NCBI RefSeq assembly: GCF_028281565.1
Contig: NZ_JANQJQ010000043.1
Span: 310,001-374,000, forward strand
Reading direction: 5' to 3'
DNA: 64,000 nt
Source of the DNA: Seonamhaeicola sp.
GTDB taxonomy: Bacteria; Bacteroidota; Bacteroidia; Flavobacteriales; Flavobacteriaceae
Shown: positions 1-64,000 of the stretch, in pieces
How positions within the stretch are numbered: position 1 is the first letter of the stretch
Layout: each line of letters begins with the position of its first letter
The notes under the pieces: generated by a model
Told to the model about the DNA's origin: nothing
What the model saw: the letters and a program-made list of their open reading frames with translations, nothing else
The model's database searches: none
Program-made: the position numbers and the translations under genes

Positions 1-1
1 G

Positions 2-1042
2 TGTTGCATTGGGTTCACACCACAGTTTGTTGATTTAGATGATGATGGGAATATGGATATCATCACGGGACAATACCACCCGGGGGATGTGTATTGGTTT
101 AGAGGAACCAGATACGGTTATGCAAAAGGAATTCCGGTAAAGCAAAAGGGAAATCCCTGGGCTTCAATAAATGAAATGTATCCGGGCTACAAAGATGCTG
201 AGCATATTAACACGTTTGATTATTGGGTGTATTCTTCGGCTAATATGGGGGACTTTGATGGTGATGGCGACTTAGACCTGTTAACCGGTGGAAAATACAT
301 TCGTATCAGTGAAAATATCGGTACCAAAAAATCACCTGAGTTTGGCTACAGAAAGCCGGCATTGGATATAAATGGTAAACTTTTAAGAGTTCGTACGCCT
401 AATGAAAAAAGTAAAGCGCTTCCGTATTACAATGAAGATTATTATAAAAAATCCTCAGGCGCCGGAAAGACACAGCAGCATGTGGTTGATTGGGATAATG
501 ATGGTATTCTGGATATTTTGTCAACGGATGAATATGTAGCCGACGATTATCATGCGGTGACCTTTTTTAAAGGGGTGGCTCCTGAAAATGGAGACATGCA
601 GCGGTTTCAACCGGGTGTTCCATTGTTTGAAGCAGCAGACGGAAGTAAAGCGTTTCCCGGATCCGGTCAACGTGTATATGTAGAGGATTGGAACAATGAT
701 GGGGTAAAAGATCTAATTGTTGGCGCTTCCATAGTTACCGTTGATGGTAAATTCCACAGTAAAATGTCATGGGAATGGGAACGTGATTTGGGTATTCCCG
801 CTGCGGGAAAAGATTATGGCAGAACTCCGGAACAGTTTGAGATACCTACTTTTGAAGAATTTCAAAACGGGTTTATGAAGGATTTTCTAAAAGGAAAAAC
901 CGAAGAACAAAAGAAGGCGTCCTATAACCAACAAGTATCGTTCAAAAAGCAAGGTTTGGAAAAATTGAAAAAAGCAGGTGTTCCTGAGGCAGTTAACATG
1001 TTACACAAGGGGTACATTTATGTGTTTTTAGGTAAAAAATAA
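2..1042 (+). CDS. FG-GAP/VCBS repeat protein, 5'-truncated by window start
   Basis: The open frame is already running at base 2, so the true start lies upstream; the first ATG at 53 falls inside a repeat and is not the start. At least four aspartate-rich calcium-binding loops of the FG-GAP/VCBS type are visible (DLDDDGNMD, DFDGDGDLD, DWDNDGILD, DWNNDGVKD). Such repeats form beta-propeller blades in extracellular proteins. No catalytic domain is visible in this part. The C-terminus is lysine- and glutamate-rich and ends without a T9SS sorting domain. The next gene starts two bases after the stop, so the two are co-transcribed. The function is unknown; a role as a surface or periplasmic scaffold is inference. 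The missing N-terminus could hold a further domain. Confidence 0.8.
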   Translation, partial: CCIGFTPQFVDLDDDGNMDIITGQYHPGDVYWFRGTRYGYAKGIPVKQKGNPWASINEMYPGYKDAEHINTFDYWVYSSANMGDFDGDGDLDLLTGGKYIRISENIGTKKSPEFGYRKPALDINGKLLRVRTPNEKSKALPYYNEDYYKKSSGAGKTQQHVVDWDNDGILDILSTDEYVADDYHAVTFFKGVAPENGDMQRFQPGVPLFEAADGSKAFPGSGQRVYVEDWNNDGVKDLIVGASIVTVDGKFHSKMSWEWERDLGIPAAGKDYGRTPEQFEIPTFEEFQNGFMKDFLKGKTEEQKKASYNQQVSFKKQGLEKLKKAGVPEAVNMLHKGYIYVFLGKK

Positions 1043-1043
1043 A

Positions 1044-1505
1044 ATGATGAAACGAGTTGTTGTCATATTACTGAATTTTGCTATGCTTCAAACGGCTTTA
1101 GCACAAGATTTTAAACCTGTTACCTATGAAGTTATATTTCCCGAAAAAGTTTTAAGATCTGAAGGTTTTACCATTACGGCCATGTTTCAAACTAATGGTG
1201 AATGGTATATCTATGCGCCAACGGGATTAAATGAAAAGCACGGTATGATTGAAACTAAATTACAGTTTGACCTTCCGGAGGGTATTACGCCCGGTGATCC
1301 TGATTTACCAATGCCGAGGCCATATGGAATGTATCAGATCTACCAGGGAAATGATATTAAGATCGGTCAGCGTTTCAATATCAATCCTGATGTAAGGCCA
1401 GGTGATTATGAGATATCTTGTACTGTGACTTATCAAACCTGCAATAAATCGGTTTGTTTACCGCCGGACACACAGGTTTATAAAAAGACCATTCGTATAA
1501 ATTAA
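1044..1505 (+). CDS. DsbD alpha-domain-like secreted protein
   Basis: A 153-residue protein with a signal peptide (hydrophobic segment ending TALAQ, about residue 21). The rest matches the immunoglobulin-like N-terminal domain of the disulfide reductase DsbD: it contains GEWYIYAP and a closing cysteine pair in TCNKSVCLPP, the usual CxxxxCLPP arrangement that receives electrons from a thioredoxin-like domain. The membrane and C-terminal domains of full DsbD are absent, so it is a stand-alone alpha domain. It lies between an FG-GAP protein and a thioredoxin-family protein, which suggests a periplasmic thiol-redox relay. ATG at 1044 and ATG at 1047 are both possible starts; the choice changes one residue. 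Confidence 0.75.
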   Translation: MMKRVVVILLNFAMLQTALAQDFKPVTYEVIFPEKVLRSEGFTITAMFQTNGEWYIYAPTGLNEKHGMIETKLQFDLPEGITPGDPDLPMPRPYGMYQIYQGNDIKIGQRFNINPDVRPGDYEISCTVTYQTCNKSVCLPPDTQVYKKTIRIN

Positions 1506-1528
1506 ATTATTAACTAAAACCTCTCACA

Positions 1529-2827
1529 ATGAAAAATATAATATTATCAGCGGTATTTACACTAACTGCGGTTATGGTAAATGCACAAGGCATTACCTTT
1601 GAAAAGGGCTCGTTTGCCGATGTCATTGCTAAGGCCAAAGCAGAAAACAAATTAGTATTCATCGATTTTTATACCACCTGGTGCGGCCCCTGCAAAGCTA
1701 TGGATGCTAATATTTTTCCCGATGCAAAAGTTGGAGCATTCTTTAATGAGCGTTTTGTATCTATAAAGATTGATGCCGAAAAAGGAGAAGGCATTACACT
1801 TGCCAAAAAGTATGAAGTAAAAGGCTATCCGACACTATTGTTCTTAAATGCTGATGAAACCGAAAAAGACCGTTTGGTTGGAGCAGCTCCTAACCCGGAG
1901 TTCTTTGTGAATTATGCTAAAAATGCCCTGGGCGAAGGCATTGACTTTGTAGCGTTCTTTGAAGCTTATGAAGGCGGGAACAGAGATCTCAATTATATAA
2001 GAGAGATCATGTTAAAAGGGCCCGTATATGCACAAAGTTTAAAAGATAAAGAAGCACAAATAAAATGGTACAAGAAGGTCTATGAAATAGCGCGCTGGTA
2101 TTTTGTATTAAAACAACCTGAAGATATGCTCAATGCTGAAGATTTTCCTTTAATAGCGCAGTATTTGGACGGCGCTAATAATGGGCATCCGGTTGTGGAA
2201 TTTGTATATGATCATTACGAAGACTATAAAAAGTTAGTTCCTGTTAAAGATTTGACCATGTTTATTTTGAGAACTAACAATCAATCCATTCACGAGTATT
2301 CCGGAAAAGGAGATACAACGTTTAGAGACTTTGTTGAGCAGATTAACGGTCGTTTAAAGCAAGCACATTTGGATGCTTCTGCAGAAGACCCAAATGAAAA
2401 AGGAGACAGCTATAAAATCATGAAATATGTTAGCGAAGCCAACTATGAGAAGTCTCAAAACAACTATGATAAATACCTGGACTGGAGTGAAAAATATAGA
2501 TTATATCTGGCTACATATAAGGAACCTGAGGCTATGGATTATTCTGTAACCGTAGGTAATCTATTATACCATGTCAATAATGGAGGAGGTGTTGCATTAA
2601 ACCCCATGCAGGCTAAACGTTGTATGGCATTAGTGGAAGCAGGTTTAAAATTAAATGAGAAAGATACCAGGCTATTAGATAACCAGGGGGATTTATTAAA
2701 CATATTAGGAAAGAAAGCTAAAGCTAAAGCTTGTTATGAAAAAGTGAAAGAATATGTTAAAGGAACGAGGGGGGAAGCCTATTTTACCGAAGCTATGGAT
2801 AAAAAGATTAAAGCTTTGGCTATTTAA
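1529..2827 (+). CDS. Secreted thioredoxin-like protein with C-terminal helical/TPR region
   Basis: A 432-residue protein with a signal peptide ending VNAQ (about residue 20). Residues about 25-135 form a thioredoxin fold with the redox motif WCGPC and the cis-proline segment YEVKGYPTLLF. The remaining ~290 residues are helical and charged; the last part (LLDNQGDLLNILGKKAKAKACYEKV) resembles a tetratricopeptide repeat. The active motif is intact. It is the third gene of the unit starting upstream of the window and follows the DsbD-alpha-like gene by 23 bp, so the pair may exchange electrons in the periplasm. The substrate is not known. A strong terminator follows. Confidence 0.8.
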   Translation: MKNIILSAVFTLTAVMVNAQGITFEKGSFADVIAKAKAENKLVFIDFYTTWCGPCKAMDANIFPDAKVGAFFNERFVSIKIDAEKGEGITLAKKYEVKGYPTLLFLNADETEKDRLVGAAPNPEFFVNYAKNALGEGIDFVAFFEAYEGGNRDLNYIREIMLKGPVYAQSLKDKEAQIKWYKKVYEIARWYFVLKQPEDMLNAEDFPLIAQYLDGANNGHPVVEFVYDHYEDYKKLVPVKDLTMFILRTNNQSIHEYSGKGDTTFRDFVEQINGRLKQAHLDASAEDPNEKGDSYKIMKYVSEANYEKSQNNYDKYLDWSEKYRLYLATYKEPEAMDYSVTVGNLLYHVNNGGGVALNPMQAKRCMALVEAGLKLNEKDTRLLDNQGDLLNILGKKAKAKACYEKVKEYVKGTRGEAYFTEAMDKKIKALAI

Positions 2828-2880
2828 ACCTATGTTCTAAATTTTAAAAGATGACTGATATTGTTCCTGGTCAGAACAAC

Positions 2881-2914
2881 AAAAAAGCAAGCTAATTTTA
2901 GCTTGCTTTTTTTT
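2881..2914. terminator. Bidirectional intrinsic terminator
   Basis: Stem GCAAGCTA (2887-2894) pairs with TAGCTTGC (2899-2906), flanked by A6 on the left and T8 on the right. It therefore works for the + strand redox operon and for the convergent GH86 gene on the - strand. Confidence 0.85.
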
Positions 2915-2935
2915 AATTAAACAGTTTTATGGTTT

Positions 2936-5479
2936 TTATGGAACCATTTTTAAGGTTTTTAGGTGCCTTGAAGTGTTTTGGGTTTTTACAGTTACTATGT
3001 ATAATCCATCTTTCAGAAAATCTGAATTTAACTCAATTTTACCGTTTTTCGGGTGATGTGTTTGACCATAAACTAAAGTTCCTAATGGATCATAAAGTTG
3101 AATAGTAACCCGTTTACTGTTGTCTAACCCCAGATCAATAGTTAATTTATCTTTGAACGGATTAGGGTAACCCATAATGGTATTGAAGAATAAGTTGTCT
3201 TCATAGATACCCTGACAATTTTTGTCCGTTTTTATAACAATTTTATTATTACCCGTTTGAAGAGGCAGTTCTATTGAAGAAGCCGATGTGGTAAACGTTC
3301 TATCATTAAAAGTTATATTATAATTATTGCCGCCACTTAAGTTATAAGAGACACTTTGTTTTTCAACATCTATTTTATTAGTAACGGATAATGGATCAGG
3401 CTCTGAAATAGTTGCTTCATATTCGGTTTTTAGATCGGGATTTGTTTTTGAAGTAATAATTATGGTATAAGTACCTGATGCTAATCCCGTTATTTCAAGT
3501 TTGTTATTTAAGTCATAAGTGTCATTTAAACCGTTTCCCGTGATATTTACTGCTAAATCATCCGCAACCATTGGGGAGACAGTAATCATACCCTCTGTAC
3601 TTCCGGGACAAGGATTCCCTGTGGATAATACGGATCCCAGTATACTACTATCGTCAGCATTGTCAAGCAAATCCACCGATAGAATTAAAGAACTGACACG
3701 CCCACCTGTATCTGGAAACTCTAAGGTTACTTCATTGTTTTCTTTTAGTAAGCTGGCCTGAAACGGAATTTCGATCATTCCAAAAAAGTCATCTCTATTA
3801 GCCTGGTCATACCCTTTCCAATTATCTGGCACATCTACCGTAATGCCATTTATTTTAACAACGGGTGCTTTAGAAACGTTGTGCTTTCTTCCAATAGCCA
3901 TTCTTAAAGTTCCAAAACCATTACCTATGGTAACATTATTGAAATTATAGGTAATGACACTATTAGCAGTAATAGGCTGTAAATAATTCTGGGTATAATA
4001 ATGTTTTGTTCTTAAAGCATTGTCAAATGTAATGGAGTTATTGAAAGTGTATTCCAGAACTACTGTTTCGTCTTTGATCAAATCAATACTGTCAGGGGCA
4101 TCATTTACCATTGTTTCAGACATATCAGGTAAGGCCTGAGGGTATATTTTTAAGGCTTTGATCTTGACTTCAGATATATCGGCCATAGAAGATAAGTATG
4201 TTAGATTTACAGTTTGGGTAGCATCATCTAAATTGCTTAAACAAACATACAGTTTATTAGAATTTGTATCTAAAAACGCATGTGTTTGAACATCTGGGTT
4301 ATCACTTCTGATAAAGGTGCGTTTTCCCTTAACGTCTTTCCACAATTCGTAAAAATGAATTCTTGGAGTGTATTCCCAACCGTCAGGAACAGGTTCTCCA
4401 ATATTAGTTGGTTTCCAAAGTACGGCCTGATAAGGTTGCCAATTATTAGCTTCTGTAATATGCCATGTAGCTTTCCCTGTAATAAAAGGAATGGAGTTAA
4501 CTAACCTGTCTTCTCTATCCAGTAAATTAAATAAAATATGATTAATAGAGGCCATAGTCTGAGCACTTGCTATATCACTATAATCATCACCATAACCCTC
4601 TTCAATAGCACCGTACTCTGTAATAGCATGAGGTTTGATAGTTCCCCATTTTATGTAGCTGTAGTTTTCAATTAAATCTAAGATGGCTTCAGAGTTACTT
4701 CCGGAACGTTTCGTATCCTGGCCGGTAACGTTGATGCCGTCATATAGATGCGTAGAAAAAGCATACATATTGTCTCCGGCAATATCCATGAATAGTTTCA
4801 TGTTGTCTTCCCAATGGCCAAAATCCCAGAGTTCCATGGATGGCCATGCGCTGGAATAACCAATAACCTTAACGTCGGCTAATGCCGGTGTTTCGTGAAT
4901 GCGTTGAGCCACTTTGTTGTAAAACGCTGCCATATGACGCTTGATACGGGTGTTTTCATCGGCATTCCAACCATCATAAAACTCATGGGCATGCACAAAG
5001 GGTTCGTTCATGACCTCAAAGAACTCTTGCCTATACGTGTCATTTTCGTAATCCTTAAAATATTCGACGGCCCAGTCGGCAGCTGCGTCAATATCCAAAT
5101 TGTCAATAAAAGCTGTTCTGGGGTGACTGGTAACCACGTATCCTTTATTAACAAATCTAAGGGCGTCATTACCGGAACGGTCTCCCGGGTAAACACCGGC
5201 TTTTCTTTCCGAGGCTGTGCCGGAAGAAGCTTGATAGGCATAGCCGTAGGGCCCCCAAAACTGACGGCCACCGGTGACATTATAATCGTTTCTGAAGGCA
5301 CTTTGCTCGGTATCGTTACCACTATCGTGAACAGAAAAGTATTTTGTTCGGTCCAGTTCGGAAACATCACCTATATATCGTTGGCAATGCACGTCAATTT
5401 TGACGTTAGACGTATTCTGTGCTGTTGTCCAAAAGCATGTAAATAGAAAAATAAAAGTAAGTAAGTTTGTCTGATTCAT
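2936..5479 (-). CDS. GH86 family beta-agarase/beta-porphyranase, T9SS-secreted
   Basis: An 847-residue enzyme. A signal peptide ends CFWTTAQ (about residue 21), followed by a clan GH-A catalytic domain. FFEVMNEPFVHA places the acid/base glutamate at about residue 159, and ITEYG places the nucleophile at about 288. The FFEVMNEPF segment and the GRQFWGPYGYAY region resemble GH86, whose characterised members cleave beta-1,4 bonds of agarose or porphyran. A beta-rich C-terminal region precedes a T9SS type A sorting domain (about 770-847; GYPNPFKDKLTIDL...GLYIVTVKT), so it is released at or attached to the cell surface. The frame extends to a TTG at 5491, but the ATG at 5479 begins directly with the signal peptide and is preferred. 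Agar versus porphyran specificity cannot be decided here. Confidence 0.8.
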   Translation of the reverse strand: MNQTNLLTFIFLFTCFWTTAQNTSNVKIDVHCQRYIGDVSELDRTKYFSVHDSGNDTEQSAFRNDYNVTGGRQFWGPYGYAYQASSGTASERKAGVYPGDRSGNDALRFVNKGYVVTSHPRTAFIDNLDIDAAADWAVEYFKDYENDTYRQEFFEVMNEPFVHAHEFYDGWNADENTRIKRHMAAFYNKVAQRIHETPALADVKVIGYSSAWPSMELWDFGHWEDNMKLFMDIAGDNMYAFSTHLYDGINVTGQDTKRSGSNSEAILDLIENYSYIKWGTIKPHAITEYGAIEEGYGDDYSDIASAQTMASINHILFNLLDREDRLVNSIPFITGKATWHITEANNWQPYQAVLWKPTNIGEPVPDGWEYTPRIHFYELWKDVKGKRTFIRSDNPDVQTHAFLDTNSNKLYVCLSNLDDATQTVNLTYLSSMADISEVKIKALKIYPQALPDMSETMVNDAPDSIDLIKDETVVLEYTFNNSITFDNALRTKHYYTQNYLQPITANSVITYNFNNVTIGNGFGTLRMAIGRKHNVSKAPVVKINGITVDVPDNWKGYDQANRDDFFGMIEIPFQASLLKENNEVTLEFPDTGGRVSSLILSVDLLDNADDSSILGSVLSTGNPCPGSTEGMITVSPMVADDLAVNITGNGLNDTYDLNNKLEITGLASGTYTIIITSKTNPDLKTEYEATISEPDPLSVTNKIDVEKQSVSYNLSGGNNYNITFNDRTFTTSASSIELPLQTGNNKIVIKTDKNCQGIYEDNLFFNTIMGYPNPFKDKLTIDLGLDNSKRVTIQLYDPLGTLVYGQTHHPKNGKIELNSDFLKDGLYIVTVKTQNTSRHLKTLKMVP

Positions 5480-5532
5480 GTGATCTCTCAAGTTTTTAAC
5501 CAGGGTAGTTAGTAAAAAAGAATTATGTTGTT

Positions 5533-5577
5533 AAAAAAGGCAGTAGTATAAGAAAAAGTATACTACTACCTTTTAAA
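5533..5577 (-). terminator. Hairpin terminator between unknown T9SS gene and GH86
   Basis: Arms at 5535-5550 and 5559-5574 pair with one internal mismatch (AGTAGTATA with TATACTACT, AAAAGG with CCTTTT). Read on the - strand the hairpin is followed by T6. It would end the transcript of the 5622-6338 gene, so GH86 probably has its own promoter in the remaining 50 bp. Confidence 0.7.
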
Positions 5578-5621
5578 AGATTGTTCATTTAATAGAACAA
5601 ATTGCTATATACTATTAATCA

Positions 5622-6338
5622 TTAATTTTTAACAAATTTGGAAGTGGCTCCGGTATTTGTTTTCAGAATATAGACACCACTTGTGAGGTCTGAAACATCA
5701 ATGTTTCTTTCAGAGTTCACTTTTTTAACTTCCTGACCTATTAAGTTGTAAATAGATACAGATTTAAAGTTTTGATAGTCTGAAAAAATTAATTCATTAC
5801 TGACCGGGTTTGGAAAAACTCTTAGATTTTTAATTTCAAAGTTTGCATTAGATAATGAAGCATTAGCACTTTTATATGCAGGTGATGCAGGAGAATTTGT
5901 AGGAGCAAATCCACCAGACGCACTTTTTGGGAAAGATAACCTTATCTCGTAATAATAATTTGTTATACCGGCACCTGCTCCATTTGGATCAGCGGCTAAT
6001 AATTCAGCTTTGGTCATAATGTTTCCATCCCCATTTAAAACAGCTGCATTTATTGTAGAAATAGTAATAGAACCTGTCAAATCAGTTCCTGCAGGAAGAG
6101 CTGACCAATTTTGACTCCAGCCTCTCCAATTAGCACTCCACACACCTCCGGAAACAGACCACATGTCCATTTTGATGTCTCCAACAGCTATTTCACTGGC
6201 TGCTGTATACGTAAATTCAATTGTAACTGAAGGGGCTTGGGGGAAGTCACCATCCTTATCTACCCAGTTCCAAACATCTTGTCCGTAAAAACTGGTTGTT
6301 GCTGCTAAAGCAATTAGTAAAAGTAATTTTTTCATCAT
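5622..6338 (-). CDS. Unknown secreted protein with T9SS sorting domain
   Basis: A 238-residue protein with a signal peptide (MMKKLLLLIALAATTSFYGQ). A tryptophan-rich N-terminal module (VWNWVDKDGDF, GGVWSANWRGWSQNWSAL) of about 130 residues has no family that I recognise. The last ~75 residues are a T9SS type A sorting domain (NLRVFPNPVSNEL...GVYILKT). The density of surface tryptophans and aromatics would fit glycan binding, but this is a guess. Its promoter side borders the left edge of the 11.4-kb duplicated block, so it sits just outside the duplication. Confidence 0.75.
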   Translation of the reverse strand: MMKKLLLLIALAATTSFYGQDVWNWVDKDGDFPQAPSVTIEFTYTAASEIAVGDIKMDMWSVSGGVWSANWRGWSQNWSALPAGTDLTGSITISTINAAVLNGDGNIMTKAELLAADPNGAGAGITNYYYEIRLSFPKSASGGFAPTNSPASPAYKSANASLSNANFEIKNLRVFPNPVSNELIFSDYQNFKSVSIYNLIGQEVKKVNSERNIDVSDLTSGVYILKTNTGATSKFVKN

Positions 6339-6442
6339 ATTTTATATTTAATTAGTTACTCAAATATAAAATTAGTGTGAGGTTGAAGCTACAACAAGAG
6401 TCCAATTATGCGTAAGAAATGTCTAAAACCATATGGTGTAAC

Positions 6443-9400
6443 TTATTGTTTTACAATAAGTTTTGATTCGCTGTTTACTTTAAGGACATAAACACCGGAT
6501 GCTAAGCTGTAGGGTAGCTTTATTTCCGTAATTTCGGTTTCCTCATTATATAGTTTTGACAAGATTGAGATGACACTTCCTTTTAGGTCAGAGAGCTGAA
6601 GTTCATCTGTTGAAGCCGTATTGGCAATAAATACTTTAAATTCGTCATTCAATGGATTAGGATATACTTTATAACCGGCAGTTAAAGGGATGTCGGTTTC
6701 TTTACCCGTGAAATATTCAACACCAAAACTATAGGCATCTTTACCAATTTTTTCACCAATCAATCTACCGGGAATATCATCGGCAGGCGGATGAATTCCA
6801 CCCCATATTCTGGATAAACTACATTGGTCTGAAGCATCCCTGTAGGTGGCCCATTGTAATATAACATCAACGCTGGGGCCTTCTTCAAACACCAGGAATT
6901 CATTCTTTCTTGCAATAAATTCACCCATGCCACCGGGGAAAAAGGCGTCTCCGGTCAATAAGGTCATAAGTTCGGCAGCAGCTCTTGAATAGGTGGAATG
7001 TCCGGAAACATAACCCGCAAACGGCGGTGTTACAAAACTGGGACGTTGATAAGGCCACCAGTTTTCGGCTAAAATCCAGTCAACACCTGCCATATCTGTT
7101 TCCGTGTCTTCTATATATACATGCCCTTTCCACGTATAGAGCTTAATCTTACCTATATGTTCACCTAAATCACCTTCTAAGGGATCTCCGGCTTCAACAA
7201 CTTCAATATAGCCCGGTTTGAGAGGGATTCCTGCCACATTGTAATTAGGAAGAGAGTTATCTGTACTTTGGCCTAATTGCGCCATATATCGTATGGCCGA
7301 AATAGGTCTGATATAGTCATACCAGCCTTTAATACCCCAGGCTGAAATAGCTGCATCATGCATAGTACCACCTAAAAGAAAATAAGCTTTTACATCCCAT
7401 TCTAAAGGGGGAAGTATTTCACCCGTTCCGTTGAGTTTTTTTTCTAAATGCTGATGGTCACTTACATAGTTTAGTATGGTGAACCAATGTCCCGGAGGTG
7501 TTTCAGAGTCAGGTCCGTCTGCCCAAAATTCGGCTAAAACCCTTGCATAATCACCTCTTGGAACCATTTGCTCCTGATAAGGTGCGTTTGTATGTGGATT
7601 GATAGAATGACCAAAACCAGGATCACCACCGTTTAACTCATCATAAAAATTGGGATGGTCTTCAAAAGATTGTGGGAAGTTGTTGATATCTAAATTTCCT
7701 ATTGATTTAGGTGAAATGTCCCATAGTACACCATCATTTGGGTCTAAATGAGACCCCCAAACAGATACCAGTGAAAATCCCCATTTATAGGCTTCGCTAC
7801 CTGTATCTTCCTGATCTAAATTTAAATAAGGTGGTCCAGAAGGGTCATGATAAACATGGTAATCGTAGTCATCTCTGTTAAATATGGTTTTATCTTCTTC
7901 TTTTAAAGAAAAAGGAAAGACCTCTCCCCATTCAGGGCTTAAGAAGTCGGGGGTGGTTCCCGGAATTAAGTTTCCGCTTTGATCAATGAATTCGAATAAA
8001 CTTAAAGGCTGCCATCTGTTGGGGTCAAATATTAAACCACTACCGGGGATAGTAGGTGCCAATGGTAGGTTTAACGGTTTATAAAAAGCATTCGAATAGG
8101 CTTCTGCTTCTCTTGAGCCATCACTAAGCCCATAATCAATAATAGCTTGAGCAATATAGTTGCCTAAGGCAGCTGAGTTTCCGGATGAATAATCATTAGA
8201 GTAAAAGTTTAGATCATACCCAAACTCTTCCATTAGCAAATCAAAAATTTGTTTAGTTTCAGAAAAATCCGGAGAATCTTTAAATCTATAATTTAGTAGA
8301 CGATATGCTGCATAACACATGGCTGTTTGCCTGGCCTCTTCAAGGGGTTCTTCCGTTTTAAAACCCATAAAAGGAATGTTGATACCATGTACAGTATTAC
8401 CTAAGAGATAAGTTTGAGCATTTTTGTCAAAAATTGCCCAGGTATCGTATAATGCTACGCTTGTGTGGAACAAATTCCTGGCATGTACTGTAGGGCGTGC
8501 ATAGTCATTTCTAATAGCGTGGAGTAAGGCTTCGTTCCATAATCGGGCTACTGAATGGTTATTTGAAAGTTTGGACGCCGATAAGGATACCTGTAATTCA
8601 ACAGGCATTGTTGAGCAACTGGCATCTGATTCAGTAACAGAAACAATTCCGGAGTCCTGTAATCCCCATTTAACTGTTATCTCATTAGTATTTGTATCTC
8701 CAATTATTTCTCCTCCTTCAACACTCCAGTTAAGTGTTGAACCTTGTTTTTCAGGATATGAGTAAGTTTCTGTATTTAAAAAACCGGATGAGTTACTACC
8801 AGATATTTGACGGGATTCCAGATAAGTACAGGAACTATCATCAACTAAAGCATCGGGATCATAACTACATGAAGTTGGGTCTGTACACCCTTTTTTCTTT
8901 GTGACCGGAGGTGTTGCATAGTCTTCAATACCATTATTTTCTATGGCCAGTAAACTTGAATTTATATCTAAATTTTGATAGGTTTCTACGATTCCTGATG
9001 GCCATTTAATTTTTAGTTCAGTTATTTCAGTAGCATCTCCTAAACCAAAATGTACCGGTTGAATGCTTTGGGATAGATAACGAACACCTGTATGAAAACG
9101 ATGTTGTGTGTCAATATCGGTAGTTATAGAAACAGTTGTCCCAACTGCTTGCTTGTTTGAAACTGTTCCTTGAAGTGTAAGCTTAAACCAATTTAAATTA
9201 TTGGTGTTTGTTTCATCAATTATTTTGTTTTCGTAGAGATGGGAAGGGCTGTTATTATTTGTTACATACATATCCAAATCGCCATCACTATCATAGTCAA
9301 AAGGAGTAGAGCCAATGCTCACCGAGAGTTTGTCCAGATTTGTTTCTGCAGATTTATCAATGAAGGTGATAGAACCATTTGAATTTGAGTTTTCAAAATA

Positions 9401-10468
9401 GTAATTTCTTTGTTTTTCATTGGGAGCCATTTCTTTAAAACCATTGGTAACAAAAAAATCTTCATCTCCATCTAAATCAAAATCTGAAAATACCAAATCC
9501 CAGGCCCAACCGGTATCTCTTAAATTGTCATATTCTTGATTTTTGTTAAAAGTATTATCGCCATTATTTTTGAAAAAGACATTTAAGTTGATAGTAGTTA
9601 CAAAGAAATCAAACCACCCGTTTTTATCATAATCAAAAATGGCCACTCCCATATTGTTAAATGCTGTATCTAATCCGTATATAGTAGCTTCTTCACTGAA
9701 ACCTGTACCACCTTGATTGATAAAAAGGTCGTTATCTCCACCGGTATCCTGGTTTACATACAAATCCATCCACCCGTCATTATTAAAATCAAAGGGGATG
9801 CTCATGTATGAAAATTTACGTGTGGGAATACCAAATTGTTCGGTAGCATCGGTGAATGTACCATCACCATTATTAATATAGAATAAGTTATTAGGGCATA
9901 CACCCCATTCAGAAATGTAAAGATCTAAAAAACCATCATTATTAACATCAAACCAGGTGGAACTGGTATTTCGGCAATCATTCCTTTTAAGTATTCCGGC
10001 TTGTTCTGTTGTTTCAATAAAAGTACCATCGCCTTCATTATGGAACAGTTGCACCTTAAAACTATGCGTAAAGAAAAGATCGGGATATCCGTCATTATCA
10101 TAATCTCCCCAGGAAACACCATGTTTTATCCCATCAATGCCGGAATATTCGGATGATTGTTCTTCGTCTGGGAATAAATTTATAAGACCAGATTCTACAG
10201 TTACATCTTCAAAAGTTCCGTTGTTGTTATTTCTAAAAAGTCTGGTAATACTGTTGCGGTTGTCATTGTCCTTAGCTTTCGCAACTACAATTAAATCTAA
10301 GTCCCTATCACCATCATAATCGGCAACAGCAACTCCATTATTCTGTCTTAATACATCTATTCTAGCTAATTGTTCAACATTTTCAAATGTTTGACTAAAA
10401 ATCAAATTATTGAAAGTAAGGACAACACAAGTAACTATTAAGAGTTTTAGGTTTAACTTAAATACCAT
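6443..10468 (-). CDS. FG-GAP/ASPIC-vanadium haloperoxidase-like fusion, T9SS (copy 1)
   Basis: A 1341-residue secreted multidomain protein. In order: signal peptide (about 1-26); FG-GAP/VCBS propeller repeats (about 35-420; ADYDGDRDLD, DYDNDGYPD, DFDLDGDED and others); an ASPIC/UnbV-like domain (about 430-515; HFGLGDATEI, IKWPSGIVETY); a short Cys-rich GCTDPTSCSYDPDA motif; a PKD-like domain; a PAP2/vanadium-haloperoxidase domain (about 645-1255); and a T9SS sorting domain (about 1262-1341). The oxyanion-binding signature is complete: K1047-x6-R1054-P1055, S1155-G-H1157, and S1219-R-x5-H1226-x3-D1230. Family members oxidise halides with H2O2 using vanadate, or act as acid phosphatases; sequence alone does not separate these. 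It is last in a SusC-SusD-lipoprotein operon, after a hairpin terminator, so it may be made at lower levels. Confidence 0.82.
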   Translation of the reverse strand: MVFKLNLKLLIVTCVVLTFNNLIFSQTFENVEQLARIDVLRQNNGVAVADYDGDRDLDLIVVAKAKDNDNRNSITRLFRNNNNGTFEDVTVESGLINLFPDEEQSSEYSGIDGIKHGVSWGDYDNDGYPDLFFTHSFKVQLFHNEGDGTFIETTEQAGILKRNDCRNTSSTWFDVNNDGFLDLYISEWGVCPNNLFYINNGDGTFTDATEQFGIPTRKFSYMSIPFDFNNDGWMDLYVNQDTGGDNDLFINQGGTGFSEEATIYGLDTAFNNMGVAIFDYDKNGWFDFFVTTINLNVFFKNNGDNTFNKNQEYDNLRDTGWAWDLVFSDFDLDGDEDFFVTNGFKEMAPNEKQRNYYFENSNSNGSITFIDKSAETNLDKLSVSIGSTPFDYDSDGDLDMYVTNNNSPSHLYENKIIDETNTNNLNWFKLTLQGTVSNKQAVGTTVSITTDIDTQHRFHTGVRYLSQSIQPVHFGLGDATEITELKIKWPSGIVETYQNLDINSSLLAIENNGIEDYATPPVTKKKGCTDPTSCSYDPDALVDDSSCTYLESRQISGSNSSGFLNTETYSYPEKQGSTLNWSVEGGEIIGDTNTNEITVKWGLQDSGIVSVTESDASCSTMPVELQVSLSASKLSNNHSVARLWNEALLHAIRNDYARPTVHARNLFHTSVALYDTWAIFDKNAQTYLLGNTVHGINIPFMGFKTEEPLEEARQTAMCYAAYRLLNYRFKDSPDFSETKQIFDLLMEEFGYDLNFYSNDYSSGNSAALGNYIAQAIIDYGLSDGSREAEAYSNAFYKPLNLPLAPTIPGSGLIFDPNRWQPLSLFEFIDQSGNLIPGTTPDFLSPEWGEVFPFSLKEEDKTIFNRDDYDYHVYHDPSGPPYLNLDQEDTGSEAYKWGFSLVSVWGSHLDPNDGVLWDISPKSIGNLDINNFPQSFEDHPNFYDELNGGDPGFGHSINPHTNAPYQEQMVPRGDYARVLAEFWADGPDSETPPGHWFTILNYVSDHQHLEKKLNGTGEILPPLEWDVKAYFLLGGTMHDAAISAWGIKGWYDYIRPISAIRYMAQLGQSTDNSLPNYNVAGIPLKPGYIEVVEAGDPLEGDLGEHIGKIKLYTWKGHVYIEDTETDMAGVDWILAENWWPYQRPSFVTPPFAGYVSGHSTYSRAAAELMTLLTGDAFFPGGMGEFIARKNEFLVFEEGPSVDVILQWATYRDASDQCSLSRIWGGIHPPADDIPGRLIGEKIGKDAYSFGVEYFTGKETDIPLTAGYKVYPNPLNDEFKVFIANTASTDELQLSDLKGSVISILSKLYNEETEITEIKLPYSLASGVYVLKVNSESKLIVKQ

Positions 10469-10513
10469 AATTTATTCAAAAGGACAAGCGGAATTTGAAC
10501 TTCAAAATTTAAT

Positions 10514-10546
10514 AAAAAAGACCCATCCGAATTAACAAATAGGCCT
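10514..10546 (-). terminator. Hairpin between lipoprotein and haloperoxidase genes (copy 1)
   Basis: Arms 10519-10526 (AGACCCAT) and 10539-10546 (ATAGGCCT) pair with two G-T wobbles on the - strand, followed by a run of six T. It lies inside the SusC operon, ahead of the haloperoxidase gene, as its counterpart does in copy 2. Confidence 0.6.
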
Positions 10547-10578
10547 CATTTTTATTTTAGTAATTAACCTATGTAGGT

Positions 10579-12198
10579 TTAAGGTCTTTCATCTCTTACT
10601 ACAAGTTTTAAATCATCAAAGTAGTAAGTTCCGGCACCATTAGCACGTAAAAATAAGCCATGGACGTCTGCATTATCTACAGTGAAGAGTTTATTATCAA
10701 TTTGTGCCCAAGCACCTATAGCTCCCGGAGCAGGTCCACCTTGCCAATGTGCAGCACCAGGGTTTAAACTTTGCCACATATTGAATCGGTGCCATCCACC
10801 AACTTCCCAATCTGCACGAATTGACCCTGCAGAACCAGGTACGGCGTAAACCTTGTAGCTAAATTTATATTCTACACCAGGAACAAAACCTTCACCAGTA
10901 AGTTCAAGTATTGCAACACCTTGACCACCACCAGTGGTAACAATTTTTGCCATGTAGTCTCCATGTGGTACGTCTGGATCACCACCACCACCGGTAACAA
11001 ATTCTAAAGATGTTGGATCACCTTTAGCTTCCCAACCATCACCTGTATTTTCAAAACTAGCTTGAATTGCAGGAATTAGATTTAATTCATACGGGGTCAC
11101 GGGTAAATCTGTAAAAGCAACAGGATCTCTGGTATCTGTAGATTGGAAAGTACCATTACCATCATATGATACTGTTATTACATCATCACTATAAATAGTT
11201 TCATTAAGTTGTATGAGTAATAGCGTAGCATCATTAGGATCAATATTAATATTATTAATTGTAACAGGAACGGCACCTCCATTTACAGTAACAGTGAAGT
11301 ATTGCTCGTGATTAATGAATGGCGCAAACTCTCCGTTAAAAGGTACCACAATAGTCTGATCTTCCCTTTCATAAGGAGTTCCTGCAACAAAAGGTTGACT
11401 GGAAGGAATTACTTTAAAAGGAACTGGAATTCTGTATGTTTCCCAATCTCCTGGAATGTTCTGACCTGTTCTACTTAAGTTTAAAGTACCAAACCAAACA
11501 CCTAGTTTCTTTAACACCAAACTCACATTTTGCTGGTTACTGCTAGAACCACCAAGGTTCCAACTCCAAGTATCAGGTCTACCAATTGCTGTTTCATCAA
11601 AAAGATCTATAGCATCTCCAGCTTCAACATAAACAGTGTCTGTTTCACTTTCATGATTAATTACAACACCTTTTTGTTCTACTCTAATTGTTGGTACTAT
11701 GGTATCGTACACATCCACTACAAAAGTCTTATCTATAACCCATGCATCTCCTACTTGTTGGGCTTCTATATTGTCATCAGAATCCGGAGCTCTGAATGTT
11801 ACCTTTTCAGGGAAAATATTAAAGAGCCTAACATGGTTATAACCGGAGTTTTTAAACCAAACACTTATTGTTTTGTCAGTTGTAGAACCGGATCCAATTA
11901 TTTTATCATCAAATATAGAGTCCAGACGCTCAATGGGGTGCGCTAAGAAAAAATTCCCACTTTCAATTTCCCATTTATGACTTATTGTATTTTGTGATAA
12001 GTCTGAGAAAGTAAGATAGTCATTTTTATTTGTTAATAAAGTATCCGGCCAAGGACTTTGAGGGTAAGCTATATACCAACCAACATCAGAAAAAGAGTTT
12101 GGCTGCTCATACTCATCATCCTTATTACAAGCTGTAAACATAACAGCAAGTATGGCGATGGCCATTAGTATATTTATTTTTATATTGTGTTTTTTCAT
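10579..12198 (-). CDS. Surface glycan-binding-like lipoprotein, SusE/F position (copy 1)
   Basis: A 539-residue lipoprotein (lipobox FTAC, Cys24, followed by the acidic NKDDE typical of surface-exported lipoproteins). The N-terminal PKD-like region carries motifs shared with the two other members in this window (SFSDVGW, HKWEIESGNF, GSGSTTDKT, VRLFNIFPEKVTFR). Middle beta domains contain VITVSYDGNGTFQSTD, and the C-terminal ~140 residues look like a carbohydrate-binding jelly roll ending YYFDDLKLVVRDERP. It follows SusD in the operon, where SusE/SusF or SGBP proteins normally sit; binding of the galactan is inferred. The frame runs upstream to 12336, but that part overlaps SusD and lacks signal character, so ATG at 12198 is chosen. 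Confidence 0.75.
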   Translation of the reverse strand: MKKHNIKINILMAIAILAVMFTACNKDDEYEQPNSFSDVGWYIAYPQSPWPDTLLTNKNDYLTFSDLSQNTISHKWEIESGNFFLAHPIERLDSIFDDKIIGSGSTTDKTISVWFKNSGYNHVRLFNIFPEKVTFRAPDSDDNIEAQQVGDAWVIDKTFVVDVYDTIVPTIRVEQKGVVINHESETDTVYVEAGDAIDLFDETAIGRPDTWSWNLGGSSSNQQNVSLVLKKLGVWFGTLNLSRTGQNIPGDWETYRIPVPFKVIPSSQPFVAGTPYEREDQTIVVPFNGEFAPFINHEQYFTVTVNGGAVPVTINNINIDPNDATLLLIQLNETIYSDDVITVSYDGNGTFQSTDTRDPVAFTDLPVTPYELNLIPAIQASFENTGDGWEAKGDPTSLEFVTGGGGDPDVPHGDYMAKIVTTGGGQGVAILELTGEGFVPGVEYKFSYKVYAVPGSAGSIRADWEVGGWHRFNMWQSLNPGAAHWQGGPAPGAIGAWAQIDNKLFTVDNADVHGLFLRANGAGTYYFDDLKLVVRDERP

Positions 12199-12235
12199 GT
12201 TTCTTGTGTTTTTAAAAATTAAAACTCTGCCTAAC

Positions 12236-14056
12236 TTATGGAGTATCATAAAGTACTGGGTTAGAAGTTTCTTCACTATTTGGTACTGGCCAATAAGCAT
12301 GAAGTTCCTCAACGTAGTTTGCCGCAGCTTGCTCAAACTCTGTCCACTTCCCGTTTGGGTCTCCAGTTCCTACATCTGATAGTATTCCTGCCCATCTTGT
12401 ACCACTAGTTCCATCTTCTGTTTCAAAAGGATAATTAGTTGACCAATATTGTTTTTGAGATAGTTCTTCAAAGCGTTGCTTTGTAATTCCCCAACGTCTT
12501 AAGTCAATGGTACGAATAGCGTTGCCTTCAGCCGATAATTCTAATGGTCTTTCAACATACATCAAATGATCCATTAAAGAACTGGCATCGTATGTAATTT
12601 CATCGTGATCATTAACAGGATATTCTCCAGTACCAGTTAAACCAAGTAGCCTTACACCAGAGCGTCTTCTAACTCTATTTATATAAACCAAAGCCTCTTC
12701 AACACCGGCATTATTTGTTCCTCCGCCAATTAAGGCTTCTGCATACATAAGGTAAATATCTGCTAATCTTATTACACGAATATTAATACCAGATCTGGGA
12801 ATAGTTGCAGCTATATCTCTTTCGCTTGCCGCAATATCCCAATTAGTGAATTTTCTCCAATAACTATGTTCGGCATTATTGTATGGTGCTCCTTGAGCAG
12901 ATGTAAGTAAATAATAATCTGTATCCTCATCATCACAGAAAGCAATCGAAGCTGATGTTCTTAAAGAAAAGATTCTTGGTACGTCCACATCCATAACAGG
13001 ATTCCCATCACCATCCAATACAGGCAGGCCATTAGCTTGTCTCTGGATTCTGCTTACCGTATTTCTTGGGTCGGTCATATCTAAAACTTCATTTCTATAT
13101 AAGTTGTTTAACCAGCAAGCAGGATATACACTTCGCCAACCGCCAGGAGTACCGGCAGGAGCAAAAGAAAAATTAAGTGTACTGGAGTTTTGTTCTTGCC
13201 CCCATACTGAAAATTCTTCTTTATAGTTTACAGAATATCCTATTTCTAATATAGACTCTTCATTAAACTCGTCTCTTGTAGTGAAGTTACTACCAATGTC
13301 TGGAGTTAACGCATATGGATGATCATCAATAATTGTTTTAAAATATTGAGCTGCCATGGTATAATCTCCATCGTAAAGATAGCTTTTACCTAAAAGCGCT
13401 ATGGCCGTTCCGGATGTTAGTCTACCTTTAGGGCCATCATAAGTCATAGGCAAATTTTCAGCACCATATTCTAAATCTGAAAGGTAAAACGCCTGAACCG
13501 TTTCTGCCGGACTTATTGGTTGGTAATAGTTTGATATATCCGTTGGAACGTAATCTATTATAGGAACCGCCCCATTATTGAAACCGGTATAAAGGTAGAA
13601 ATAGAAAAGCCCTCTAAAAGTTCTTGCCTGAGCAATAACAAGATCTGCACGGTCTTTAGTTTCGCCTTCAAAAGTAGGATATAAACGCTCTGCAGCTTCT
13701 AAAACCTGGTTGGCCCTAAAAATTCCTTTATAAAGGGCTGCCCATTTAGTATTTGGTGCTCCTGAACTATTGTTAAAGGTTTGCAACCAATAAACATTAC
13801 TGGTATTAGGACGCCCCCAACCGGGAAATGTCATGTCTGATCTGTTTAATTCATTTGTCTTGTTTAAAACATTACCGTCTTTAAACGCATTGTACACGGA
13901 TATTAAGCCTGTTTCTAAATCATTAATGTTGAGCCAAAAACTACTGGTAGAAAGCTCAACCGGGTTAGCCTCCTCTAAGAAATTTTCATCACAACTAAAA
14001 ATGCATAGAGAAGTCACTAACAAAAAAACCAATTTTTTTAATGTTTTCTTTTCCAT
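12236..14056 (-). CDS. SusD/RagB-family lipoprotein (copy 1)
   Basis: A 606-residue SusD-like lipoprotein that caps the SusC channel and binds oligosaccharide at the cell surface. The lipobox cysteine is residue 22 (CIFSC) with the acidic export-type residues DENF after it. Family hallmarks include ETGLISVYNA, the helical TPR-like segment with QARTFRGLFYFYLY, VYINRVRRRSGV, and the C-terminal MYVERPLELSAEGNAIRTIDLRRWG. The frame extends to 14098, but the ATG at 14056 gives a compact lysine-rich signal peptide and is preferred. It starts 60 bp after SusC, and the pair should form one complex. Confidence 0.9.
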   Translation of the reverse strand: MEKKTLKKLVFLLVTSLCIFSCDENFLEEANPVELSTSSFWLNINDLETGLISVYNAFKDGNVLNKTNELNRSDMTFPGWGRPNTSNVYWLQTFNNSSGAPNTKWAALYKGIFRANQVLEAAERLYPTFEGETKDRADLVIAQARTFRGLFYFYLYTGFNNGAVPIIDYVPTDISNYYQPISPAETVQAFYLSDLEYGAENLPMTYDGPKGRLTSGTAIALLGKSYLYDGDYTMAAQYFKTIIDDHPYALTPDIGSNFTTRDEFNEESILEIGYSVNYKEEFSVWGQEQNSSTLNFSFAPAGTPGGWRSVYPACWLNNLYRNEVLDMTDPRNTVSRIQRQANGLPVLDGDGNPVMDVDVPRIFSLRTSASIAFCDDEDTDYYLLTSAQGAPYNNAEHSYWRKFTNWDIAASERDIAATIPRSGINIRVIRLADIYLMYAEALIGGGTNNAGVEEALVYINRVRRRSGVRLLGLTGTGEYPVNDHDEITYDASSLMDHLMYVERPLELSAEGNAIRTIDLRRWGITKQRFEELSQKQYWSTNYPFETEDGTSGTRWAGILSDVGTGDPNGKWTEFEQAAANYVEELHAYWPVPNSEETSNPVLYDTP

Positions 14057-14116
14057 AATTGTGTATTTGTTAGAACTATTATTATATGTTTTTTTCATAA
14101 GATACTGATTTTAAGA

Positions 14117-17100
14117 TTAAAAGGCAAGTTGAAGACCTAGTCTAAAACTAGAACTAATAGGGTAACTACCTCTGTCTAAGCCTCTGGTACTGAATCCATT
14201 ATTCCCTACTTCCGGATCAAAACCAGTATAATCTGTAATTGTTAATGCATTTTGAGCAGAAAGGTAAATTCTTATGTTTGAGATGCCATGTTTTTCTATA
14301 GCATCTTTGGGTATGGTATACCCTAAAGCAATGTTTCTTAACCTTACAAAAGTACCGTCTTCCATCCAGTAATCTGTATAACCTCTAAAGTTTTCATGGT
14401 CTCTGCCACGGTCTGTTGGTATCAAAGAAGTTGTATTTTGTGGTGTCCATTGGTGAACTAAATCCTGATGACGACCAAACTTATAAGCATAAGCTTTACT
14501 ACCGTTCATTACTTCGCCTCCAAATGCACCATACCATTGCATTGACAGATCAAAATTCTTGTAATTTGCTCCAAGATTTAATCCCATTTCGAAATCAGGT
14601 AAGCCGCCACCTGCAAATTGTCTGTCATCCAGGTCAATAATACCATCTCCGGCATCAGCAATACCATCACCATCGGTATCGACCGTAAGGGCGTCTACAT
14701 ATCTTAAATCCCCTAAGTTAGCATTTCCACCAACCAAAGGGTTATAAGCGTCTAACTCTTCCTGGGTACTGATGATACCATCGGTTTTAATTAAGAAAAA
14801 TGATGCTGCCGGATAACCTTCGGCTATAACAGACACTAAATCTTCATTAGGTACCCCTTGTACTACTTGACTATTGTCTAAGAATACCTGAGAATTACCT
14901 CCGGACATACGGGTTATTAAATTGTTATTTTTTGTATATGTTGCCGCTACATTCCAGGAGAATTTCCCTTTGTGCCTGTATCTAAGAGACCATTCCATAC
15001 CTTTGTTTTCCATGTCACCAACATTAATAATTACGGTAGAATTTCCAGTACCCGATATAGATGGAGGTAATAATAATGGGAGTAATAAGTCTCTCTTATT
15101 TTCTTCATAGAAATCTGCTGAGATATTTAATCTGTTTTTAAACAGCCCCAGCTCAAAACCAGCATTCTTTGAAATAGAAGTTTCCCACTTAACTTTATCA
15201 TTAGCGTATGATTCTCTAATGGCTCCGGAAATTAACACATCATTTTCTTCTGATCCAAAAACAGCATCTCTTAAGGTGGTTATTGTTGCCTGGTTACTAT
15301 AAGGAAGAAAACCTTCGTTTCCTACCTCACCATAACCAGCTCTTAATTTAAGACTTGTAAAGGTACGTTTAAGAGGTACCCAGAAACTTTCATCCGATAC
15401 ATTCCAACCTACAGATGCCGACGGGAAATTACCCCATCTAAAGTCCGGACTAAATTGAGAAGAACCGTCACGTCTAATAGCTGCACTTAATAAGTATTTA
15501 CCTTTATAGTTATACTGAAGCCTTGTCATCATACCAATTAGGTTTATGGTACGGTTGTTCCATCTACTGTTAGGGAAACTGCCATTGGTTCCTACCTGAT
15601 GAATACTTTCACTTGTACCAGCGCCTAATTCTTGTGTTTCGTTGCTGTTTAAAATCCTTAAATCTGCAAAGGTACTTCTTGCAAAAGATGTTTCAGCAGA
15701 AAATAACCCGGTCCAGTTAATATTGTGATGACCAAAGCTTTTTTTGAAGTTTAAGAAATTTTCAAAAGTTTGTTTAGTTCTTCTGGTATAAATTTCTCTA
15801 ACACCGGAAAGTGTTTGAGGGTTTACAATTGCACCGTCCTCATTTCTTTGAACAAATAGTGGGTTTATAACACGTCTGGTACTATTAGAGATATTAAAAC
15901 CAGCTCTGGCCGTGTAGGATAAATTTTTGTTGAAATTGAATCTGGCAGTAATATTACCATCAAAATTGTCAACATTATCTCGGTCTGTTTGAATTAAGCG
16001 TTGTTGGTTATGAGATAGGTTAATAGCATCATTACTGGTATTCGATCCGGGATTAACAATTTCGGTGGCCTCCGGATCTAACTGTTGAGAATAAGGATTG
16101 TACCTATAGGCCATAAGTAATAACTGCCATGGTTCTCTGTCTCTTTCTTCAATTCTAAAGCCCATACCCGTAGAAATACTCCATTTTCCTTTTCTGTACT
16201 GCGTGTTGGCACGAATATTAAATCTGTCGTATCCAGAGTTTATTAACATACCATCTTGATTAAAGAAAGAAGCATTAATATTATACGCCAAACCATCTTT
16301 ACCTCCGGAAATACTAAGGTTGTGGTTTTGAATTGGTGCACTATTATTTTCAATTATCTCTACAAGGTTAGAATTATTTGTTAACTGATGTACGCCTTGA
16401 ACAATAGGTGTCCAGGTATTCCCAAACGTTGTTCCATTTAAGGCGTTTGTTCTCAAATGCGTAGCATAAAGATGATCTTCAAGTTCCATTAAAGGAACAC
16501 CAGATGTAATAGACTGCAATCCATAATAGGTATGAATGTTCACTTTCATAATACCTTCTTTACCTTTTTTAGTAGTAATTAAGATTACACCATTTGCACC
16601 TCTTGTTCCGTAGATTGCAGTTGAAGCCGCATCTTTTAAAATATCAATAGTTTCAATTTCATCAATACTTAATTTGGGGTCCCCGTCAAAAGGAATACCA
16701 TCCACAACATAAAGCGGTGTGTTAACACCATTAATGGATCCAACTCCACGAATAAGTACATTAGATTCAGCTCCCGGTTGCCCACTTGACGCTGTTACAT
16801 TAACTCCGGCAACAGATCCTTGCAGCGCAGTTCCTAAATCGGCCGTGGCGTTTAATACAAGGTCTTCATGTTTAACTTGACCAACAGCACCCGTAATTTC
16901 CTTACGCTTTTGGGTACCGTAACCAACTACAACTACTTCATCCAGAGAAGCCCTGTCTTCTTCCATAGAAACATTAATTGTAGTGTTGCTACCAACTGTT
17001 ACGGTTTCGTCAACATATCCCAAGTAGCTAAATTGTAATTTGCTACCTGTAGTTGCTTTAATCTCGTAATTTCCGTCAAAGTCTGTAACAGCACCCGTTG

Positions 17101-17281
17101 AAGTTCCAACTACTATTACCGTAGCACCTGCCAATGGCTCTCCATCACCTGTCACTTGCCCTTTAATAGTTACTGATTGAGCATAAGCTGCATTCACCCC
17201 TATTAAACAAATACATGCAACAAGAAAAGCCTTGAATTGCCATTCTTTGAATAGCGATCTTTCAAGTAATTTGATTTTCAT
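14117..17281 (-). CDS. SusC-family TonB-dependent receptor (copy 1)
   Basis: A 1054-residue outer-membrane importer. A signal peptide ends NAAYAQ (about 35), followed by a carboxypeptidase-regulatory-like domain (about 38-112; VTIKGQVTG...DFDGNYEI...FSYLGY), the TonB-dependent plug (about 115-240; DEVVVVGYGTQKRKE, LYVVDGIPF, ILKDAASTAIYGTRGANGVILITTKKG) and a beta-barrel ending in phenylalanine (GLQLAF). It heads the - strand operon SusC-SusD-lipoprotein-haloperoxidase fusion. It is clearly paralogous to the SusC at 25624, but much diverged after the plug. No GGTAA pair lies close upstream on its own strand. Confidence 0.93.
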   Translation of the reverse strand: MKIKLLERSLFKEWQFKAFLVACICLIGVNAAYAQSVTIKGQVTGDGEPLAGATVIVVGTSTGAVTDFDGNYEIKATTGSKLQFSYLGYVDETVTVGSNTTINVSMEEDRASLDEVVVVGYGTQKRKEITGAVGQVKHEDLVLNATADLGTALQGSVAGVNVTASSGQPGAESNVLIRGVGSINGVNTPLYVVDGIPFDGDPKLSIDEIETIDILKDAASTAIYGTRGANGVILITTKKGKEGIMKVNIHTYYGLQSITSGVPLMELEDHLYATHLRTNALNGTTFGNTWTPIVQGVHQLTNNSNLVEIIENNSAPIQNHNLSISGGKDGLAYNINASFFNQDGMLINSGYDRFNIRANTQYRKGKWSISTGMGFRIEERDREPWQLLLMAYRYNPYSQQLDPEATEIVNPGSNTSNDAINLSHNQQRLIQTDRDNVDNFDGNITARFNFNKNLSYTARAGFNISNSTRRVINPLFVQRNEDGAIVNPQTLSGVREIYTRRTKQTFENFLNFKKSFGHHNINWTGLFSAETSFARSTFADLRILNSNETQELGAGTSESIHQVGTNGSFPNSRWNNRTINLIGMMTRLQYNYKGKYLLSAAIRRDGSSQFSPDFRWGNFPSASVGWNVSDESFWVPLKRTFTSLKLRAGYGEVGNEGFLPYSNQATITTLRDAVFGSEENDVLISGAIRESYANDKVKWETSISKNAGFELGLFKNRLNISADFYEENKRDLLLPLLLPPSISGTGNSTVIINVGDMENKGMEWSLRYRHKGKFSWNVAATYTKNNNLITRMSGGNSQVFLDNSQVVQGVPNEDLVSVIAEGYPAASFFLIKTDGIISTQEELDAYNPLVGGNANLGDLRYVDALTVDTDGDGIADAGDGIIDLDDRQFAGGGLPDFEMGLNLGANYKNFDLSMQWYGAFGGEVMNGSKAYAYKFGRHQDLVHQWTPQNTTSLIPTDRGRDHENFRGYTDYWMEDGTFVRLRNIALGYTIPKDAIEKHGISNIRIYLSAQNALTITDYTGFDPEVGNNGFSTRGLDRGSYPISSSFRLGLQLAF

Positions 17282-17547
17282 ATTTTGTTAGTTTTAAATG
17301 TTTTGATCCACAAATTTGTGTAAAAAAGCCAATTTGTTGTGAAACAGAAGTCTAATTTGCTAACACATAAGTATGAAGTATTAAATTTATGTTAATATTT
17401 TTCGTAGTTAATTTGTTGGTTATTAGTTGTTTAGTATGTATTTGCTTGGATTTTGTTGGGTTTTAAATGTTTTATCAGGAAAAATGATTTTCACCAATAA
17501 ATGACTGACAAAAAGAATGAAAACTTAGCTCATGCTTGTGTAAAAAG
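17282..17547. promoter_or_regulatory. Divergent leader region of SusC copy 1
   Basis: The first 50 bases beside the SusC start match the same spacer in copy 2 (ATTTTGTTAGTTTTAAATG and GTGTAAAAAAGCCAATTT), so the SusC leader is conserved between the copies. The rest is AT-rich with no gene. A promoter for SusC must be here, but I cannot place it with confidence. Confidence 0.5.
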
Positions 17548-17573
17548 GATAATTTATAATAAGTTAAGGATGA
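17548..17573 (+). promoter_or_regulatory. Decayed copy of the GGTAA-N16-GGTAA element
   Basis: GGATA (17548) and GGATG (17569) are 21 bp apart and align with the intact GGTAA/GGTAA pair at 29164/29185, including the intervening ATAAG and TTAAG. Both half-sites have lost the consensus in front of the truncated sulfatase. Confidence 0.6.
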
Positions 17574-17607
17574 ATCAGCTACCATATTATTATTTGTTTT
17601 AAATATT

Positions 17608-17764
17608 TCTGTCCAAACAGCCCGTGCCTTAATATCATAGTGATTTTAGCAGATGCCCCGGGGTTTGGTAATGTAGGGTTCAATCGTGATGGAAGCTTTC
17701 CTTCAGATTTAAGGGAGATGCCTACACCAAATTTGGATGTTTTGGCTGGTAATGATACCATTTT
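17608..17764 (+). pseudogene. Truncated sulfatase N-terminus at duplication junction
   Basis: The translation NIIVILADAPGFGNVGFNRD, then PTPNLDVLAGND, aligns with residues about 32-78 of the intact sulfatase at 29248 (NIIVILADDLGYGDVGFNRD, then PTPNIDALANNG). An extra T near 17630 shifts the frame relative to the upstream part, and the second metal-binding aspartate of the DD pair is alanine. The similarity stops at about 17764, exactly where sequence homologous to the spacer at 6361 begins. It is therefore a fragment made by the duplication, not a gene; the catalytic CxPSR segment is missing. Confidence 0.8.
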
Positions 17765-17847
17765 CAAACATAAAATTAGTATGGGATTGAAGTTAGAACA
17801 AGAGTCCAATTATGAGCAAGAAATGTCCAAAAACCAAATGATGTATC

Positions 17848-20800
17848 TTATTGTTTTACAACAAGTTTTGATTCACTGTTTATTTTAAGAACGTAGACAC
17901 CGGATGCTAAACTGTGGGGTAGCTTTATTTCTGTAATTCCGGTTTCCTCATTATATAGTTTTGACAAGATTGAGATGACACTTCCTTTTAGGTCAGAAAG
18001 CTGGAGTTCATCAGTTGAAGCCGTATTGGTAATAAATACTTTAAATTCGTCATTCAACGGATTAGGATATACTTTATAAGCGGCAGTTGAAGGGATGTCA
18101 GTTTCTTTACCCGTGAAATATTCAACACCAAAACTATAGGCATCTTTACCAATTTTTTCACCAATCAATCTACCGGGAATATCATCGGCAGGTGGGTGGA
18201 TACCACCCCAGATCCTGGATAGACTACATTGGTCTGAAGCATCCCTGTAGGTGGCCCATTGTAAGATAACATCAACGCTGGGGCCTTCTTCAAACACGAG
18301 GAATTCGTTCTTTCTTGCAATAAATTCACCCATACCACCAGGGAAAAAGGCGTCTCCGGTTAATAAGGTCATAAGTTCGGCAGCCGCTCTTGAATAGGTG
18401 GAATGTCCGGAAACATAACCCGCAAACGGCGGTGTTACAAAACTAGGTCGTTGATACGGCCACCAGTTTTCGGCTAAAATCCAGTCAACACCTGCCATAT
18501 CAGTATCTGGGTCACCAATATAGTCATGGCCTCGCCAGGAGTATAGTTTTATTTTGCCTATGTGTTCGTCCATAATCCCGGCTAACGGATCCCCGGCTTC
18601 TACAAGTTCAACATATCCGGATTTAAGCGGAATGCCTCCAACATGGTAATTGGGAAGTGAGTTGTCCGAACTTTGTCCTAATTCTGCCATATATCGTATG
18701 GCTGAAATAGGCCTGACATAATCATACCATCCTTTAATGCCCCAGGCAGATATAGCGGCATCATGCATGGTGCCCGCTAATAGGAAATAAGCCTTTACAT
18801 CCCATTCTAAAGGAGCTAGTGTTTCTCCCGTTCCGTTTAATTTTTTAACTAAATCGGGATGATCGCTAACATAGTTTAGAATGGTAAACCAGTGACCGGG
18901 CGGTGTTTCAGAGTCCGGTCCGTCTGCCCAAAATTCGGCCAGCACTCGCGCATAATCTCCTCTGGGAACCACTTGTTCCTGATAAGGTGCATTAGTATGG
19001 GGATTGAGGGCATGACCGGTACCGGGATCGCCACCATCAAACTCATCGTAAAAATTGGGATAGTTGTCAAACGATTTTGGGAAATTATCGATATCTAAAT
19101 TTCCAATGGATTTAGGAGAAATATCCCAAAGGACCTCATCAAATGGATCTAAATGAGATCCCCAAACAGATACTAAAGAAAACCCCCATTTATATGCTTG
19201 GCTATTATCATCTTCAGCATTTAAATTAAGATAGGGGGGAGCGGAGGGATCATGAAAAACCTGGTAGTTATGACCGTCTCTTGAAAATATTGATTTATCT
19301 TCTTCTTTTAGAGCAAAAGGTGAAACTTGCCCCCATTCCGGGCTTAAGAAATCAGGGGTGTTTTCATTAATTAGGTTTCCGCTTTGGTCTATAAATTGAT
19401 AGAGGCTCAATTGTTGCCATCTGTTCGGGTCCGTCATAGTCTCATTTCCTGGAAGTTGAGGCGTTAACGGATTATTTACAGTCCTGTAAAAAATGTTTTC
19501 ATAGGCATTGGCTTCATTGGCACCATCTTTAAAACCATAATCTATGACAGATTGTGCAATATAATTCCCTAAAGCAGCAGGGTTGCCGGAGCTATAATCT
19601 GTTCCGGTGAACTGGGTATCATACCCCAGATCAGACATAATCAGATCGAACTTGTCTTTGGTTTCTTCAGCTCCGGGAGAATTTTTAAATCGATGTACCA
19701 GTAAACCATAGGCCGCATAACTCATGGCTTTTATTTGGGCCTCATTATTAGGTTCATCAGTTTCAAAACCATTAAAGGGTATGTTAACACCGTGGACTTC
19801 ATTGCCTAACAGGTATGGTTTTGCGTTTTCATCAAAAACGGTCCAGGCATCGTATAAGGCAATACTCGTGTGGAAAAGGTTTCTGGCATGAACTGTTGGG
19901 CGTGCATAATCATTTCGGATGGCGTGAAGTAAGGCTTCATTCCAAATTCTGGCAACCGATAGATTAGCTGATATTTCAGAAATGTTCAGGTCCACCTGTA
20001 AAGTCACTTTTTCAGTGCTGCACTCAAGACCGGTTTCAATAACAGATACTTCACCAATATCTTCAAGATGCCATAAAACGGTTACGGTTTCAGTATTTTG
20101 TCCTTCCACTATTTCACCACCGGTAACTCGCCAGGAAATTGATGAATCAGTAGCCTTGTTATATGTGTATGTTTCAGTATTAAAATAACCGGAAGTGCTT
20201 TTTCCTGCTATTTGAGAGGCACTTAAATAAGAACAAGAGTCATCATCAAAAAAGGCGTCCGGATTATAATTACACGAACTAATATCCGTACAGCCGGAAA
20301 TTTTGACGGCTTCAGGAATATCAAGAATTTGAAATCCATTATTCTCTATAGCCAGTATGGTAGTATCTATAGGTAGGTTTGTATGCAATTCTTCAATCCC
20401 GGAGGGCCATTTAATTTTAATTTCTAAGATGTCGGTTGCACTTCCTAAACCAAAATGAACAGGTTGAATACTTTGGGACAGAAAGCCTAAACCCGTATAA
20501 TATCTGTGAATTGTCCCTAAATTAGTGGTAATAGAAAGCTCTGTGCCAACGGCGTTCCTATTGGAGATTGTTCCCTCTAAAATAACTTTAAACCAGTTAT
20601 TAGAATCTGTGGTGCTTTCAATGATAGTGGTATTTTCGTAAAAGAAGGAAGGAGCGTCACTATTGGTGACGAATAAATCTAGGTCACCATCATTATCAAA
20701 GTCGAAAGGGGTAGATCCCACACTTATGGTTTCTTCGTCAAATAAAATGTCTTGTGTAACATCTTCGAAGGTAGAACCACCTTCAATGAACGTGTTTTTA

Positions 20801-21873
20801 AAATATACGTTTTTTTGTTTATTGGGAATGCTTATTTTAAAACCATTGGCAATAAAAAGATCTTCATCGCCGTCTAAGTCAAAATCTGAAAACGTAACGT
20901 CCCAGGCCCAACCGGTATCGAGTACGTTATTCTGAACAGCTAGATCTTCAAAAGTATTGTCACCATTATTAGTTAACAGAAGATTGGTATCAATATCTGT
21001 GACAAACATATCAAAGCTACCATCATTATTATAATCACCAATAGCTATTCCCATTTCATTCCCGGAGGTGTTTAAGCCGGGATAGCTACTACTCTCTAAA
21101 AAGCCTGTGCCATTTTGGTTGATAAATACTTGATTGGGGATAAAGAAATCGTTAGTGACAAACAGATCCATCCAGCCATCATCGTTTAAATCAAAAGGAA
21201 CGCTCATATAAGATAGCTCAAAGCTATTTACTCCATAAGATTCTGAAACATTTGTGAAAGTATTGTTTCCATTATTTAAATAGAAAATGTTGCCTTCACA
21301 TCTGTCCCAAACAGAAATGTAAATGTCAAGATAGCCATCGTTATTGGCATCAAACCATGTAGCTCCTGTATTAATGCAATTGTTTATGCTTTGAATGCCC
21401 GCTTCATCGGTTGTATTTTGAAAGGTGCCGTCACCCTGGTTTCTAAAGAGTTGCACTTTGCGACTATGTGTAAAAAAAATATCAGGGAAGCCGTCATTAT
21501 CATAGTCACCCCAGAATGCGCCGTATTTAATGCCATCGAGTGCTTCATTAATTAAGATTTCCTCATTCTCCGGAAATAAATTAGCCAGCCCTGAATTTGT
21601 GGTGACATCTGTAAAAGTACCATTACCGTTGTTCCTAAATAACTTACTTTGGGTTTGTTCTATATTAGGTTTGTCTTTTGCTTTTGCAACAATAAAAATG
21701 TCCAAATCATAGTCGCCATCATAATCAGCCACGGCCACCCCATTGTTATTTTCTAAAGTGCTTAATTTAGACGCCCCTTGAATTTTTTTAAAGGTTTGCG
21801 CATTACTTTGGTAAAATATTGCAAAGCAAACCAAAAGAACAGTCTTTAAAAAAAAATTATTTAGAAAGCTCAT
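17848..21873 (-). CDS. FG-GAP/ASPIC-vanadium haloperoxidase-like fusion, T9SS (copy 2)
   Basis: Exactly the same length (1341 residues) and domain order as the copy at 6443: signal peptide, FG-GAP/VCBS repeats, ASPIC/UnbV-like domain (HFGLGSATDI, IKWPSGIEEL), GCTDISSCNYNPDA motif, PKD-like domain, PAP2/vanadium-haloperoxidase domain and T9SS sorting domain. The signature is intact (KGWYDYVRP, VSGHST, SRIWGGIHPPADD). The N-terminal propeller half is considerably diverged from copy 1, while the last ~218 codons are almost identical (about 35 differences in 653 bp by hand count). Function is open between halide oxidation and phosphatase, as for copy 1. It is last in its SusC operon, after a strong hairpin. 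Confidence 0.82.
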   Translation of the reverse strand: MSFLNNFFLKTVLLVCFAIFYQSNAQTFKKIQGASKLSTLENNNGVAVADYDGDYDLDIFIVAKAKDKPNIEQTQSKLFRNNGNGTFTDVTTNSGLANLFPENEEILINEALDGIKYGAFWGDYDNDGFPDIFFTHSRKVQLFRNQGDGTFQNTTDEAGIQSINNCINTGATWFDANNDGYLDIYISVWDRCEGNIFYLNNGNNTFTNVSESYGVNSFELSYMSVPFDLNDDGWMDLFVTNDFFIPNQVFINQNGTGFLESSSYPGLNTSGNEMGIAIGDYNNDGSFDMFVTDIDTNLLLTNNGDNTFEDLAVQNNVLDTGWAWDVTFSDFDLDGDEDLFIANGFKISIPNKQKNVYFKNTFIEGGSTFEDVTQDILFDEETISVGSTPFDFDNDGDLDLFVTNSDAPSFFYENTTIIESTTDSNNWFKVILEGTISNRNAVGTELSITTNLGTIHRYYTGLGFLSQSIQPVHFGLGSATDILEIKIKWPSGIEELHTNLPIDTTILAIENNGFQILDIPEAVKISGCTDISSCNYNPDAFFDDDSCSYLSASQIAGKSTSGYFNTETYTYNKATDSSISWRVTGGEIVEGQNTETVTVLWHLEDIGEVSVIETGLECSTEKVTLQVDLNISEISANLSVARIWNEALLHAIRNDYARPTVHARNLFHTSIALYDAWTVFDENAKPYLLGNEVHGVNIPFNGFETDEPNNEAQIKAMSYAAYGLLVHRFKNSPGAEETKDKFDLIMSDLGYDTQFTGTDYSSGNPAALGNYIAQSVIDYGFKDGANEANAYENIFYRTVNNPLTPQLPGNETMTDPNRWQQLSLYQFIDQSGNLINENTPDFLSPEWGQVSPFALKEEDKSIFSRDGHNYQVFHDPSAPPYLNLNAEDDNSQAYKWGFSLVSVWGSHLDPFDEVLWDISPKSIGNLDIDNFPKSFDNYPNFYDEFDGGDPGTGHALNPHTNAPYQEQVVPRGDYARVLAEFWADGPDSETPPGHWFTILNYVSDHPDLVKKLNGTGETLAPLEWDVKAYFLLAGTMHDAAISAWGIKGWYDYVRPISAIRYMAELGQSSDNSLPNYHVGGIPLKSGYVELVEAGDPLAGIMDEHIGKIKLYSWRGHDYIGDPDTDMAGVDWILAENWWPYQRPSFVTPPFAGYVSGHSTYSRAAAELMTLLTGDAFFPGGMGEFIARKNEFLVFEEGPSVDVILQWATYRDASDQCSLSRIWGGIHPPADDIPGRLIGEKIGKDAYSFGVEYFTGKETDIPSTAAYKVYPNPLNDEFKVFITNTASTDELQLSDLKGSVISILSKLYNEETGITEIKLPHSLASGVYVLKINSESKLVVKQ

Positions 21874-21916
21874 TTTTTATAAATGAATAGTTACTTATAA
21901 TATAAGGTAGATTTTA

Positions 21917-21957
21917 TAAAAAGTAAAGGCCAATTTAGTTAAAAATTGACCTTTACT
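21917..21957 (-). terminator. Hairpin between lipoprotein and haloperoxidase genes (copy 2)
   Basis: AGTAAAGG (21922-21929) plus CAATTT pairs with AAATTG plus CCTTTACT (21950-21957), with one mismatch; on the - strand it is followed by TTTTTA. It would end most SusC-SusD-lipoprotein transcripts before the haloperoxidase gene. Confidence 0.75.
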
Positions 21958-21979
21958 ATAAACTAACTATACTTATATT

Positions 21980-23650
21980 TTAAGGTCTTTCTTCGTATAC
22001 AACAATGTGAAAATCGTCATAATAAATAACAGCATCGCTAGTGGCAAGAGCATCCGATCTAAACAGGACGCCTGTTATGTTTGCACTAGAATGTGGAGGA
22101 AGGATTATTTGCACATCTATCCATTCACCTTTAGGTTCTGAACCTGTAAAATTGTAAGAAGAAGCAGACCATCTTGGGATGTCAAAAATAGCCACTCTTT
22201 GAGGCATTACTGTAGATGCCGGATCTATGTACATTTTAAACGAAACAAGTAAGGACTCACCTGACGCTCTTGGAATTGCAGGGCTTGGATTAGCTCTCAT
22301 ACCTGCTCTTGCTCCTGGTCCTATTGTGGCTTTAACACTTGTAGGGCCGGATACAAACTGCTCCGTTGAAAATTCAAAACGACCAGACGACTGTGCCTCA
22401 AACCATGTACCATCCATTCCTGCCATAGCAGTGTTTTCAATCGATTCCGGTAATATGCTTACATTATGCATTATTACTGGTACATCAGTAAAGGCCTCAG
22501 GAGATCTTTCATCTGTTGATTTAAAGTCTCCGTTACCATCGTATGATACCGTTATTACATCTGGTCTGTAAATTGGATCAGTAAGTACTATATCAAGGAA
22601 AGTCCCGTTTGTTGTAACCGAAGCTATATTAAATGATACGCCATTTACCAAAACTGTGAAGTATTGCTCTTGATTAGTGGCGTTTTGAAATTCACCGGTG
22701 AAATTCAACCTTATAGTTTCGTCTTCCAATTCAACAACATCTCCTAATAATTCAAAAGGTTTTGAAGAAGGAATAACATTGAAACGATAAGGAAGGACCA
22801 CAGAAGTAAAACCATTAGGAATATTTTCTGAATCCCTGGAAGCACGAATTCCAACATAATAATCTCCAAGCGATGAAAAGGTGTAATTTAAGGTATTGCC
22901 ACCACCCAATGACGGGCCATTATTATTGTAGCTAAGTGAATCTCCTTGCACGTTGGCAGCATTTATTAATTTCCAGGCCACAGTTTCGGGTCTACCAATC
23001 TCTGTAATATTTGTGAAGTCAACTGCGTCACCGGCTTCAACAGTAATAACATTATTATCAATAGTCGATCTATTGGTCCAAACCCGATTGATATTAGAGC
23101 CAAAAGCATCTATTTCTGACATTTCCCAAATTTCAGTACCATTAGCATGGTCTATCTGTACCTTAGGTCTTATTTTGGCATAAACATCAACCATAAAGGT
23201 GGTATCTATCACCCATTGATCTGCAACTGGTTTAGCTTCATATCTAAAATTATCACTTCCCCTAAATGTAACTTTCTCAGGGAAAATATTAAATAATCGT
23301 ACCGGTTGCAAGCCTGATCTATCAAAAAATACGCTTACCGTTTTATCCGTGGTTGAACCTGAACCTATAATTTTAGTTCTTAATAATGAATCGCCACGAT
23401 CATTTCTTCCTAAAGGATGCTCTAAATAAAAGTTTCCTTCTCCAATCTCCCATTCATGATGGCTATAACCCTGTGAGGCATCGGTAAATGTAATGTAATC
23501 CCCAATATTTGCGTCTAAAGGACCATCAACATCACTAAAAATCCAACCCACATCAGAGAATGAATTAGGCGCATCATAACTATCGTCTCTTTCACAGCTG
23601 GCAAATACCAAAGCCACCATAAGACATATTAATATTATATTATTTTTCAT
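21980..23650 (-). CDS. Surface glycan-binding-like lipoprotein (copy 2)
   Basis: A 556-residue lipoprotein (lipobox FASC, Cys19, then ERDD). It shares with the copy at 10579 the N-terminal motifs SFSDVGW, HHEWEIGEGNFYLEHP, GSGSTTDKTVSVFF and VRLFNIFPEKVTFR, plus VITVSYDGNGDFKSTDERSPEAF. It carries an extra ~30-residue insertion with LSYNNNGPSLGGGN. The C-terminal ~150 residues differ from copy 1 but are again jelly-roll-like and end YYDDFHIVVYEERP. It presumably holds glycan next to the SusC2/SusD2 complex. The divergence of the C-terminal module suggests a changed ligand; this is inference. Confidence 0.75.
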   Translation of the reverse strand: MKNNIILICLMVALVFASCERDDSYDAPNSFSDVGWIFSDVDGPLDANIGDYITFTDASQGYSHHEWEIGEGNFYLEHPLGRNDRGDSLLRTKIIGSGSTTDKTVSVFFDRSGLQPVRLFNIFPEKVTFRGSDNFRYEAKPVADQWVIDTTFMVDVYAKIRPKVQIDHANGTEIWEMSEIDAFGSNINRVWTNRSTIDNNVITVEAGDAVDFTNITEIGRPETVAWKLINAANVQGDSLSYNNNGPSLGGGNTLNYTFSSLGDYYVGIRASRDSENIPNGFTSVVLPYRFNVIPSSKPFELLGDVVELEDETIRLNFTGEFQNATNQEQYFTVLVNGVSFNIASVTTNGTFLDIVLTDPIYRPDVITVSYDGNGDFKSTDERSPEAFTDVPVIMHNVSILPESIENTAMAGMDGTWFEAQSSGRFEFSTEQFVSGPTSVKATIGPGARAGMRANPSPAIPRASGESLLVSFKMYIDPASTVMPQRVAIFDIPRWSASSYNFTGSEPKGEWIDVQIILPPHSSANITGVLFRSDALATSDAVIYYDDFHIVVYEERP

Positions 23651-23687
23651 ATTTTTTATCTTTTAAATGTTATAAGTGAAAGGACTC

Positions 23688-25562
23688 TTAATTTCCACCT
23701 CCATCAATAAATGGATTTGTAACTCGCTCATCATTAGGAAGTGGCCAATATGCGTTATCAGCTTCCGTATAATTAATAGCAGCATCCTCATATTCATTCC
23801 AAACTTCATATGGATCTACATAATTTGCGTTTTGAGGAAATAATACACTGGTTGCAATACGAGAACTCCATCTGGTTGCTCTGTTACCGGATGTATTTTC
23901 ATATTCATAATGTCCTCTCCAATATCTTCTTGTGGCAAGGTCTTCAAAGCGTTGTTTTGTGATGCCCCATCTACGTAAGTCTATAGTTCGAATGGCATGA
24001 CCTTCAACACATAACTCTAATGGTCTTTCAACATACATTAAATGTTCCATTAAATTTTGTGCGTTGTATGTTACGTTATCATGATCGTTGTCCGGATATT
24101 CCCCGGTTCCCGGTAACCCTAATAAAACAACACCTGAACGTCTTCTTACTTTGTTAATGTATATCATAGCTTCTTCAACACCAGACTCATCTGTTCCGCC
24201 TTGAATTAAGGCCTCCGCATACATTAAGAATACATCGGCTAATCGTACTATACGAACATTAACACCGGATCTTTGAACCGATGTGGCAACAAGGGCCTCA
24301 CTGGTAGCAATATCCCAATTGGTATATTTTCTAAACCATGAGTATCTGGCACCAGAACCAAAATTGGCGGCCTGAGCCGGAATCATACGTAAGTAATAAG
24401 GTGTAATGTTATCATCTACTATAGCAATGGAAGCAGAAGCACGCATGGAGTAATCTCTCAGGCCTTCTTCATATACAATGTCATCATTACTATCGCGTTC
24501 AAAATTACCACCTTTTATAAAGATGTTACCGTTATTTTGCACAACAGGTTTCATTACTGTATTTCTGGGATCCTGGGTATCCACTTGTTCGTCCTGGTAT
24601 AAAACCGTTAACCAACAAGATGGGTAAATAGAACTCCAACCTCCAACGGGGCTAAAACTATAATTTAAACGTGTAGAAACTTGTTCTTGCGAAGCTGGAT
24701 GAATTTCATCTTTGAACTGTGTAGAGTAGGAGATTTCAAGAATGGACTCTTCATTAAACTCATCTCTGGTAGTAAAATTGCTTCCAATATCGGGCGTTAG
24801 CGCATAGTCAAAATCATCTATTACCGATTTAAAGTATTGGGCAGCCATAGCGTAGTCTTCATCATATAAATAGCTCTTACCTAATAAAGCCGTGGCAGCA
24901 CCCTTGGTAATTCTACCAATACCTTGTTCAGCGGTATATGACGCAGGTAAATTATTCATACCATATTCTAAATCCGCAAGATAAAATTGCTGAACCACAT
25001 CTTCCGGTTGTGCTTCCTGGTAAAAATCAGCTTCACTTACGGGAACGAAATCATAGATTGGCACAGACCCTCCATTGTAGCTTGAATGCAGCCAAAAGTA
25101 AAACAAACCTCTAAGTGTTCTGGCCTGGGCTAAAACAAGTTCCGCTGCTTCTTGTGCATCGCCCGTAAATTCCGGAATTAAACGTTCACAATTAACGATT
25201 ACCTGGTTCGCTCTAAATATCCCGGTGTAAAGTGCAGCCCATTTCTGATTGGTTGTTGTTGATGATTCGTCAAAATTCTGGAAATAAAAAACTGAACCAG
25301 AGTTTTGAGGGTTTGGTCTTCCAAATCCGGGATAAGTCATATCACTACGGTGATATTCATTTACTATTGATAGTGTATTGTCATTTTTTAATGCATTGTA
25401 AACACTAATAAGACCGGTTTCCAAATCTGAAACTGTATTAAAATAGGTTTCACTGGATAAGGATATGGGATTGCTTTCATCGAGGAAGCTTTCCTCGCAC
25501 GATGTCACTGCAATGGCTATAACCAATACAAGGGCAAGTTTTTTAAATATCAAATTTTTCAT
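23688..25562 (-). CDS. SusD/RagB-family lipoprotein (copy 2)
   Basis: A 624-residue SusD-like lipoprotein (Cys22 in AVTSC, then EESF). It shares with SusD copy 1 ETGLISVYNALK, LGKSYLYDEDYAMAAQYFK, ALTPDIGSNFTTRDEFNEES and MYVERPLELCVEGHAIRTID. The frame runs on to 25604, but the ATG at 25562 gives the proper signal peptide (MKNLIFKKLALVLVIAIAV). It is followed by the binding lipoprotein 37 bp on and preceded by SusC by about 60 bp. It partners with the SusC at 25624. Confidence 0.9.
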   Translation of the reverse strand: MKNLIFKKLALVLVIAIAVTSCEESFLDESNPISLSSETYFNTVSDLETGLISVYNALKNDNTLSIVNEYHRSDMTYPGFGRPNPQNSGSVFYFQNFDESSTTTNQKWAALYTGIFRANQVIVNCERLIPEFTGDAQEAAELVLAQARTLRGLFYFWLHSSYNGGSVPIYDFVPVSEADFYQEAQPEDVVQQFYLADLEYGMNNLPASYTAEQGIGRITKGAATALLGKSYLYDEDYAMAAQYFKSVIDDFDYALTPDIGSNFTTRDEFNEESILEISYSTQFKDEIHPASQEQVSTRLNYSFSPVGGWSSIYPSCWLTVLYQDEQVDTQDPRNTVMKPVVQNNGNIFIKGGNFERDSNDDIVYEEGLRDYSMRASASIAIVDDNITPYYLRMIPAQAANFGSGARYSWFRKYTNWDIATSEALVATSVQRSGVNVRIVRLADVFLMYAEALIQGGTDESGVEEAMIYINKVRRRSGVVLLGLPGTGEYPDNDHDNVTYNAQNLMEHLMYVERPLELCVEGHAIRTIDLRRWGITKQRFEDLATRRYWRGHYEYENTSGNRATRWSSRIATSVLFPQNANYVDPYEVWNEYEDAAINYTEADNAYWPLPNDERVTNPFIDGGGN

Positions 25563-25623
25563 TTTCCTTTTTTTTGTATTAGTACTTAATTTTATTTTTT
25601 TCATCTTAAGTTACGAATTTTTG

Positions 25624-28600
25624 TTAAAATGATAATTGTACTCCTAATCTAAAGGCAGAGGTAAACGGGTAAGCACCTCTGTCTAAACCACTAGTAGAAA
25701 TACCAGTACCACCTACTTCAGGATCATAACCTGTATAATCAGTCAAAGTAATAAGATTCTGCCCGGAAAGATAAACCCTGATTTTCGTAATATTGTGAGG
25801 CTCAAGGTATTTCTTGGGAATAGAGTATCCAAATGTGATGTTTTTTAATCTCGCAAATGATCCATCTTCAAGCCAGGTATCATTTCTACCCCTCACATTG
25901 TTGTGGTTAGAACCCTGGTATAAAGGTATGTTTGACGTTGGGTTTTGAGGTGACCATTGATATACTCTGTCTCTATGTACACCCTGACTGTAAGTGAAGG
26001 CTTTGTTACCGTTTATAATTTCGGCACCATAAGTACCATACCATTGCATTGCAAAATCAAATCCTTTGTAGTTAGCATTGAAATTTAAGCCTGCTTCAAA
26101 ATCCGGCACGGCACTTCCGGCGTATACCTGATCATCTACATTAATAACACCATCACCATTGGCATCAACTAATCTGGTATCACCTAATTGAGGTGTACTA
26201 CCCGTGGTAAGTTGACTATACTCATCTAATTCCTCTTGCGTTCTAATAATACCATCTGTCTTGATTAAGAAGAAAGACCCTGCTTCATAACCCTCTGCAA
26301 TAACTTTAACTTCATCTGTAGTTGGCCCAAATCTATATGGCTGACTGTTGGCCAGATATAACAATTTATTGGTTCCACTCATTTTAGTAACCTTGTTCCT
26401 GTTTTGTGTATAAGTGGCTGCAACATTCCAGGATAATTTACCTCTGTGCTTGTAATTTACGGCCCACTCCATACCTTTATTGGTCATATCTCCAACATTC
26501 AGGATTACTTGTCCGTTACCACCGGCTCCGGTTGATGGTGGAATTAGTAATGGTAATAACAAATCTTCTTTATCCGTTTGATAAAAATCACCGGTAATGG
26601 TTAATTTATTCTTAAATAGTCCTAAATCAAAACCAATATTTTTAGAAACAGTTGTTTCCCATTTCACATTTTGATTTGCAAATCCGGTTTGAATAGCTCC
26701 CAAGACCAATCTGTTCGCTTCTGTAGGGCCAAAAGTATAATCTAATTCCGGTACAATTACGGCTTCGTCACTGTAAGGCTGGAATCTATCATTACCTACA
26801 GTTCCTATACTAGCTCTTGTTTTAAACGAGGTGACGGTTCGCTTAAGGGGCGCCCAAAAAGCTTCGTCGGAAACATTCCATCCAATGGTTGCAGACGGGA
26901 AGTTACCATATACATTGTTTATACCAAACTGTGAAGAACCGTCACGACGAATACTGGCACTAAATAAATATTTCCCTTTATAGTTATACTGTAGCCTACC
27001 TAATATACCGGTTAACGATTGGGTGTTGTTAAGCCAAATACTGCCATTACCGGCATCCGGATCTGCGGTCGTATTATCTAAAGTAAGCAGGTCGTTATTT
27101 CTTAAATCAAGTCTGGTGGCGAAAAAATTTGTTCTTTTTGTAGATTGCGCAGAGTATACTGCGGTTAAAACAAAATTATGACTTCCAAAACTTTTCTTAT
27201 AATTTAAGATATTCTCAACAGTCCATCTGCTGATTCTACCACTTGTGTTTGTGATGCCCGAACGTTGAAAACGTGGAACAATGTTCCCGTCTTGATCGGT
27301 TACATCGAATTGCGGCGTTACTTGTTTTCTTGTATTATTAGTCAGGCTGATTCCGCCACGCAAGGAGTACGATAAGTTTTTAGTGATGTCGTATCGCGCT
27401 GTCATATTGGCCTGAAAGTTATCAATCTGATCCGTATCTGTTTGTCTCAAACGTGTTAACTGTTGCGAAACTTGATTTGCTTCAGTATCGTTGATGTTTC
27501 CGGCTTGTTCAACTGTATCTGCATCTAAATCTACCTGGTCTTGATAAGGTAGATTTCTAAAAGCTTGGTAAAGTAACTGATAAGCCGGACGGTTTCTTTC
27601 CTCTAATCTAAATGCCAAGCCGGTTTGAACATTCCATTTACCGCTTTTAAACTGAGAATTCGCACGTAAATTAAACCGCTCATGCCCGGTATTTATTATA
27701 GCACCATCCTGGCTGAAAAATGCGGCAGTCAAGTTATAAGTTAACCCCTCTTTACCACCGGCTATATTTAAACTGTGATTTTGTATGGGTTGTTGGTCTT
27801 GCTCAACCAAGTCCACCTGACTGGAGTTATTAGTCGCACGTCCTACACCATTACGTAAACGGGTCCATGTATTGTCCCACCATGTAGGTGTAGGGTTATT
27901 TTGTTCTGAAATATTTCTGGCGTAAATCCATTGTTCTGTATCAAGAAGAGGTGTACCAGAAGTGATTCTCTGTATACCATACCAGCTATTCAGGCTAATT
28001 TTCATAACGCCCGGTTTGGTTTTTTTAGTAGTGATCAAGATGACACCACCGGCACCACGTGTACCATAAATTGCTGCAGACGCCGCATCTTTTAGAACAT
28101 CTATAGATTCTATTTCTTCAATACTTAACCTTGGGTCTTCGTCAAAAGGAATGCCATCTACAACATAAAGTGGCGAGGTTGTTCCTGTTAAAGAACTTAC
28201 ACCACGAATTACAATATTGGACTCTGCACCCGGCTCTCCATCCTGGGCTGTAACGCTAACACCGGCAATTTGTCCTTGAAGTGCGTTACCTAAATCTGCA
28301 GTAGCATTTTGTACTAATGTTTCTGCCTTAATTTGTCCTACAGCACCGGTTACTTCTTTTTTCTTTTGTGTACCGTACCCTACAACCACTACTTCATCCA
28401 AAGTTGCCAGATCTTCATCTAAGGTAACATTAATTGTAGTGTTACTGCCCACTGTAATAACTTTGTCAATGTATCCCAGATAGCTGAATTGTAATTTACT
28501 ACCCGCAGTTGCCTTGATCTCATAATTCCCGTCGAAATCTGTAACAGCTCCCGTAGAGGTGCCTGTTACTATTACAGTTGCTCCGACTAAAGGCTCTCCA

Positions 28601-28740
28601 TCAATATCGGATACCTGTCCTTTAATAGTTTGGGTTTGGCCAAAAGCCGTATTCATACTAATAGAACAAATAAATGCAATAAGAAAAGCCTTGAATTGCC
28701 ATTCTTTGAATAGCGTTCTTTCAAGTAAGTTGATTTTCAT
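25624..28740 (-). CDS. SusC-family TonB-dependent receptor (copy 2)
   Basis: A 1038-residue outer-membrane importer: signal peptide (to about NTAFGQ, residue 35), carboxypeptidase-regulatory-like domain (TIKGQVSDIDGEP...DFDGNYEI), plug (DEVVVVGYGTQKKKE, LYVVDGIPFDEDPRLS, AAIYGTRGAGGVILITTKK) and barrel ending GVQLSF. The first ~110 residues are close to copy 1; the extracellular loop regions differ strongly, as expected if the imported oligosaccharide differs. It heads the second SusC-SusD-lipoprotein-haloperoxidase operon and is divergent from the intact sulfatase at 29248. Confidence 0.93.
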   Translation of the reverse strand: MKINLLERTLFKEWQFKAFLIAFICSISMNTAFGQTQTIKGQVSDIDGEPLVGATVIVTGTSTGAVTDFDGNYEIKATAGSKLQFSYLGYIDKVITVGSNTTINVTLDEDLATLDEVVVVGYGTQKKKEVTGAVGQIKAETLVQNATADLGNALQGQIAGVSVTAQDGEPGAESNIVIRGVSSLTGTTSPLYVVDGIPFDEDPRLSIEEIESIDVLKDAASAAIYGTRGAGGVILITTKKTKPGVMKISLNSWYGIQRITSGTPLLDTEQWIYARNISEQNNPTPTWWDNTWTRLRNGVGRATNNSSQVDLVEQDQQPIQNHSLNIAGGKEGLTYNLTAAFFSQDGAIINTGHERFNLRANSQFKSGKWNVQTGLAFRLEERNRPAYQLLYQAFRNLPYQDQVDLDADTVEQAGNINDTEANQVSQQLTRLRQTDTDQIDNFQANMTARYDITKNLSYSLRGGISLTNNTRKQVTPQFDVTDQDGNIVPRFQRSGITNTSGRISRWTVENILNYKKSFGSHNFVLTAVYSAQSTKRTNFFATRLDLRNNDLLTLDNTTADPDAGNGSIWLNNTQSLTGILGRLQYNYKGKYLFSASIRRDGSSQFGINNVYGNFPSATIGWNVSDEAFWAPLKRTVTSFKTRASIGTVGNDRFQPYSDEAVIVPELDYTFGPTEANRLVLGAIQTGFANQNVKWETTVSKNIGFDLGLFKNKLTITGDFYQTDKEDLLLPLLIPPSTGAGGNGQVILNVGDMTNKGMEWAVNYKHRGKLSWNVAATYTQNRNKVTKMSGTNKLLYLANSQPYRFGPTTDEVKVIAEGYEAGSFFLIKTDGIIRTQEELDEYSQLTTGSTPQLGDTRLVDANGDGVINVDDQVYAGSAVPDFEAGLNFNANYKGFDFAMQWYGTYGAEIINGNKAFTYSQGVHRDRVYQWSPQNPTSNIPLYQGSNHNNVRGRNDTWLEDGSFARLKNITFGYSIPKKYLEPHNITKIRVYLSGQNLITLTDYTGYDPEVGGTGISTSGLDRGAYPFTSAFRLGVQLSF

Positions 28741-29163
28741 ATTTTGTTAGTTTTAAATGTTTGAATAGACAAAATTGTGTAAAAAAGCCAATTTACAGGG
28801 AAACAAATGGTCTATTCATGAGAACAAAAGTTCTAAATGTTACTTATTGTTAAAAATTATATTATTTTAAATATCTGATAATTAGATGTTTATGATTTTT
28901 TGTTGGTTTTATAGTTGAATGCTTGTTCATATATGAAAAACTATTTGGAATTTGTTTAAATGCGTTGCAATGTTTCTCAGTGCACCATAAGGAGATGGTT
29001 TTTAATGGTGTTGGGATCTTAAAAATTAATACTATTTTTCTGCTTTTGTATAGAGTTTCTGTTTGAAAACTGGAAGCCGTTTTTTGAAAAGTTTAGATGA
29101 AAATAGTATAAATCATTAGGAGGTTTTTAACCTTTCGCTTTCATGCCATAATATGTTACAAAG
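28741..29163. promoter_or_regulatory. Divergent promoter region SusC copy 2 / sulfatase
   Basis: A 507-bp spacer runs between divergent genes. Bases 28741-28795 match the leader of SusC copy 1. The middle is AT-rich and holds no gene. Its right end carries the GGTAA pair described separately. Confidence 0.5.
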
Positions 29164-29189
29164 GGTAAATTATGATAAGATTAAGGTAA
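29164..29189 (+). promoter_or_regulatory. GGTAA-N16-GGTAA operator candidate (sulfatase)
   Basis: Perfect GGTAA half-sites at 29164 and 29185, 21 bp apart, 59 bp ahead of the sulfatase start. A TATGTTTC sequence at 29203, close to the Bacteroidota -7 element TAnnTTTG, follows. Confidence 0.7.
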
Positions 29190-29247
29190 ATCTTTAGGAG
29201 CTTATGTTTCAGGTTCAAAGTAATTTTACAACCTGAAATTTTGTCAA

Positions 29248-32217
29248 ATGATGAAACTAGATTCCTTAAAGATTAGTATGGTGAGTGTCATGCTCCTGTT
29301 TACAATAAACATGTTTACTCAGACTGCAGGTACGCGTCCCAATATTATCGTTATTCTGGCAGATGATTTAGGATATGGCGATGTTGGTTTTAACAGGGAT
29401 GCTTACAATAGTACGCATCCGTTTCCAGCTGAACGAGGCATCATACCAACACCTAATATAGATGCATTAGCCAACAATGGTATTATTTGTAGAAATGCGC
29501 ATGTAGCCCATCCGTTTTGTGGCCCTAGTAGGGTTGGATTGTTAACGGGGATGATGCCCCACCGAATCGGTGCACAATACAATTTGCCTAATGATATAAC
29601 CACAACATTGGGAGTGCCGACTGAGGAAACTTATTTTTCTAAAGTACTTCAGGATTCTGACTATAACACAGCTGCCATTGGTAAATGGCATTTGGGTTTC
29701 GAGCATGGATCTTATCAACCTTTGGATAGAGGTTTTGACTATTTCTTTGGCATGTTAGGAGGCGGAAAAAACTATTTTGAAAGTATCTATGAAGACAATT
29801 TTTACAACCGGCTTGGAGGAAGTAACCCAGTAACAAATGAGTATCAGGATCCTTTATGGAGAGATAGGGGGTATGTTCCAGAAAGCGAATTTAGCGATGC
29901 GCCTGAAGAAGATTATCTAACAGATGTCCTTACAGATGAGGCTATAGCCTATATTGCAACAAATGCACCTTTGTCTGATCCATTTTTTATGTATTTATCT
30001 TATAATGCACCACATACACCCTTACAGGCTCCGGCAGCTGAAATTGCACAGTTCAAATTGGATAACCCTAATTTTGAAAGTTTAGTTAATAATAGTGATT
30101 ATATTAAAAATTCTAACCCAGTTACAAAATTGCCCGCTGAAGATCAGCAAGCAAAAATAGATGAATTAACAGAGGCCCGGGTTACCTACGCTACCATGGT
30201 GGCCAATATGGATAAAAACATAGGTAGGGTTATTGCCGAGTTGCAAAAGGATATGACGGAGTTTAATAATACCTTAATCATATTTTTAAGCGACAACGGT
30301 GGTTATACTTTTAGTAAAGGTGCAGTGAATTGGCCGCTTGACGCTTTAAAAGGAAGCGTGAAAGAAGGCGGGCATAAAGTGCCTATGTTTGTACACTGGC
30401 CGGCTCAAATTACCACCCCGGCTACTTACGATCATCAATTGAGTTCTTTAGATCTATACCCTACTCTGGTGAATTTAGCCGGTAATAACCTTATGCCTGT
30501 TGATAAAACCTTAGATGGTGTAGACTTTATGGATGATTTAATTGCGGGTAGTGATGCCAGGCCTGATGAAACGGTAATTATTATGAGGCCGCAAAATGGG
30601 TTTCACAATGGAGGGCTTTCCAACGGGAAATGGAAAATAGTTAAAACGGCCGGTGGTGCCTGGAAATTGTATGATATTTTGACTGATCCTGGAGAAACTA
30701 CTGATGTAAGAGCAACCGAGACCAATGCCGAACAGATTATTCAGGATATGTTAGACGATGCTATAGGCATCGTGAAAGATTTTAAAGATGTAAAGCCGGC
30801 CTGGTATGATAATGACGGTGATGGCAGTGGGCACCCCCATAGTTTCTTGTGGGATGACGGCACCTTACCGGCATATGATGCCTTATTTGAAAGTCCATTG
30901 CTGTTACTTGAGAGTCAAATAAGTGAAATAAGCATTACCGGTGAAACGGATGCCATTGAGGGAGAAACTAACGGTGTGTTTACCGTAAGTTTACCCGAAG
31001 GTATCCATGCTGGAGAAGATATTGATGTTACCTATAGCATAAGTGGGAATACCACCAATGGTACCGACTATCCAACCTTGCCCGGAACAGTTACTATTGC
31101 TAATGGTACAAACAGCACGGATATAACTATTGTAGCAGCAGCAGATGGTTTAGATGAGACCAGTGAAACGCTTACACTTACCCTACAATCAACAAGTGTA
31201 GGAACGGTAAACAATACCCCGGCAAGTATTTTTGTGTTGGATGCTATTGTTCCAACTACATTAACGGCCGGTGATATTGCAATAGTTGGTTTTAAAGCAG
31301 AGGGTACCAATAATGGAGCTGTTGCCTTTATGCTTTTAAAGGATATAACCGCAACCACTAAAATTTCAATTTCCAACAGATCATGGAAAGGGACTCAGGA
31401 TGGCTGGACTGGAGACTATAGTGTGGATGATGTTTGGACCTGGACTGCCGGAGCGGCGTTTAACACAGGCGATATTTTTAAATTAGATTCCGATGGCCAG
31501 GTAAAACATGTCATTGGTGATTCTGAAGTTGTTGTTGGAACCATGTCTCATGACCATACAGGAAAATCCTCTGAAAGTAGCGATGGTGATTTTGATATGG
31601 CAACCGGAGGTGATGGGATCTTAATTTACCAGGCAGATCCGTTTGTTTTGCCAACAGATCCTAATTCCAGCCAATGGATCACCGGGTTGAATACCAATGG
31701 TGGTTGGGGCACCGGTGGTGGCAATACGTTTTGTGCATTACCCACTGCTTTGACCAATGGTGTGAATGCCAATGCAGTTGGTACCGATCAGGATAATGGT
31801 ATTTACACCGGAGCACTTTCCGGTTCACCGTCACAATTAAGGGCCAGTATTAATAACCCCGCAAATTGGTCAACGTCTGAATCGACTAATTATAACTTAT
31901 GGCCTTTTGATCAGACAGTGAGTTCTGTTTCCGGACAAATTGGTTCTTCGGGAACTTTGAATGTTGAAGATGTGTCAATTTCTAACCTTCGTGTTTATCC
32001 AAACCCTGCACAAGATTATATTAATTTGAGCTTTAAAAGGTCAGCCCAAAAGTTAGCCATAGAATTAATTTCCGTAACAGGGCAATTAATTAAAAAAGTT
32101 GAAAGAACGAATATACACAGATCCAAAATTGATGTGTCTGATTTACCAAAAGGGACATACATTTTAAAGGTATTTGCGGATAACAAATTGTCAATCAAAA
32201 AAGTTGTCAAAATATAA
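29248..32217 (+). CDS. S1-family sulfatase with Calx-beta-like and T9SS domains
   Basis: A 989-residue surface sulfatase. The signal peptide covers about residues 1-26; the catalytic alkaline-phosphatase-like fold runs from about 30 to 540, with metal ligands in ILADDLGYGD (Asp39/40), formylglycine precursor Cys91 in FCGPSR, AAIGKWHLGF, and LSDNGG. Next come a Calx-beta-like domain (about 565-665; EGETNGVFTVSLPEG, TDYPTLPGTVTI, DETSETLTLTL), a ~220-residue beta domain with WKGTQDGW, and a T9SS sorting domain (about 905-989; NLRVYPNPAQDY...GTYILKVF). It probably removes sulfate from intact polymer at the surface. Maturation needs an FGE or anSME enzyme encoded elsewhere. A truncated copy of its start lies at 17608. 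Confidence 0.88.
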   Translation: MMKLDSLKISMVSVMLLFTINMFTQTAGTRPNIIVILADDLGYGDVGFNRDAYNSTHPFPAERGIIPTPNIDALANNGIICRNAHVAHPFCGPSRVGLLTGMMPHRIGAQYNLPNDITTTLGVPTEETYFSKVLQDSDYNTAAIGKWHLGFEHGSYQPLDRGFDYFFGMLGGGKNYFESIYEDNFYNRLGGSNPVTNEYQDPLWRDRGYVPESEFSDAPEEDYLTDVLTDEAIAYIATNAPLSDPFFMYLSYNAPHTPLQAPAAEIAQFKLDNPNFESLVNNSDYIKNSNPVTKLPAEDQQAKIDELTEARVTYATMVANMDKNIGRVIAELQKDMTEFNNTLIIFLSDNGGYTFSKGAVNWPLDALKGSVKEGGHKVPMFVHWPAQITTPATYDHQLSSLDLYPTLVNLAGNNLMPVDKTLDGVDFMDDLIAGSDARPDETVIIMRPQNGFHNGGLSNGKWKIVKTAGGAWKLYDILTDPGETTDVRATETNAEQIIQDMLDDAIGIVKDFKDVKPAWYDNDGDGSGHPHSFLWDDGTLPAYDALFESPLLLLESQISEISITGETDAIEGETNGVFTVSLPEGIHAGEDIDVTYSISGNTTNGTDYPTLPGTVTIANGTNSTDITIVAAADGLDETSETLTLTLQSTSVGTVNNTPASIFVLDAIVPTTLTAGDIAIVGFKAEGTNNGAVAFMLLKDITATTKISISNRSWKGTQDGWTGDYSVDDVWTWTAGAAFNTGDIFKLDSDGQVKHVIGDSEVVVGTMSHDHTGKSSESSDGDFDMATGGDGILIYQADPFVLPTDPNSSQWITGLNTNGGWGTGGGNTFCALPTALTNGVNANAVGTDQDNGIYTGALSGSPSQLRASINNPANWSTSESTNYNLWPFDQTVSSVSGQIGSSGTLNVEDVSISNLRVYPNPAQDYINLSFKRSAQKLAIELISVTGQLIKKVERTNIHRSKIDVSDLPKGTYILKVFADNKLSIKKVVKI

Positions 32218-32240
32218 ATCGAATTCAAGTTAATAGTGCT

Positions 32241-32381
32241 AAAAAGAGGCTGTCTAAAAAGTACTAAAACTGTCATTCTGAATTAGTTTCAGAATCTTAT
32301 CTTGATGGTTATCAGTTGCTATGAGAACCTGAAATAAATTCAGGTTGACAAAACCTCCACTGTTTAGTCAGCCTCTTTTTT
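32241..32381. repeat. Hairpin-rich ~140-bp element with inverted ends
   Basis: The ends AAAAAGAGGCTG(TCTAAA) and (TTTAGT)CAGCCTCTTTTT form a long terminal inverted repeat. Inside are two smaller hairpins: TTCTGAA/TTCAGAA at 32276-32294 and AACCTGAA/TTCAGGTT at 32326-32346. It has the form of a non-autonomous dispersed element, and its right end with a T run can also act as a terminator for the sulfatase. Confidence 0.6.
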
Positions 32382-32423
32382 CTTCAAATAATTTTGTCTG
32401 CCTTCCCTCAGGTTTAATAGCAT

Positions 32424-32449
32424 GGTAATATAGGCTATGTTAAGGGTAA
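32424..32449 (+). promoter_or_regulatory. GGTAA-N16-GGTAA operator candidate (third SusC operon)
   Basis: Perfect half-sites at 32424 and 32445. The stretch CATGGTAATATAGG before the spacer is nearly the same as that at 48429-48442. It lies 150 bp ahead of SusC. Confidence 0.72.
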
Positions 32450-32599
32450 ATAATGATATTTAAAGTCCTTTTTCAATATCTAATTTTACTGCAGTAAATC
32501 AAGAAAAACCTTTGTGTTTATTGAGTTGTTGGATGTTTTGGTTCAAAATGTCCAACCGGATAATTCTATAATAAAAACAAGCTAATTAAACTTAAGCAA

Positions 32600-35500
32600 A
32601 TGAAAGTTAAAAGCGTTTTATTTACGAGAAATTTACTGAGCAAATCCATGCTTTTTATGTTTCTGTTTTTCACTTGTATTATGCAGGCGCAAACCGGAAC
32701 CTTAACAGTAAAAGGTGTTGTTTCAGGTGAAGACGGCATGCCAATTCCTGGGGCATCCGTTATTCTTGTAAAAGAAGGAAAAACAACAGGAGCAGTTACA
32801 GATTTTGACGGTGTCTATACTATTGAAGCCAGTATTGGAGATACTCTGACTTTTAGCTATTTGGGTATGACTACGCAGTCGTTAAAAGTAATAGGGGATC
32901 AATTAAATGTAGTCCTGATCGCGGAAGTAGATGAGTTGGAAGAAGTAGTTGTAATTGGTTATGGTGCAGTTAAGAAAAAAGAGTTAACAGGTGCCGTAAC
33001 TCAGGTAAAAGCCGAGGCTTTGGAGAAAATCGTAAGCGCGGATCTGGGATCGGCATTACAGGGACAGGCTGCAGGTGTTAATGTAGTGGCTTCATCCACA
33101 CCGGGAGGTGATTCGGAAATTTTGATCAGAGGTATTACGTCTTTAGATAACAACACACCATTATACGTAGTTGATGGGATTGTTCAGGAAGGTGACCCAA
33201 GGATTCCTCCAACAGATATTGAGACCATTGATATTTTAAAAGATGCGGCTTCTACAGCTATCTATGGAGCTCGGGGAGCAACAGGAGTCATCATTATTAC
33301 TACCAAACAAGGTAAGCCGGGGTCATTACAGGTAAGATATAACGGGAATTATGCTATTCAAAGAAGACAAGCAGCCGTGCCGTTAATGAACTCTGTTGAG
33401 CAGACTTACTTTGATGTTGTAACCCAAAGAAATACAGGCGGAGCATTTGATGATGAAGTAAGACTACAGTTATTACAAAATCCTATTCAATTTCAAAATG
33501 AAACCAATCTGAATGATATTTTATTCAGACAGGATGTGCCGACACAAACCCATAATTTAAATATTTCCGGAGGCACAGAAGATATTACATATAACGTCGC
33601 ACTGGGATTTTTCGATCAGGAGGGCATACAGGTAAATTCTGCATACAAGCGCTTTAATACACGTTTTAACACCGTATATCAAAAGAATAAGGTTAGAATT
33701 CAATCAAGCCTTGCCTTTATTCAGGATGACAGAGATATTCCCCAGGGAAATTTACTATCACAGGCTATTGTATACAGACCAACACAAAATGGTTTGGATC
33801 TGGACAGTTTTGATGAGCTGGAACAAGGTGGTGATGATGTAAATCGTTTAGGCTGGGTCTTAGAAAGCCTGAGAACCGAGCAAAACCAAAAAAGTGTCAG
33901 AACCAATGCTTCTTTTCGTTTGGATTATGACATTACTAAAGACCTTAAGTTTACAAGTAATATTGGTCTTACCACTTTTAATACATTCAGAAAGGATTAC
34001 AGGCCTTATCAGGAAATTTTCAATACGCAGGGTATCCTGCAATCGCAACCTATAAATAGCTATATAGATAACAGAACCAATTATAACAGGTCCTTAAATA
34101 TTAATGCCGGTTTAACCTATCAAAAAGTAGTTGCTGATGATCATAAATTCACGTTTACATTTTTTGCAGATCGCGAAAGGTATCAAAATGAAGCCTTTAG
34201 AGCGAGACGTTTGGAGGCTACGAATCCTGATGCCCGCGTATTAAATTTGGCCACCGGAGACCAAAGCGTGACATCTGGGTTTGATTATACAACAACCAGA
34301 ATTGGTACCATTGGTCGTGTGCTTTATGGTTATAAAGGGCGTTACTTATTAAGTGCCAGTGTACGTAGGGACGGATCTTCCCTGGTTTCATATCTGGTGT
34401 CTCCAAAAAAGCAATGGGGTACGTTTCCGGGGGTGTCTTTCGCATGGAATGCTTCTGATGAACCTTTTTGGGCTAAATATGCAGGCACTATAAATAATTT
34501 CAAAGTAAGGTTGTCTCATGGTACCATAGGAAATGATCGTGTGAGGCCCTATTCATTTATTCCGGGGATAGAACAAAATATCAATTATATAGGAAATACC
34601 GGTACTGATGACGGTGTTAGTTTAGGAGCAACGCAACTTGATTTTGCAAATAAAACATTAAAGTGGGAGTCCACTACAACATCCAATATTGGAATAGATC
34701 TTGGGTTTCTAAGGAATAAGCTAACACTTACCGCTGAATATTATTATGCGGATAAGGAAGACATGCTTTTCCCGGTATTCCTGCCATTATCAGCAGGAGG
34801 AGGAAATAATGCAACAGTGACCCTTAATGTTGGTAATATGGTTAATAAAGGATTGGAGTTAACGGCGGCGTACAGAGGTAATGTTGGCAAGGTAAGATTT
34901 AGAATGAATGGTACTTTTTCCACTAACGAAAATGAAATAACCAAAATAAACGGGAATACGGATTTTCAGTTAACCAATGATTTCGGCTTGGTAGGCAGAG
35001 CGCCTCAGCAGTCCAGGGTGACAGCTTTGGCACTGGGCCATGAAGCCGGAGCCTTTTTTCTCTGGAGAACAGACGGTATTATTGATACGGAAGAAAAATT
35101 AGCTGAATACCAGTTAATAGATAACAATGCACGAATGGGAGATACCAGATTTATTGATCAGAACAATGATGGTGTTTTGGATGATAATGACCGGGTTTAT
35201 AGTGGCAGTGGATTACCAAAGTATGAACTAGGGTATACTTTAAATCTAAATTATAAAAGTTGGGATTTCTCTATGAATTGGTATGCCGCTTTGGGTCAGG
35301 AAATCATGAATGGTTTTGATGCCTGGGCCTATGGTTTCGGTAGGCATAAGGATTTAATTTATCAATGGTCTGAGGTGAACAGGGATTCTCCAATACCGGC
35401 CTATAGAAATGATGTGCGAAGACATCCAAACTATTTGGGATATAGTGATCTGTGGCTGGAAGATGGGTCTTATTTGAGATTAAGACAGGTGTCTTTGGGA

Positions 35501-35701
35501 TATGCCATTCCTAAAAGAACAGTGGAGAAATGGGGTCTGAAATATTTAAGGTTTTATGTAAGAACCCAAAACCCTTTGACCATTACCAAATATTCCGGCT
35601 ATAACCCGGAAATTGGGGGAGGGATTGTGTCCAGAGGATTGGATAAAGACACAGGACCTATTTCAATCCAATATCTGTTTGGAATGAATTTGAACTTTTA
35701 A
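32600..35701 (+). CDS. SusC-family TonB-dependent receptor (third triad)
   Basis: A 1033-residue importer: signal peptide ending IMQAQ (about 31), carboxypeptidase-regulatory-like domain (TVKGVVSGEDGMPIPGAS...DFDGVYTI), plug (EEVVVIGYGAVKKKE, LYVVDGIVQEGDPR, AIYGARGATGVIIITTKQG) and a barrel ending GMNLNF. It is more distant from the two - strand SusC proteins than they are from each other. It is first gene of SusC-SusD-lipoprotein, with a candidate operator upstream, and no haloperoxidase gene follows this triad. Confidence 0.93.
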   Translation: MKVKSVLFTRNLLSKSMLFMFLFFTCIMQAQTGTLTVKGVVSGEDGMPIPGASVILVKEGKTTGAVTDFDGVYTIEASIGDTLTFSYLGMTTQSLKVIGDQLNVVLIAEVDELEEVVVIGYGAVKKKELTGAVTQVKAEALEKIVSADLGSALQGQAAGVNVVASSTPGGDSEILIRGITSLDNNTPLYVVDGIVQEGDPRIPPTDIETIDILKDAASTAIYGARGATGVIIITTKQGKPGSLQVRYNGNYAIQRRQAAVPLMNSVEQTYFDVVTQRNTGGAFDDEVRLQLLQNPIQFQNETNLNDILFRQDVPTQTHNLNISGGTEDITYNVALGFFDQEGIQVNSAYKRFNTRFNTVYQKNKVRIQSSLAFIQDDRDIPQGNLLSQAIVYRPTQNGLDLDSFDELEQGGDDVNRLGWVLESLRTEQNQKSVRTNASFRLDYDITKDLKFTSNIGLTTFNTFRKDYRPYQEIFNTQGILQSQPINSYIDNRTNYNRSLNINAGLTYQKVVADDHKFTFTFFADRERYQNEAFRARRLEATNPDARVLNLATGDQSVTSGFDYTTTRIGTIGRVLYGYKGRYLLSASVRRDGSSLVSYLVSPKKQWGTFPGVSFAWNASDEPFWAKYAGTINNFKVRLSHGTIGNDRVRPYSFIPGIEQNINYIGNTGTDDGVSLGATQLDFANKTLKWESTTTSNIGIDLGFLRNKLTLTAEYYYADKEDMLFPVFLPLSAGGGNNATVTLNVGNMVNKGLELTAAYRGNVGKVRFRMNGTFSTNENEITKINGNTDFQLTNDFGLVGRAPQQSRVTALALGHEAGAFFLWRTDGIIDTEEKLAEYQLIDNNARMGDTRFIDQNNDGVLDDNDRVYSGSGLPKYELGYTLNLNYKSWDFSMNWYAALGQEIMNGFDAWAYGFGRHKDLIYQWSEVNRDSPIPAYRNDVRRHPNYLGYSDLWLEDGSYLRLRQVSLGYAIPKRTVEKWGLKYLRFYVRTQNPLTITKYSGYNPEIGGGIVSRGLDKDTGPISIQYLFGMNLNF

Positions 35702-35786
35702 TGAAAAATATAACTAGATAGTTGTTATGAAATGCGCATAATTAATCATTTCAATATCTGACATCTAAAACAATAAATATAAACAG

Positions 35787-37556
35787 ATGAAACATATCAT
35801 TTTAAAATCTATAATGTTAATCTTCACCATAGCCACCATGTGCTCTTGTGCGGATAATGAGTTTCTTCAGGAACAAAATCCAAATATAATTGGCGTTGAC
35901 CGGTTTTGGAGGAATTTAACAGAAACGGGTGCAGGGTTAAATACGGTGTACCAGACATTACACCACCCGGCCGTATTGAATGTTATAGCGGAAGCGCTCC
36001 GCTCTGATATGGGGTATCCGGGATATGGACGTCCAATTCCACAAAACACCGAGGATTTTTACCTGCATACCTATAATGGAGGTACTAACGAAATCATTGA
36101 TAAATGGCAAACTTGCTATCAGGGGATTTTCAGGGCTAACCAGGTGATTGAAGCGCTTGATAATATCAAAGATACGATTGAAGACGAGGCTGAATGGACC
36201 TCTCAAATGGCACAAGCCAGGTTTTTTAGAGGTTTGTTCCATTACTATTTATATACTACCTATAATGAGGGAAGCATAATTATCAGGGATTTTGTACCGA
36301 TAACCAATGAAGACTATGCTAAAGCACTTTCTCCGGCAGAGGATGTCATTGCCTTTGTTCGTCAGGATTTGGAGTATGCCTATGCCAACTTATATAAAAA
36401 AGGAGGGTACCCAAGTGGAGACATTACCAGAGTCACTTCCGGTGCTGCGGCCACAATTTTAGGGCATACTTATTTACAGCATTTAGAATATAATAAGGCC
36501 ATGCCATACTTTGAGGATGTCATCAACAATCATGACTATGAGCTTGAAAGTGATCTGGATAAAATGTTTACAAATGCCGGAGAATTTAATAGTGAATCCA
36601 TTTTTGAGATTAATTTCAGCGCCATTGATGCAGATCTGACAAATGAAAGTAGGTGGACCGGAGAAACAGGAACGAATTGGTTAAATCAACAAACTTCCAA
36701 TACCCGGGGAGCCGTAGGGCCTGCCTGGATAGCATATGCCTATAAAACGGAACCTATGGATCCTTTGGACTCCAGAAACTACTATATCGATCCGGATACC
36801 GGTCTTACGCTAAGAAATGTGCCGTTAAGAGCGTCATCCATGATGGCATTGGTAGATGACGCACAAACTATATATTACGAAGTGCAAACCAGTGCATACC
36901 CAAGATTTCATGGCACCGCCTGGGGCTTTGCATGGTGGAAAAAATATACAAATCATGATATAGTTGCCACTGAAGGTCAATTACCTACAGGCGCTTCCAC
37001 GTTATCAGAGAAAAATGTGGTTGTTAACAGGTTAGCAGAAGTGATTTTAATGCAAGCGGAATGTAAAATTAAAACAGGCGATGTCACAGGTGCTTTGGAA
37101 TTGATTAATGAGGTTAGAAAACGTTGGGGCCTGGTGTTACTTGGTGCCCAGGGTGGCGATTTTAACCGGACTTATGATGATGTGGTATATGATGAAGGTT
37201 CTTTAATGAGGCATTTAATGTACGTAGAGAAACCTTTGGAAATGTCAATTGAGGGCCATGCTATTCGTTGGCTGGATTTTATCAGATGGGAAAAATCAGA
37301 AGGATACAGTTTTACTGATAGATTACAAGAATTGTCTGATGTTGTACTATACGGTGTTAACTTCACTTATATAAATGAAGAAGGAATTACCAGAACCCGA
37401 TTCAATTTTCCTTCTTTGGAAGGAGCCCAGCCAGCCGGTGCCCATATAGTTGTCGATTATGAGTATGATACTTCCGCTTTAAATTATAACGAAAGCACAC
37501 AGCGATATTACCCCATTCCATTTGCAGAGGCTAATGCAAACCCTAATATAAATTAA
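35787..37556 (+). CDS. SusD/RagB-family lipoprotein (third triad)
   Basis: A 589-residue SusD-like lipoprotein (Cys21 in MCSC, followed by ADNEFLQEQNPN). Family marks: GAGLNTVYQTLH, QARFFRGLFHYYLYTTYNEG, LILMQAECKIKTGDVTGAL, LINEVRKRWGL and MRHLMYVEKPLEMSIEGHAIRWLDF. It partners with the SusC 85 bp upstream and is followed within 6 bp by the binding lipoprotein, so the three form one operon. Confidence 0.9.
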   Translation: MKHIILKSIMLIFTIATMCSCADNEFLQEQNPNIIGVDRFWRNLTETGAGLNTVYQTLHHPAVLNVIAEALRSDMGYPGYGRPIPQNTEDFYLHTYNGGTNEIIDKWQTCYQGIFRANQVIEALDNIKDTIEDEAEWTSQMAQARFFRGLFHYYLYTTYNEGSIIIRDFVPITNEDYAKALSPAEDVIAFVRQDLEYAYANLYKKGGYPSGDITRVTSGAAATILGHTYLQHLEYNKAMPYFEDVINNHDYELESDLDKMFTNAGEFNSESIFEINFSAIDADLTNESRWTGETGTNWLNQQTSNTRGAVGPAWIAYAYKTEPMDPLDSRNYYIDPDTGLTLRNVPLRASSMMALVDDAQTIYYEVQTSAYPRFHGTAWGFAWWKKYTNHDIVATEGQLPTGASTLSEKNVVVNRLAEVILMQAECKIKTGDVTGALELINEVRKRWGLVLLGAQGGDFNRTYDDVVYDEGSLMRHLMYVEKPLEMSIEGHAIRWLDFIRWEKSEGYSFTDRLQELSDVVLYGVNFTYINEEGITRTRFNFPSLEGAQPAGAHIVVDYEYDTSALNYNESTQRYYPIPFAEANANPNIN

Positions 37557-37562
37557 GAGACT

Positions 37563-39269
37563 ATGAAAAATATAAAAATATATATTATTCTTTGCGGCAT
37601 TTTATTTGCCTTAAGTTCTTGTGAAGAAAAGGAGTATGCCGATTATACTCCGGTTGATGAGTTGTCGGATGTGTCCTGGTTAATAGGGACACAACCTTTT
37701 GTTAATGATCCGTTTAGTATCAATGTTGATACACAAGTACCTTTTCTGGATTTGTCACAAGGTGCTGTGAGTCATGAGTGGATTATTGAAGAAGGGAATA
37801 AGTTTTTAAATACAGGTTTTAATTCCAGAGACTCCATTTTTGACGATTATATTAAAGAAGATGCTGGCTTATCTATTACGGATCCTAAAGCATTTGTCCT
37901 TTTTAGGAATAGCGGAATAAATAAAGTTAGGTTACTCAACAAGTTTAATGAAAAAGTAACATATAGGTCAAGTGAAGGAAGTTTAGAGGCTCATAAAGAA
38001 GGCGATTTATGGGTGATTGATACGACATTTACTTTTGATGTGTACGCTAAAATACTTCCTGCCTTTACCATTATGAAAGATGGAGCCCCTGTTTTAAATG
38101 TAACGAGAGAAGAAGAAACTTCTATTGAAGATGAAGCCAGTTGGCCAACCGTTGAAATAGAAGCGGCAACAAGTTTAACTTATATTGATAATACCACAAT
38201 TGGCAGACCAAATGCAACCACCTGGATTATTCCGGATGGGGTGCCGAACCAAATAGGTGGGACCGAGAGAGAAATAAACTTCTATAAGTTAGGGACGTTC
38301 AATGCCGGAACCCTTAGGTCTTTAAGAATTAACGAGTTGCCCAGATACGTGGCAGAGAAAGTGATACCGCTTAAGGTCAGAGTAATTCAATCCAGTCAGC
38401 CCTTTCAGTTTGCCGGTGCCTTAACCGAAGATGAAAACGAAGTTATCCGTTTTAGAGTAAATGGAGAGGTTGTGCCATTTTCAGGAGAGGAAGGGAATTT
38501 TACGGTACATGTTACTAACTCGGCAACAGGTTTTGATCAGGATATTCCGGTAGCTTCGGCCAGGGTAAGTGAGGACAATGCCATTTTTATTGAGTTGATG
38601 CTATCGGAACCAATTTATAATAGTGACGTGGTAACTGTTTCGTATAACGGGAACGGAAGTATTCAATCGGCTGACGAAAGACCTTTAGAGGCTTTTGGCC
38701 CGGAGAACGTTGCTATGAATTTTGGAGGTAATATTATTCCGGAAAAAGCGCATGCCAGTTTTGAAGAACCAAGTGGCGCGGCTAACAGGGCATTTGCTTT
38801 AAATTATTTTACCGGTAACAATAATATTCTCGGTGGTGGTAATTTTGCTTTTGAAAGAGTTACCACAAGGTCTTCAGACGGTGATGCCAGTATGAAATGG
38901 AGCACTTTGGCTTCTAATCCGCTGCCTAATGTTAATCTCTGGAGTTTTGGTATTGCCCGTATTGCGCCTATTCCTGCCGGAACCTATCGTATAGAGTATG
39001 ATTTGTTCATAGAACCGGGAACTACTTTGAAAACATTCAGGACAGAGTTTAATAAACCTGTGTTTAGCAGGCAATTGTGGAATATTGAAAATGAACCCAG
39101 GGGAGAATGGATAACTGTAACTAACACAGTAACAACAGATGAAATTACCCCTGCTATGAATTTAAGATTTACCTTCAGACCTCATGCAGCTGAGAACCCT
39201 AGTGTTACGGGAGCGCAGGTAATGTATATAGATAACCTGAAATTCATTGAAATTGAGGTGAGACCATAA
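37563..39269 (+). CDS. Surface glycan-binding-like lipoprotein (third triad)
   Basis: A 568-residue lipoprotein (Cys20 in LSSC, then EEKEYAD). It is the third member of the family seen at 10579 and 21980. It keeps ELSDVSWLIG, SHEWIIEEGNKFL, NSGINKVRLLNKFNEKVTYR, VVTVSYNGNGSIQSADERPLEAF and the terminal YIDNLKFIEIEVRP, but it has a longer and different middle. The C-terminal ~170 residues form a jelly-roll-like module. The position after SusD points to a surface glycan-binding role. No database family can be named from sequence alone. Confidence 0.75.
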   Translation: MKNIKIYIILCGILFALSSCEEKEYADYTPVDELSDVSWLIGTQPFVNDPFSINVDTQVPFLDLSQGAVSHEWIIEEGNKFLNTGFNSRDSIFDDYIKEDAGLSITDPKAFVLFRNSGINKVRLLNKFNEKVTYRSSEGSLEAHKEGDLWVIDTTFTFDVYAKILPAFTIMKDGAPVLNVTREEETSIEDEASWPTVEIEAATSLTYIDNTTIGRPNATTWIIPDGVPNQIGGTEREINFYKLGTFNAGTLRSLRINELPRYVAEKVIPLKVRVIQSSQPFQFAGALTEDENEVIRFRVNGEVVPFSGEEGNFTVHVTNSATGFDQDIPVASARVSEDNAIFIELMLSEPIYNSDVVTVSYNGNGSIQSADERPLEAFGPENVAMNFGGNIIPEKAHASFEEPSGAANRAFALNYFTGNNNILGGGNFAFERVTTRSSDGDASMKWSTLASNPLPNVNLWSFGIARIAPIPAGTYRIEYDLFIEPGTTLKTFRTEFNKPVFSRQLWNIENEPRGEWITVTNTVTTDEITPAMNLRFTFRPHAAENPSVTGAQVMYIDNLKFIEIEVRP

Positions 39270-39293
39270 GTTTTAAAAGTAAAACAAAGTAAT

Positions 39294-39490
39294 TATGAAA
39301 TGAGCCATAATAACTAAACGGTAATACCCACTGAAATGAGTTGCATTGAGCTTGTCGAAATGTTTAATGGCGAAATCATAGATTCACGAATTCATTAATT
39401 TGAAATAAAAACCAAATGAGTAATTACATTCCTGTGCTGAGCCTAGTCGAAGCATGACAAATAAAAAACAATAAAAATAAACAGATGAAA
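39294..39490. repeat. Intergenic repeat-bearing spacer
   Basis: The 354-bp spacer 39270-39623 holds TATGAAATGAGCCATAATA (39294), also found at 41816 and in variant form at 35726; AAATG-TTAATGGCGAA, shared with 41854; and AACAATAAA-TAAA-AGATGAAA, shared with the leaders at 35768 and 41891. Inserted are two dispersed-repeat-like pieces, TTGAGCTTGTCGAAAT (39346) and CTGAGCCTAGTCGAAGC (39437). A GAGAACG/CGTTCTC hairpin follows at 39550-39576. No convincing gene is seen; a 33-codon frame at 39485 is listed among rejected items. Confidence 0.5.
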
Positions 39491-39623
39491 CGAATATTAA
39501 TAAATTTTAAACATTTTTTACAAAAGGGAATGTTTAAAAATTTTAATATGAGAACGGAGTGGTTACATACGTTCTCAGTTTTATAATTAATTTATTAACA
39601 GATAATTACTAAAATTTAAACGT

Positions 39624-40022
39624 ATGAAAAGTATAAAAACATATTTTGGAGTCTTCGTGTTGGTTTTAACACTGATTAGTTGTGAAGAGGAAAGCAATTT
39701 TAAAGCGTTTGAAGCGGCTTTAACTCCGGTATATAGTCTTACGGATATTAGTAACAATGGACCGTTTAAAATAAATATTTATAGAGAAAAGAGTTTAATT
39801 ATTGAGTATCGTTCGGAGGTAAATGCTGAAAGTTTTGTGTCTTCGGGATTTACGGATGCGTCGACCGATACAAACTATGAAATAACAGTAAGCAAGCAAA
39901 CTGAAACAGGAATGCAATCTTATGTTGTTTCTGCGGATAAGGCTTCGGGAGCCGGAACCTTAACGGTGGATGGAACTGCGGTTCATGACATCGTGCTAAA
40001 CGAAGAAGAAGTTTATAATTAA
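39624..40022 (+). CDS. Small unknown lipoprotein
   Basis: A 132-residue lipoprotein: MKSIKTYFGVFVLVLTLISC with Cys20, followed by the strongly acidic EEES expected for surface export. The mature part is ~110 residues, beta-rich, with alternating T/S and a last segment AGTLTVDGTAVHDIVLNEEE. No known family recognised. It lies behind the third SusC triad, but separated by 354 bp and a weak hairpin, and is closed by its own terminator, so it may be an independent unit. Confidence 0.65.
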   Translation: MKSIKTYFGVFVLVLTLISCEEESNFKAFEAALTPVYSLTDISNNGPFKINIYREKSLIIEYRSEVNAESFVSSGFTDASTDTNYEITVSKQTETGMQSYVVSADKASGAGTLTVDGTAVHDIVLNEEEVYN

Positions 40023-40061
40023 TACTGTATGTAAGAAGTATTGTAGATTATTTAGTTAGTT

Positions 40062-40093
40062 AAAAGGATGGAACGAAAGTTTCATCCTTTTTT
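40062..40093 (+). terminator. Intrinsic terminator after small lipoprotein
   Basis: AAAGGATGGAAC pairs with GTTTCATCCTTT around a GAAA loop, followed by T6. Confidence 0.8.
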
Positions 40094-40402
40094 AATAAAT
40101 ACATCTTATTGTATCGAAAAGGATTAGTCAATTTAAATTGGATTGATTAAGGGATGGCAAATACTGTCAATAATATATTTAATTGTCTGGTTGAGCCTGT
40201 TGTCATCGCTCAAGATAAGCTAAGGTTGAGACCTGTTACTACATATTTATCATGTCTGTAAAACGATGCATGAGAGATAGACTTTCCCGGCAAGATAGAT
40301 TAAGGACCTTAAATATGCTCATTCTGGTTTTTGAAACTAGCAACCATAAAAGACTTTTGTTGCTTCGATCAAATAAATAAATAAAGCATTAAATTTAAAC
40401 GC
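40094..40402. other. Gene-free spacer between convergent genes
   Basis: About 310 bp between two terminators. I see no reading frame above ~36 codons, no operator-like GGTAA pair and no strong hairpin. Confidence 0.5.
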
Positions 40403-40430
40403 AAAAAAAACGCCTCTAAGTAGAGGCGTT
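40403..40430 (-). terminator. Intrinsic terminator of the 40459 gene
   Basis: AACGCCTCTA/TAGAGGCGTT (40409-40430) is a perfect stem; read on the - strand it is followed by T8. Confidence 0.88.
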
Positions 40431-40458
40431 TTGCAATCAAAAACTATTAACCAAAAAC

Positions 40459-41505
40459 TTATTCTTTTATGAATTTTTTGGTCGAAACTCCATTGTCTGA
40501 AGTTAATTTTACTATATATAAAGCTTTATTTAATGAGGACACATCAACCTGATCTAATACATTGTATTGGGTAAGAACAGATTTGCCTAATAAATCATAT
40601 ACTTCTACTTTTTTAATTGGTTCCAAAGTATTGATGTGTAAAATGTCTCTTACCGGGTTTGGATACATTGCAAACTCAAAGGCATCTTTATTATTTGTTG
40701 ATAATAGAGGAGCGTTTTTAGTTATAGTTAAACTCCTTAGATGTAAGTGGCTAAGATTACTATCGCCAGTTCCAAAGGCTAATGCCCAGTTAAAGAAATA
40801 AGCTCCGGAACCGGTAAGCGCGTTATAAACGTTTGCTGCAAGTTCTGTTGCAACCGATGATGTTGAAGACCCGTTGGTACCGTTAATATCATTTATATAC
40901 GCCTTTTTTGATGATGTGGCAGCAGAGTTTCCAATGGTATATTCAACAATAACTTCAAAAAGATGGCTGCCTGACTCTGAAGTAGGCAATGATGGCTCAG
41001 TTGAGAAGCTGCTCCCCCCATTATTACTTGATAATGCTATTTCATTTATAGATGCTCTGTTAACAACCATGACACCATCTCTGTTTGGTACATTTCCTTC
41101 TGATCCTGATGCAGGATTGTTTCTGTCTAAAAGACCTGTAAAAATAAGGTTTTCACCAGCCGTTGTCCCAAATGATTGACCGGCAAAACCATAGTCCATA
41201 ACAGTTCTAATAGTGATGATGTCTCCATCTGACCCTGTTATAGCTTTGTCTGCAATTGTATACGTGAAATAAGCACCAGTACGAACTACAGATATACCTG
41301 TGCCCCCTCCTGTTGTAAAGGCTACCCAGGTGTTAGCATTTCCAAAATGACCTGCAATCCAATCCGCATGGGCATCTAAATCTGTTTCTACAGCACCAAC
41401 ACCGGTATAAGTACCGTCTTCAAAATCGGGGTCAAAAATAGTTTCTTGTGCGTTTAGGGAAATGGCTAGTAATCCACAGCAAATAAAAAAGTAAAGTTTT
41501 TTCAT
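40459..41505 (-). CDS. Unknown secreted protein with T9SS sorting domain
   Basis: A 348-residue protein with a signal peptide (to SLNAQ, about 19). The ~240-residue body is beta-rich and glycine/serine-rich (DFEDGTYTGVG, NANTWVAFTTGGGTG, LHLRSLTITKN) and may be a lectin- or CBM-like jelly roll, which I cannot assign. The last ~75 residues are a T9SS type A sorting domain (FAMYPNPVRDILHI...ALYIVKLT). It is monocistronic, closed by a strong terminator. The spacer upstream carries GATAA-N16-GGTAA on its strand, 74 bp before the start, so it may be controlled with the galactan genes. Confidence 0.75.
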   Translation of the reverse strand: MKKLYFFICCGLLAISLNAQETIFDPDFEDGTYTGVGAVETDLDAHADWIAGHFGNANTWVAFTTGGGTGISVVRTGAYFTYTIADKAITGSDGDIITIRTVMDYGFAGQSFGTTAGENLIFTGLLDRNNPASGSEGNVPNRDGVMVVNRASINEIALSSNNGGSSFSTEPSLPTSESGSHLFEVIVEYTIGNSAATSSKKAYINDINGTNGSSTSSVATELAANVYNALTGSGAYFFNWALAFGTGDSNLSHLHLRSLTITKNAPLLSTNNKDAFEFAMYPNPVRDILHINTLEPIKKVEVYDLLGKSVLTQYNVLDQVDVSSLNKALYIVKLTSDNGVSTKKFIKE

Positions 41506-41578
41506 AATATATATTTTAATTAGTAAAGTTTATATGCCAGCAAGTTAATTTAGAATGACTGTTTTGTATTCTTGTAAA

Positions 41579-41604
41579 TTACCTCATACCTAATCTAATT
41601 TATC
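41579..41604 (-). promoter_or_regulatory. GATAA-N16-GGTAA operator candidate (40459 gene)
   Basis: On the - strand GATAA begins at 41604 and GGTAA at 41583, 21 bp apart; one base differs from the consensus pair, the same variation as at 57260. Confidence 0.5.
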
Positions 41605-41688
41605 TTGTTAGTAATTAGAGTATTATGAATTGTATTGAAGAAGTGTAACAATTCATTGGATTAAAAAATCACGCTATTTATTGTTTTA

Positions 41689-41725
41689 AAGGTAAAAATG
41701 ACACGTGTTAATCTATTTTACCCTT
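41689..41725. promoter_or_regulatory. Inverted GGTAA/TTACC palindrome around CACGTG
   Basis: AAAGGTAAAA on the left and TTTTACCCTT on the right flank a central CACGTG (41702-41707), with arms of unequal spacing. It lies between the divergent 40459 gene and the AraC gene, so it may serve either. Confidence 0.45.
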
Positions 41726-41731
41726 AAAAAG

Positions 41732-41757
41732 GTTAATTTATGCTTATTTAGGGGTAA
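41732..41757 (+). promoter_or_regulatory. GTTAA-N16-GGTAA operator candidate (AraC gene)
   Basis: GTTAA at 41732 and GGTAA at 41753, 21 bp apart, 154 bp ahead of the AraC-type gene: a possible autoregulatory site. Confidence 0.5.
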
Positions 41758-41910
41758 ATTTGAATAATAAATTCGTAATTTTTATGCGTTTCTTGTGGTA
41801 ATCAAAAACTATAGTCATGAAATGAGCCATAATAGCTTTGTGGAATTATCCGTGAAAATGTTAAATGGCGAATTACATCCGACCGTTGAAAAACAATAAA
41901 ATTAAAAGAG

Positions 41911-42768
41911 ATGAAATTAGTCTTAAAAAACACTGAGAGTTTTATAAATAAGCGCATCAATATCGTTAAGAAAGAGGTACCTTGTTTGGATTCTGCATGG
42001 CATTATCATCCGGAGTATGAACTGTTGTATATTTCCAGGAGCAGTGGTATCAGATTTGTAGGGGATAATGTATCACATTTTTCGCCCGGAGAATTGGTTT
42101 TGGTAGGGTCCTATTTACCGCATTTGTACCGCAATGATCCTGCTTATTATGAAGAAGGCGGGAACTTGAAGGTTAAAACCATTGTCATGAAGTTTACAAA
42201 GGACTTTATGGGGGAAGGTACGTTTGATAATCCTGAGTTTGCAGATGTAAATAAACTTTTGGATGAGTCCAAGTATGGTGTGCTATTCGGAAAAAATGTT
42301 AGCAGGGAAATGCACGATGAGATTCTTGAGATTACAGACCTTTCCAAAGGGGAACAATCCATACGGCTTTTAAGTTTTCTTTACAAGTTGTCACAAGTAG
42401 ATGATAAGACACAGTTGTCATCAACCGATATGCGTCAGTTTTCTACGGAAACACCGGACAGGTTGGATAATGTTATCAAGTATATTTCAGATAATTATAT
42501 GAACACGATTTCGTTAGGAGACATCGCAGATATAGCATGTATGACCACTAATTCGTTTTGTAGATTCTTTAAAAAGATGACCAATAAATCGTTTACGGAA
42601 TTTTTGAATGAGATCCGTGTCAGAAATGCAGCCCGTATGTTGGTTCAGGAAAATTATCCCATATCAGAAATATGCTATTTAGTTGGTTATAAGTCTATTC
42701 CAAACTTTAATAAACAGTTCAAACATATCATGGGAGAAACTCCAAAATCTTATAGATATAAGCTTTAA
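41911..42768 (+). CDS. AraC-family transcriptional regulator
   Basis: A 285-residue cytoplasmic regulator. The N-terminal ~150 residues form a cupin-like sensor (WHYHPEYELLYI, GDNVSHFSPGELVLVGSYLPH). The C-terminal ~100 residues hold two helix-turn-helix motifs of the AraC type (ISLGDIADIACMTTNSFCRF; PISEICYLVGYKSIPNFNKQF, closing GETPKSYR). It is the only DNA-binding protein in the window and sits centrally in the locus. AraC proteins contact two half-sites one to two helical turns apart on one face, which fits the 21-bp direct repeats found across the locus, including one in its own promoter. The inducer is unknown; a galactan-derived sugar is inferred. Confidence 0.88.
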   Translation: MKLVLKNTESFINKRINIVKKEVPCLDSAWHYHPEYELLYISRSSGIRFVGDNVSHFSPGELVLVGSYLPHLYRNDPAYYEEGGNLKVKTIVMKFTKDFMGEGTFDNPEFADVNKLLDESKYGVLFGKNVSREMHDEILEITDLSKGEQSIRLLSFLYKLSQVDDKTQLSSTDMRQFSTETPDRLDNVIKYISDNYMNTISLGDIADIACMTTNSFCRFFKKMTNKSFTEFLNEIRVRNAARMLVQENYPISEICYLVGYKSIPNFNKQFKHIMGETPKSYRYKL

Positions 42769-42802
42769 TGCTTTAGTATGTCATTCAAAATAGTACTGTT
42801 CA

Positions 42803-42828
42803 GGTAAATGAATATAACTAAGGGGTAA
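42803..42828 (+). promoter_or_regulatory. GGTAA-N16-GGTAA operator candidate (permease)
   Basis: Perfect half-sites at 42803 and 42824, 45 bp ahead of the permease start. Confidence 0.7.
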
Positions 42829-42872
42829 CTTTTGTTATGACTTAATAGTGATTTCATGTTTATTTTGTGAAT

Positions 42873-44207
42873 ATGCTTTTAAACCTTTCCATCTTAATAT
42901 TTTTTCTCCTCTTTTTAATTTTTGCCATTTCAAAATGGAAAGTACATCCGTTTATAGCATTAATACTTACTGCGATTGCCCTGGCTTTATCTTTTGGCCT
43001 GGGAGGGAAAGAAGCCGTTGATGTTGTTTTAAGCGGCTTTAGCGGTACGCTTAAAGGCATAGCCATCATCATAATTATTGGAGCTTTTATTGGAGAGGTT
43101 TTACAGGATACAGGCGGTGCCTTTAGAATTGCAAACACCATTGTTAAAGGAGTGGGCAAAAAGAAGTTACCCTGGGCCATGGGGTTTACGGGTTATATTG
43201 TCTCCATTCCTGTATTTGTTGACGTGGCCTATATATTGTTGCAACCGGTTACGGAATCATTATCAGTAAAAAGTAAAAGGCCTGTATTATATATTGGTTT
43301 GGCTTTGGTAGCGGGTTTAATGGTGTCTCATACATTAATTCCGCCAACGCCCGGGCCACTGGCTGTGGCAGAATTACTCAATTTAAACCTGGGAAGAATG
43401 CTTCTGATAAATATCATTGTAGGTGTTTTTGCCATGATTGGAGGTGTACTCTGGGTTATTTTCTACTGTAAAAAGTCATGGCTTAAATATGATGAGAAAT
43501 TAAAGAATGAGTTATCCGGGATAGATGAACCGGGTGTTTCAAAAGATACAACGGTTTCCGGCAATGTGCTTTTAGATTTGTTGCCCATTGTGGTTCCCAT
43601 AGTTTTAATTGGGGTGGGGTCATTTCTTAATTTAGAAGGGAATAACCTGTTTGCTACCGTATTTAACTTTATAACAATTCCGTTAATAGCGGTTTTGATC
43701 GGAGCTGTGATAGCACTTTTTCAATTGGAAAAACCACGATCCGGAAAATTAAATACTTTGGTGGAGCAAGCTGTAGTAAAATCGGCATTGGTGATCATGA
43801 TCACAGGAGCCGGCGGCGCATTAGGGTTTGTAATTAAAGAAACCGGTATTCAAAACCAAATTGTCGATGTTTTTGCAAACTTTCCGTTTTTAGGGATTCT
43901 ATTGCCTTTTGTGGTGGCAGCCATTTTAACTGTTTCAACAGGTTCAATCACAGTGTCTTTGGTGGGAAGTGGTTCTATGTTAGCCCCTATGGTTGATAGC
44001 CTACCTGTATCACCGGAAATGGTAGCAGCTTTAATTGGATGTGGCTCTTTTTGTGTGGTTCATGCTAATTCCAGTTTGTTTTGGTTGTTAAACAGGTTGC
44101 ATGAAGTGCCTCCAAAAGCCCTGTATAAAACACTTACAATGCAATCTTTGGTTATGGGCTTTGCCGGATTGATTGGTGTGCTTTTACTTCATTTTTTCGG
44201 GTTTTAA
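42873..44207 (+). CDS. GntP-family sugar-acid:H+ symporter
   Basis: A 444-residue polytopic inner-membrane protein of the gluconate permease family, with about 12 hydrophobic segments. Family features include KWKVHPFIALILTAIALAL near the start, GAFIGEVLQDTGGAFRIA, HTLIPPTPGPLAVAELL, and near the end VSLVGSGSMLAPM and VVHANSSLFWLLN. The family carries gluconate and related aldonates. In a locus that would make 3,6-anhydrogalactonate, an aldonate or sugar acid of that pathway is a reasonable substrate (inference). The frame starts at GTG 42867; ATG at 42873 is preferred. It has its own operator candidate. Confidence 0.85.
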   Translation: MLLNLSILIFFLLFLIFAISKWKVHPFIALILTAIALALSFGLGGKEAVDVVLSGFSGTLKGIAIIIIIGAFIGEVLQDTGGAFRIANTIVKGVGKKKLPWAMGFTGYIVSIPVFVDVAYILLQPVTESLSVKSKRPVLYIGLALVAGLMVSHTLIPPTPGPLAVAELLNLNLGRMLLINIIVGVFAMIGGVLWVIFYCKKSWLKYDEKLKNELSGIDEPGVSKDTTVSGNVLLDLLPIVVPIVLIGVGSFLNLEGNNLFATVFNFITIPLIAVLIGAVIALFQLEKPRSGKLNTLVEQAVVKSALVIMITGAGGALGFVIKETGIQNQIVDVFANFPFLGILLPFVVAAILTVSTGSITVSLVGSGSMLAPMVDSLPVSPEMVAALIGCGSFCVVHANSSLFWLLNRLHEVPPKALYKTLTMQSLVMGFAGLIGVLLLHFFGF

Positions 44208-44247
44208 GATAAAATAGCCAGAGCTTTTTTATTAGGTATTTACTCTT

Positions 44248-44273
44248 GGTAAAATAATGTATGTTATGGGTAA
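44248..44273 (+). promoter_or_regulatory. GGTAA-N16-GGTAA operator candidate (GH16 operon)
   Basis: Perfect half-sites at 44248 and 44269; a further GGTAA is at 44278. The site overlaps an in-frame ATG at 44261, which argues that the GH16 gene starts downstream, at 44336. Confidence 0.72.
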
Positions 44274-44335
44274 GTTTGGTAAATAATTTACTGTCTTTTT
44301 TCTATTGTTTTGTAGTAAAGATTATAACACTTCAA

Positions 44336-45349
44336 ATGATTGAATTAAGAAAAATAGGTGCCTGGGTTATTTATGCATGTTTTACATTAGTCATGATAGG
44401 TTGTTCAGGTAGTAATGCTTCTTCAGATGATGAAGTAGAACAGGAAACAGAACAACCGGATCCGGTTGATAATACACCAACTGCTGATTATCCGTTGTCT
44501 GACCAAACCAATATTGGGAAATGGGTATTGAATACCGATTTAAGCGACGAGTTTGAAGGCACTGCTTTAGACGAAACCAAGTGGCTTATTCAGGGAAGAA
44601 ATGGTGAGTACAAATCCAACTTTAGAGGCAGGCCGCCTTCGCAGTTTTCAACGGACAATGTCCGCTTGGAAGATGGAAAGTTAAAGTTGGAAACACGTTG
44701 GGACCCGGATTATAATTTTTCACCAACCACACACCCGAACACAGGTGAAACTTATGAGAACATTACAACGGCAGCTGTAATTACCAAAAAAGAGTTTCTG
44801 TATGGTTATATGGAAGTAAAATGTAAAGCGGCTGATGCTGAAGTGACCAGTTCGTTTTGGGCCACGGGAAATAATACCGAATTTGATTTCTTTGAAATGT
44901 TTGGCGACCACAGACAATCTAATAAAGCCTGGAGAGACCGCGAGCTATGGTGGTCTATTCATGACTGGACATCTGCCGGGCAAGGCAGGACAACCTACAC
45001 AGAGCACCATGACTTAGGGTATAGAGTAGCAGATGATTTTCATGTGTATGGCTTTGAGTGGGATGCAAACGGACTCAAAATATTTATAGACGGTGAGTTG
45101 TTTAGATACGCATCAAAAGCCACCATAAATGCCTATGACGATGTTGCTAACAGTAATGGAGGTAATGGCGCCAATGAAAACTTTGTGGTGACTAAACCCA
45201 TTGCGCTTTGGTTTGATCAGGAAACCTTTCCCTGGCATGGGGTACCGGACAGTAAAGCCGATTTGGAGTTAAATAGTCCGGCAGATAAAAAAGACGATGG
45301 TATTGTTGATTTCGAAATTGAATACCTTAGAGTTTGGCAAAAATCTTAA
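44336..45349 (+). CDS. GH16 lipoprotein, likely red-algal galactanase
   Basis: A 337-residue lipoprotein (Cys23 in VMIGC), an acidic linker to about residue 50, then a GH16 beta-jelly-roll. The catalytic motif is TEFDFFE: nucleophile Glu182, assisting Asp184, acid/base Glu187. SKADLE/FEIEYLRVWQK closes the fold, and ALWFDQETFPWHGVP resembles the segment seen in agarases, porphyranases and carrageenases; the loops of laminarinases are not apparent. It is predicted to cut beta-linkages in a sulfated galactan. Subfamily and exact substrate are undecided. An in-frame ATG at 44261 would add a non-signal-like stretch across the operator. The stop overlaps the next start (TAATG), so the two GH16 genes are translationally coupled. 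Confidence 0.82.
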   Translation: MIELRKIGAWVIYACFTLVMIGCSGSNASSDDEVEQETEQPDPVDNTPTADYPLSDQTNIGKWVLNTDLSDEFEGTALDETKWLIQGRNGEYKSNFRGRPPSQFSTDNVRLEDGKLKLETRWDPDYNFSPTTHPNTGETYENITTAAVITKKEFLYGYMEVKCKAADAEVTSSFWATGNNTEFDFFEMFGDHRQSNKAWRDRELWWSIHDWTSAGQGRTTYTEHHDLGYRVADDFHVYGFEWDANGLKIFIDGELFRYASKATINAYDDVANSNGGNGANENFVVTKPIALWFDQETFPWHGVPDSKADLELNSPADKKDDGIVDFEIEYLRVWQKS

Positions 45350-46365
45350 TGGCGACAAGAATGAATAATACAACTAAAAAGAAATGTGTTTTGATGTTAC
45401 TGGTGATAGTATCTATTACCTTAAACTGTAAAAGTCAAAATGTTTCCCTAAAACAGGTGTTTCCACATACCGATCCGGAAAACAAAGGTGGTTGGGTTTT
45501 AAATACTGAAGTGAGTGATGAGTTTGATACTGATGAAATTGATGAGAACAGATGGTATATCGTAGGTAAGTTTAAAGATGGGAAACCATTTTATAAACAC
45601 CCGGATAAACCCTACAAAAAGGTTTGGAAAGGTAGGGCACCATCCCAGTTTTCAGGAAGAAACTATCGTTTGGAAGACGGTAAACTAATTTTAGAAACAA
45701 AATGGGAACCGGACTTCCCTTTTAGTGATGAAATAAGAAAGCCGGTTTTTGGAGAGGCCATGCCCTATGAAAACATCACCACAGCCTGTTTTATAGGACG
45801 TAAATACTTTAAATACGGCTACATTGAAATTAAAAGTAAAGCAGCTGACGCGCCCGTAACCAGTGGGTTTTGGTCCATGGGAGAAAAATTAGAATTCGAC
45901 TTTTTTGAAACTTACGGCGGAACGATAAACCCTAAAAAAAAGCACCTTGATAACCAGTTGTGGTGGTCTATAAGAGATTGGGAAAAACCCATGACGGGAA
46001 AACCATCTTATACTGAGAAAAGAGATGTGGGTTTCAGAATTTCGGACGATTGGCATGTCTGGGGCATAGAGTGGAGTGAACATGGTGTTAAGTACTATAT
46101 TGACGGTAAGTTGTTCTCAGAAGTAACAGCTGAAGAAGTAACAGCCTGGGTCAAAGAAAACAGAAAGAATCTTAATTTACCGGAGGAGTACAATGGCTAT
46201 GTAGCTACAAGACCCATAAGCATTTGGTTAGATATGGAAATTTTTCCCTGGCATGATATACCGAAAAGCAAAGCGGAATTGGAAACGCATAGCCCTGAAG
46301 GCGAAAAAGAAGATGGTGTTGTTGGTTTTGAAATAGAATACGTTCGTGTTTGGCAAAAGCGATAA
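45349..46365 (+). CDS. Second GH16 galactanase-like enzyme
   Basis: A 338-residue paralogue of the preceding enzyme, with the same motif LEFDFFE (Glu182, Asp184, Glu187), FSGRNYRLEDGKL, WWSIRDWEKP, ISIWLDMEIFPWHDIP and VGFEIEYVRVWQKR. It lacks a good lipobox (TLNC), so it may be cleaved after CKSQ and be periplasmic or secreted. It has an insertion DGKPFYKHPDKPYKK near residue 78 that copy one lacks and that could form a substrate-binding loop. A TTG at 45334 would be an earlier start, but ATG at 45349 overlapping the upstream stop is preferred; ATG at 45361 is possible. Confidence 0.8.
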   Translation: MATRMNNTTKKKCVLMLLVIVSITLNCKSQNVSLKQVFPHTDPENKGGWVLNTEVSDEFDTDEIDENRWYIVGKFKDGKPFYKHPDKPYKKVWKGRAPSQFSGRNYRLEDGKLILETKWEPDFPFSDEIRKPVFGEAMPYENITTACFIGRKYFKYGYIEIKSKAADAPVTSGFWSMGEKLEFDFFETYGGTINPKKKHLDNQLWWSIRDWEKPMTGKPSYTEKRDVGFRISDDWHVWGIEWSEHGVKYYIDGKLFSEVTAEEVTAWVKENRKNLNLPEEYNGYVATRPISIWLDMEIFPWHDIPKSKAELETHSPEGEKEDGVVGFEIEYVRVWQKR

Positions 46366-46415
46366 CTAAAATTAAAACTTGAACTAAAATAAATTTTAAC
46401 CTTAAAAATTAGAGT

Positions 46416-46766
46416 ATGAAACGTATCATTTTAGGAGTATTATTCTTGTTTACTGCATTGGTTACTTTTGGTCAGAACCAATGGCAACAAAAAAAGATTG
46501 ACTATTTTGTAGAGGCCGCAGCAAAAGAGTTTAAATTAGATAAAAAACGGACCAAAACGCTTTCAAAAGTTAGAACCACTTATTTTCTGGAATATATGGA
46601 AATAGTAAAAAAAGCAAAAAGTGGTGCCATAACAGAAGAGGAAAAGAAAACTCAAATAAATGCACATAACCAAAAGTTTAATGCAGATCTAAAAGAGGTT
46701 ACCGGAAGCGATAATATTCAACCATTCTTAGCAAGAATGCGTGAGGAGCTAAAGAACGTCAAATAG
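46416..46766 (+). CDS. Small secreted helical protein of unknown function
   Basis: A 116-residue protein with a signal peptide (to TFGQ, about 20). The mature part is almost entirely helical and lysine/glutamate-rich (WQQKKIDYFVEAAAKEFKLD, EEEKKTQINAHNQKFNADLKE). I do not recognise the family. Its place between GH16 and sulfatase genes, 50 bp from the former, suggests co-expression; a chaperone-like or adaptor role is only a guess. Confidence 0.7.
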   Translation: MKRIILGVLFLFTALVTFGQNQWQQKKIDYFVEAAAKEFKLDKKRTKTLSKVRTTYFLEYMEIVKKAKSGAITEEEKKTQINAHNQKFNADLKEVTGSDNIQPFLARMREELKNVK

Positions 46767-46850
46767 GCTTTTAAAAGGAATTAAAGGTGTGATCTGATTG
46801 AAACCAAATCGCATGTTTTGACTAAATTAATTATTGATTTTTATAAAAAG

Positions 46851-48323
46851 ATGCAAGCTATGTCAAGTTTAATAAAGCTATTTGTCCTTAGTATATCGGT
46901 ATTTTCAATAGCGAGTTGTAAAGGGCAACCAAAGGTGTCTGATGAAAAAGCTGAAACGCTTGAACGCCCAAATATCTTATTGATCTTATGTGATGATCTG
47001 GGGTATGCCGATGTTGGTTTTAACGGTTCAAGAGATATCACGACACCTAATTTGGATGCTTTGGCTAACAGCGGGACTATCTTTAACGAAGCCTATGTAG
47101 CGCATCCGTTTTGTGGACCAAGTCGTGCCAGTTTATTGACCGGGAGATACGCCCATAAAATTGGTTCGCAATTCAATTTGCCTACGGAGGGTGACGAATC
47201 AAAAGGCATTGATGTTAATGAAACCTTTATTAGCAAAGTATTGCAACAATCCGGTTATTATACTGGTGTTATGGGTAAATGGCATTTAGGGTACCAAACA
47301 GAATACCATCCCAACTTCAGGGGTTTTGACGATTTTTACGGATTCCTTGGAGGTGGCCATAGTTATTTCCCTGAGCAGTTTAAAGCCGCCTATAAAAGAC
47401 AAAAGGAAAGCGGCAGGGAGTTCATTTGGGAATACCTGCGCCCTTTGGAACACAATGGTAAAGAGGTTGATGAAACTGAATACGTTACCGATGGTTTATC
47501 AAGAGAAGCCATTCGTTTTATTGGGGAAGCAGGAGCAAAAGAGAAGCCATTTTTTATGTATTTGTCATACAATGCCCCGCATACACCAATGGAAGCCAAA
47601 GCAGAAGATTTAAAACTGTTTGAGCATATTCAAGACAAAAAACGAAGAACTTATGCAGCTATGGTGTATGCTGTGGATAGAGGTGTTGGCCAAATAGTGG
47701 AGACCCTAAAAGCAACCGGGCAGTATGATAATACCTTGATTATTTTCTTCAGCGATAACGGCGGAAAGGTTGTAACCGGAGCCAATAATTACCCGCTTAA
47801 AGAAGGAAAGGGAAGTGCCTATGAAGGCGGTTTCCGTGTGCCTATGTTCTTTCATTGGCCCCATGTAGTGCCAGGAGGGAAAGTATTTGAACATCCGGTA
47901 TCGGCTTTGGATATGTATCCAACGTTGGCCGGTTTGGCAAATGCTAAAATTCCGGAAGGAAAACAATTGGACGGAAAAGATATTTGGAGCGATTTTTTAA
48001 AAGGGAAAAACCCTAGAAAAGATGAAACATTATTTATAATGCGCCACAGAAAAGGTTTTAGTGATGTAGCGGTTAGAAAGAATGAATGGAAAGCCTTAAA
48101 AGTAAAACAACAGAAATGGAAACTCTTCCAAATTGAAAAAGATCTGGGTGAGCAAAATGACGTGAGTAGCAGGCATCCTGAAATTTTAAAAGAACTGGTC
48201 TCTGAAGCTAAAGTTTGGAGTGAAAGCCATATACAACCCTATTGGTTTCACATTGAAAAGGAAGGCGAACAGTGGCGAACCGATAACATGCCCAGGTTTG
48301 ACAAAACCTTTAAATTACCGTAA
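46851..48323 (+). CDS. S1-family sulfatase, lipoprotein
   Basis: A 490-residue sulfatase. Lipobox ASC (Cys23) is followed by KGQPKVSDEK, which is not strongly acidic near the cysteine, so a periplasm-facing anchor is likely. Catalytic features: LLILCDDLGYAD with the metal-binding aspartates, formylglycine precursor Cys88 in FCGPSRASLLTGR, VMGKWHLGY and FFSDNGG. Overall it resembles the intact sulfatase at 29248 (shared AHPFCGPSR, IGxQFNLP, YLSYNAPHTP) but lacks the extra C-terminal domains. It probably desulfates oligosaccharides after GH16 cleavage. The frame opens at TTG 46818; ATG 46851 is chosen, since it begins the signal peptide. Confidence 0.88.
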   Translation: MQAMSSLIKLFVLSISVFSIASCKGQPKVSDEKAETLERPNILLILCDDLGYADVGFNGSRDITTPNLDALANSGTIFNEAYVAHPFCGPSRASLLTGRYAHKIGSQFNLPTEGDESKGIDVNETFISKVLQQSGYYTGVMGKWHLGYQTEYHPNFRGFDDFYGFLGGGHSYFPEQFKAAYKRQKESGREFIWEYLRPLEHNGKEVDETEYVTDGLSREAIRFIGEAGAKEKPFFMYLSYNAPHTPMEAKAEDLKLFEHIQDKKRRTYAAMVYAVDRGVGQIVETLKATGQYDNTLIIFFSDNGGKVVTGANNYPLKEGKGSAYEGGFRVPMFFHWPHVVPGGKVFEHPVSALDMYPTLAGLANAKIPEGKQLDGKDIWSDFLKGKNPRKDETLFIMRHRKGFSDVAVRKNEWKALKVKQQKWKLFQIEKDLGEQNDVSSRHPEILKELVSEAKVWSESHIQPYWFHIEKEGEQWRTDNMPRFDKTFKLP

Positions 48324-48351
48324 AACCTTATGTTTTAAGGGCATAATACTG

Positions 48352-48391
48352 AAAAAAGTACTGGCGTAGAGATAAGCTAGTACTTTTTTAT
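48352..48391 (+). terminator. Intrinsic terminator after the GH16/sulfatase operon
   Basis: AAAAAGTACTGGC pairs with GCTAGTACTTTTT (one wobble), loop of about 10 bases, with a T6 run. Confidence 0.82.
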
Positions 48392-48431
48392 TTATCTTCA
48401 ACAATTGTTATGTCCAGATACCTTCAAACAT

Positions 48432-48457
48432 GGTAATATTGGTTATTTCTGGGGTAA
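48432..48457 (+). promoter_or_regulatory. GGTAA-N16-GGTAA operator candidate (catabolic operon)
   Basis: Perfect half-sites at 48432 and 48453, 100 bp ahead of the enolase-superfamily gene. Confidence 0.72.
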
Positions 48458-48556
48458 TTTATGAGATTGTTAAAGCGTGTTTATCGCTTAATTTAGTATC
48501 TGAATTAAAGAGGTGTTTGTAGACTTTAAATACCTGGAACATAAATAATTATTAAA

Positions 48557-49708
48557 ATGGTTATTAAAAAAATAGAAACTTTCATTTTAAAGGATAAACT
48601 GTCCAAGAGTTTTTTCTTTTCACAATGGGAATACTCAGAACGTTGTATATGTGTTGTAAAAGTTACCGCGGAAGATGGTACTTATGGTTGGGGAGAAGGT
48701 TATGGGCCTGCGCCGGTTTTGGAGGCAGGGATCAAACTTTTAGAACCTTTTGTAGTTGGTGAGAATCCGTTGGAGAATGAAGTTATTTGGAACAAAATGT
48801 ACCGTAAAACCCTCGACTTTGCAAGAAGAGGTATCCTGGTGGCATCCATGAGTGCCATTGATATTGCTATTTGGGATTTAAAAGGAAAAATTTTAAGCTT
48901 GCCCGTTTCTACCCTGCTTGGTGGAGCGCATAGAAATAAAGTACAGCCATACGCTACCGGATTATATTTTACAGATCATAAGAATCCTTCAAGGGACTTT
49001 GAAGAAGAAGCCAGATTATACATATCTCAAGGCTTTAAAGCCATGAAAATGAAAGTTGGATTAGGTATTAAGGCCGATGTGGAAAATGTAAAGAAAATGC
49101 GAAGTGTTATTGGGCCCGATATCAAATTAATGGTCGATTCCAATCACGCTTATACTTTAAGGGAAGCTACGGAATTAGCCAGAAAAATAGAACAATACGA
49201 TATTGGTTGGTTTGAAGAGCCATTGTCTCCGGAGTTTTATGAGCAATACAGTGAATTAAGACAAAAAACAACCATTCCCATTTCCGGTGGCGAATGTGAA
49301 TATTTAAGATTCGGTTTCCAGCAGCTTATTAAAAATAAATCGGTGGATATTATTCAACCGGATATTTGTGCCAGTGGCGGTTTAACAGAGGCTAAACGTA
49401 TTTCGGCATTAGCCAGCGCTAATGGTGTGGATATTATTCCACATACTTGGGGAACATCTATTGGAATTCATGTGGCACTGCATTTTATTTCGAATATAGA
49501 ATCAGTCCCCGGTAGAATGTATCAACCGGATTTCCTAATGGAATATGACCAAACTGAAAATGGACTAAGAGAGAAACTAACATTTCCGTCAATTGAAATG
49601 AAAGATGGCTACATAGCCGTACCGGACAGGCCCGGTTTAGGTATTGATGTTGATGAAGAGGTCCTGGAAAGTTTCGCGGAAAAGAAAACAAAAAAAATTA
49701 TTATCTAA
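48557..49708 (+). CDS. Mandelate racemase/enolase-superfamily sugar-acid dehydratase or cycloisomerase
   Basis: A 383-residue cytoplasmic enzyme. The capping domain (1-125) is followed by a barrel with the mandelate-racemase-type catalytic set: K164-x-K166 (AMKMKVGLG), metal ligands Asp194 (VDSNHAY), Glu220/221 (WFEEPLSP) and Glu246 (GGECEY), and the Asp269 (IQPDICASGG)/His296 (IPHTWGTS) pair. Members abstract the alpha-proton of sugar acids and give 2-keto-3-deoxy acids. Followed by an aldehyde dehydrogenase (14 bp) and a 2-keto-3-deoxy aldolase, it is the likely second step. With GH127 nearby, 3,6-anhydrogalactonate cycloisomerase activity is a strong guess; galactonate, fuconate or rhamnonate dehydratase are alternatives. 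Confidence 0.85.
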   Translation: MVIKKIETFILKDKLSKSFFFSQWEYSERCICVVKVTAEDGTYGWGEGYGPAPVLEAGIKLLEPFVVGENPLENEVIWNKMYRKTLDFARRGILVASMSAIDIAIWDLKGKILSLPVSTLLGGAHRNKVQPYATGLYFTDHKNPSRDFEEEARLYISQGFKAMKMKVGLGIKADVENVKKMRSVIGPDIKLMVDSNHAYTLREATELARKIEQYDIGWFEEPLSPEFYEQYSELRQKTTIPISGGECEYLRFGFQQLIKNKSVDIIQPDICASGGLTEAKRISALASANGVDIIPHTWGTSIGIHVALHFISNIESVPGRMYQPDFLMEYDQTENGLREKLTFPSIEMKDGYIAVPDRPGLGIDVDEEVLESFAEKKTKKIII

Positions 49709-49722
49709 AAAGATAACTTAAA

Positions 49723-51177
49723 ATGAATACTCAAAATTTCGGGTACAAAAAGCTATATATAGACGGGCAATTAATTGATTCCGTCAGTGGAGAAAGAGAC
49801 GATGTTATTTGTCCTGCAACTGGTGAGGTCATTGCTCAGGTTGCCAGAGCAGGAAAAGAAGATGCGTTGAAAGCATTAGAATCGGCCCAAAAAGGCTTTA
49901 AATATTGGTCTAAATTATCGTTAGCCGAGCGCACCGATTGGATGCTGAAACTACGTGATGCCATTCTTGAAAAAGAGCATGAATTAAGAACCGCTATGGT
50001 GCATGAAATGGGTAAGACCTATGCCGGATCTCAGGAAGATATTGATAGACTTACAGAGGCATTAGAGTGGTACCCCAATGCGATGAAAAACCTGCGCGAG
50101 GAACAAATTCCGGATTATGAGAATACCTACACCCATAAAATGATCTCTAAGCCGGCAGGTGTTGCCGTGGCTTATTTGGCATGGAACTTTCCCTTGTTAA
50201 ATGTAGGCTATAAAATAGGGCCGGCTTTAGCGGCCGGGTGCTCTTTAATAATAAAACCATCCGCCTTATCACCCTTATCGTCATATATGGTTGGTGAGAT
50301 TATGCATAGTATTAACTTTCCGGCGGGTGTTGTAAACATATTATCGGGGCCAAGTAGTGAAGTGGCTACCACTATGACAACAAGTAACATTCCTGCTGTA
50401 TTAACTATGATAGGCTCTACTACTACAGGATTAAGAGTAATAGCTGATAGTACCACTTCTATTAAGAAATTCGGCATGGAATTAGGAGGCAATGCACCAT
50501 TCATTGTATTTGAAGATGCCGATTTTGATAAGGCGTTAGACCTAGCTATTGCTTTGAAATTTGGAAATTCAGGTCAAATTTGTGTCGCAGCTAATAGAAT
50601 TTTTGTTCATAAGAATATCTATGATAAATTCGTAAAAGCTTATGCGAAGCGCGCTTCAGAATTAAAATTAGGATTTGGCACAAAAGAAAATCCTGAGGTG
50701 TTTATGGGGCCGGTAGTGAGCAGAAAAGATAGAGACAGAATGTTTGATTTGGTAGAAGATGCTATTAGTAAGGGAGGTACTTTGGAATACGGAGGGAACA
50801 TACCGGAAGGATTTCCTGAGGCAGGAAATTGGATAGAGCCAACAGTGGTTTCCGGTATTACTACCGAGATGAAACTGTTCACCCAGGAAACCTTTGGGCC
50901 GGTGGCAGGCATTATGCCTTTTGAAAGCGATGATGAAGTGTTGGAATTGGCAAATGATACCGAATTTGGATTGGCATCTTACATCTTTACTAATAATCAC
51001 AAGAGAATTGAACGATTTACCGAAGAATTAGAATTTGGTGAAATTCAAATCAATGGTGTGAAATATGCTATTTATCTGCCCCATGGTGGTTACAAAAATA
51101 GTGGTATTGGTCATGACTGCTCACATTTGGCTTTAGAAGATTATTTAGTTAAAAAACGAGTATCAACAGCAATTTAA
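49723..51177 (+). CDS. NAD(P)-dependent aldehyde dehydrogenase, candidate anhydrogalactose dehydrogenase
   Basis: A 484-residue cytoplasmic enzyme of the aldehyde dehydrogenase superfamily, closest in look to succinate-semialdehyde-type members. Landmarks: Asn155 (AWNFP), Lys178 (IIKPSAL), general base Glu253 (MELGGNAPF), nucleophile Cys287 (SGQICVAANRIFV). All key residues are present. In agar and carrageenan pathways an enzyme of this superfamily oxidises 3,6-anhydrogalactose to the anhydrogalactonate that the neighbouring enolase-superfamily enzyme could use. Its stop is 3 bp before the next start, so the three genes are tightly coupled. The substrate is inferred from context. Confidence 0.85.
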   Translation: MNTQNFGYKKLYIDGQLIDSVSGERDDVICPATGEVIAQVARAGKEDALKALESAQKGFKYWSKLSLAERTDWMLKLRDAILEKEHELRTAMVHEMGKTYAGSQEDIDRLTEALEWYPNAMKNLREEQIPDYENTYTHKMISKPAGVAVAYLAWNFPLLNVGYKIGPALAAGCSLIIKPSALSPLSSYMVGEIMHSINFPAGVVNILSGPSSEVATTMTTSNIPAVLTMIGSTTTGLRVIADSTTSIKKFGMELGGNAPFIVFEDADFDKALDLAIALKFGNSGQICVAANRIFVHKNIYDKFVKAYAKRASELKLGFGTKENPEVFMGPVVSRKDRDRMFDLVEDAISKGGTLEYGGNIPEGFPEAGNWIEPTVVSGITTEMKLFTQETFGPVAGIMPFESDDEVLELANDTEFGLASYIFTNNHKRIERFTEELEFGEIQINGVKYAIYLPHGGYKNSGIGHDCSHLALEDYLVKKRVSTAI

Positions 51178-51180
51178 AAA

Positions 51181-51945
51181 ATGACAAAAAATTTATTGCA
51201 AGAAAGTCTTAAAAAGGGTCAAACGGTTTTTGGCCCTTTTTGTAAACTTCAGGATCCGGCCATTGCCGAGATAGCGGCATTTAGCGGTTTCGATTTTGTA
51301 ATTATTGATATGGAGCATGGACCTTTCAGTGTAGAATCTGCCCAAAATATGGTTAGAGCTGCAGAGTCCAAAGGGATTACGCCGGTAGTAAGAGTTACTG
51401 AAAATTCAGAAACCTTAATATTAAGAGTTCTGGATATTGGCGTTAAATGTATTCAGGTGCCTCAAATATGTACCAGGGCAGATGCCGACAAATTGGTAAA
51501 AGCATTAAAGTTTTATCCAAAAGGAGAACGAGGTATGTGTCGTTATGTCCGTGCTGCAGAGTATACAAATATTGGACCTCAGGATCACTTTGGTAAAGCT
51601 AACGATTCGGTCATTTCCATCATTCACATTGAAGGCATGGAAGGCATCCGAAACCTTGAAGAGATTGTAAAGGTTGATGGAATCGATGTGATTTTCTTAG
51701 GGCCTTATGATCTGTCGCAATCTTGCGGTGTTCCCGGTGAAGTGGATAACCCTAAAGTGGTAAATGCTATGAAAGATGCTGTTGAGATAGCCAAAAAATA
51801 TGGTAAGTATGTCGGTACTTTTACAGAATCACCCGAGAAAGCAAAAATGTGGCGGGATATTGGGGTTCAATACATTTCCTATGCCGTTGATGTGGGGATC
51901 GTGATGAATGCTTTTAAGGCTATTACATCACAATTGAATGACTAG
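51181..51945 (+). CDS. HpcH/HpaI-family aldolase
   Basis: A 254-residue class II aldolase of the HpcH/HpaI family, which splits 2-keto-3-deoxy acids into pyruvate and an aldehyde. Visible residues: base His46 (IIDMEHGPFS), pyruvate-binding Arg71 (PVVRV), metal ligands Glu151 (IIHIEGMEG) and Asp177 (IFLGPYDLSQ). It is third gene of the catabolic operon. Known anhydrogalactose routes phosphorylate 2-keto-3-deoxygalactonate before cleavage; no kinase is seen here, so direct, non-phosphorylative cleavage is possible. Confidence 0.85.
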   Translation: MTKNLLQESLKKGQTVFGPFCKLQDPAIAEIAAFSGFDFVIIDMEHGPFSVESAQNMVRAAESKGITPVVRVTENSETLILRVLDIGVKCIQVPQICTRADADKLVKALKFYPKGERGMCRYVRAAEYTNIGPQDHFGKANDSVISIIHIEGMEGIRNLEEIVKVDGIDVIFLGPYDLSQSCGVPGEVDNPKVVNAMKDAVEIAKKYGKYVGTFTESPEKAKMWRDIGVQYISYAVDVGIVMNAFKAITSQLND

Positions 51946-51991
51946 TGGCAGCAACTTAAAAAACTAACTAAACTTTCTAAACTATATTATT

Positions 51992-53554
51992 ATGAGTGCA
52001 TACACAAGAAAAGCGTATTTCTATTCAACCATTGTAGCCATGGGAGGCTTTGTCTTTGGATTGGATGCAGCGTTAATTTCCGGAACGGTCGACTTTATTT
52101 CCCAGGAATTTGGATTAAATGATATTCAACTGGGTATGGTAGTTGGCGCACCCGCAGCAGGCGTACTTTTGGCATTGCTTTTTGCCGGTTTTTCTTGTGA
52201 TATATTGGGTAGAAAGAGAACCTTGCAAATAGTGGCAGCACTTTACGTGGTATCTGCAGTAGGCTCTACTCTGGCACCTGACTATTGGAGTTTGTTATCC
52301 TTTAGGTTTTTAGGTGGTTTGGCATTTACCTCAATTTCATTGGCATCAATGTATATCGGTGAAATTGCCCCGCCAAGATTAAGAGGAAAGTTAGTTACCA
52401 TGATTCAAATTAATATAGTCATTGGTTTATCGGGCGCTTATTTTATTAACTATCTCATATTGCAATGGGGCACAACAACACCCGATTGGGCATCTGGTTT
52501 AGGGTTTGATAAATACACATGGCGATGGATGTTAGGCTCTGAAATTATTCCGGCATTAATTTGGTTGGCATTGCTATTCATGGTACCTAAAAGTCCTTCC
52601 TGGTTGTTTTTCAAAGGAAGGATAGAGGAGGCTAAAAAGACCTTGTTAAAGTTGATGCCTGCAGAAAAAATTGAGGCGCATATTGAAGAGATGAAAGAAA
52701 GTATGGAAGATACTGAAAGCCGTTCTATTTGGGCTCAATTTAAAGGGATCTTTAGTAGAGAATTCAGAGTTGTTTTTATAATCGCCCTTACACTGGCTAT
52801 TGCCCAGCAAACAACGGGTATCAATGCTATTTTATTTTACGCGCCTACAGTTTTTGAACAAATCGGTTTAGGGAAAGATGCGGCGTTTTTACAGGCTATC
52901 TGGACAGGATTGACCGGTTTGATTTTTACAGTTTTAGGATTGATTTGTGTTGATAGACTCGGACGCAGACCTATGATTTTAGGAGGTATGCTTTGGGTGG
53001 TTTTAAGTTTGGGTATTGCTTTTTACGGTTTTAAGTCGGCTACTTATACACTTACTAAAGAAGCAGTTGCCGAAATGACGGAGTTTAAAAACCCGGAACG
53101 ATTGAACAGCATGATTGATGTGGAGTATGGCAGTGATATTGAACTAAAGAGGGCGTTAATAGAATCTATAGGTAAAGAAGAAGCCAGAGAGTATTCAAGC
53201 TTATTAATTCAAAAATCGGCAAAAATTAATGCTATTTTGATTTTAATAGGGATCCTTAGTTTTATTGCGGCATTCCATTTCTCGGTCGGTCCGGTTATGT
53301 GGGTCCTATTCTCAGAAATATTTCCAAATTCCATTCGCGGTATTGCCATTCCGTTTTTTACCTTAATAACAAGTACTACAAGTTGGCTGATTCAAACCTT
53401 CTTCCCAACACAGTTATCTAGTTTTGGTATTAGTAATACCTTACTCTTTTATGCCGTTACCGTATTTGTTGGTATGATCATTTTGTCCAAGTATTTGGTT
53501 GAAACCAAAGGCTTAAGTATTGAAGAGATTCAGTTAAAACTTCAAAAGAAATAA
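51992..53554 (+). CDS. MFS sugar porter (sugar:H+ symporter)
   Basis: A 520-residue inner-membrane protein of the sugar porter family with 12 predicted helices. Signatures: GFVFGLDAALISGT in helix 1, DILGRKRT after helix 2, RFLGGLAFTSISLASMYIGE-APPRLRG, PKSPSWLFFKGR before the central loop, QQTTGINAILFYAPTVFE in helix 7, DRLGRRPM, and VETKGLSIEEIQ at the end. A charged insertion of about 60 residues (KEAVAEMTEFKNPERL to EEAREYSS) sits between late helices. It is last gene of the catabolic operon and probably imports galactose or anhydrogalactose freed in the periplasm. Confidence 0.9.
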   Translation: MSAYTRKAYFYSTIVAMGGFVFGLDAALISGTVDFISQEFGLNDIQLGMVVGAPAAGVLLALLFAGFSCDILGRKRTLQIVAALYVVSAVGSTLAPDYWSLLSFRFLGGLAFTSISLASMYIGEIAPPRLRGKLVTMIQINIVIGLSGAYFINYLILQWGTTTPDWASGLGFDKYTWRWMLGSEIIPALIWLALLFMVPKSPSWLFFKGRIEEAKKTLLKLMPAEKIEAHIEEMKESMEDTESRSIWAQFKGIFSREFRVVFIIALTLAIAQQTTGINAILFYAPTVFEQIGLGKDAAFLQAIWTGLTGLIFTVLGLICVDRLGRRPMILGGMLWVVLSLGIAFYGFKSATYTLTKEAVAEMTEFKNPERLNSMIDVEYGSDIELKRALIESIGKEEAREYSSLLIQKSAKINAILILIGILSFIAAFHFSVGPVMWVLFSEIFPNSIRGIAIPFFTLITSTTSWLIQTFFPTQLSSFGISNTLLFYAVTVFVGMIILSKYLVETKGLSIEEIQLKLQKK

Positions 53555-53637
53555 ATTCCAGGGCTCCAAAAGACGCTCAAAATAGATAGGTTTAAGTACA
53601 GGATTATCTTTTCCGGGTGCAAAACTTGTCTAATAAG

Positions 53638-53642
53638 GGTAA
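53638..53642 (+). promoter_or_regulatory. Single GGTAA half-site ahead of the sulfatase/GH127 operon
   Basis: AAGGGTAAATATG matches the downstream half of the operator; the partner position 21 bp upstream (53617) reads GTGCA and is not convincing. It could be a weak site or chance. Confidence 0.3.
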
Positions 53643-53762
53643 ATATGTTTTGGAACAGGATATTTCACGTTTGTTTTTTCCATTCAATAGCATGTATCTT
53701 TATCACTGAATTGAAGTGGTACTTTTGGTAAAAGACCATTTAGAACTTTTATAGATAAATTC

Positions 53763-55184
53763 ATGAAAAAACTAAGTTACCTTTTCGTTTTATTGTTGTT
53801 TATGTCTTGTCAGTCTAAAACCCAGGCACAAGATAAGCCAAACATTATATTCTTATTTTCTGATGATGCCGGATATGCCGATTTTGGGTTTCACGGAAGC
53901 AAAGTGATGAAAACACCTAATTTGGATAAACTTTCAGATCAGGGCGTTCGGTTTACGCAAGGCTATGTAACCGATGCTACTTGTGGGCCTTCGAGAGCCG
54001 GGTTAATGACTGGGAAATATCAGCAACGGTTCGGCTATCAGGAAATTAATGTGCCCGGTTATATGAGTGAAAACTCCAAGTTTTTGGGGGATGACATGGG
54101 GCTTCCGTTAGATCAGGTCACCATAGCAGATTATTTGAAAGCATTGGGGTATACCAATGCCATGTATGGTAAGTGGCATTTGGGTAATGCCGATCGTTTT
54201 CATCCTTTAAATAGAGGTTTTGACGAGTTTTATGGTTTTAGAGGCGGCGGGAGAAGTTATTTCCCGTATAAATATTTCAAAGGAATTCATCATGATAACA
54301 AAATGGAACGGAATTTTGGAAATTTTGAAGAACCAAATGGCTATGCGACTGATGTTTTTGCAGATGAAGCGGTATCATTTATTGAAAGGAATAAGGACAA
54401 ACCATTCTTCATTTATTTAGCTTTTAATGCGGTACATACCCCAATGGAAGCTACTGAGGAAGATTTAAAAAAGTTCCCCAGTTTAAAAGGGAAGCGCAAG
54501 GAAGTAGCCGCAATGACATGGGCACTTGACAGGGCCTGTGGCAAAGTTATGGATAAGCTAAAAGAATTGGGATTAGATGACAATACTATTGTTGTCTTTT
54601 CTAATGATAATGGCGGGCCTACAGATAAAAATGCCTCATTGAATTTACCGTTAAGCGGGACAAAATCCAATCACCTGGAAGGGGGTTTTAGAGTGCCTTA
54701 TTTAATCAAATGGCCTCGTAAATTTAAAGCAGGTACCGTATACAATTACCCGGTTAGTACGTTTGATTTATTGCCCACATTTCATGCTGCTGCCGGTGGA
54801 GATATGGCAGACCTTAAAGATATAGATGGTGTTAATCTGATTCCCTTTATTACCGGAGACAATAAAGCAAGGCCACACGAAGATTTATTTTGGAAAAAGG
54901 ATGTGCGTGCCGTATACAGACATAACGATTGGAAGCTCATTCGTTTTGCAGATAGACCGGCGGAATTATATGATTTATCTAAAGATTTAACAGAACAAAA
55001 TGATCTGGCATCAAAACATCCGGAGCGTTTAAAAAGCATGTTTAAAAAGCTATTTGAATGGGAGCTGACTTTGGAACGTCCCTTATGGACGCTTAAACAG
55101 CAATTTGAAAAATATGACACAGACCGGATGGATTGGTTCAGGAACCCTGAATTAGTTAAAGAATATATGAAGAAGTACGATTAG
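53763..55184 (+). CDS. S1-family sulfatase, lipoprotein
   Basis: A 473-residue sulfatase with a lipobox FMSC (Cys16), then QSKTQAQ without acidic export residues, suggesting a periplasmic location. Catalytic set: [13 protein letters not shown], formylglycine precursor Cys74 in [32 protein letters not shown]. It belongs to a different subgroup from the sulfatases at 29248 and 46851 ([11 protein letters not shown] rather than [25 protein letters not shown] after it). It is 53 bp ahead of the cytoplasmic GH127 gene in one operon, so desulfation may precede removal of the anhydrosugar. Confidence 0.88.
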
Positions 55185-55237
55185 TATCAGAAAAAAATAT
55201 ATACAATTAAAAAGCGTAAAAAGATAAATAAGAAAAT

Positions 55238-57223
55238 ATGAGTACAGCAAAAAAGCATACAAGAGCAATTACTAATACGGTAGACAGTCCTTACGTAAAA
55301 CTAAAAAGTATCGATTTTGGAGACTGTAGATGGAGCACGGGTTTTTGGGCAGATAAAGAAAATGCTGCTGCACAAATCATGTTGCCTTATATGGGAGATG
55401 TTTTATGTGGAGATGTTGGACATGGTTTAAACAACTTTAAAATTGCAGCAGGAGAAAAAGAAGGAGAGCACAAAGGTTTTTATTGGCATGATGGCGACTT
55501 CTTTAAGTATATGGAAGCCTGTATGTATATCTATTCTTTAACCAAAAATAAAACTTTATTAAAGAAGTTAGATGAGTACATTGGGTGGATTGGAAAAGCT
55601 CAAGAAGAAGATGGATACATACATACTCATATTCAAATTACTGAAGGTGCTGAGCGTTTCTCTAACAGGAAATACCACGAAATGTATAATTACGGCCACT
55701 TGTTTATTGCTGCAAGTGTGCATTACCGTTTAACGGGCCAACGTAACTTTTTAGACATTGCGATTAAGCAAGCCGATCTGTTGTGTGTTTACTTTATGCC
55801 AGACACAAAACACTATCAGCGTTTTGGATTTAACCAGACGCAGATCATGGGATTGGTTGAATTATATAGAACTGTTAGAGATGAAAAGTATTTAAAATTA
55901 GCTGAAAAATTCATTAACCGTAGAGGTACATACAAAATTGAGCACGACTCAACTACAGAAGGTTACCCTATTGGAGATATGGTACAAGAGCGTACGCCTT
56001 TAAAAGAAGCCAAGGAAGCTGTAGGACACGCTGTATTAGCATTATATTACTACGCAGGAGCTGCTGATGTATATGCTGAGACCGGAGAAAAAGCATTAAT
56101 TGAGGCTTTAGATAGATTATGGGAAAATGTAACAGGTAAAAAAATGTATGTTACAGGTGCTGTAGGACAGGCACACTATGGAGCATCTACTAGTTTGGAT
56201 ATGATTGAAGAAGGGTTTATTGACGCTTATATGATGCCTAACATGACTGCTTACAACGAAACGTGTGCTAACCTTTGTAATGCCATGTTCAGCAATAGAA
56301 TGATGGCATTAAAAGAAGAATCTCGCTATGCAGACATTATTGAGTTGGTATTATTCAATAGTGGTTTGTCCGGAATAAGTATTGATGGGACGGAATACTT
56401 CTACTCTAATCCATTAAGAATGGTAAATAATTCCAGGGATTATGAAGCGCATGCTGACGTAACGGAAAGCCCGGTCAGACAACCTTACCTGGAGTGTTTC
56501 TGCTGTCCTCCTAACTTAGTAAGAACTATTTGTAAAAGTTCCGGGTGGGCTTATACATTATCTGAAAACGGAGTTGCAGTAGTATTATTTGGAGGAAACA
56601 ATTTAGACACTAACTTATTAGATGGTTCAGCAATAAAATTAACTCAAGATACTGATTATCCTTGGAAAGGTGTTGTGAAAATTACAGTAGATGAGTGTAA
56701 AGCAGAAGCGTTTGATATTAAAGTAAGAATTCCTAAATGGGCCGTTGGTAGTACTTTGAAGGTAAATGGAGAAGATGCCGGCGTTGATGTTGTTCCAGGA
56801 ACATTTGCAGTTATTAACAGAACATGGAAAGCAGGCGATACTATAGTTTTAGATATGCCAATGGAAATAACGCGACTTGAAGGGCATAACCGAATTGAAG
56901 AGGTAAGAAACCAAATTGCTGTTAAGAGAGGCCCTATAGTATATTGCGTGGAATCACCGGATTTACCAGAAGATGTTTCAATTCTGGATGTATATATCAA
57001 TGGAGGCGCTCCTCTGGAAGCAGAACATAAAAAAGATTTTTTAGGGGGTGTTACCGTTGTAAATACTGAATTACTTTTGAGAGATGATAAAAATGATGAC
57101 ATGTACCAGGTGGTTACAAAGCCAGTTTTAAAATCTTATAAGACACAATTGGTACCTTACTTTGCGTGGAGTAACCGGGGACAGGCAGAAATGACTGTGT
57201 TCTTGCCGGTGGTTTGGAATTAG
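55238..57223 (+). CDS. GH127-family glycosidase, cytoplasmic
   Basis: A 661-residue enzyme without a signal peptide. Residues about 20-440 form the helical barrel of GH127 (formerly DUF1680), with HDGDFFKYMEAC, FGFNQTQIMGLVELYR and HAVLALYYYAGAADVYAETG. The zinc-thiolate site is present: Glu341 and Cys343 (YNETCANLCN), with Cys422/Cys423 (ECFCCPPNLVRT) corresponding to the catalytic cysteine pair of the family. C-terminal beta domains follow. Characterised GH127 enzymes are beta-L-arabinofuranosidases, and marine members are reported to act as alpha-1,3-(3,6-anhydro)-galactosidases on carrageenan oligosaccharides; the second role suits this locus. The paralogue at 62785 is a lipoprotein. Confidence 0.85.
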   Translation: MSTAKKHTRAITNTVDSPYVKLKSIDFGDCRWSTGFWADKENAAAQIMLPYMGDVLCGDVGHGLNNFKIAAGEKEGEHKGFYWHDGDFFKYMEACMYIYSLTKNKTLLKKLDEYIGWIGKAQEEDGYIHTHIQITEGAERFSNRKYHEMYNYGHLFIAASVHYRLTGQRNFLDIAIKQADLLCVYFMPDTKHYQRFGFNQTQIMGLVELYRTVRDEKYLKLAEKFINRRGTYKIEHDSTTEGYPIGDMVQERTPLKEAKEAVGHAVLALYYYAGAADVYAETGEKALIEALDRLWENVTGKKMYVTGAVGQAHYGASTSLDMIEEGFIDAYMMPNMTAYNETCANLCNAMFSNRMMALKEESRYADIIELVLFNSGLSGISIDGTEYFYSNPLRMVNNSRDYEAHADVTESPVRQPYLECFCCPPNLVRTICKSSGWAYTLSENGVAVVLFGGNNLDTNLLDGSAIKLTQDTDYPWKGVVKITVDECKAEAFDIKVRIPKWAVGSTLKVNGEDAGVDVVPGTFAVINRTWKAGDTIVLDMPMEITRLEGHNRIEEVRNQIAVKRGPIVYCVESPDLPEDVSILDVYINGGAPLEAEHKKDFLGGVTVVNTELLLRDDKNDDMYQVVTKPVLKSYKTQLVPYFAWSNRGQAEMTVFLPVVWN

Positions 57224-57243
57224 TGGAACTCCACTGATTTTTT
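57222..57243 (+). terminator. Short terminator overlapping the GH127 stop
   Basis: AGTGG/CCACT stem with AACT loop, then GATTTTTT. Weak. Confidence 0.45.
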
Positions 57244-57259
57244 ATAAGAAAGCTAGAAA

Positions 57260-57285
57260 GATAATATTAAGCAAGTTAAGGGTAA
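57260..57285 (+). promoter_or_regulatory. GATAA-N16-GGTAA operator candidate (fourth SusC operon)
   Basis: GATAA at 57260 and GGTAA at 57281, 21 bp apart, with GTTAAGGGTAAAT as in the 32424 site; 288 bp ahead of SusC. A TATATTTC at 57307 could be a -7 element. The rest of the 349-bp spacer is AT-rich. Confidence 0.6.
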
Positions 57286-57495
57286 ATTTCTTTATTTATC
57301 CAAGAGTATATTTCTGTTATTTTGTAATAGATGACTTGCTAAATTATCTTTTTAAAGACTTGTGGACTTCTGTCTTTAAAAAATAGGAAGACGATTTTAT
57401 GTATTAACAACTAAACATAACAACATTAACTAAACTTATTCCTTTATGACATAAACCTTAAAAAAACTCTAAGCAAACTAATTAAACATAAAAAA

Positions 57496-57523
57496 ACCGG
57501 AAAATGTTGGAGCATTTCCCGGT
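57496..57523 (+). other. Leader hairpin ahead of fourth SusC
   Basis: ACCGGAAAATG (57496-57506) pairs with CATTTCCCGGT (57513-57523) with one mismatch, loop TTGGAG. No T run follows, so it is not a normal terminator; it may control mRNA stability or translation of the long leader. Confidence 0.5.
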
Positions 57524-57572
57524 CAGGTTTAATGATTAAATAAAAATTTAACCAATAATTCAAAACAAAAGT

Positions 57573-60500
57573 ATGAAAAATCACTTTTATGTAAGGCAAC
57601 TGATGTCTTATTTAGGGCAACTAATGTCCTTAAAGTTTGATTTAAAGTTCAAACTTCTAATAAGTGTATTTGCGATGACTGTTCTACAAACAAATGCAAA
57701 TACTTTTAATGATGACACAAAAACTATTTTGGCACAACAAACTACGGTTTCAGGGACGGTTTCTGATGCTTCAGGACCTTTGCCCGGGGTGAATATTGTT
57801 GTAAAAGGTACTACTCAGGGTACACAAACTGATTTCGACGGAAATTATACACTCGCCGTAGATGGTAACGCTACATTAGTGTTCTCTTTTTTAGGCTATA
57901 AAACTAAAGAAGTAGCAGTAGCTGGTAACACCAAAATAGATGTAACCCTGGAGGAGGATATAGCGGGACTTGATGAAGTAGTAGTAGTAGGTTACTCAAC
58001 TAAGAAACGTGGCGAACTTACTGGTTCTGTTAGTACTATAAGTAGTGAAGCTATAGAACAAACCTCAAGTAAGGATGTTGCTAAATCTTTAGCCGGTAGA
58101 GCTTCCGGTTTAATCATTAGTGACAGGGGTGGTTATCCGGGGCAAGGCAATGGCGCCGGAGCCAATACTAATGATGATGCTACCACTATATTAATCAGGG
58201 GTAAAGCAACTACCGGAAACAACTCGCCGTTAATTTTAATAGACGGGATTCCACAGGGGTCTTTTTCTCAATTAAACCCTCAGGATATAGCCTCTTTAAC
58301 AGTACTAAAAGACGGTGCCGCGGCAATATATGGATCACGTGCGGCAAATGGAGTAATTTTAATTACCACTAAAAGAGGTAAGTCCGGGAAGCCAAAGATT
58401 AATTTAACAACAACCTATAATGTTTCCAGTTTTACCAGGCTGCCAAATTTAATGTCTTCCGCGCAGTGGGCAACATACCAAAATGAAATTGCCGGTTATG
58501 ATCCTAATATAACCGATTTGCCTTTTACGCAACAGGAAATTGATTTATATGCTTCAGGCTCAGATCCATTGAATTACCCAAATACAGACTGGGCAGCTTT
58601 AACACTGGCAGATTCATCTCCGGAATCCAGAACCTCTTTATCAATTTCAGGAGGAACTGATAATGTGAAGTATTTTGTTAGTGGCGACTTCATGGATCAA
58701 ACAGGGATGTATAGATCCAAAGATTTAAAGTTTAAACAACACCAACTGCGTTCAAACATTGATATTAACATTACCGAGGATATAAAACTTGGGGTTGATG
58801 TCTCCGGAAGATTTGGAAACAATCAACAGCCAGGGGTGGATCGTAATAACATCTATAAGTTAATTTTTAATACAGTGCCAATTCAGGTTGGTAGATATCC
58901 TAATGGGCTACCGGCCAGGGGGTCTGATGAAGGAAATCCGGTATTGACGTCAAGTAATGCCTCTGGTTTTGTTAATGCAAAAAGTACTAACCTACAGGGG
59001 AGATTCACCTTAGATGTGAACTTAAATAAGTTGGTTGAAGGTTTAAGTATTAAAGGGTTTGCAGGTATTAGAAAGTTAAACACTGATACTAAGAGCTGGT
59101 ATACACCGTGGACCTATTATGTGTTTAATGGAACGGATTACGATGAGGCTATTGGTTCAAATCAAAGAGGAACCGATAGAATATTACGTGAAAGTTTCTG
59201 GAAATTTGATGAACAGTTGTTTAACATTCGCTTACACTATTCAAATACATTTGGTGATCATAGTGTAAGCGCCTTTGTAGGAAACGAAAGGCTAAATTCA
59301 AATACACGTGAATTCTTTGCTGAAAAAATTGGAGGATTCCCTGATCCAAAGACGGGAGAGTTGTTTCAAGGTAGTAGTGAAAGACAATTAGCTCTTGGTG
59401 AAAGCTCTGAGTTTGCGAGAATAGATTATTTTGGATCGCTGTCTTATGATTACCAGAAGAAGTACTTTGTAGATTTTACTATCCGTCGTGATGGTTCCAG
59501 TAATTTTGGACTTGGTCACCAATATGGTACGTTTCCAAGTGTAGCCGTGTCCTGGGCCTTGAATAAGGAGTCTTTTATGGAGAATATTGACTGGATCACC
59601 GCTTTAAAATTAAGAGCATCCTGGTCTCAAATGGGTAATGACCGTATTAGGCCTAATCAATACCTGTCACAATTTGATTATGGTAGTACTAACTTAAATA
59701 CGCCGTTCCCTAATTACTATACTTTGGGTACAGGGGGTGTTACTTTTAACACCTACAGGCTTGCATTAATTGAAAACCCACTTGTGACCTGGGAAACAGC
59801 CGACATGAAAAATCTGGGTTTAAATTTCTCTTTATTTGACGGTAAACTAAATGGTGATGTCAACTATTTCTATCAAAAAAGAGATGATATTTTAATTCAG
59901 GTAACCGGAGCTACGCCTGCTTTTATTGGATTACAGCCATCTCAAATTCCTGATGAAAATATTGGGGCTACTAAAAACTGGGGATGGGAATTTGAACTAT
60001 CTTGGGCAGATCAGCTTAATGAAAACTTCAGTTACAATATTGGAGCAAACTTTTCTCAGGCTAAAAATGAGGTCATCTCATTACCAGAAGGAAGCAATAT
60101 TTCAGACCTTGTTAAGCAAGAAGGACTTCCAATAGATTCTTATGTAATGTACAGAACCAATGGAGCGTTTAGAGATCAGGCTCAAATAGATGCAACCCCT
60201 GTGAAATGGGGAGATCCACAACCTGGAGATATTAATTATGTTGATAGTGATGGTAGTGGAGCTATAGATGCCGGAGATCTGATTAGAGTAGGGTCTTCAA
60301 ATATTCCTCAAATTCAGTATGGTATCTACGGCGGATTTAACTATAAAGCCTTCAATTTCAATTTCTTGTTACAGGGGCAGGCTGAGGCAGAAACTTTAGT
60401 TTATTTTCCCGAATCTCCGGGAGCCATTCCGGAATTTATGTTTAATAACAGATGGACACCAAATAATACTAATACAGGGTTTCCCAGACCTTTTGGCCCT

Positions 60501-60821
60501 GGAGATGCTCAAAATGCACCCATAAGCCAGCAGACGATTGCACCGGCATCACAAAATGCAGGTTTTGAGGGTGCTGATCTTTGGTATCAGGATGCGTCTT
60601 TTTTAAGATTGAAAGAAGTAGAAATAGGGTATACCTTATCAAAAGATGTTATTGGTATAGGCGATCTTAAATTGTTTGCAAGAGGCTTTAACTTATTAAC
60701 CATGTTCTCTGATATCTATGATTTAGGTCTGGATCCGGAAGCTACCGGTTATAGGGATTTCAGGAGTGCAACCTATACACCTTTAAAAACGTATACGGTA
60801 GGTTTAAATTTTAGTTTCTAA
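57573..60821 (+). CDS. SusC-family TonB-dependent receptor (fourth pair)
   Basis: A 1082-residue importer with a long N-terminus: about 27 polar residues precede the hydrophobic signal segment (KLLISVFAMTVLQTNAN). Then come a carboxypeptidase-regulatory-like domain (TVSGTVSDASGPLPGVNI...DFDGNYTL), a plug (DEVVVVGYSTKKRGE, LIDGIPQGSFSQLNPQDIAS, AAIYGSRAANGVILITTKRG) and a barrel ending GLNFSF. It belongs to another SusC subgroup than the other three of the window, and no binding-lipoprotein gene accompanies this pair within the next 200 bp. It probably imports a different oligosaccharide of the same polymer. Confidence 0.92.
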   Translation: MKNHFYVRQLMSYLGQLMSLKFDLKFKLLISVFAMTVLQTNANTFNDDTKTILAQQTTVSGTVSDASGPLPGVNIVVKGTTQGTQTDFDGNYTLAVDGNATLVFSFLGYKTKEVAVAGNTKIDVTLEEDIAGLDEVVVVGYSTKKRGELTGSVSTISSEAIEQTSSKDVAKSLAGRASGLIISDRGGYPGQGNGAGANTNDDATTILIRGKATTGNNSPLILIDGIPQGSFSQLNPQDIASLTVLKDGAAAIYGSRAANGVILITTKRGKSGKPKINLTTTYNVSSFTRLPNLMSSAQWATYQNEIAGYDPNITDLPFTQQEIDLYASGSDPLNYPNTDWAALTLADSSPESRTSLSISGGTDNVKYFVSGDFMDQTGMYRSKDLKFKQHQLRSNIDINITEDIKLGVDVSGRFGNNQQPGVDRNNIYKLIFNTVPIQVGRYPNGLPARGSDEGNPVLTSSNASGFVNAKSTNLQGRFTLDVNLNKLVEGLSIKGFAGIRKLNTDTKSWYTPWTYYVFNGTDYDEAIGSNQRGTDRILRESFWKFDEQLFNIRLHYSNTFGDHSVSAFVGNERLNSNTREFFAEKIGGFPDPKTGELFQGSSERQLALGESSEFARIDYFGSLSYDYQKKYFVDFTIRRDGSSNFGLGHQYGTFPSVAVSWALNKESFMENIDWITALKLRASWSQMGNDRIRPNQYLSQFDYGSTNLNTPFPNYYTLGTGGVTFNTYRLALIENPLVTWETADMKNLGLNFSLFDGKLNGDVNYFYQKRDDILIQVTGATPAFIGLQPSQIPDENIGATKNWGWEFELSWADQLNENFSYNIGANFSQAKNEVISLPEGSNISDLVKQEGLPIDSYVMYRTNGAFRDQAQIDATPVKWGDPQPGDINYVDSDGSGAIDAGDLIRVGSSNIPQIQYGIYGGFNYKAFNFNFLLQGQAEAETLVYFPESPGAIPEFMFNNRWTPNNTNTGFPRPFGPGDAQNAPISQQTIAPASQNAGFEGADLWYQDASFLRLKEVEIGYTLSKDVIGIGDLKLFARGFNLLTMFSDIYDLGLDPEATGYRDFRSATYTPLKTYTVGLNFSF

Positions 60822-60826
60822 AAATT

Positions 60827-62569
60827 ATGAAAAACATGAAAAATTTAAAAAATTTAAAATTAGAATATCTGTTTGCGTTATTATTGTTCTTTACAGTGAA
60901 CAGTTGTGATGAAGATATTGAAATTGAAGTAACCAGTGCTTTTGCAAGTGACCTGGTGCTTAGTACGCCTGAACAGTTAGAGTTATTATTACTTTCCACA
61001 TATAACAGTACGGATAGCTGGGGAATGAATAAACAGAACTGGTGGGGAAGACGTTTCAACATAGAGATTGCGTCATTTGAAGCTAAGTTTAACTTTAATA
61101 ATTTGGACTTAGCCCGAGAAAGAGCTGGCTGGACAGCTGGTAATGCCGGTCTTTTTAACAATAAATGGGGCCAATTATGGACCTATGTAAGAGAAGCCAA
61201 TTTGTTTTTGGAGTTAGCACAAGATAGTCAGGCTATGGAACAAGATCCGGATGCTGTTAACCAATTAATAGCAGAAATGCGCTTTTTACGTGCTAACCTG
61301 TACACAAAATTATTAAAGTATTATGGAGGAGTGCCTATATTGACCAGAACCTATGCACTGGATGATGACTTCGACATTCCAAGAAATACCTATGAAGAGT
61401 GTGTAGATTTTATTGTTAGTGAGTTAGATGCTGCGGCAGCACTTTTACCCGAAACGAGGCCAGATGCAGAATTGGGCAGAGCTACCAGTATGGCTGCCCT
61501 GGCGGTAAAGTCTCGAACCTTGTTATATGCGGCCAGTGATTTACATGATCCGGCATTGGCACCACAAACATCTAATAAGGAATTATATACCTATTCTAAT
61601 GCCAATAAATGGCAGGACGCTGCCAATGCGGCAAAAGCGGTTATCGATATGGTAGGAGGACGTGATTTAATAACAACACCCAGTGCGACGGCATATCAGA
61701 GTTTGTTCTTAACACCTAACCAGGATATGATATTTGTAAGGCCTTATGGAGGATCCCTTTTTGATTATGGTACAGATGCCAATACCTTGTGGGATAAAAC
61801 ACAATCACCAAGAGGTTTTGATGGCTGGGGATTGTCTACTCCAACGCACAATTACGTTCTGGAGTATAATATGGCCGATGGAACTACTACCTCCGATGCA
61901 GGCTATGATCCGTTAGACCCTTATACCGGAAGAGAAATGCGATTTTATGCCAATATTAATTACCAGGGAGCTGAGTTTAGAGGGCGTGCTATAGACTATT
62001 CACTAGCAGCTGATACGCCAAATGCTGCTCTTGATGGAGCGGATTCGGAATCTTTAGCATTGGATTTTGGTAATTTTAGGCATTGGTCCAGAACCGGGTA
62101 CCACATTCGTAAATTTCAGGATGAAGGTATTCCAATTACTGGTATATCTGCAAAACGTCCTTATATATTATATCGTTTAGCTGAGATCTATCTAAATTAT
62201 GCGGAAGCTCAGGCTGAATTAGGAAATGATGCCGAAGCACGTATTTACTTGAATAAAGTATCTTCCAGAGCGTTACAACCGGATATTACAGCTGGTGGAA
62301 CTGAGTTGTTAGAAGCTATTAAAAGAGAAAGACGTGTGGAACTGGCATTTGAAGGACATAACTTCTTTGATGAAAGACGCTGGATGAACGAACCGCACTT
62401 GGGAATGGATATAATAGGCCTTTTATGGACTAAGCATCCGGATTTATCAGTGACTTCTACCGAATATACAGTTGCTACAAGGCCATGGACGGACAGCAGA
62501 ATGTATTATTTGCCAATTCCGCAATCTGAAATAGACAGGTCTACTCTTGTACAAAATGACGGGTATTAA
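60827..62569 (+). CDS. SusD/RagB-family lipoprotein (fourth pair)
   Basis: A 580-residue SusD-like lipoprotein (Cys27 in TVNSC, then DEDIEIE). Family marks: LLLLSTYNSTDSWG, EMRFLRANLYTKLLKYYGGVPI, YRLAEIYLNYAEAQAELGND and ERRVELAFEGHNFFDERRW. It starts 5 bp after the SusC stop, so the pair is co-translated. ATG at 60836 is an alternative start. Closed by a terminator. Confidence 0.9.
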   Translation: MKNMKNLKNLKLEYLFALLLFFTVNSCDEDIEIEVTSAFASDLVLSTPEQLELLLLSTYNSTDSWGMNKQNWWGRRFNIEIASFEAKFNFNNLDLARERAGWTAGNAGLFNNKWGQLWTYVREANLFLELAQDSQAMEQDPDAVNQLIAEMRFLRANLYTKLLKYYGGVPILTRTYALDDDFDIPRNTYEECVDFIVSELDAAAALLPETRPDAELGRATSMAALAVKSRTLLYAASDLHDPALAPQTSNKELYTYSNANKWQDAANAAKAVIDMVGGRDLITTPSATAYQSLFLTPNQDMIFVRPYGGSLFDYGTDANTLWDKTQSPRGFDGWGLSTPTHNYVLEYNMADGTTTSDAGYDPLDPYTGREMRFYANINYQGAEFRGRAIDYSLAADTPNAALDGADSESLALDFGNFRHWSRTGYHIRKFQDEGIPITGISAKRPYILYRLAEIYLNYAEAQAELGNDAEARIYLNKVSSRALQPDITAGGTELLEAIKRERRVELAFEGHNFFDERRWMNEPHLGMDIIGLLWTKHPDLSVTSTEYTVATRPWTDSRMYYLPIPQSEIDRSTLVQNDGY

Positions 62570-62622
62570 AATATGGACATGGATTCATGTAGATCATAGA
62601 TCATATTGTTTAGTTTAGTTTG

Positions 62623-62651
62623 AAAACTGGGGGCATAGTCTCCAGTTTTTT
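62623..62651 (+). terminator. Intrinsic terminator after fourth SusC/SusD pair
   Basis: AAAACTGG pairs with CCAGTTTT across GGGCATAGTCT, with a T7 run. Confidence 0.8.
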
Positions 62652-62681
62652 TATGTGATATTATTGAGGTATCTTAAATTA

Positions 62682-62707
62682 GGTAAAATAGCACATATAA
62701 TAGGTAA
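62682..62707 (+). promoter_or_regulatory. GGTAA-N16-GGTAA operator candidate (lipoprotein GH127)
   Basis: Perfect half-sites at 62682 and 62703, 78 bp ahead of the gene. Confidence 0.7.
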
Positions 62708-62784
62708 TTTTTAAAAATATAAAATCAAAAAAAACCATTTGCTTTGAATACGTTCTAAACAGAGATAAACAAAATTCATTGATC

Positions 62785-64000
62785 ATGAAAAACATACTTA
62801 TAACTGCTTGTACCATGCTTTTAATGGTATCCTGTAAGCATGGACAACCAGATGATCAGTCGATAAAGATATCAAAAGAGCTTATAAACACTTTAAAGGA
62901 TATCAAATTAGATGGTCATGCCATTATTAACAATATTAATAGTCCAAATGTTAAACTTAAAAGTATTGATATTGGGGATTGTAAATGGACTGAAGGATTT
63001 TGGGCCGAAAAATGGAAACAGGCCGAAGAAGTTATGATCCCTTATATGGGAACCTTACTTAAAGGCGATATCGGTCATGGATACAATAACTTTAAAATAG
63101 CAGCAGGTTTAAAAAAAGGAGTCCATAAAGGGCATTGGTGGCATGATGGCGATTTCTATAAATGGATGGAAGCCTGTACATATCTTTATGGAGTTAATAA
63201 AGATCAAGAGATTATTAATGATTTGGATGAGATTATTGCAGTAATAGCAAAAGCACAACAACCGGATGGCTACTTGTCTACTCCAATTATTATTAATGGC
63301 AATTTAAAACCTTTTCAAAACAGAAAACACCATGAACTCTACAACAGTGGGCATTTGTTAACGGCAGCATGTATTCATCACAGAGTAACGGGAAAAATTA
63401 ATTTTTTAGAAATAGCTATTAAACATGCTGATATGCTTTATAAGCTTTTTCACCCGAAGCCGGAGCATTTAAAGCGTTTTGGATTTAACCAAACTCAGAT
63501 TATGGGGTTGGTAGAACTCTACAGAACCACTAGAGATGAACGCTATTTAGAATTGGCGGAGTTATTTATAAACATGAGAGGGCAGAGCGAAATTGATGAA
63601 AATAAGAGTACAAGGGGATATCCGGTTGGAGATATGGTACAGGAGCGGGTACCGCTACGTAAAGAAACAGAAGCTGTAGGCCATGCTGTCTTGGCCCTTT
63701 ACTATTATGCCGGGGCCGCCGATGTATATGCTGAAACCGGGGAGCGGGCCCTTATCGATGCTTTAGACAGGCTATGGGATAACGTTGTTAACAGAAAAAT
63801 GTACCTTACAGGTGCCCTGGGGCAATCGCATTATGGCAGATCATCAAGAAAGGACAAAATAGAAGAAGGCTTTATTAATGAATACATGATGCCCAATCTT
63901 ACCGCCTATAATGAAACCTGTGCCAATATCTGTAATTCTATGTTCAACCATCGTATGTTAGGAATTCACGGAGAAGCGAAATATGCAGATATTATGGAGT
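62785..64000 (+). CDS. GH127-family glycosidase, lipoprotein; 3'-truncated by window end
   Basis: The frame is open from ATG 62785 to the window end (405 codons seen). A lipoprotein signal (MKNILITACTMLLMVSC, Cys17) is followed by KHGQPDD and a ~35-residue linker; then the GH127 barrel begins (NVKLKSIDIGDCKWTEGFW). It keeps HDGDFYKWMEAC, FGFNQTQIMGLVELYR, HAVLALYYYAGAADVYAETG and the zinc-site segment YNETCANICN. It is clearly paralogous to the cytoplasmic enzyme at 55238, but acts outside the inner membrane. The catalytic CC pair lies beyond the window. Removal of terminal anhydrogalactose (or arabinofuranose) in the periplasm is inferred. Confidence 0.85.
   Translation, partial: MKNILITACTMLLMVSCKHGQPDDQSIKISKELINTLKDIKLDGHAIINNINSPNVKLKSIDIGDCKWTEGFWAEKWKQAEEVMIPYMGTLLKGDIGHGYNNFKIAAGLKKGVHKGHWWHDGDFYKWMEACTYLYGVNKDQEIINDLDEIIAVIAKAQQPDGYLSTPIIINGNLKPFQNRKHHELYNSGHLLTAACIHHRVTGKINFLEIAIKHADMLYKLFHPKPEHLKRFGFNQTQIMGLVELYRTTRDERYLELAELFINMRGQSEIDENKSTRGYPVGDMVQERVPLRKETEAVGHAVLALYYYAGAADVYAETGERALIDALDRLWDNVVNRKMYLTGALGQSHYGRSSRKDKIEEGFINEYMMPNLTAYNETCANICNSMFNHRMLGIHGEAKYADIME

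Follow-up and report, generated by a model that had tools for sequence, protein, structure and literature searches.

We describe a direct repeat of the half-site GGTAA (GGTAA-N16-GGTAA) that precedes genes for galactan use in the window, the whole 64,000-nucleotide stretch of Seonamhaeicola sp. DNA analysed here. Judged from its sequence context, the repeat is highly likely to serve as operator for a CgrA-type regulator of a carrageenan-type pathway, namely the AraC-family protein whose gene lies at 41911. The repeat stands at a fixed distance from the promoter and is found together with orthologs of this protein in other genomes, and very probably the same switch, at the same promoter distance, recurs in many marine bacteria.

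Results

GGTAA pairs are locally enriched and placed in spacers

The window contains eight perfect pairs, compared with 0.18 expected (sd 0.46; maximum of 3 in 100 shuffles), and six of the eight fall in spacers, which comprise 5,253 of the 64,000 bases (8.2%) with gene starts reassigned at 42873, 44336 and 62779. Each of the other spacings from N8 to N26 yielded only 0 or 1 spacer pair. When up to one mismatch was allowed, we saw 23 pairs against 5.8 expected, and a lone single-mismatch pair is therefore weak evidence. The two remaining perfect pairs, 3929 (+) and 24505 (-), had been omitted from the list in the earlier note; they lie inside genes, lack a −7 box at offset 57 from the start of the pair and were rejected as apparent chance.

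Across the 5.27-Mb genome, 40 perfect pairs were counted, eight of them in the window, compared with 63 for the reversed pattern, so that enrichment of the plain pattern is local only. Taken together, the whole-genome, locus and spacer counts argue against the pair being equally common inside genes or in unrelated spacers. Counting the plain pattern across family genomes was dropped due to its poor discrimination (matches in 293 of 395 genomes; the 19 genomes with an AraC ortholog, hereafter AraC+, have 110 versus 50 reversed), and a looser half-site pattern was useless in genome G001, with 163 matches versus 143 reversed. The promoter register is therefore needed.

The pairs are phase-locked to the −7 box

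In 34 loci harbouring orthologs of the 41911 AraC gene, 65 pairs occur at N16, compared with 0-11 for each alternative spacing between N5 and N31, and 61 of the 65 are located in spacers; 45 paralog loci contain 8 such pairs. The expected conservation in related loci is thus borne out. In 46 of the 65 sites the pair is followed, at exactly 57 bp, by the start of a −7 box, scored as the Bacteroidota TAnnTTTG with at least five of six letters; 15 of the 61 spacer sites lack a five-of-six box at this offset. In a flavobacterium, TAnnTTTG occupies positions −12 to −5 relative to transcript starts (PMC9723704). Counted from the predicted transcript start, the two GGTAA blocks span roughly −69 to −65 and −48 to −44. 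Weaker conservation continues to about −34, the expected place of the −33 element, and only 8 of 69 sites contain TTG within offsets 30-42; the promoters keep the −7 box, mostly without a −33 element.

When only sites with an in-register −7 box were counted, the ortholog loci gave 46 perfect and 31 one-mismatch sites at period 21, but 0 perfect and 0-3 one-mismatch sites at each other period from 15 to 27. Among the one-mismatch sites, 29 of 31 vary at the second G of the half-site, 23 of these from G to A. A phase-locked site is missing in 3 of 33 ortholog loci.

Two profiles were derived from these sites. R1, trained without the source genome on 42 of the 65 sites (TTNG at exactly offset 61), placed its top seven matches in 5.27 Mb all within the studied locus. 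The looser R2 was built from other genomes only, using 69 of the 77 in-register sites after exclusion by eye of eight near-duplicates or likely chance sites. In a 144-kb search, R2 recovered all nine sites listed below at E≤4e-4 and nothing further in the window below E=0.01. At the genome-wide scale only six of the nine remain conspicuous, the exceptions being 29164, 41579 and 41732.

Sites in the window

All six perfect spacer pairs reported in the earlier note were found where it had put them, and its three one-mismatch pairs were confirmed as well. A −7 box occurs at offset 57 in seven of these nine sites, which lie on the + strand unless stated otherwise. The putative operator of the T9SS sulfatase gene (29164..29189) is a perfect pair with the lowest R2 score of the nine (18.6 bits), followed by the −7 box TAATTTTA at 29221..29228, 57 bp past the operator start. 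The same box TAATTTTA (32481..32488) is found at offset 57 of the perfect pair ahead of the third SusC gene (putative operator at 32424..32449; 27.9 bits). On the minus strand, a putative operator of the form GATAA-N16-GGTAA (41579..41604; 21.4 bits) precedes the T9SS gene at 40459, and minus-strand sites resembling it are present in loci L032, L035, L036 and L060. The AraC gene itself is preceded by a weak putative operator, GTTAA-N16-GGTAA (41732..41757; 20.5 bits), which lacks both a good TAnnTTTG box at offset 57 and a counterpart among the conserved phase-locked sites of ortholog loci, so that autoregulation of the AraC gene is doubtful.

Downstream of the regulator gene, the GntP-family permease gene has a perfect pair as its putative operator (42803..42828; 24.2 bits), with the −7 box TTATTTTG at offset 57 (42860..42867) and a predicted transcript start at about 42872. 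For the GH16 operon, which likely starts at the ATG at 44336 rather than 44261, the putative operator is again a perfect pair (44248..44273; 33.5 bits), and the −7 box TTGTTTTG is located at offset 57 (44305..44312). The perfect pair assigned as putative operator to the catabolic operon (48432..48457; 27.0 bits; −7 box TAATTTAG at 48489..48496, offset 57) precedes genes for an MR/MLE cycloisomerase-like protein, an aldehyde dehydrogenase, an HpaI aldolase and an MFS protein. The fourth SusC gene has a putative GATAA-N16-GGTAA operator (57260..57285; 30.9 bits) with TTATTTTG at offset 57 (57317..57324), and the second GH127 gene a perfect pair as putative operator (62682..62707; 33.6 bits) with TTGCTTTG at offset 57 (62739..62746). 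The operon at 53763, described earlier as lacking a clear pair, indeed gives no R2 match at E≤1. A weak site at 17548 (+) was rejected, being without a −7 box at offset 57 and oriented away from the adjoining SusC gene.

The box co-occurs with the regulator across genomes

R2 matched 19 of 19 AraC+ genomes versus 1 of 22 controls. Twelve of the 19 overlap the R2 training loci; the other seven, counted separately, were all matched (Fisher p 5e-6). A homolog of the cycloisomerase was present in 19 of 19 AraC+ genomes versus 17 of 376 others. Box-bearing loci span Flavobacteriaceae, Flammeovirgaceae, Spirosomataceae, Cyclobacteriaceae, Saprospiraceae, Marinifilaceae and Prolixibacteraceae. Distant sulfatase, SusCD and GH16 genes carry the box as well in genomes other than the source genome. 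The regulon is consequently not only local: the earlier idea of a local regulon holds as far as the pairs cluster locally, but not as a restriction to the locus. Our distal survey covered ten matches plus G033:C28, with G211:C1, G244:C1, G339:C5 and G022:C1 left out, and 4 of the 10 checked matches precede genes without a clear pathway link. The same holds for a further match, C23:16245. An additional site outside the window, C17:379648, lies ahead of a sulfatase gene. The match C17:404110 was set aside, as it straddles the start of an opposite-strand gene and covers model positions 5-57 only.

In Zobellia-like genomes, with ZGAL counterparts assigned by gene order and identity, the box was found ahead of GH127 (ZGAL_3150) and of the transporter-DauB-DauA genes (ZGAL_3157-3155), and distant boxes ahead of SusCD (62%; ZGAL_3581/3580) and an S1 sulfatase (ZGAL_181). 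All of these ZGAL genes are carrageenan-induced according to Table 1 of PMC5698469. R2 gave ten matches in G001, four of them weak. The kappa-carrageenase-like gene of this genome is preceded by a perfect pair in register that scores only 13.3 bits, which indicates that R2 misses some sites, and the ZGAL_3158 counterpart has only a degenerate pair and no R2 match. An early reading, according to which the box marks only anhydrogalactose-induced Zobellia genes, was dropped because of the in-register pair at the kappa-carrageenase-like gene. A carrageenan-type galactan is the best reading of the window's substrate, which narrows the galactan proposed earlier.

The candidate regulator

The gene at 41911..42768 (+) encodes an AraC-family regulator with a cupin domain and two helix-turn-helices (HTHs), a candidate CgrA-type activator. 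Pfam detects HTH_18 (E=3.5e-20) in the C-terminal HTH pair typical of AraC/XylS proteins, and the structure model contains two HTHs that match the DNA-binding domains of AraC and MarA. Its N-terminal part, with beta strands in residues 3-95 and helices in 108-161, has the layout of a cupin sensor and dimerization domain and matches the regulatory domains of AraC (1xja) and RhaR (5u93); the Pfam scan returned no cupin model above threshold. With 285 aa, only HTH domains in Pfam and no histidine kinase or receiver, the protein is not a hybrid two-component regulator (HTCS).

Box presence follows the clade of the 41911 protein and the Zobellia-type clade. Asn at position 214 of the first recognition helix (residues 213-224; codons at 42547..42582, +) is found in 20 of 20 regulators from box-bearing clades versus 0 of 12 others (G339 set aside). 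Because its orthologs co-occur with the box and this helix tracks the box, the gene at 41911 is the best candidate, on sequence grounds, for the regulator of the boxes, which supports the earlier reading of an AraC-type activator. The window and Zobellia regulators share 37-38% identity and are sisters in one tree (93/78), but not in a second tree with other rows.

Discussion

Each half-site of the repeat is GRTAA with an A/T-rich tail, and two such half-sites stand as direct repeats 21 bp, or two helical turns, apart; this spacing would bring two DNA-binding domains to the same face of the double helix. At araI1-I2 of Escherichia coli, AraC binds two directly repeated half-sites, 21 bp apart and immediately upstream of the promoter, and activates in class II mode. 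By analogy, the activator bound in the window would touch sigma and recruit RNA polymerase. The fixed operator register just upstream of the promoter, together with a weak or absent −33/−35 element, is the layout of class II activation. A carrageenan breakdown product is the probable effector, and 3,6-anhydro-D-galactose or an early product would fit many, not all, of the boxed Zobellia genes. For anhydrogalactose the fit is not clean: Table 1 of PMC5698469 shows no induction of cgkA by this sugar (0.8), yet the kappa-carrageenase-like gene of G001 is boxed, and ZGAL_3158 reaches 4.1 in the same table, yet its G001 counterpart is without an R2 match.

Could the box be read by an HTCS or another AraC-domain protein encoded elsewhere? 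Motifs of Bacteroides HTCSs consist of direct repeats that lie on average 21 bp apart (PMC3878776), and the source genome is rich in AraC-domain proteins, including several HTCS-sized frames. We nevertheless consider this unlikely, as the box follows the 41911 and Zobellia-type clades along with the recognition helix, phase-locked sites at period 21 in the paralogous AraC loci number 0 perfect and 2 with one mismatch, and Pfam finds no HTCS among the 18 window proteins scanned. HTCS control had been considered because of two nearby 1341-aa proteins, both of which turned out to be FG-GAP/ASPIC proteins.

The sign of control is not readable from sequence alone, and AraC-family proteins are capable of repression. 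Repression or dual regulation by the 41911 protein at these operators is still very unlikely, given that the operators end upstream of the promoter core, that TTG at offsets 30-42 is so scarce, and that deletion of cgrA reduces growth of Zobellia on carrageenan (PMC5698469). Least probable of all, to the point of being negligible, is an origin of the repeats by chance, as a simple-sequence artefact or from a mobile repeat family. Single-mismatch pairs are partly chance and the plain pattern shows no genome-wide enrichment, but spacer placement, exact spacing, promoter register and cross-genome prediction refute this explanation for the sites taken as a set.

With activation by the 41911 protein as the preferred reading, we lean towards a single operator-promoter module that serves carrageenan/anhydrogalactose use and is conserved across Bacteroidota; its sequence and exact −7 register would have been kept despite regulators diverged to 37% identity, and it would move with genes that are scattered or clustered depending on the genome. 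If true, it would reveal by what means the RNA polymerase of Bacteroidota is switched on where a promoter has no −33 element. The phase-locked sites also illustrate clearly how an activator is placed with respect to the −7 box, an unusual feature of this phylum. Sequence and spacing predict the regulon from DNA alone, a directly testable outcome; the box ties scattered genes to one pathway and is a potential inducible promoter module for marine Bacteroidota.

Both the kind of regulator and the geometry are already known. The system resembles E. coli AraC in the 21-bp direct repeats upstream of the promoter and the cupin sugar-sensing domain, but differs in DNA sequence, in the sugar and in its Bacteroidota −7 promoter (TAnnTTTG). 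The HTCS operators of Bacteroides thetaiotaomicron are likewise direct repeats of about 21 bp bound by AraC-type domains; however, an HTCS fuses a sensor kinase to a response regulator, whereas the window encodes a one-component cupin-HTH protein, and a fixed register to the −7 box, as seen here, is not mentioned for HTCS operators in the parts of that paper considered (PMC3878776).

Also among the closest known systems is the CgrA carrageenan regulon of Zobellia galactanivorans (ZGAL_3159; PMC5698469), for which a deletion phenotype, slower growth on carrageenan, and an induced gene set are published; an operator is described neither in the parts of that report considered, supplements aside, nor in the papers searched. 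In both systems an AraC-family gene adjoins a gene for a sugar transporter (GntP-like, 40%) and lies by the anhydrogalactose pathway genes (dauA/dauB in Zobellia): 41911 is next to GntP and near the operon at 48557, and the Zobellia-like locus has the same neighbours. In contrast to the Zobellia system, the window has its SusCD pairs inside the locus, and its operon includes an HpaI-type aldolase and contains no kinase.

Local enrichment and conservation of the GGTAA pair

Within the 64-kb window, the GGTAA-N16-GGTAA direct repeat occurs as eight perfect pairs, with 0.18 expected. The earlier note had assigned six of them (29164, 32424, 42803, 44248, 48432 and 62682) to spacers, and all six indeed lie there, in only 8.2% of the window; the two remaining pairs (3929 and 24505) are intragenic, and other spacings from N8 to N26 yield at most one spacer pair each. 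The one-mismatch pairs that it listed (41732, 57260 and, on the minus strand, 41579-41604) were all recovered from the sequence. The whole-genome scan returned 40 perfect pairs in 5.27 Mb, eight of them in the window, versus 63 occurrences of the reversed pattern, so the signal of the pair is local.

The best 80 matches to the window AraC protein (gene at 41911) provided 79 loci, among the matches listed an ortholog-type group (L031-L064; 62-86% identity, 34 loci, 635 kb) and a paralog group (L065-L109; 33-42% identity, 45 loci, 807 kb). Conservation in related loci, on which the proposed regulon depended, was borne out: among the matches listed, the N16 pair appears 65 times in the 34 ortholog loci, any of the other spacings between N5 and N31 0-11 times, and the paralog loci contain eight N16 pairs. 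The pair is also not equally common inside genes, since 61 of the 65 listed ortholog-locus pairs fall in spacers (a script scored a site as genic when a frame of 250 or more codons covered it). Among these matches, the gene following the spacer site resembles a window-locus protein in 45 of 61 cases, namely SusC (17), sulfatase (8), MR/MLE cycloisomerase-like (7), GH16 (7), GH127 (3), GntP (1), MFS (1) and GH2 (1, at 25% identity), and 16 are without such a match.

Register of the pair relative to a -7 box

Counted from the first G of the pair, a -7 box (TAnnTTTG, at least five of six letters) starts at exactly offset 57 in 46 of the 65 aligned ortholog-locus sites listed, at 56 in two and at 58 in four, with a chance rate of 1.6% per spacer position (163/10,097). 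Requiring this box in register leaves, among the matches listed, 46 perfect and 31 one-mismatch sites for period 21, and no perfect and 0-3 one-mismatch sites for each of the other periods between 15 and 27. The mismatch affects the second G of a half-site in 29 of the 31, as G to A in 23 of those. By hand count of the matches listed, 30 of 33 ortholog loci have an in-register site, which is absent from L044, L057 and L061. Among the window sites inspected, the box starts at exactly 57 for 57260 and for all six perfect pairs in spacers; 41732 and 41579 have no such box at that offset.

In Flavobacterium psychrophilum, the TAnnTTTG box is located at -12 to -5 according to the accessible text of PMC9723704, from which positions -69 to -65 and -48 to -44 would follow for the GGTAA blocks. 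Around -33 (offsets 30-42), only 8 of 69 sites contain a TTG. Judged from sequence, the predicted layout is class II activator geometry. AraC at araI1-I2 has a closely similar geometry. At the minus-strand site, the sequence in the -7 region, TAACTTGC (41540-41547, minus strand), fits not TAnnTTTG but TAnnTTGY, an alternative promoter motif reported for F. psychrophilum (PMC9723704, accessible text).

The register also bears on gene starts. In the region 42803-42875, the predicted transcript start of the GntP permease gene at ~42872 is one base ahead of the likely ATG 42873; the mRNA may therefore be leaderless, in which case GTG 42867 of the ORF finder would be wrong. In the region 44248-44336, the GH16 ORF called from 44261 overlaps its operator, and ATG 44336, 19 bp past the predicted transcript start, is the more likely start.

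AraC operators of this kind and the Zobellia regulator are already known, as is a 21-bp direct repeat (PMC3878776, accessible text); the accessible text of the literature searched, supplements aside, contains no description of this GGTAA-pair operator, whose geometry is unusually clear for its known kind.

Profile searches across genomes

We trained an operator-promoter profile, R1, on 42 sites from other genomes, one of them of the same genus. Over the whole window genome, its seven top matches all lie in the window locus (C17:342424 to 379714 on the window's contig), one of them outside the window ahead of a sulfatase gene; 29164 (E 5), 41579 (E 0.09) and 41732 (E 0.8) scored at background level. 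The eighth-ranked match, C23:16245 (L156:6242-6305), fits the operator-promoter profile well and lies a long way from the locus, with a SusCD pair on one side and a sigma/FecR/SusCD cluster on the other. Read by eye, only a very short ORF follows it, and it is possibly a remnant of a lost gene.

A second profile, R2 (69 sites, none from the window genome), detected all nine listed sites over 144 kb at E<=4e-4. In a survey of 54 genomes at E<=0.001, with stricter filters that make match counts lower bounds, R2 matched all 19 genomes with an ortholog of the window AraC (at least 93 matches), seven of which were not in the training set and gave at least 2-8 matches apiece. Matches occurred in five of six genomes with a Zobellia-type cycloisomerase, in two of seven with a window-type cycloisomerase but without the window-type AraC, and in one of 22 with neither. 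Two genomes are exceptions: in G282 (at least four matches), a Zobellia-type AraC gene adjoins the cycloisomerase gene, and in G339 (at least one match) the AraC recognition helix also has Asn. G157 and G046 have no R2 match, and their neighbouring AraC has a different recognition helix. Their cycloisomerase-linked AraC genes (L224, L225) encode the helix TPPAFCRFFKT, and these proteins may use a different operator of their own. Ten distal matches examined in other genomes all lie in the spacer immediately 5' of a gene, six times a sulfatase, SusC or GH16-like gene (30-80% identity to the window locus) and four times another.

Relation to the Zobellia carrageenan regulon

The window MR/MLE protein exceeds the cut-off of no NCBIfam model; its best PDB match is 5olc, which we take to be Zobellia DauB. 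A search with the 5olc sequence led to genome G001 at 99% identity, whose locus has the gene order of the published ZGAL_3145-3159 locus except for one missing sulfatase. With zero Zobellia sites in training, R2 matched in G001 ahead of the GH127 counterpart of ZGAL_3150, the transporter-DauB-DauA genes (ZGAL_3157-3155), a distant SusC/SusD pair (ZGAL_3581/3580; 62% identity to the fourth pair of the window) and a distant S1 sulfatase (ZGAL_181). The latter is 64.6% identical to the in-locus sulfatase (65% in PMC5698469, accessible text), and the E value of its site is 0.004 in G001 and, in both G202 and G329, 1e-5. The ZGAL genes named here as counterparts are all listed as induced both by carrageenans and by anhydro-D-galactose (PMC5698469 Table 1). 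A weaker match (E 0.06) precedes another GH127 gene.

Among kappa-carrageenase-like genes of G001, the best scores 268 bits, below the family cut-off of 350. A perfect pair lies ~90 bp 5' of it (L254:1312-1376), with TACTTTAG at offset 57; R2 nearly missed this site (13.3 bits, absent from the genome-wide list). In PMC5698469 Table 1, carrageenan induces cgkA (10.6), anhydrogalactose does not (0.8), and ZGAL_3158 responds to anhydrogalactose (4.1); the ZGAL_3158 counterpart is preceded by a degenerate pair only. The box thus appears to mark carrageenan-induced genes without fixing the effector.

The regulator and related sites

The model of the window AraC (mean pLDDT 86) has a cupin barrel and two HTHs, plus a helical linker. 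Taken one at a time, its domains match folds of the family, including those of AraC and RhaR; full-length matches superpose poorly. The sequence of recognition helix 1 is T[TP]N[SA]FCR[FY]FKK in 20 of 20 regulators of box-bearing clades (one row with AP). Asn 214, presumably a DNA-contact position according to our alignment to a stretch of MarA, occurs in none of the 12 other regulators compared, G339 set aside. Window-type and Zobellia-type regulators are sisters in one tree and not in the other, and because of this conflict we term the window AraC CgrA-type rather than a proven ortholog of CgrA (ZGAL_3159). In G203, the window-type AraC gene is present twice within C7:362893-373491; the copies, at 66% and 56% identity, are separated by ~9 kb.

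Two 1341-aa proteins (window 6443-10468 and 17848-21873) combine FG-GAP, ASPIC/UnbV, haloperoxidase-like and T9SS tail domains; the neighbouring SusC locus that encodes them has no clear operator. The R2 match at C13:902275, also found in G329, precedes a DHDPS/aldehyde dehydrogenase/proline racemase operon adjoined by another AraC gene. A similar box lies near an AraC gene in two Zobellia-like genomes (L216:1275, L222:5240); DHDPS, aldehyde dehydrogenase and proline racemase genes follow it in L216, which suggests a paralog with a related operator.
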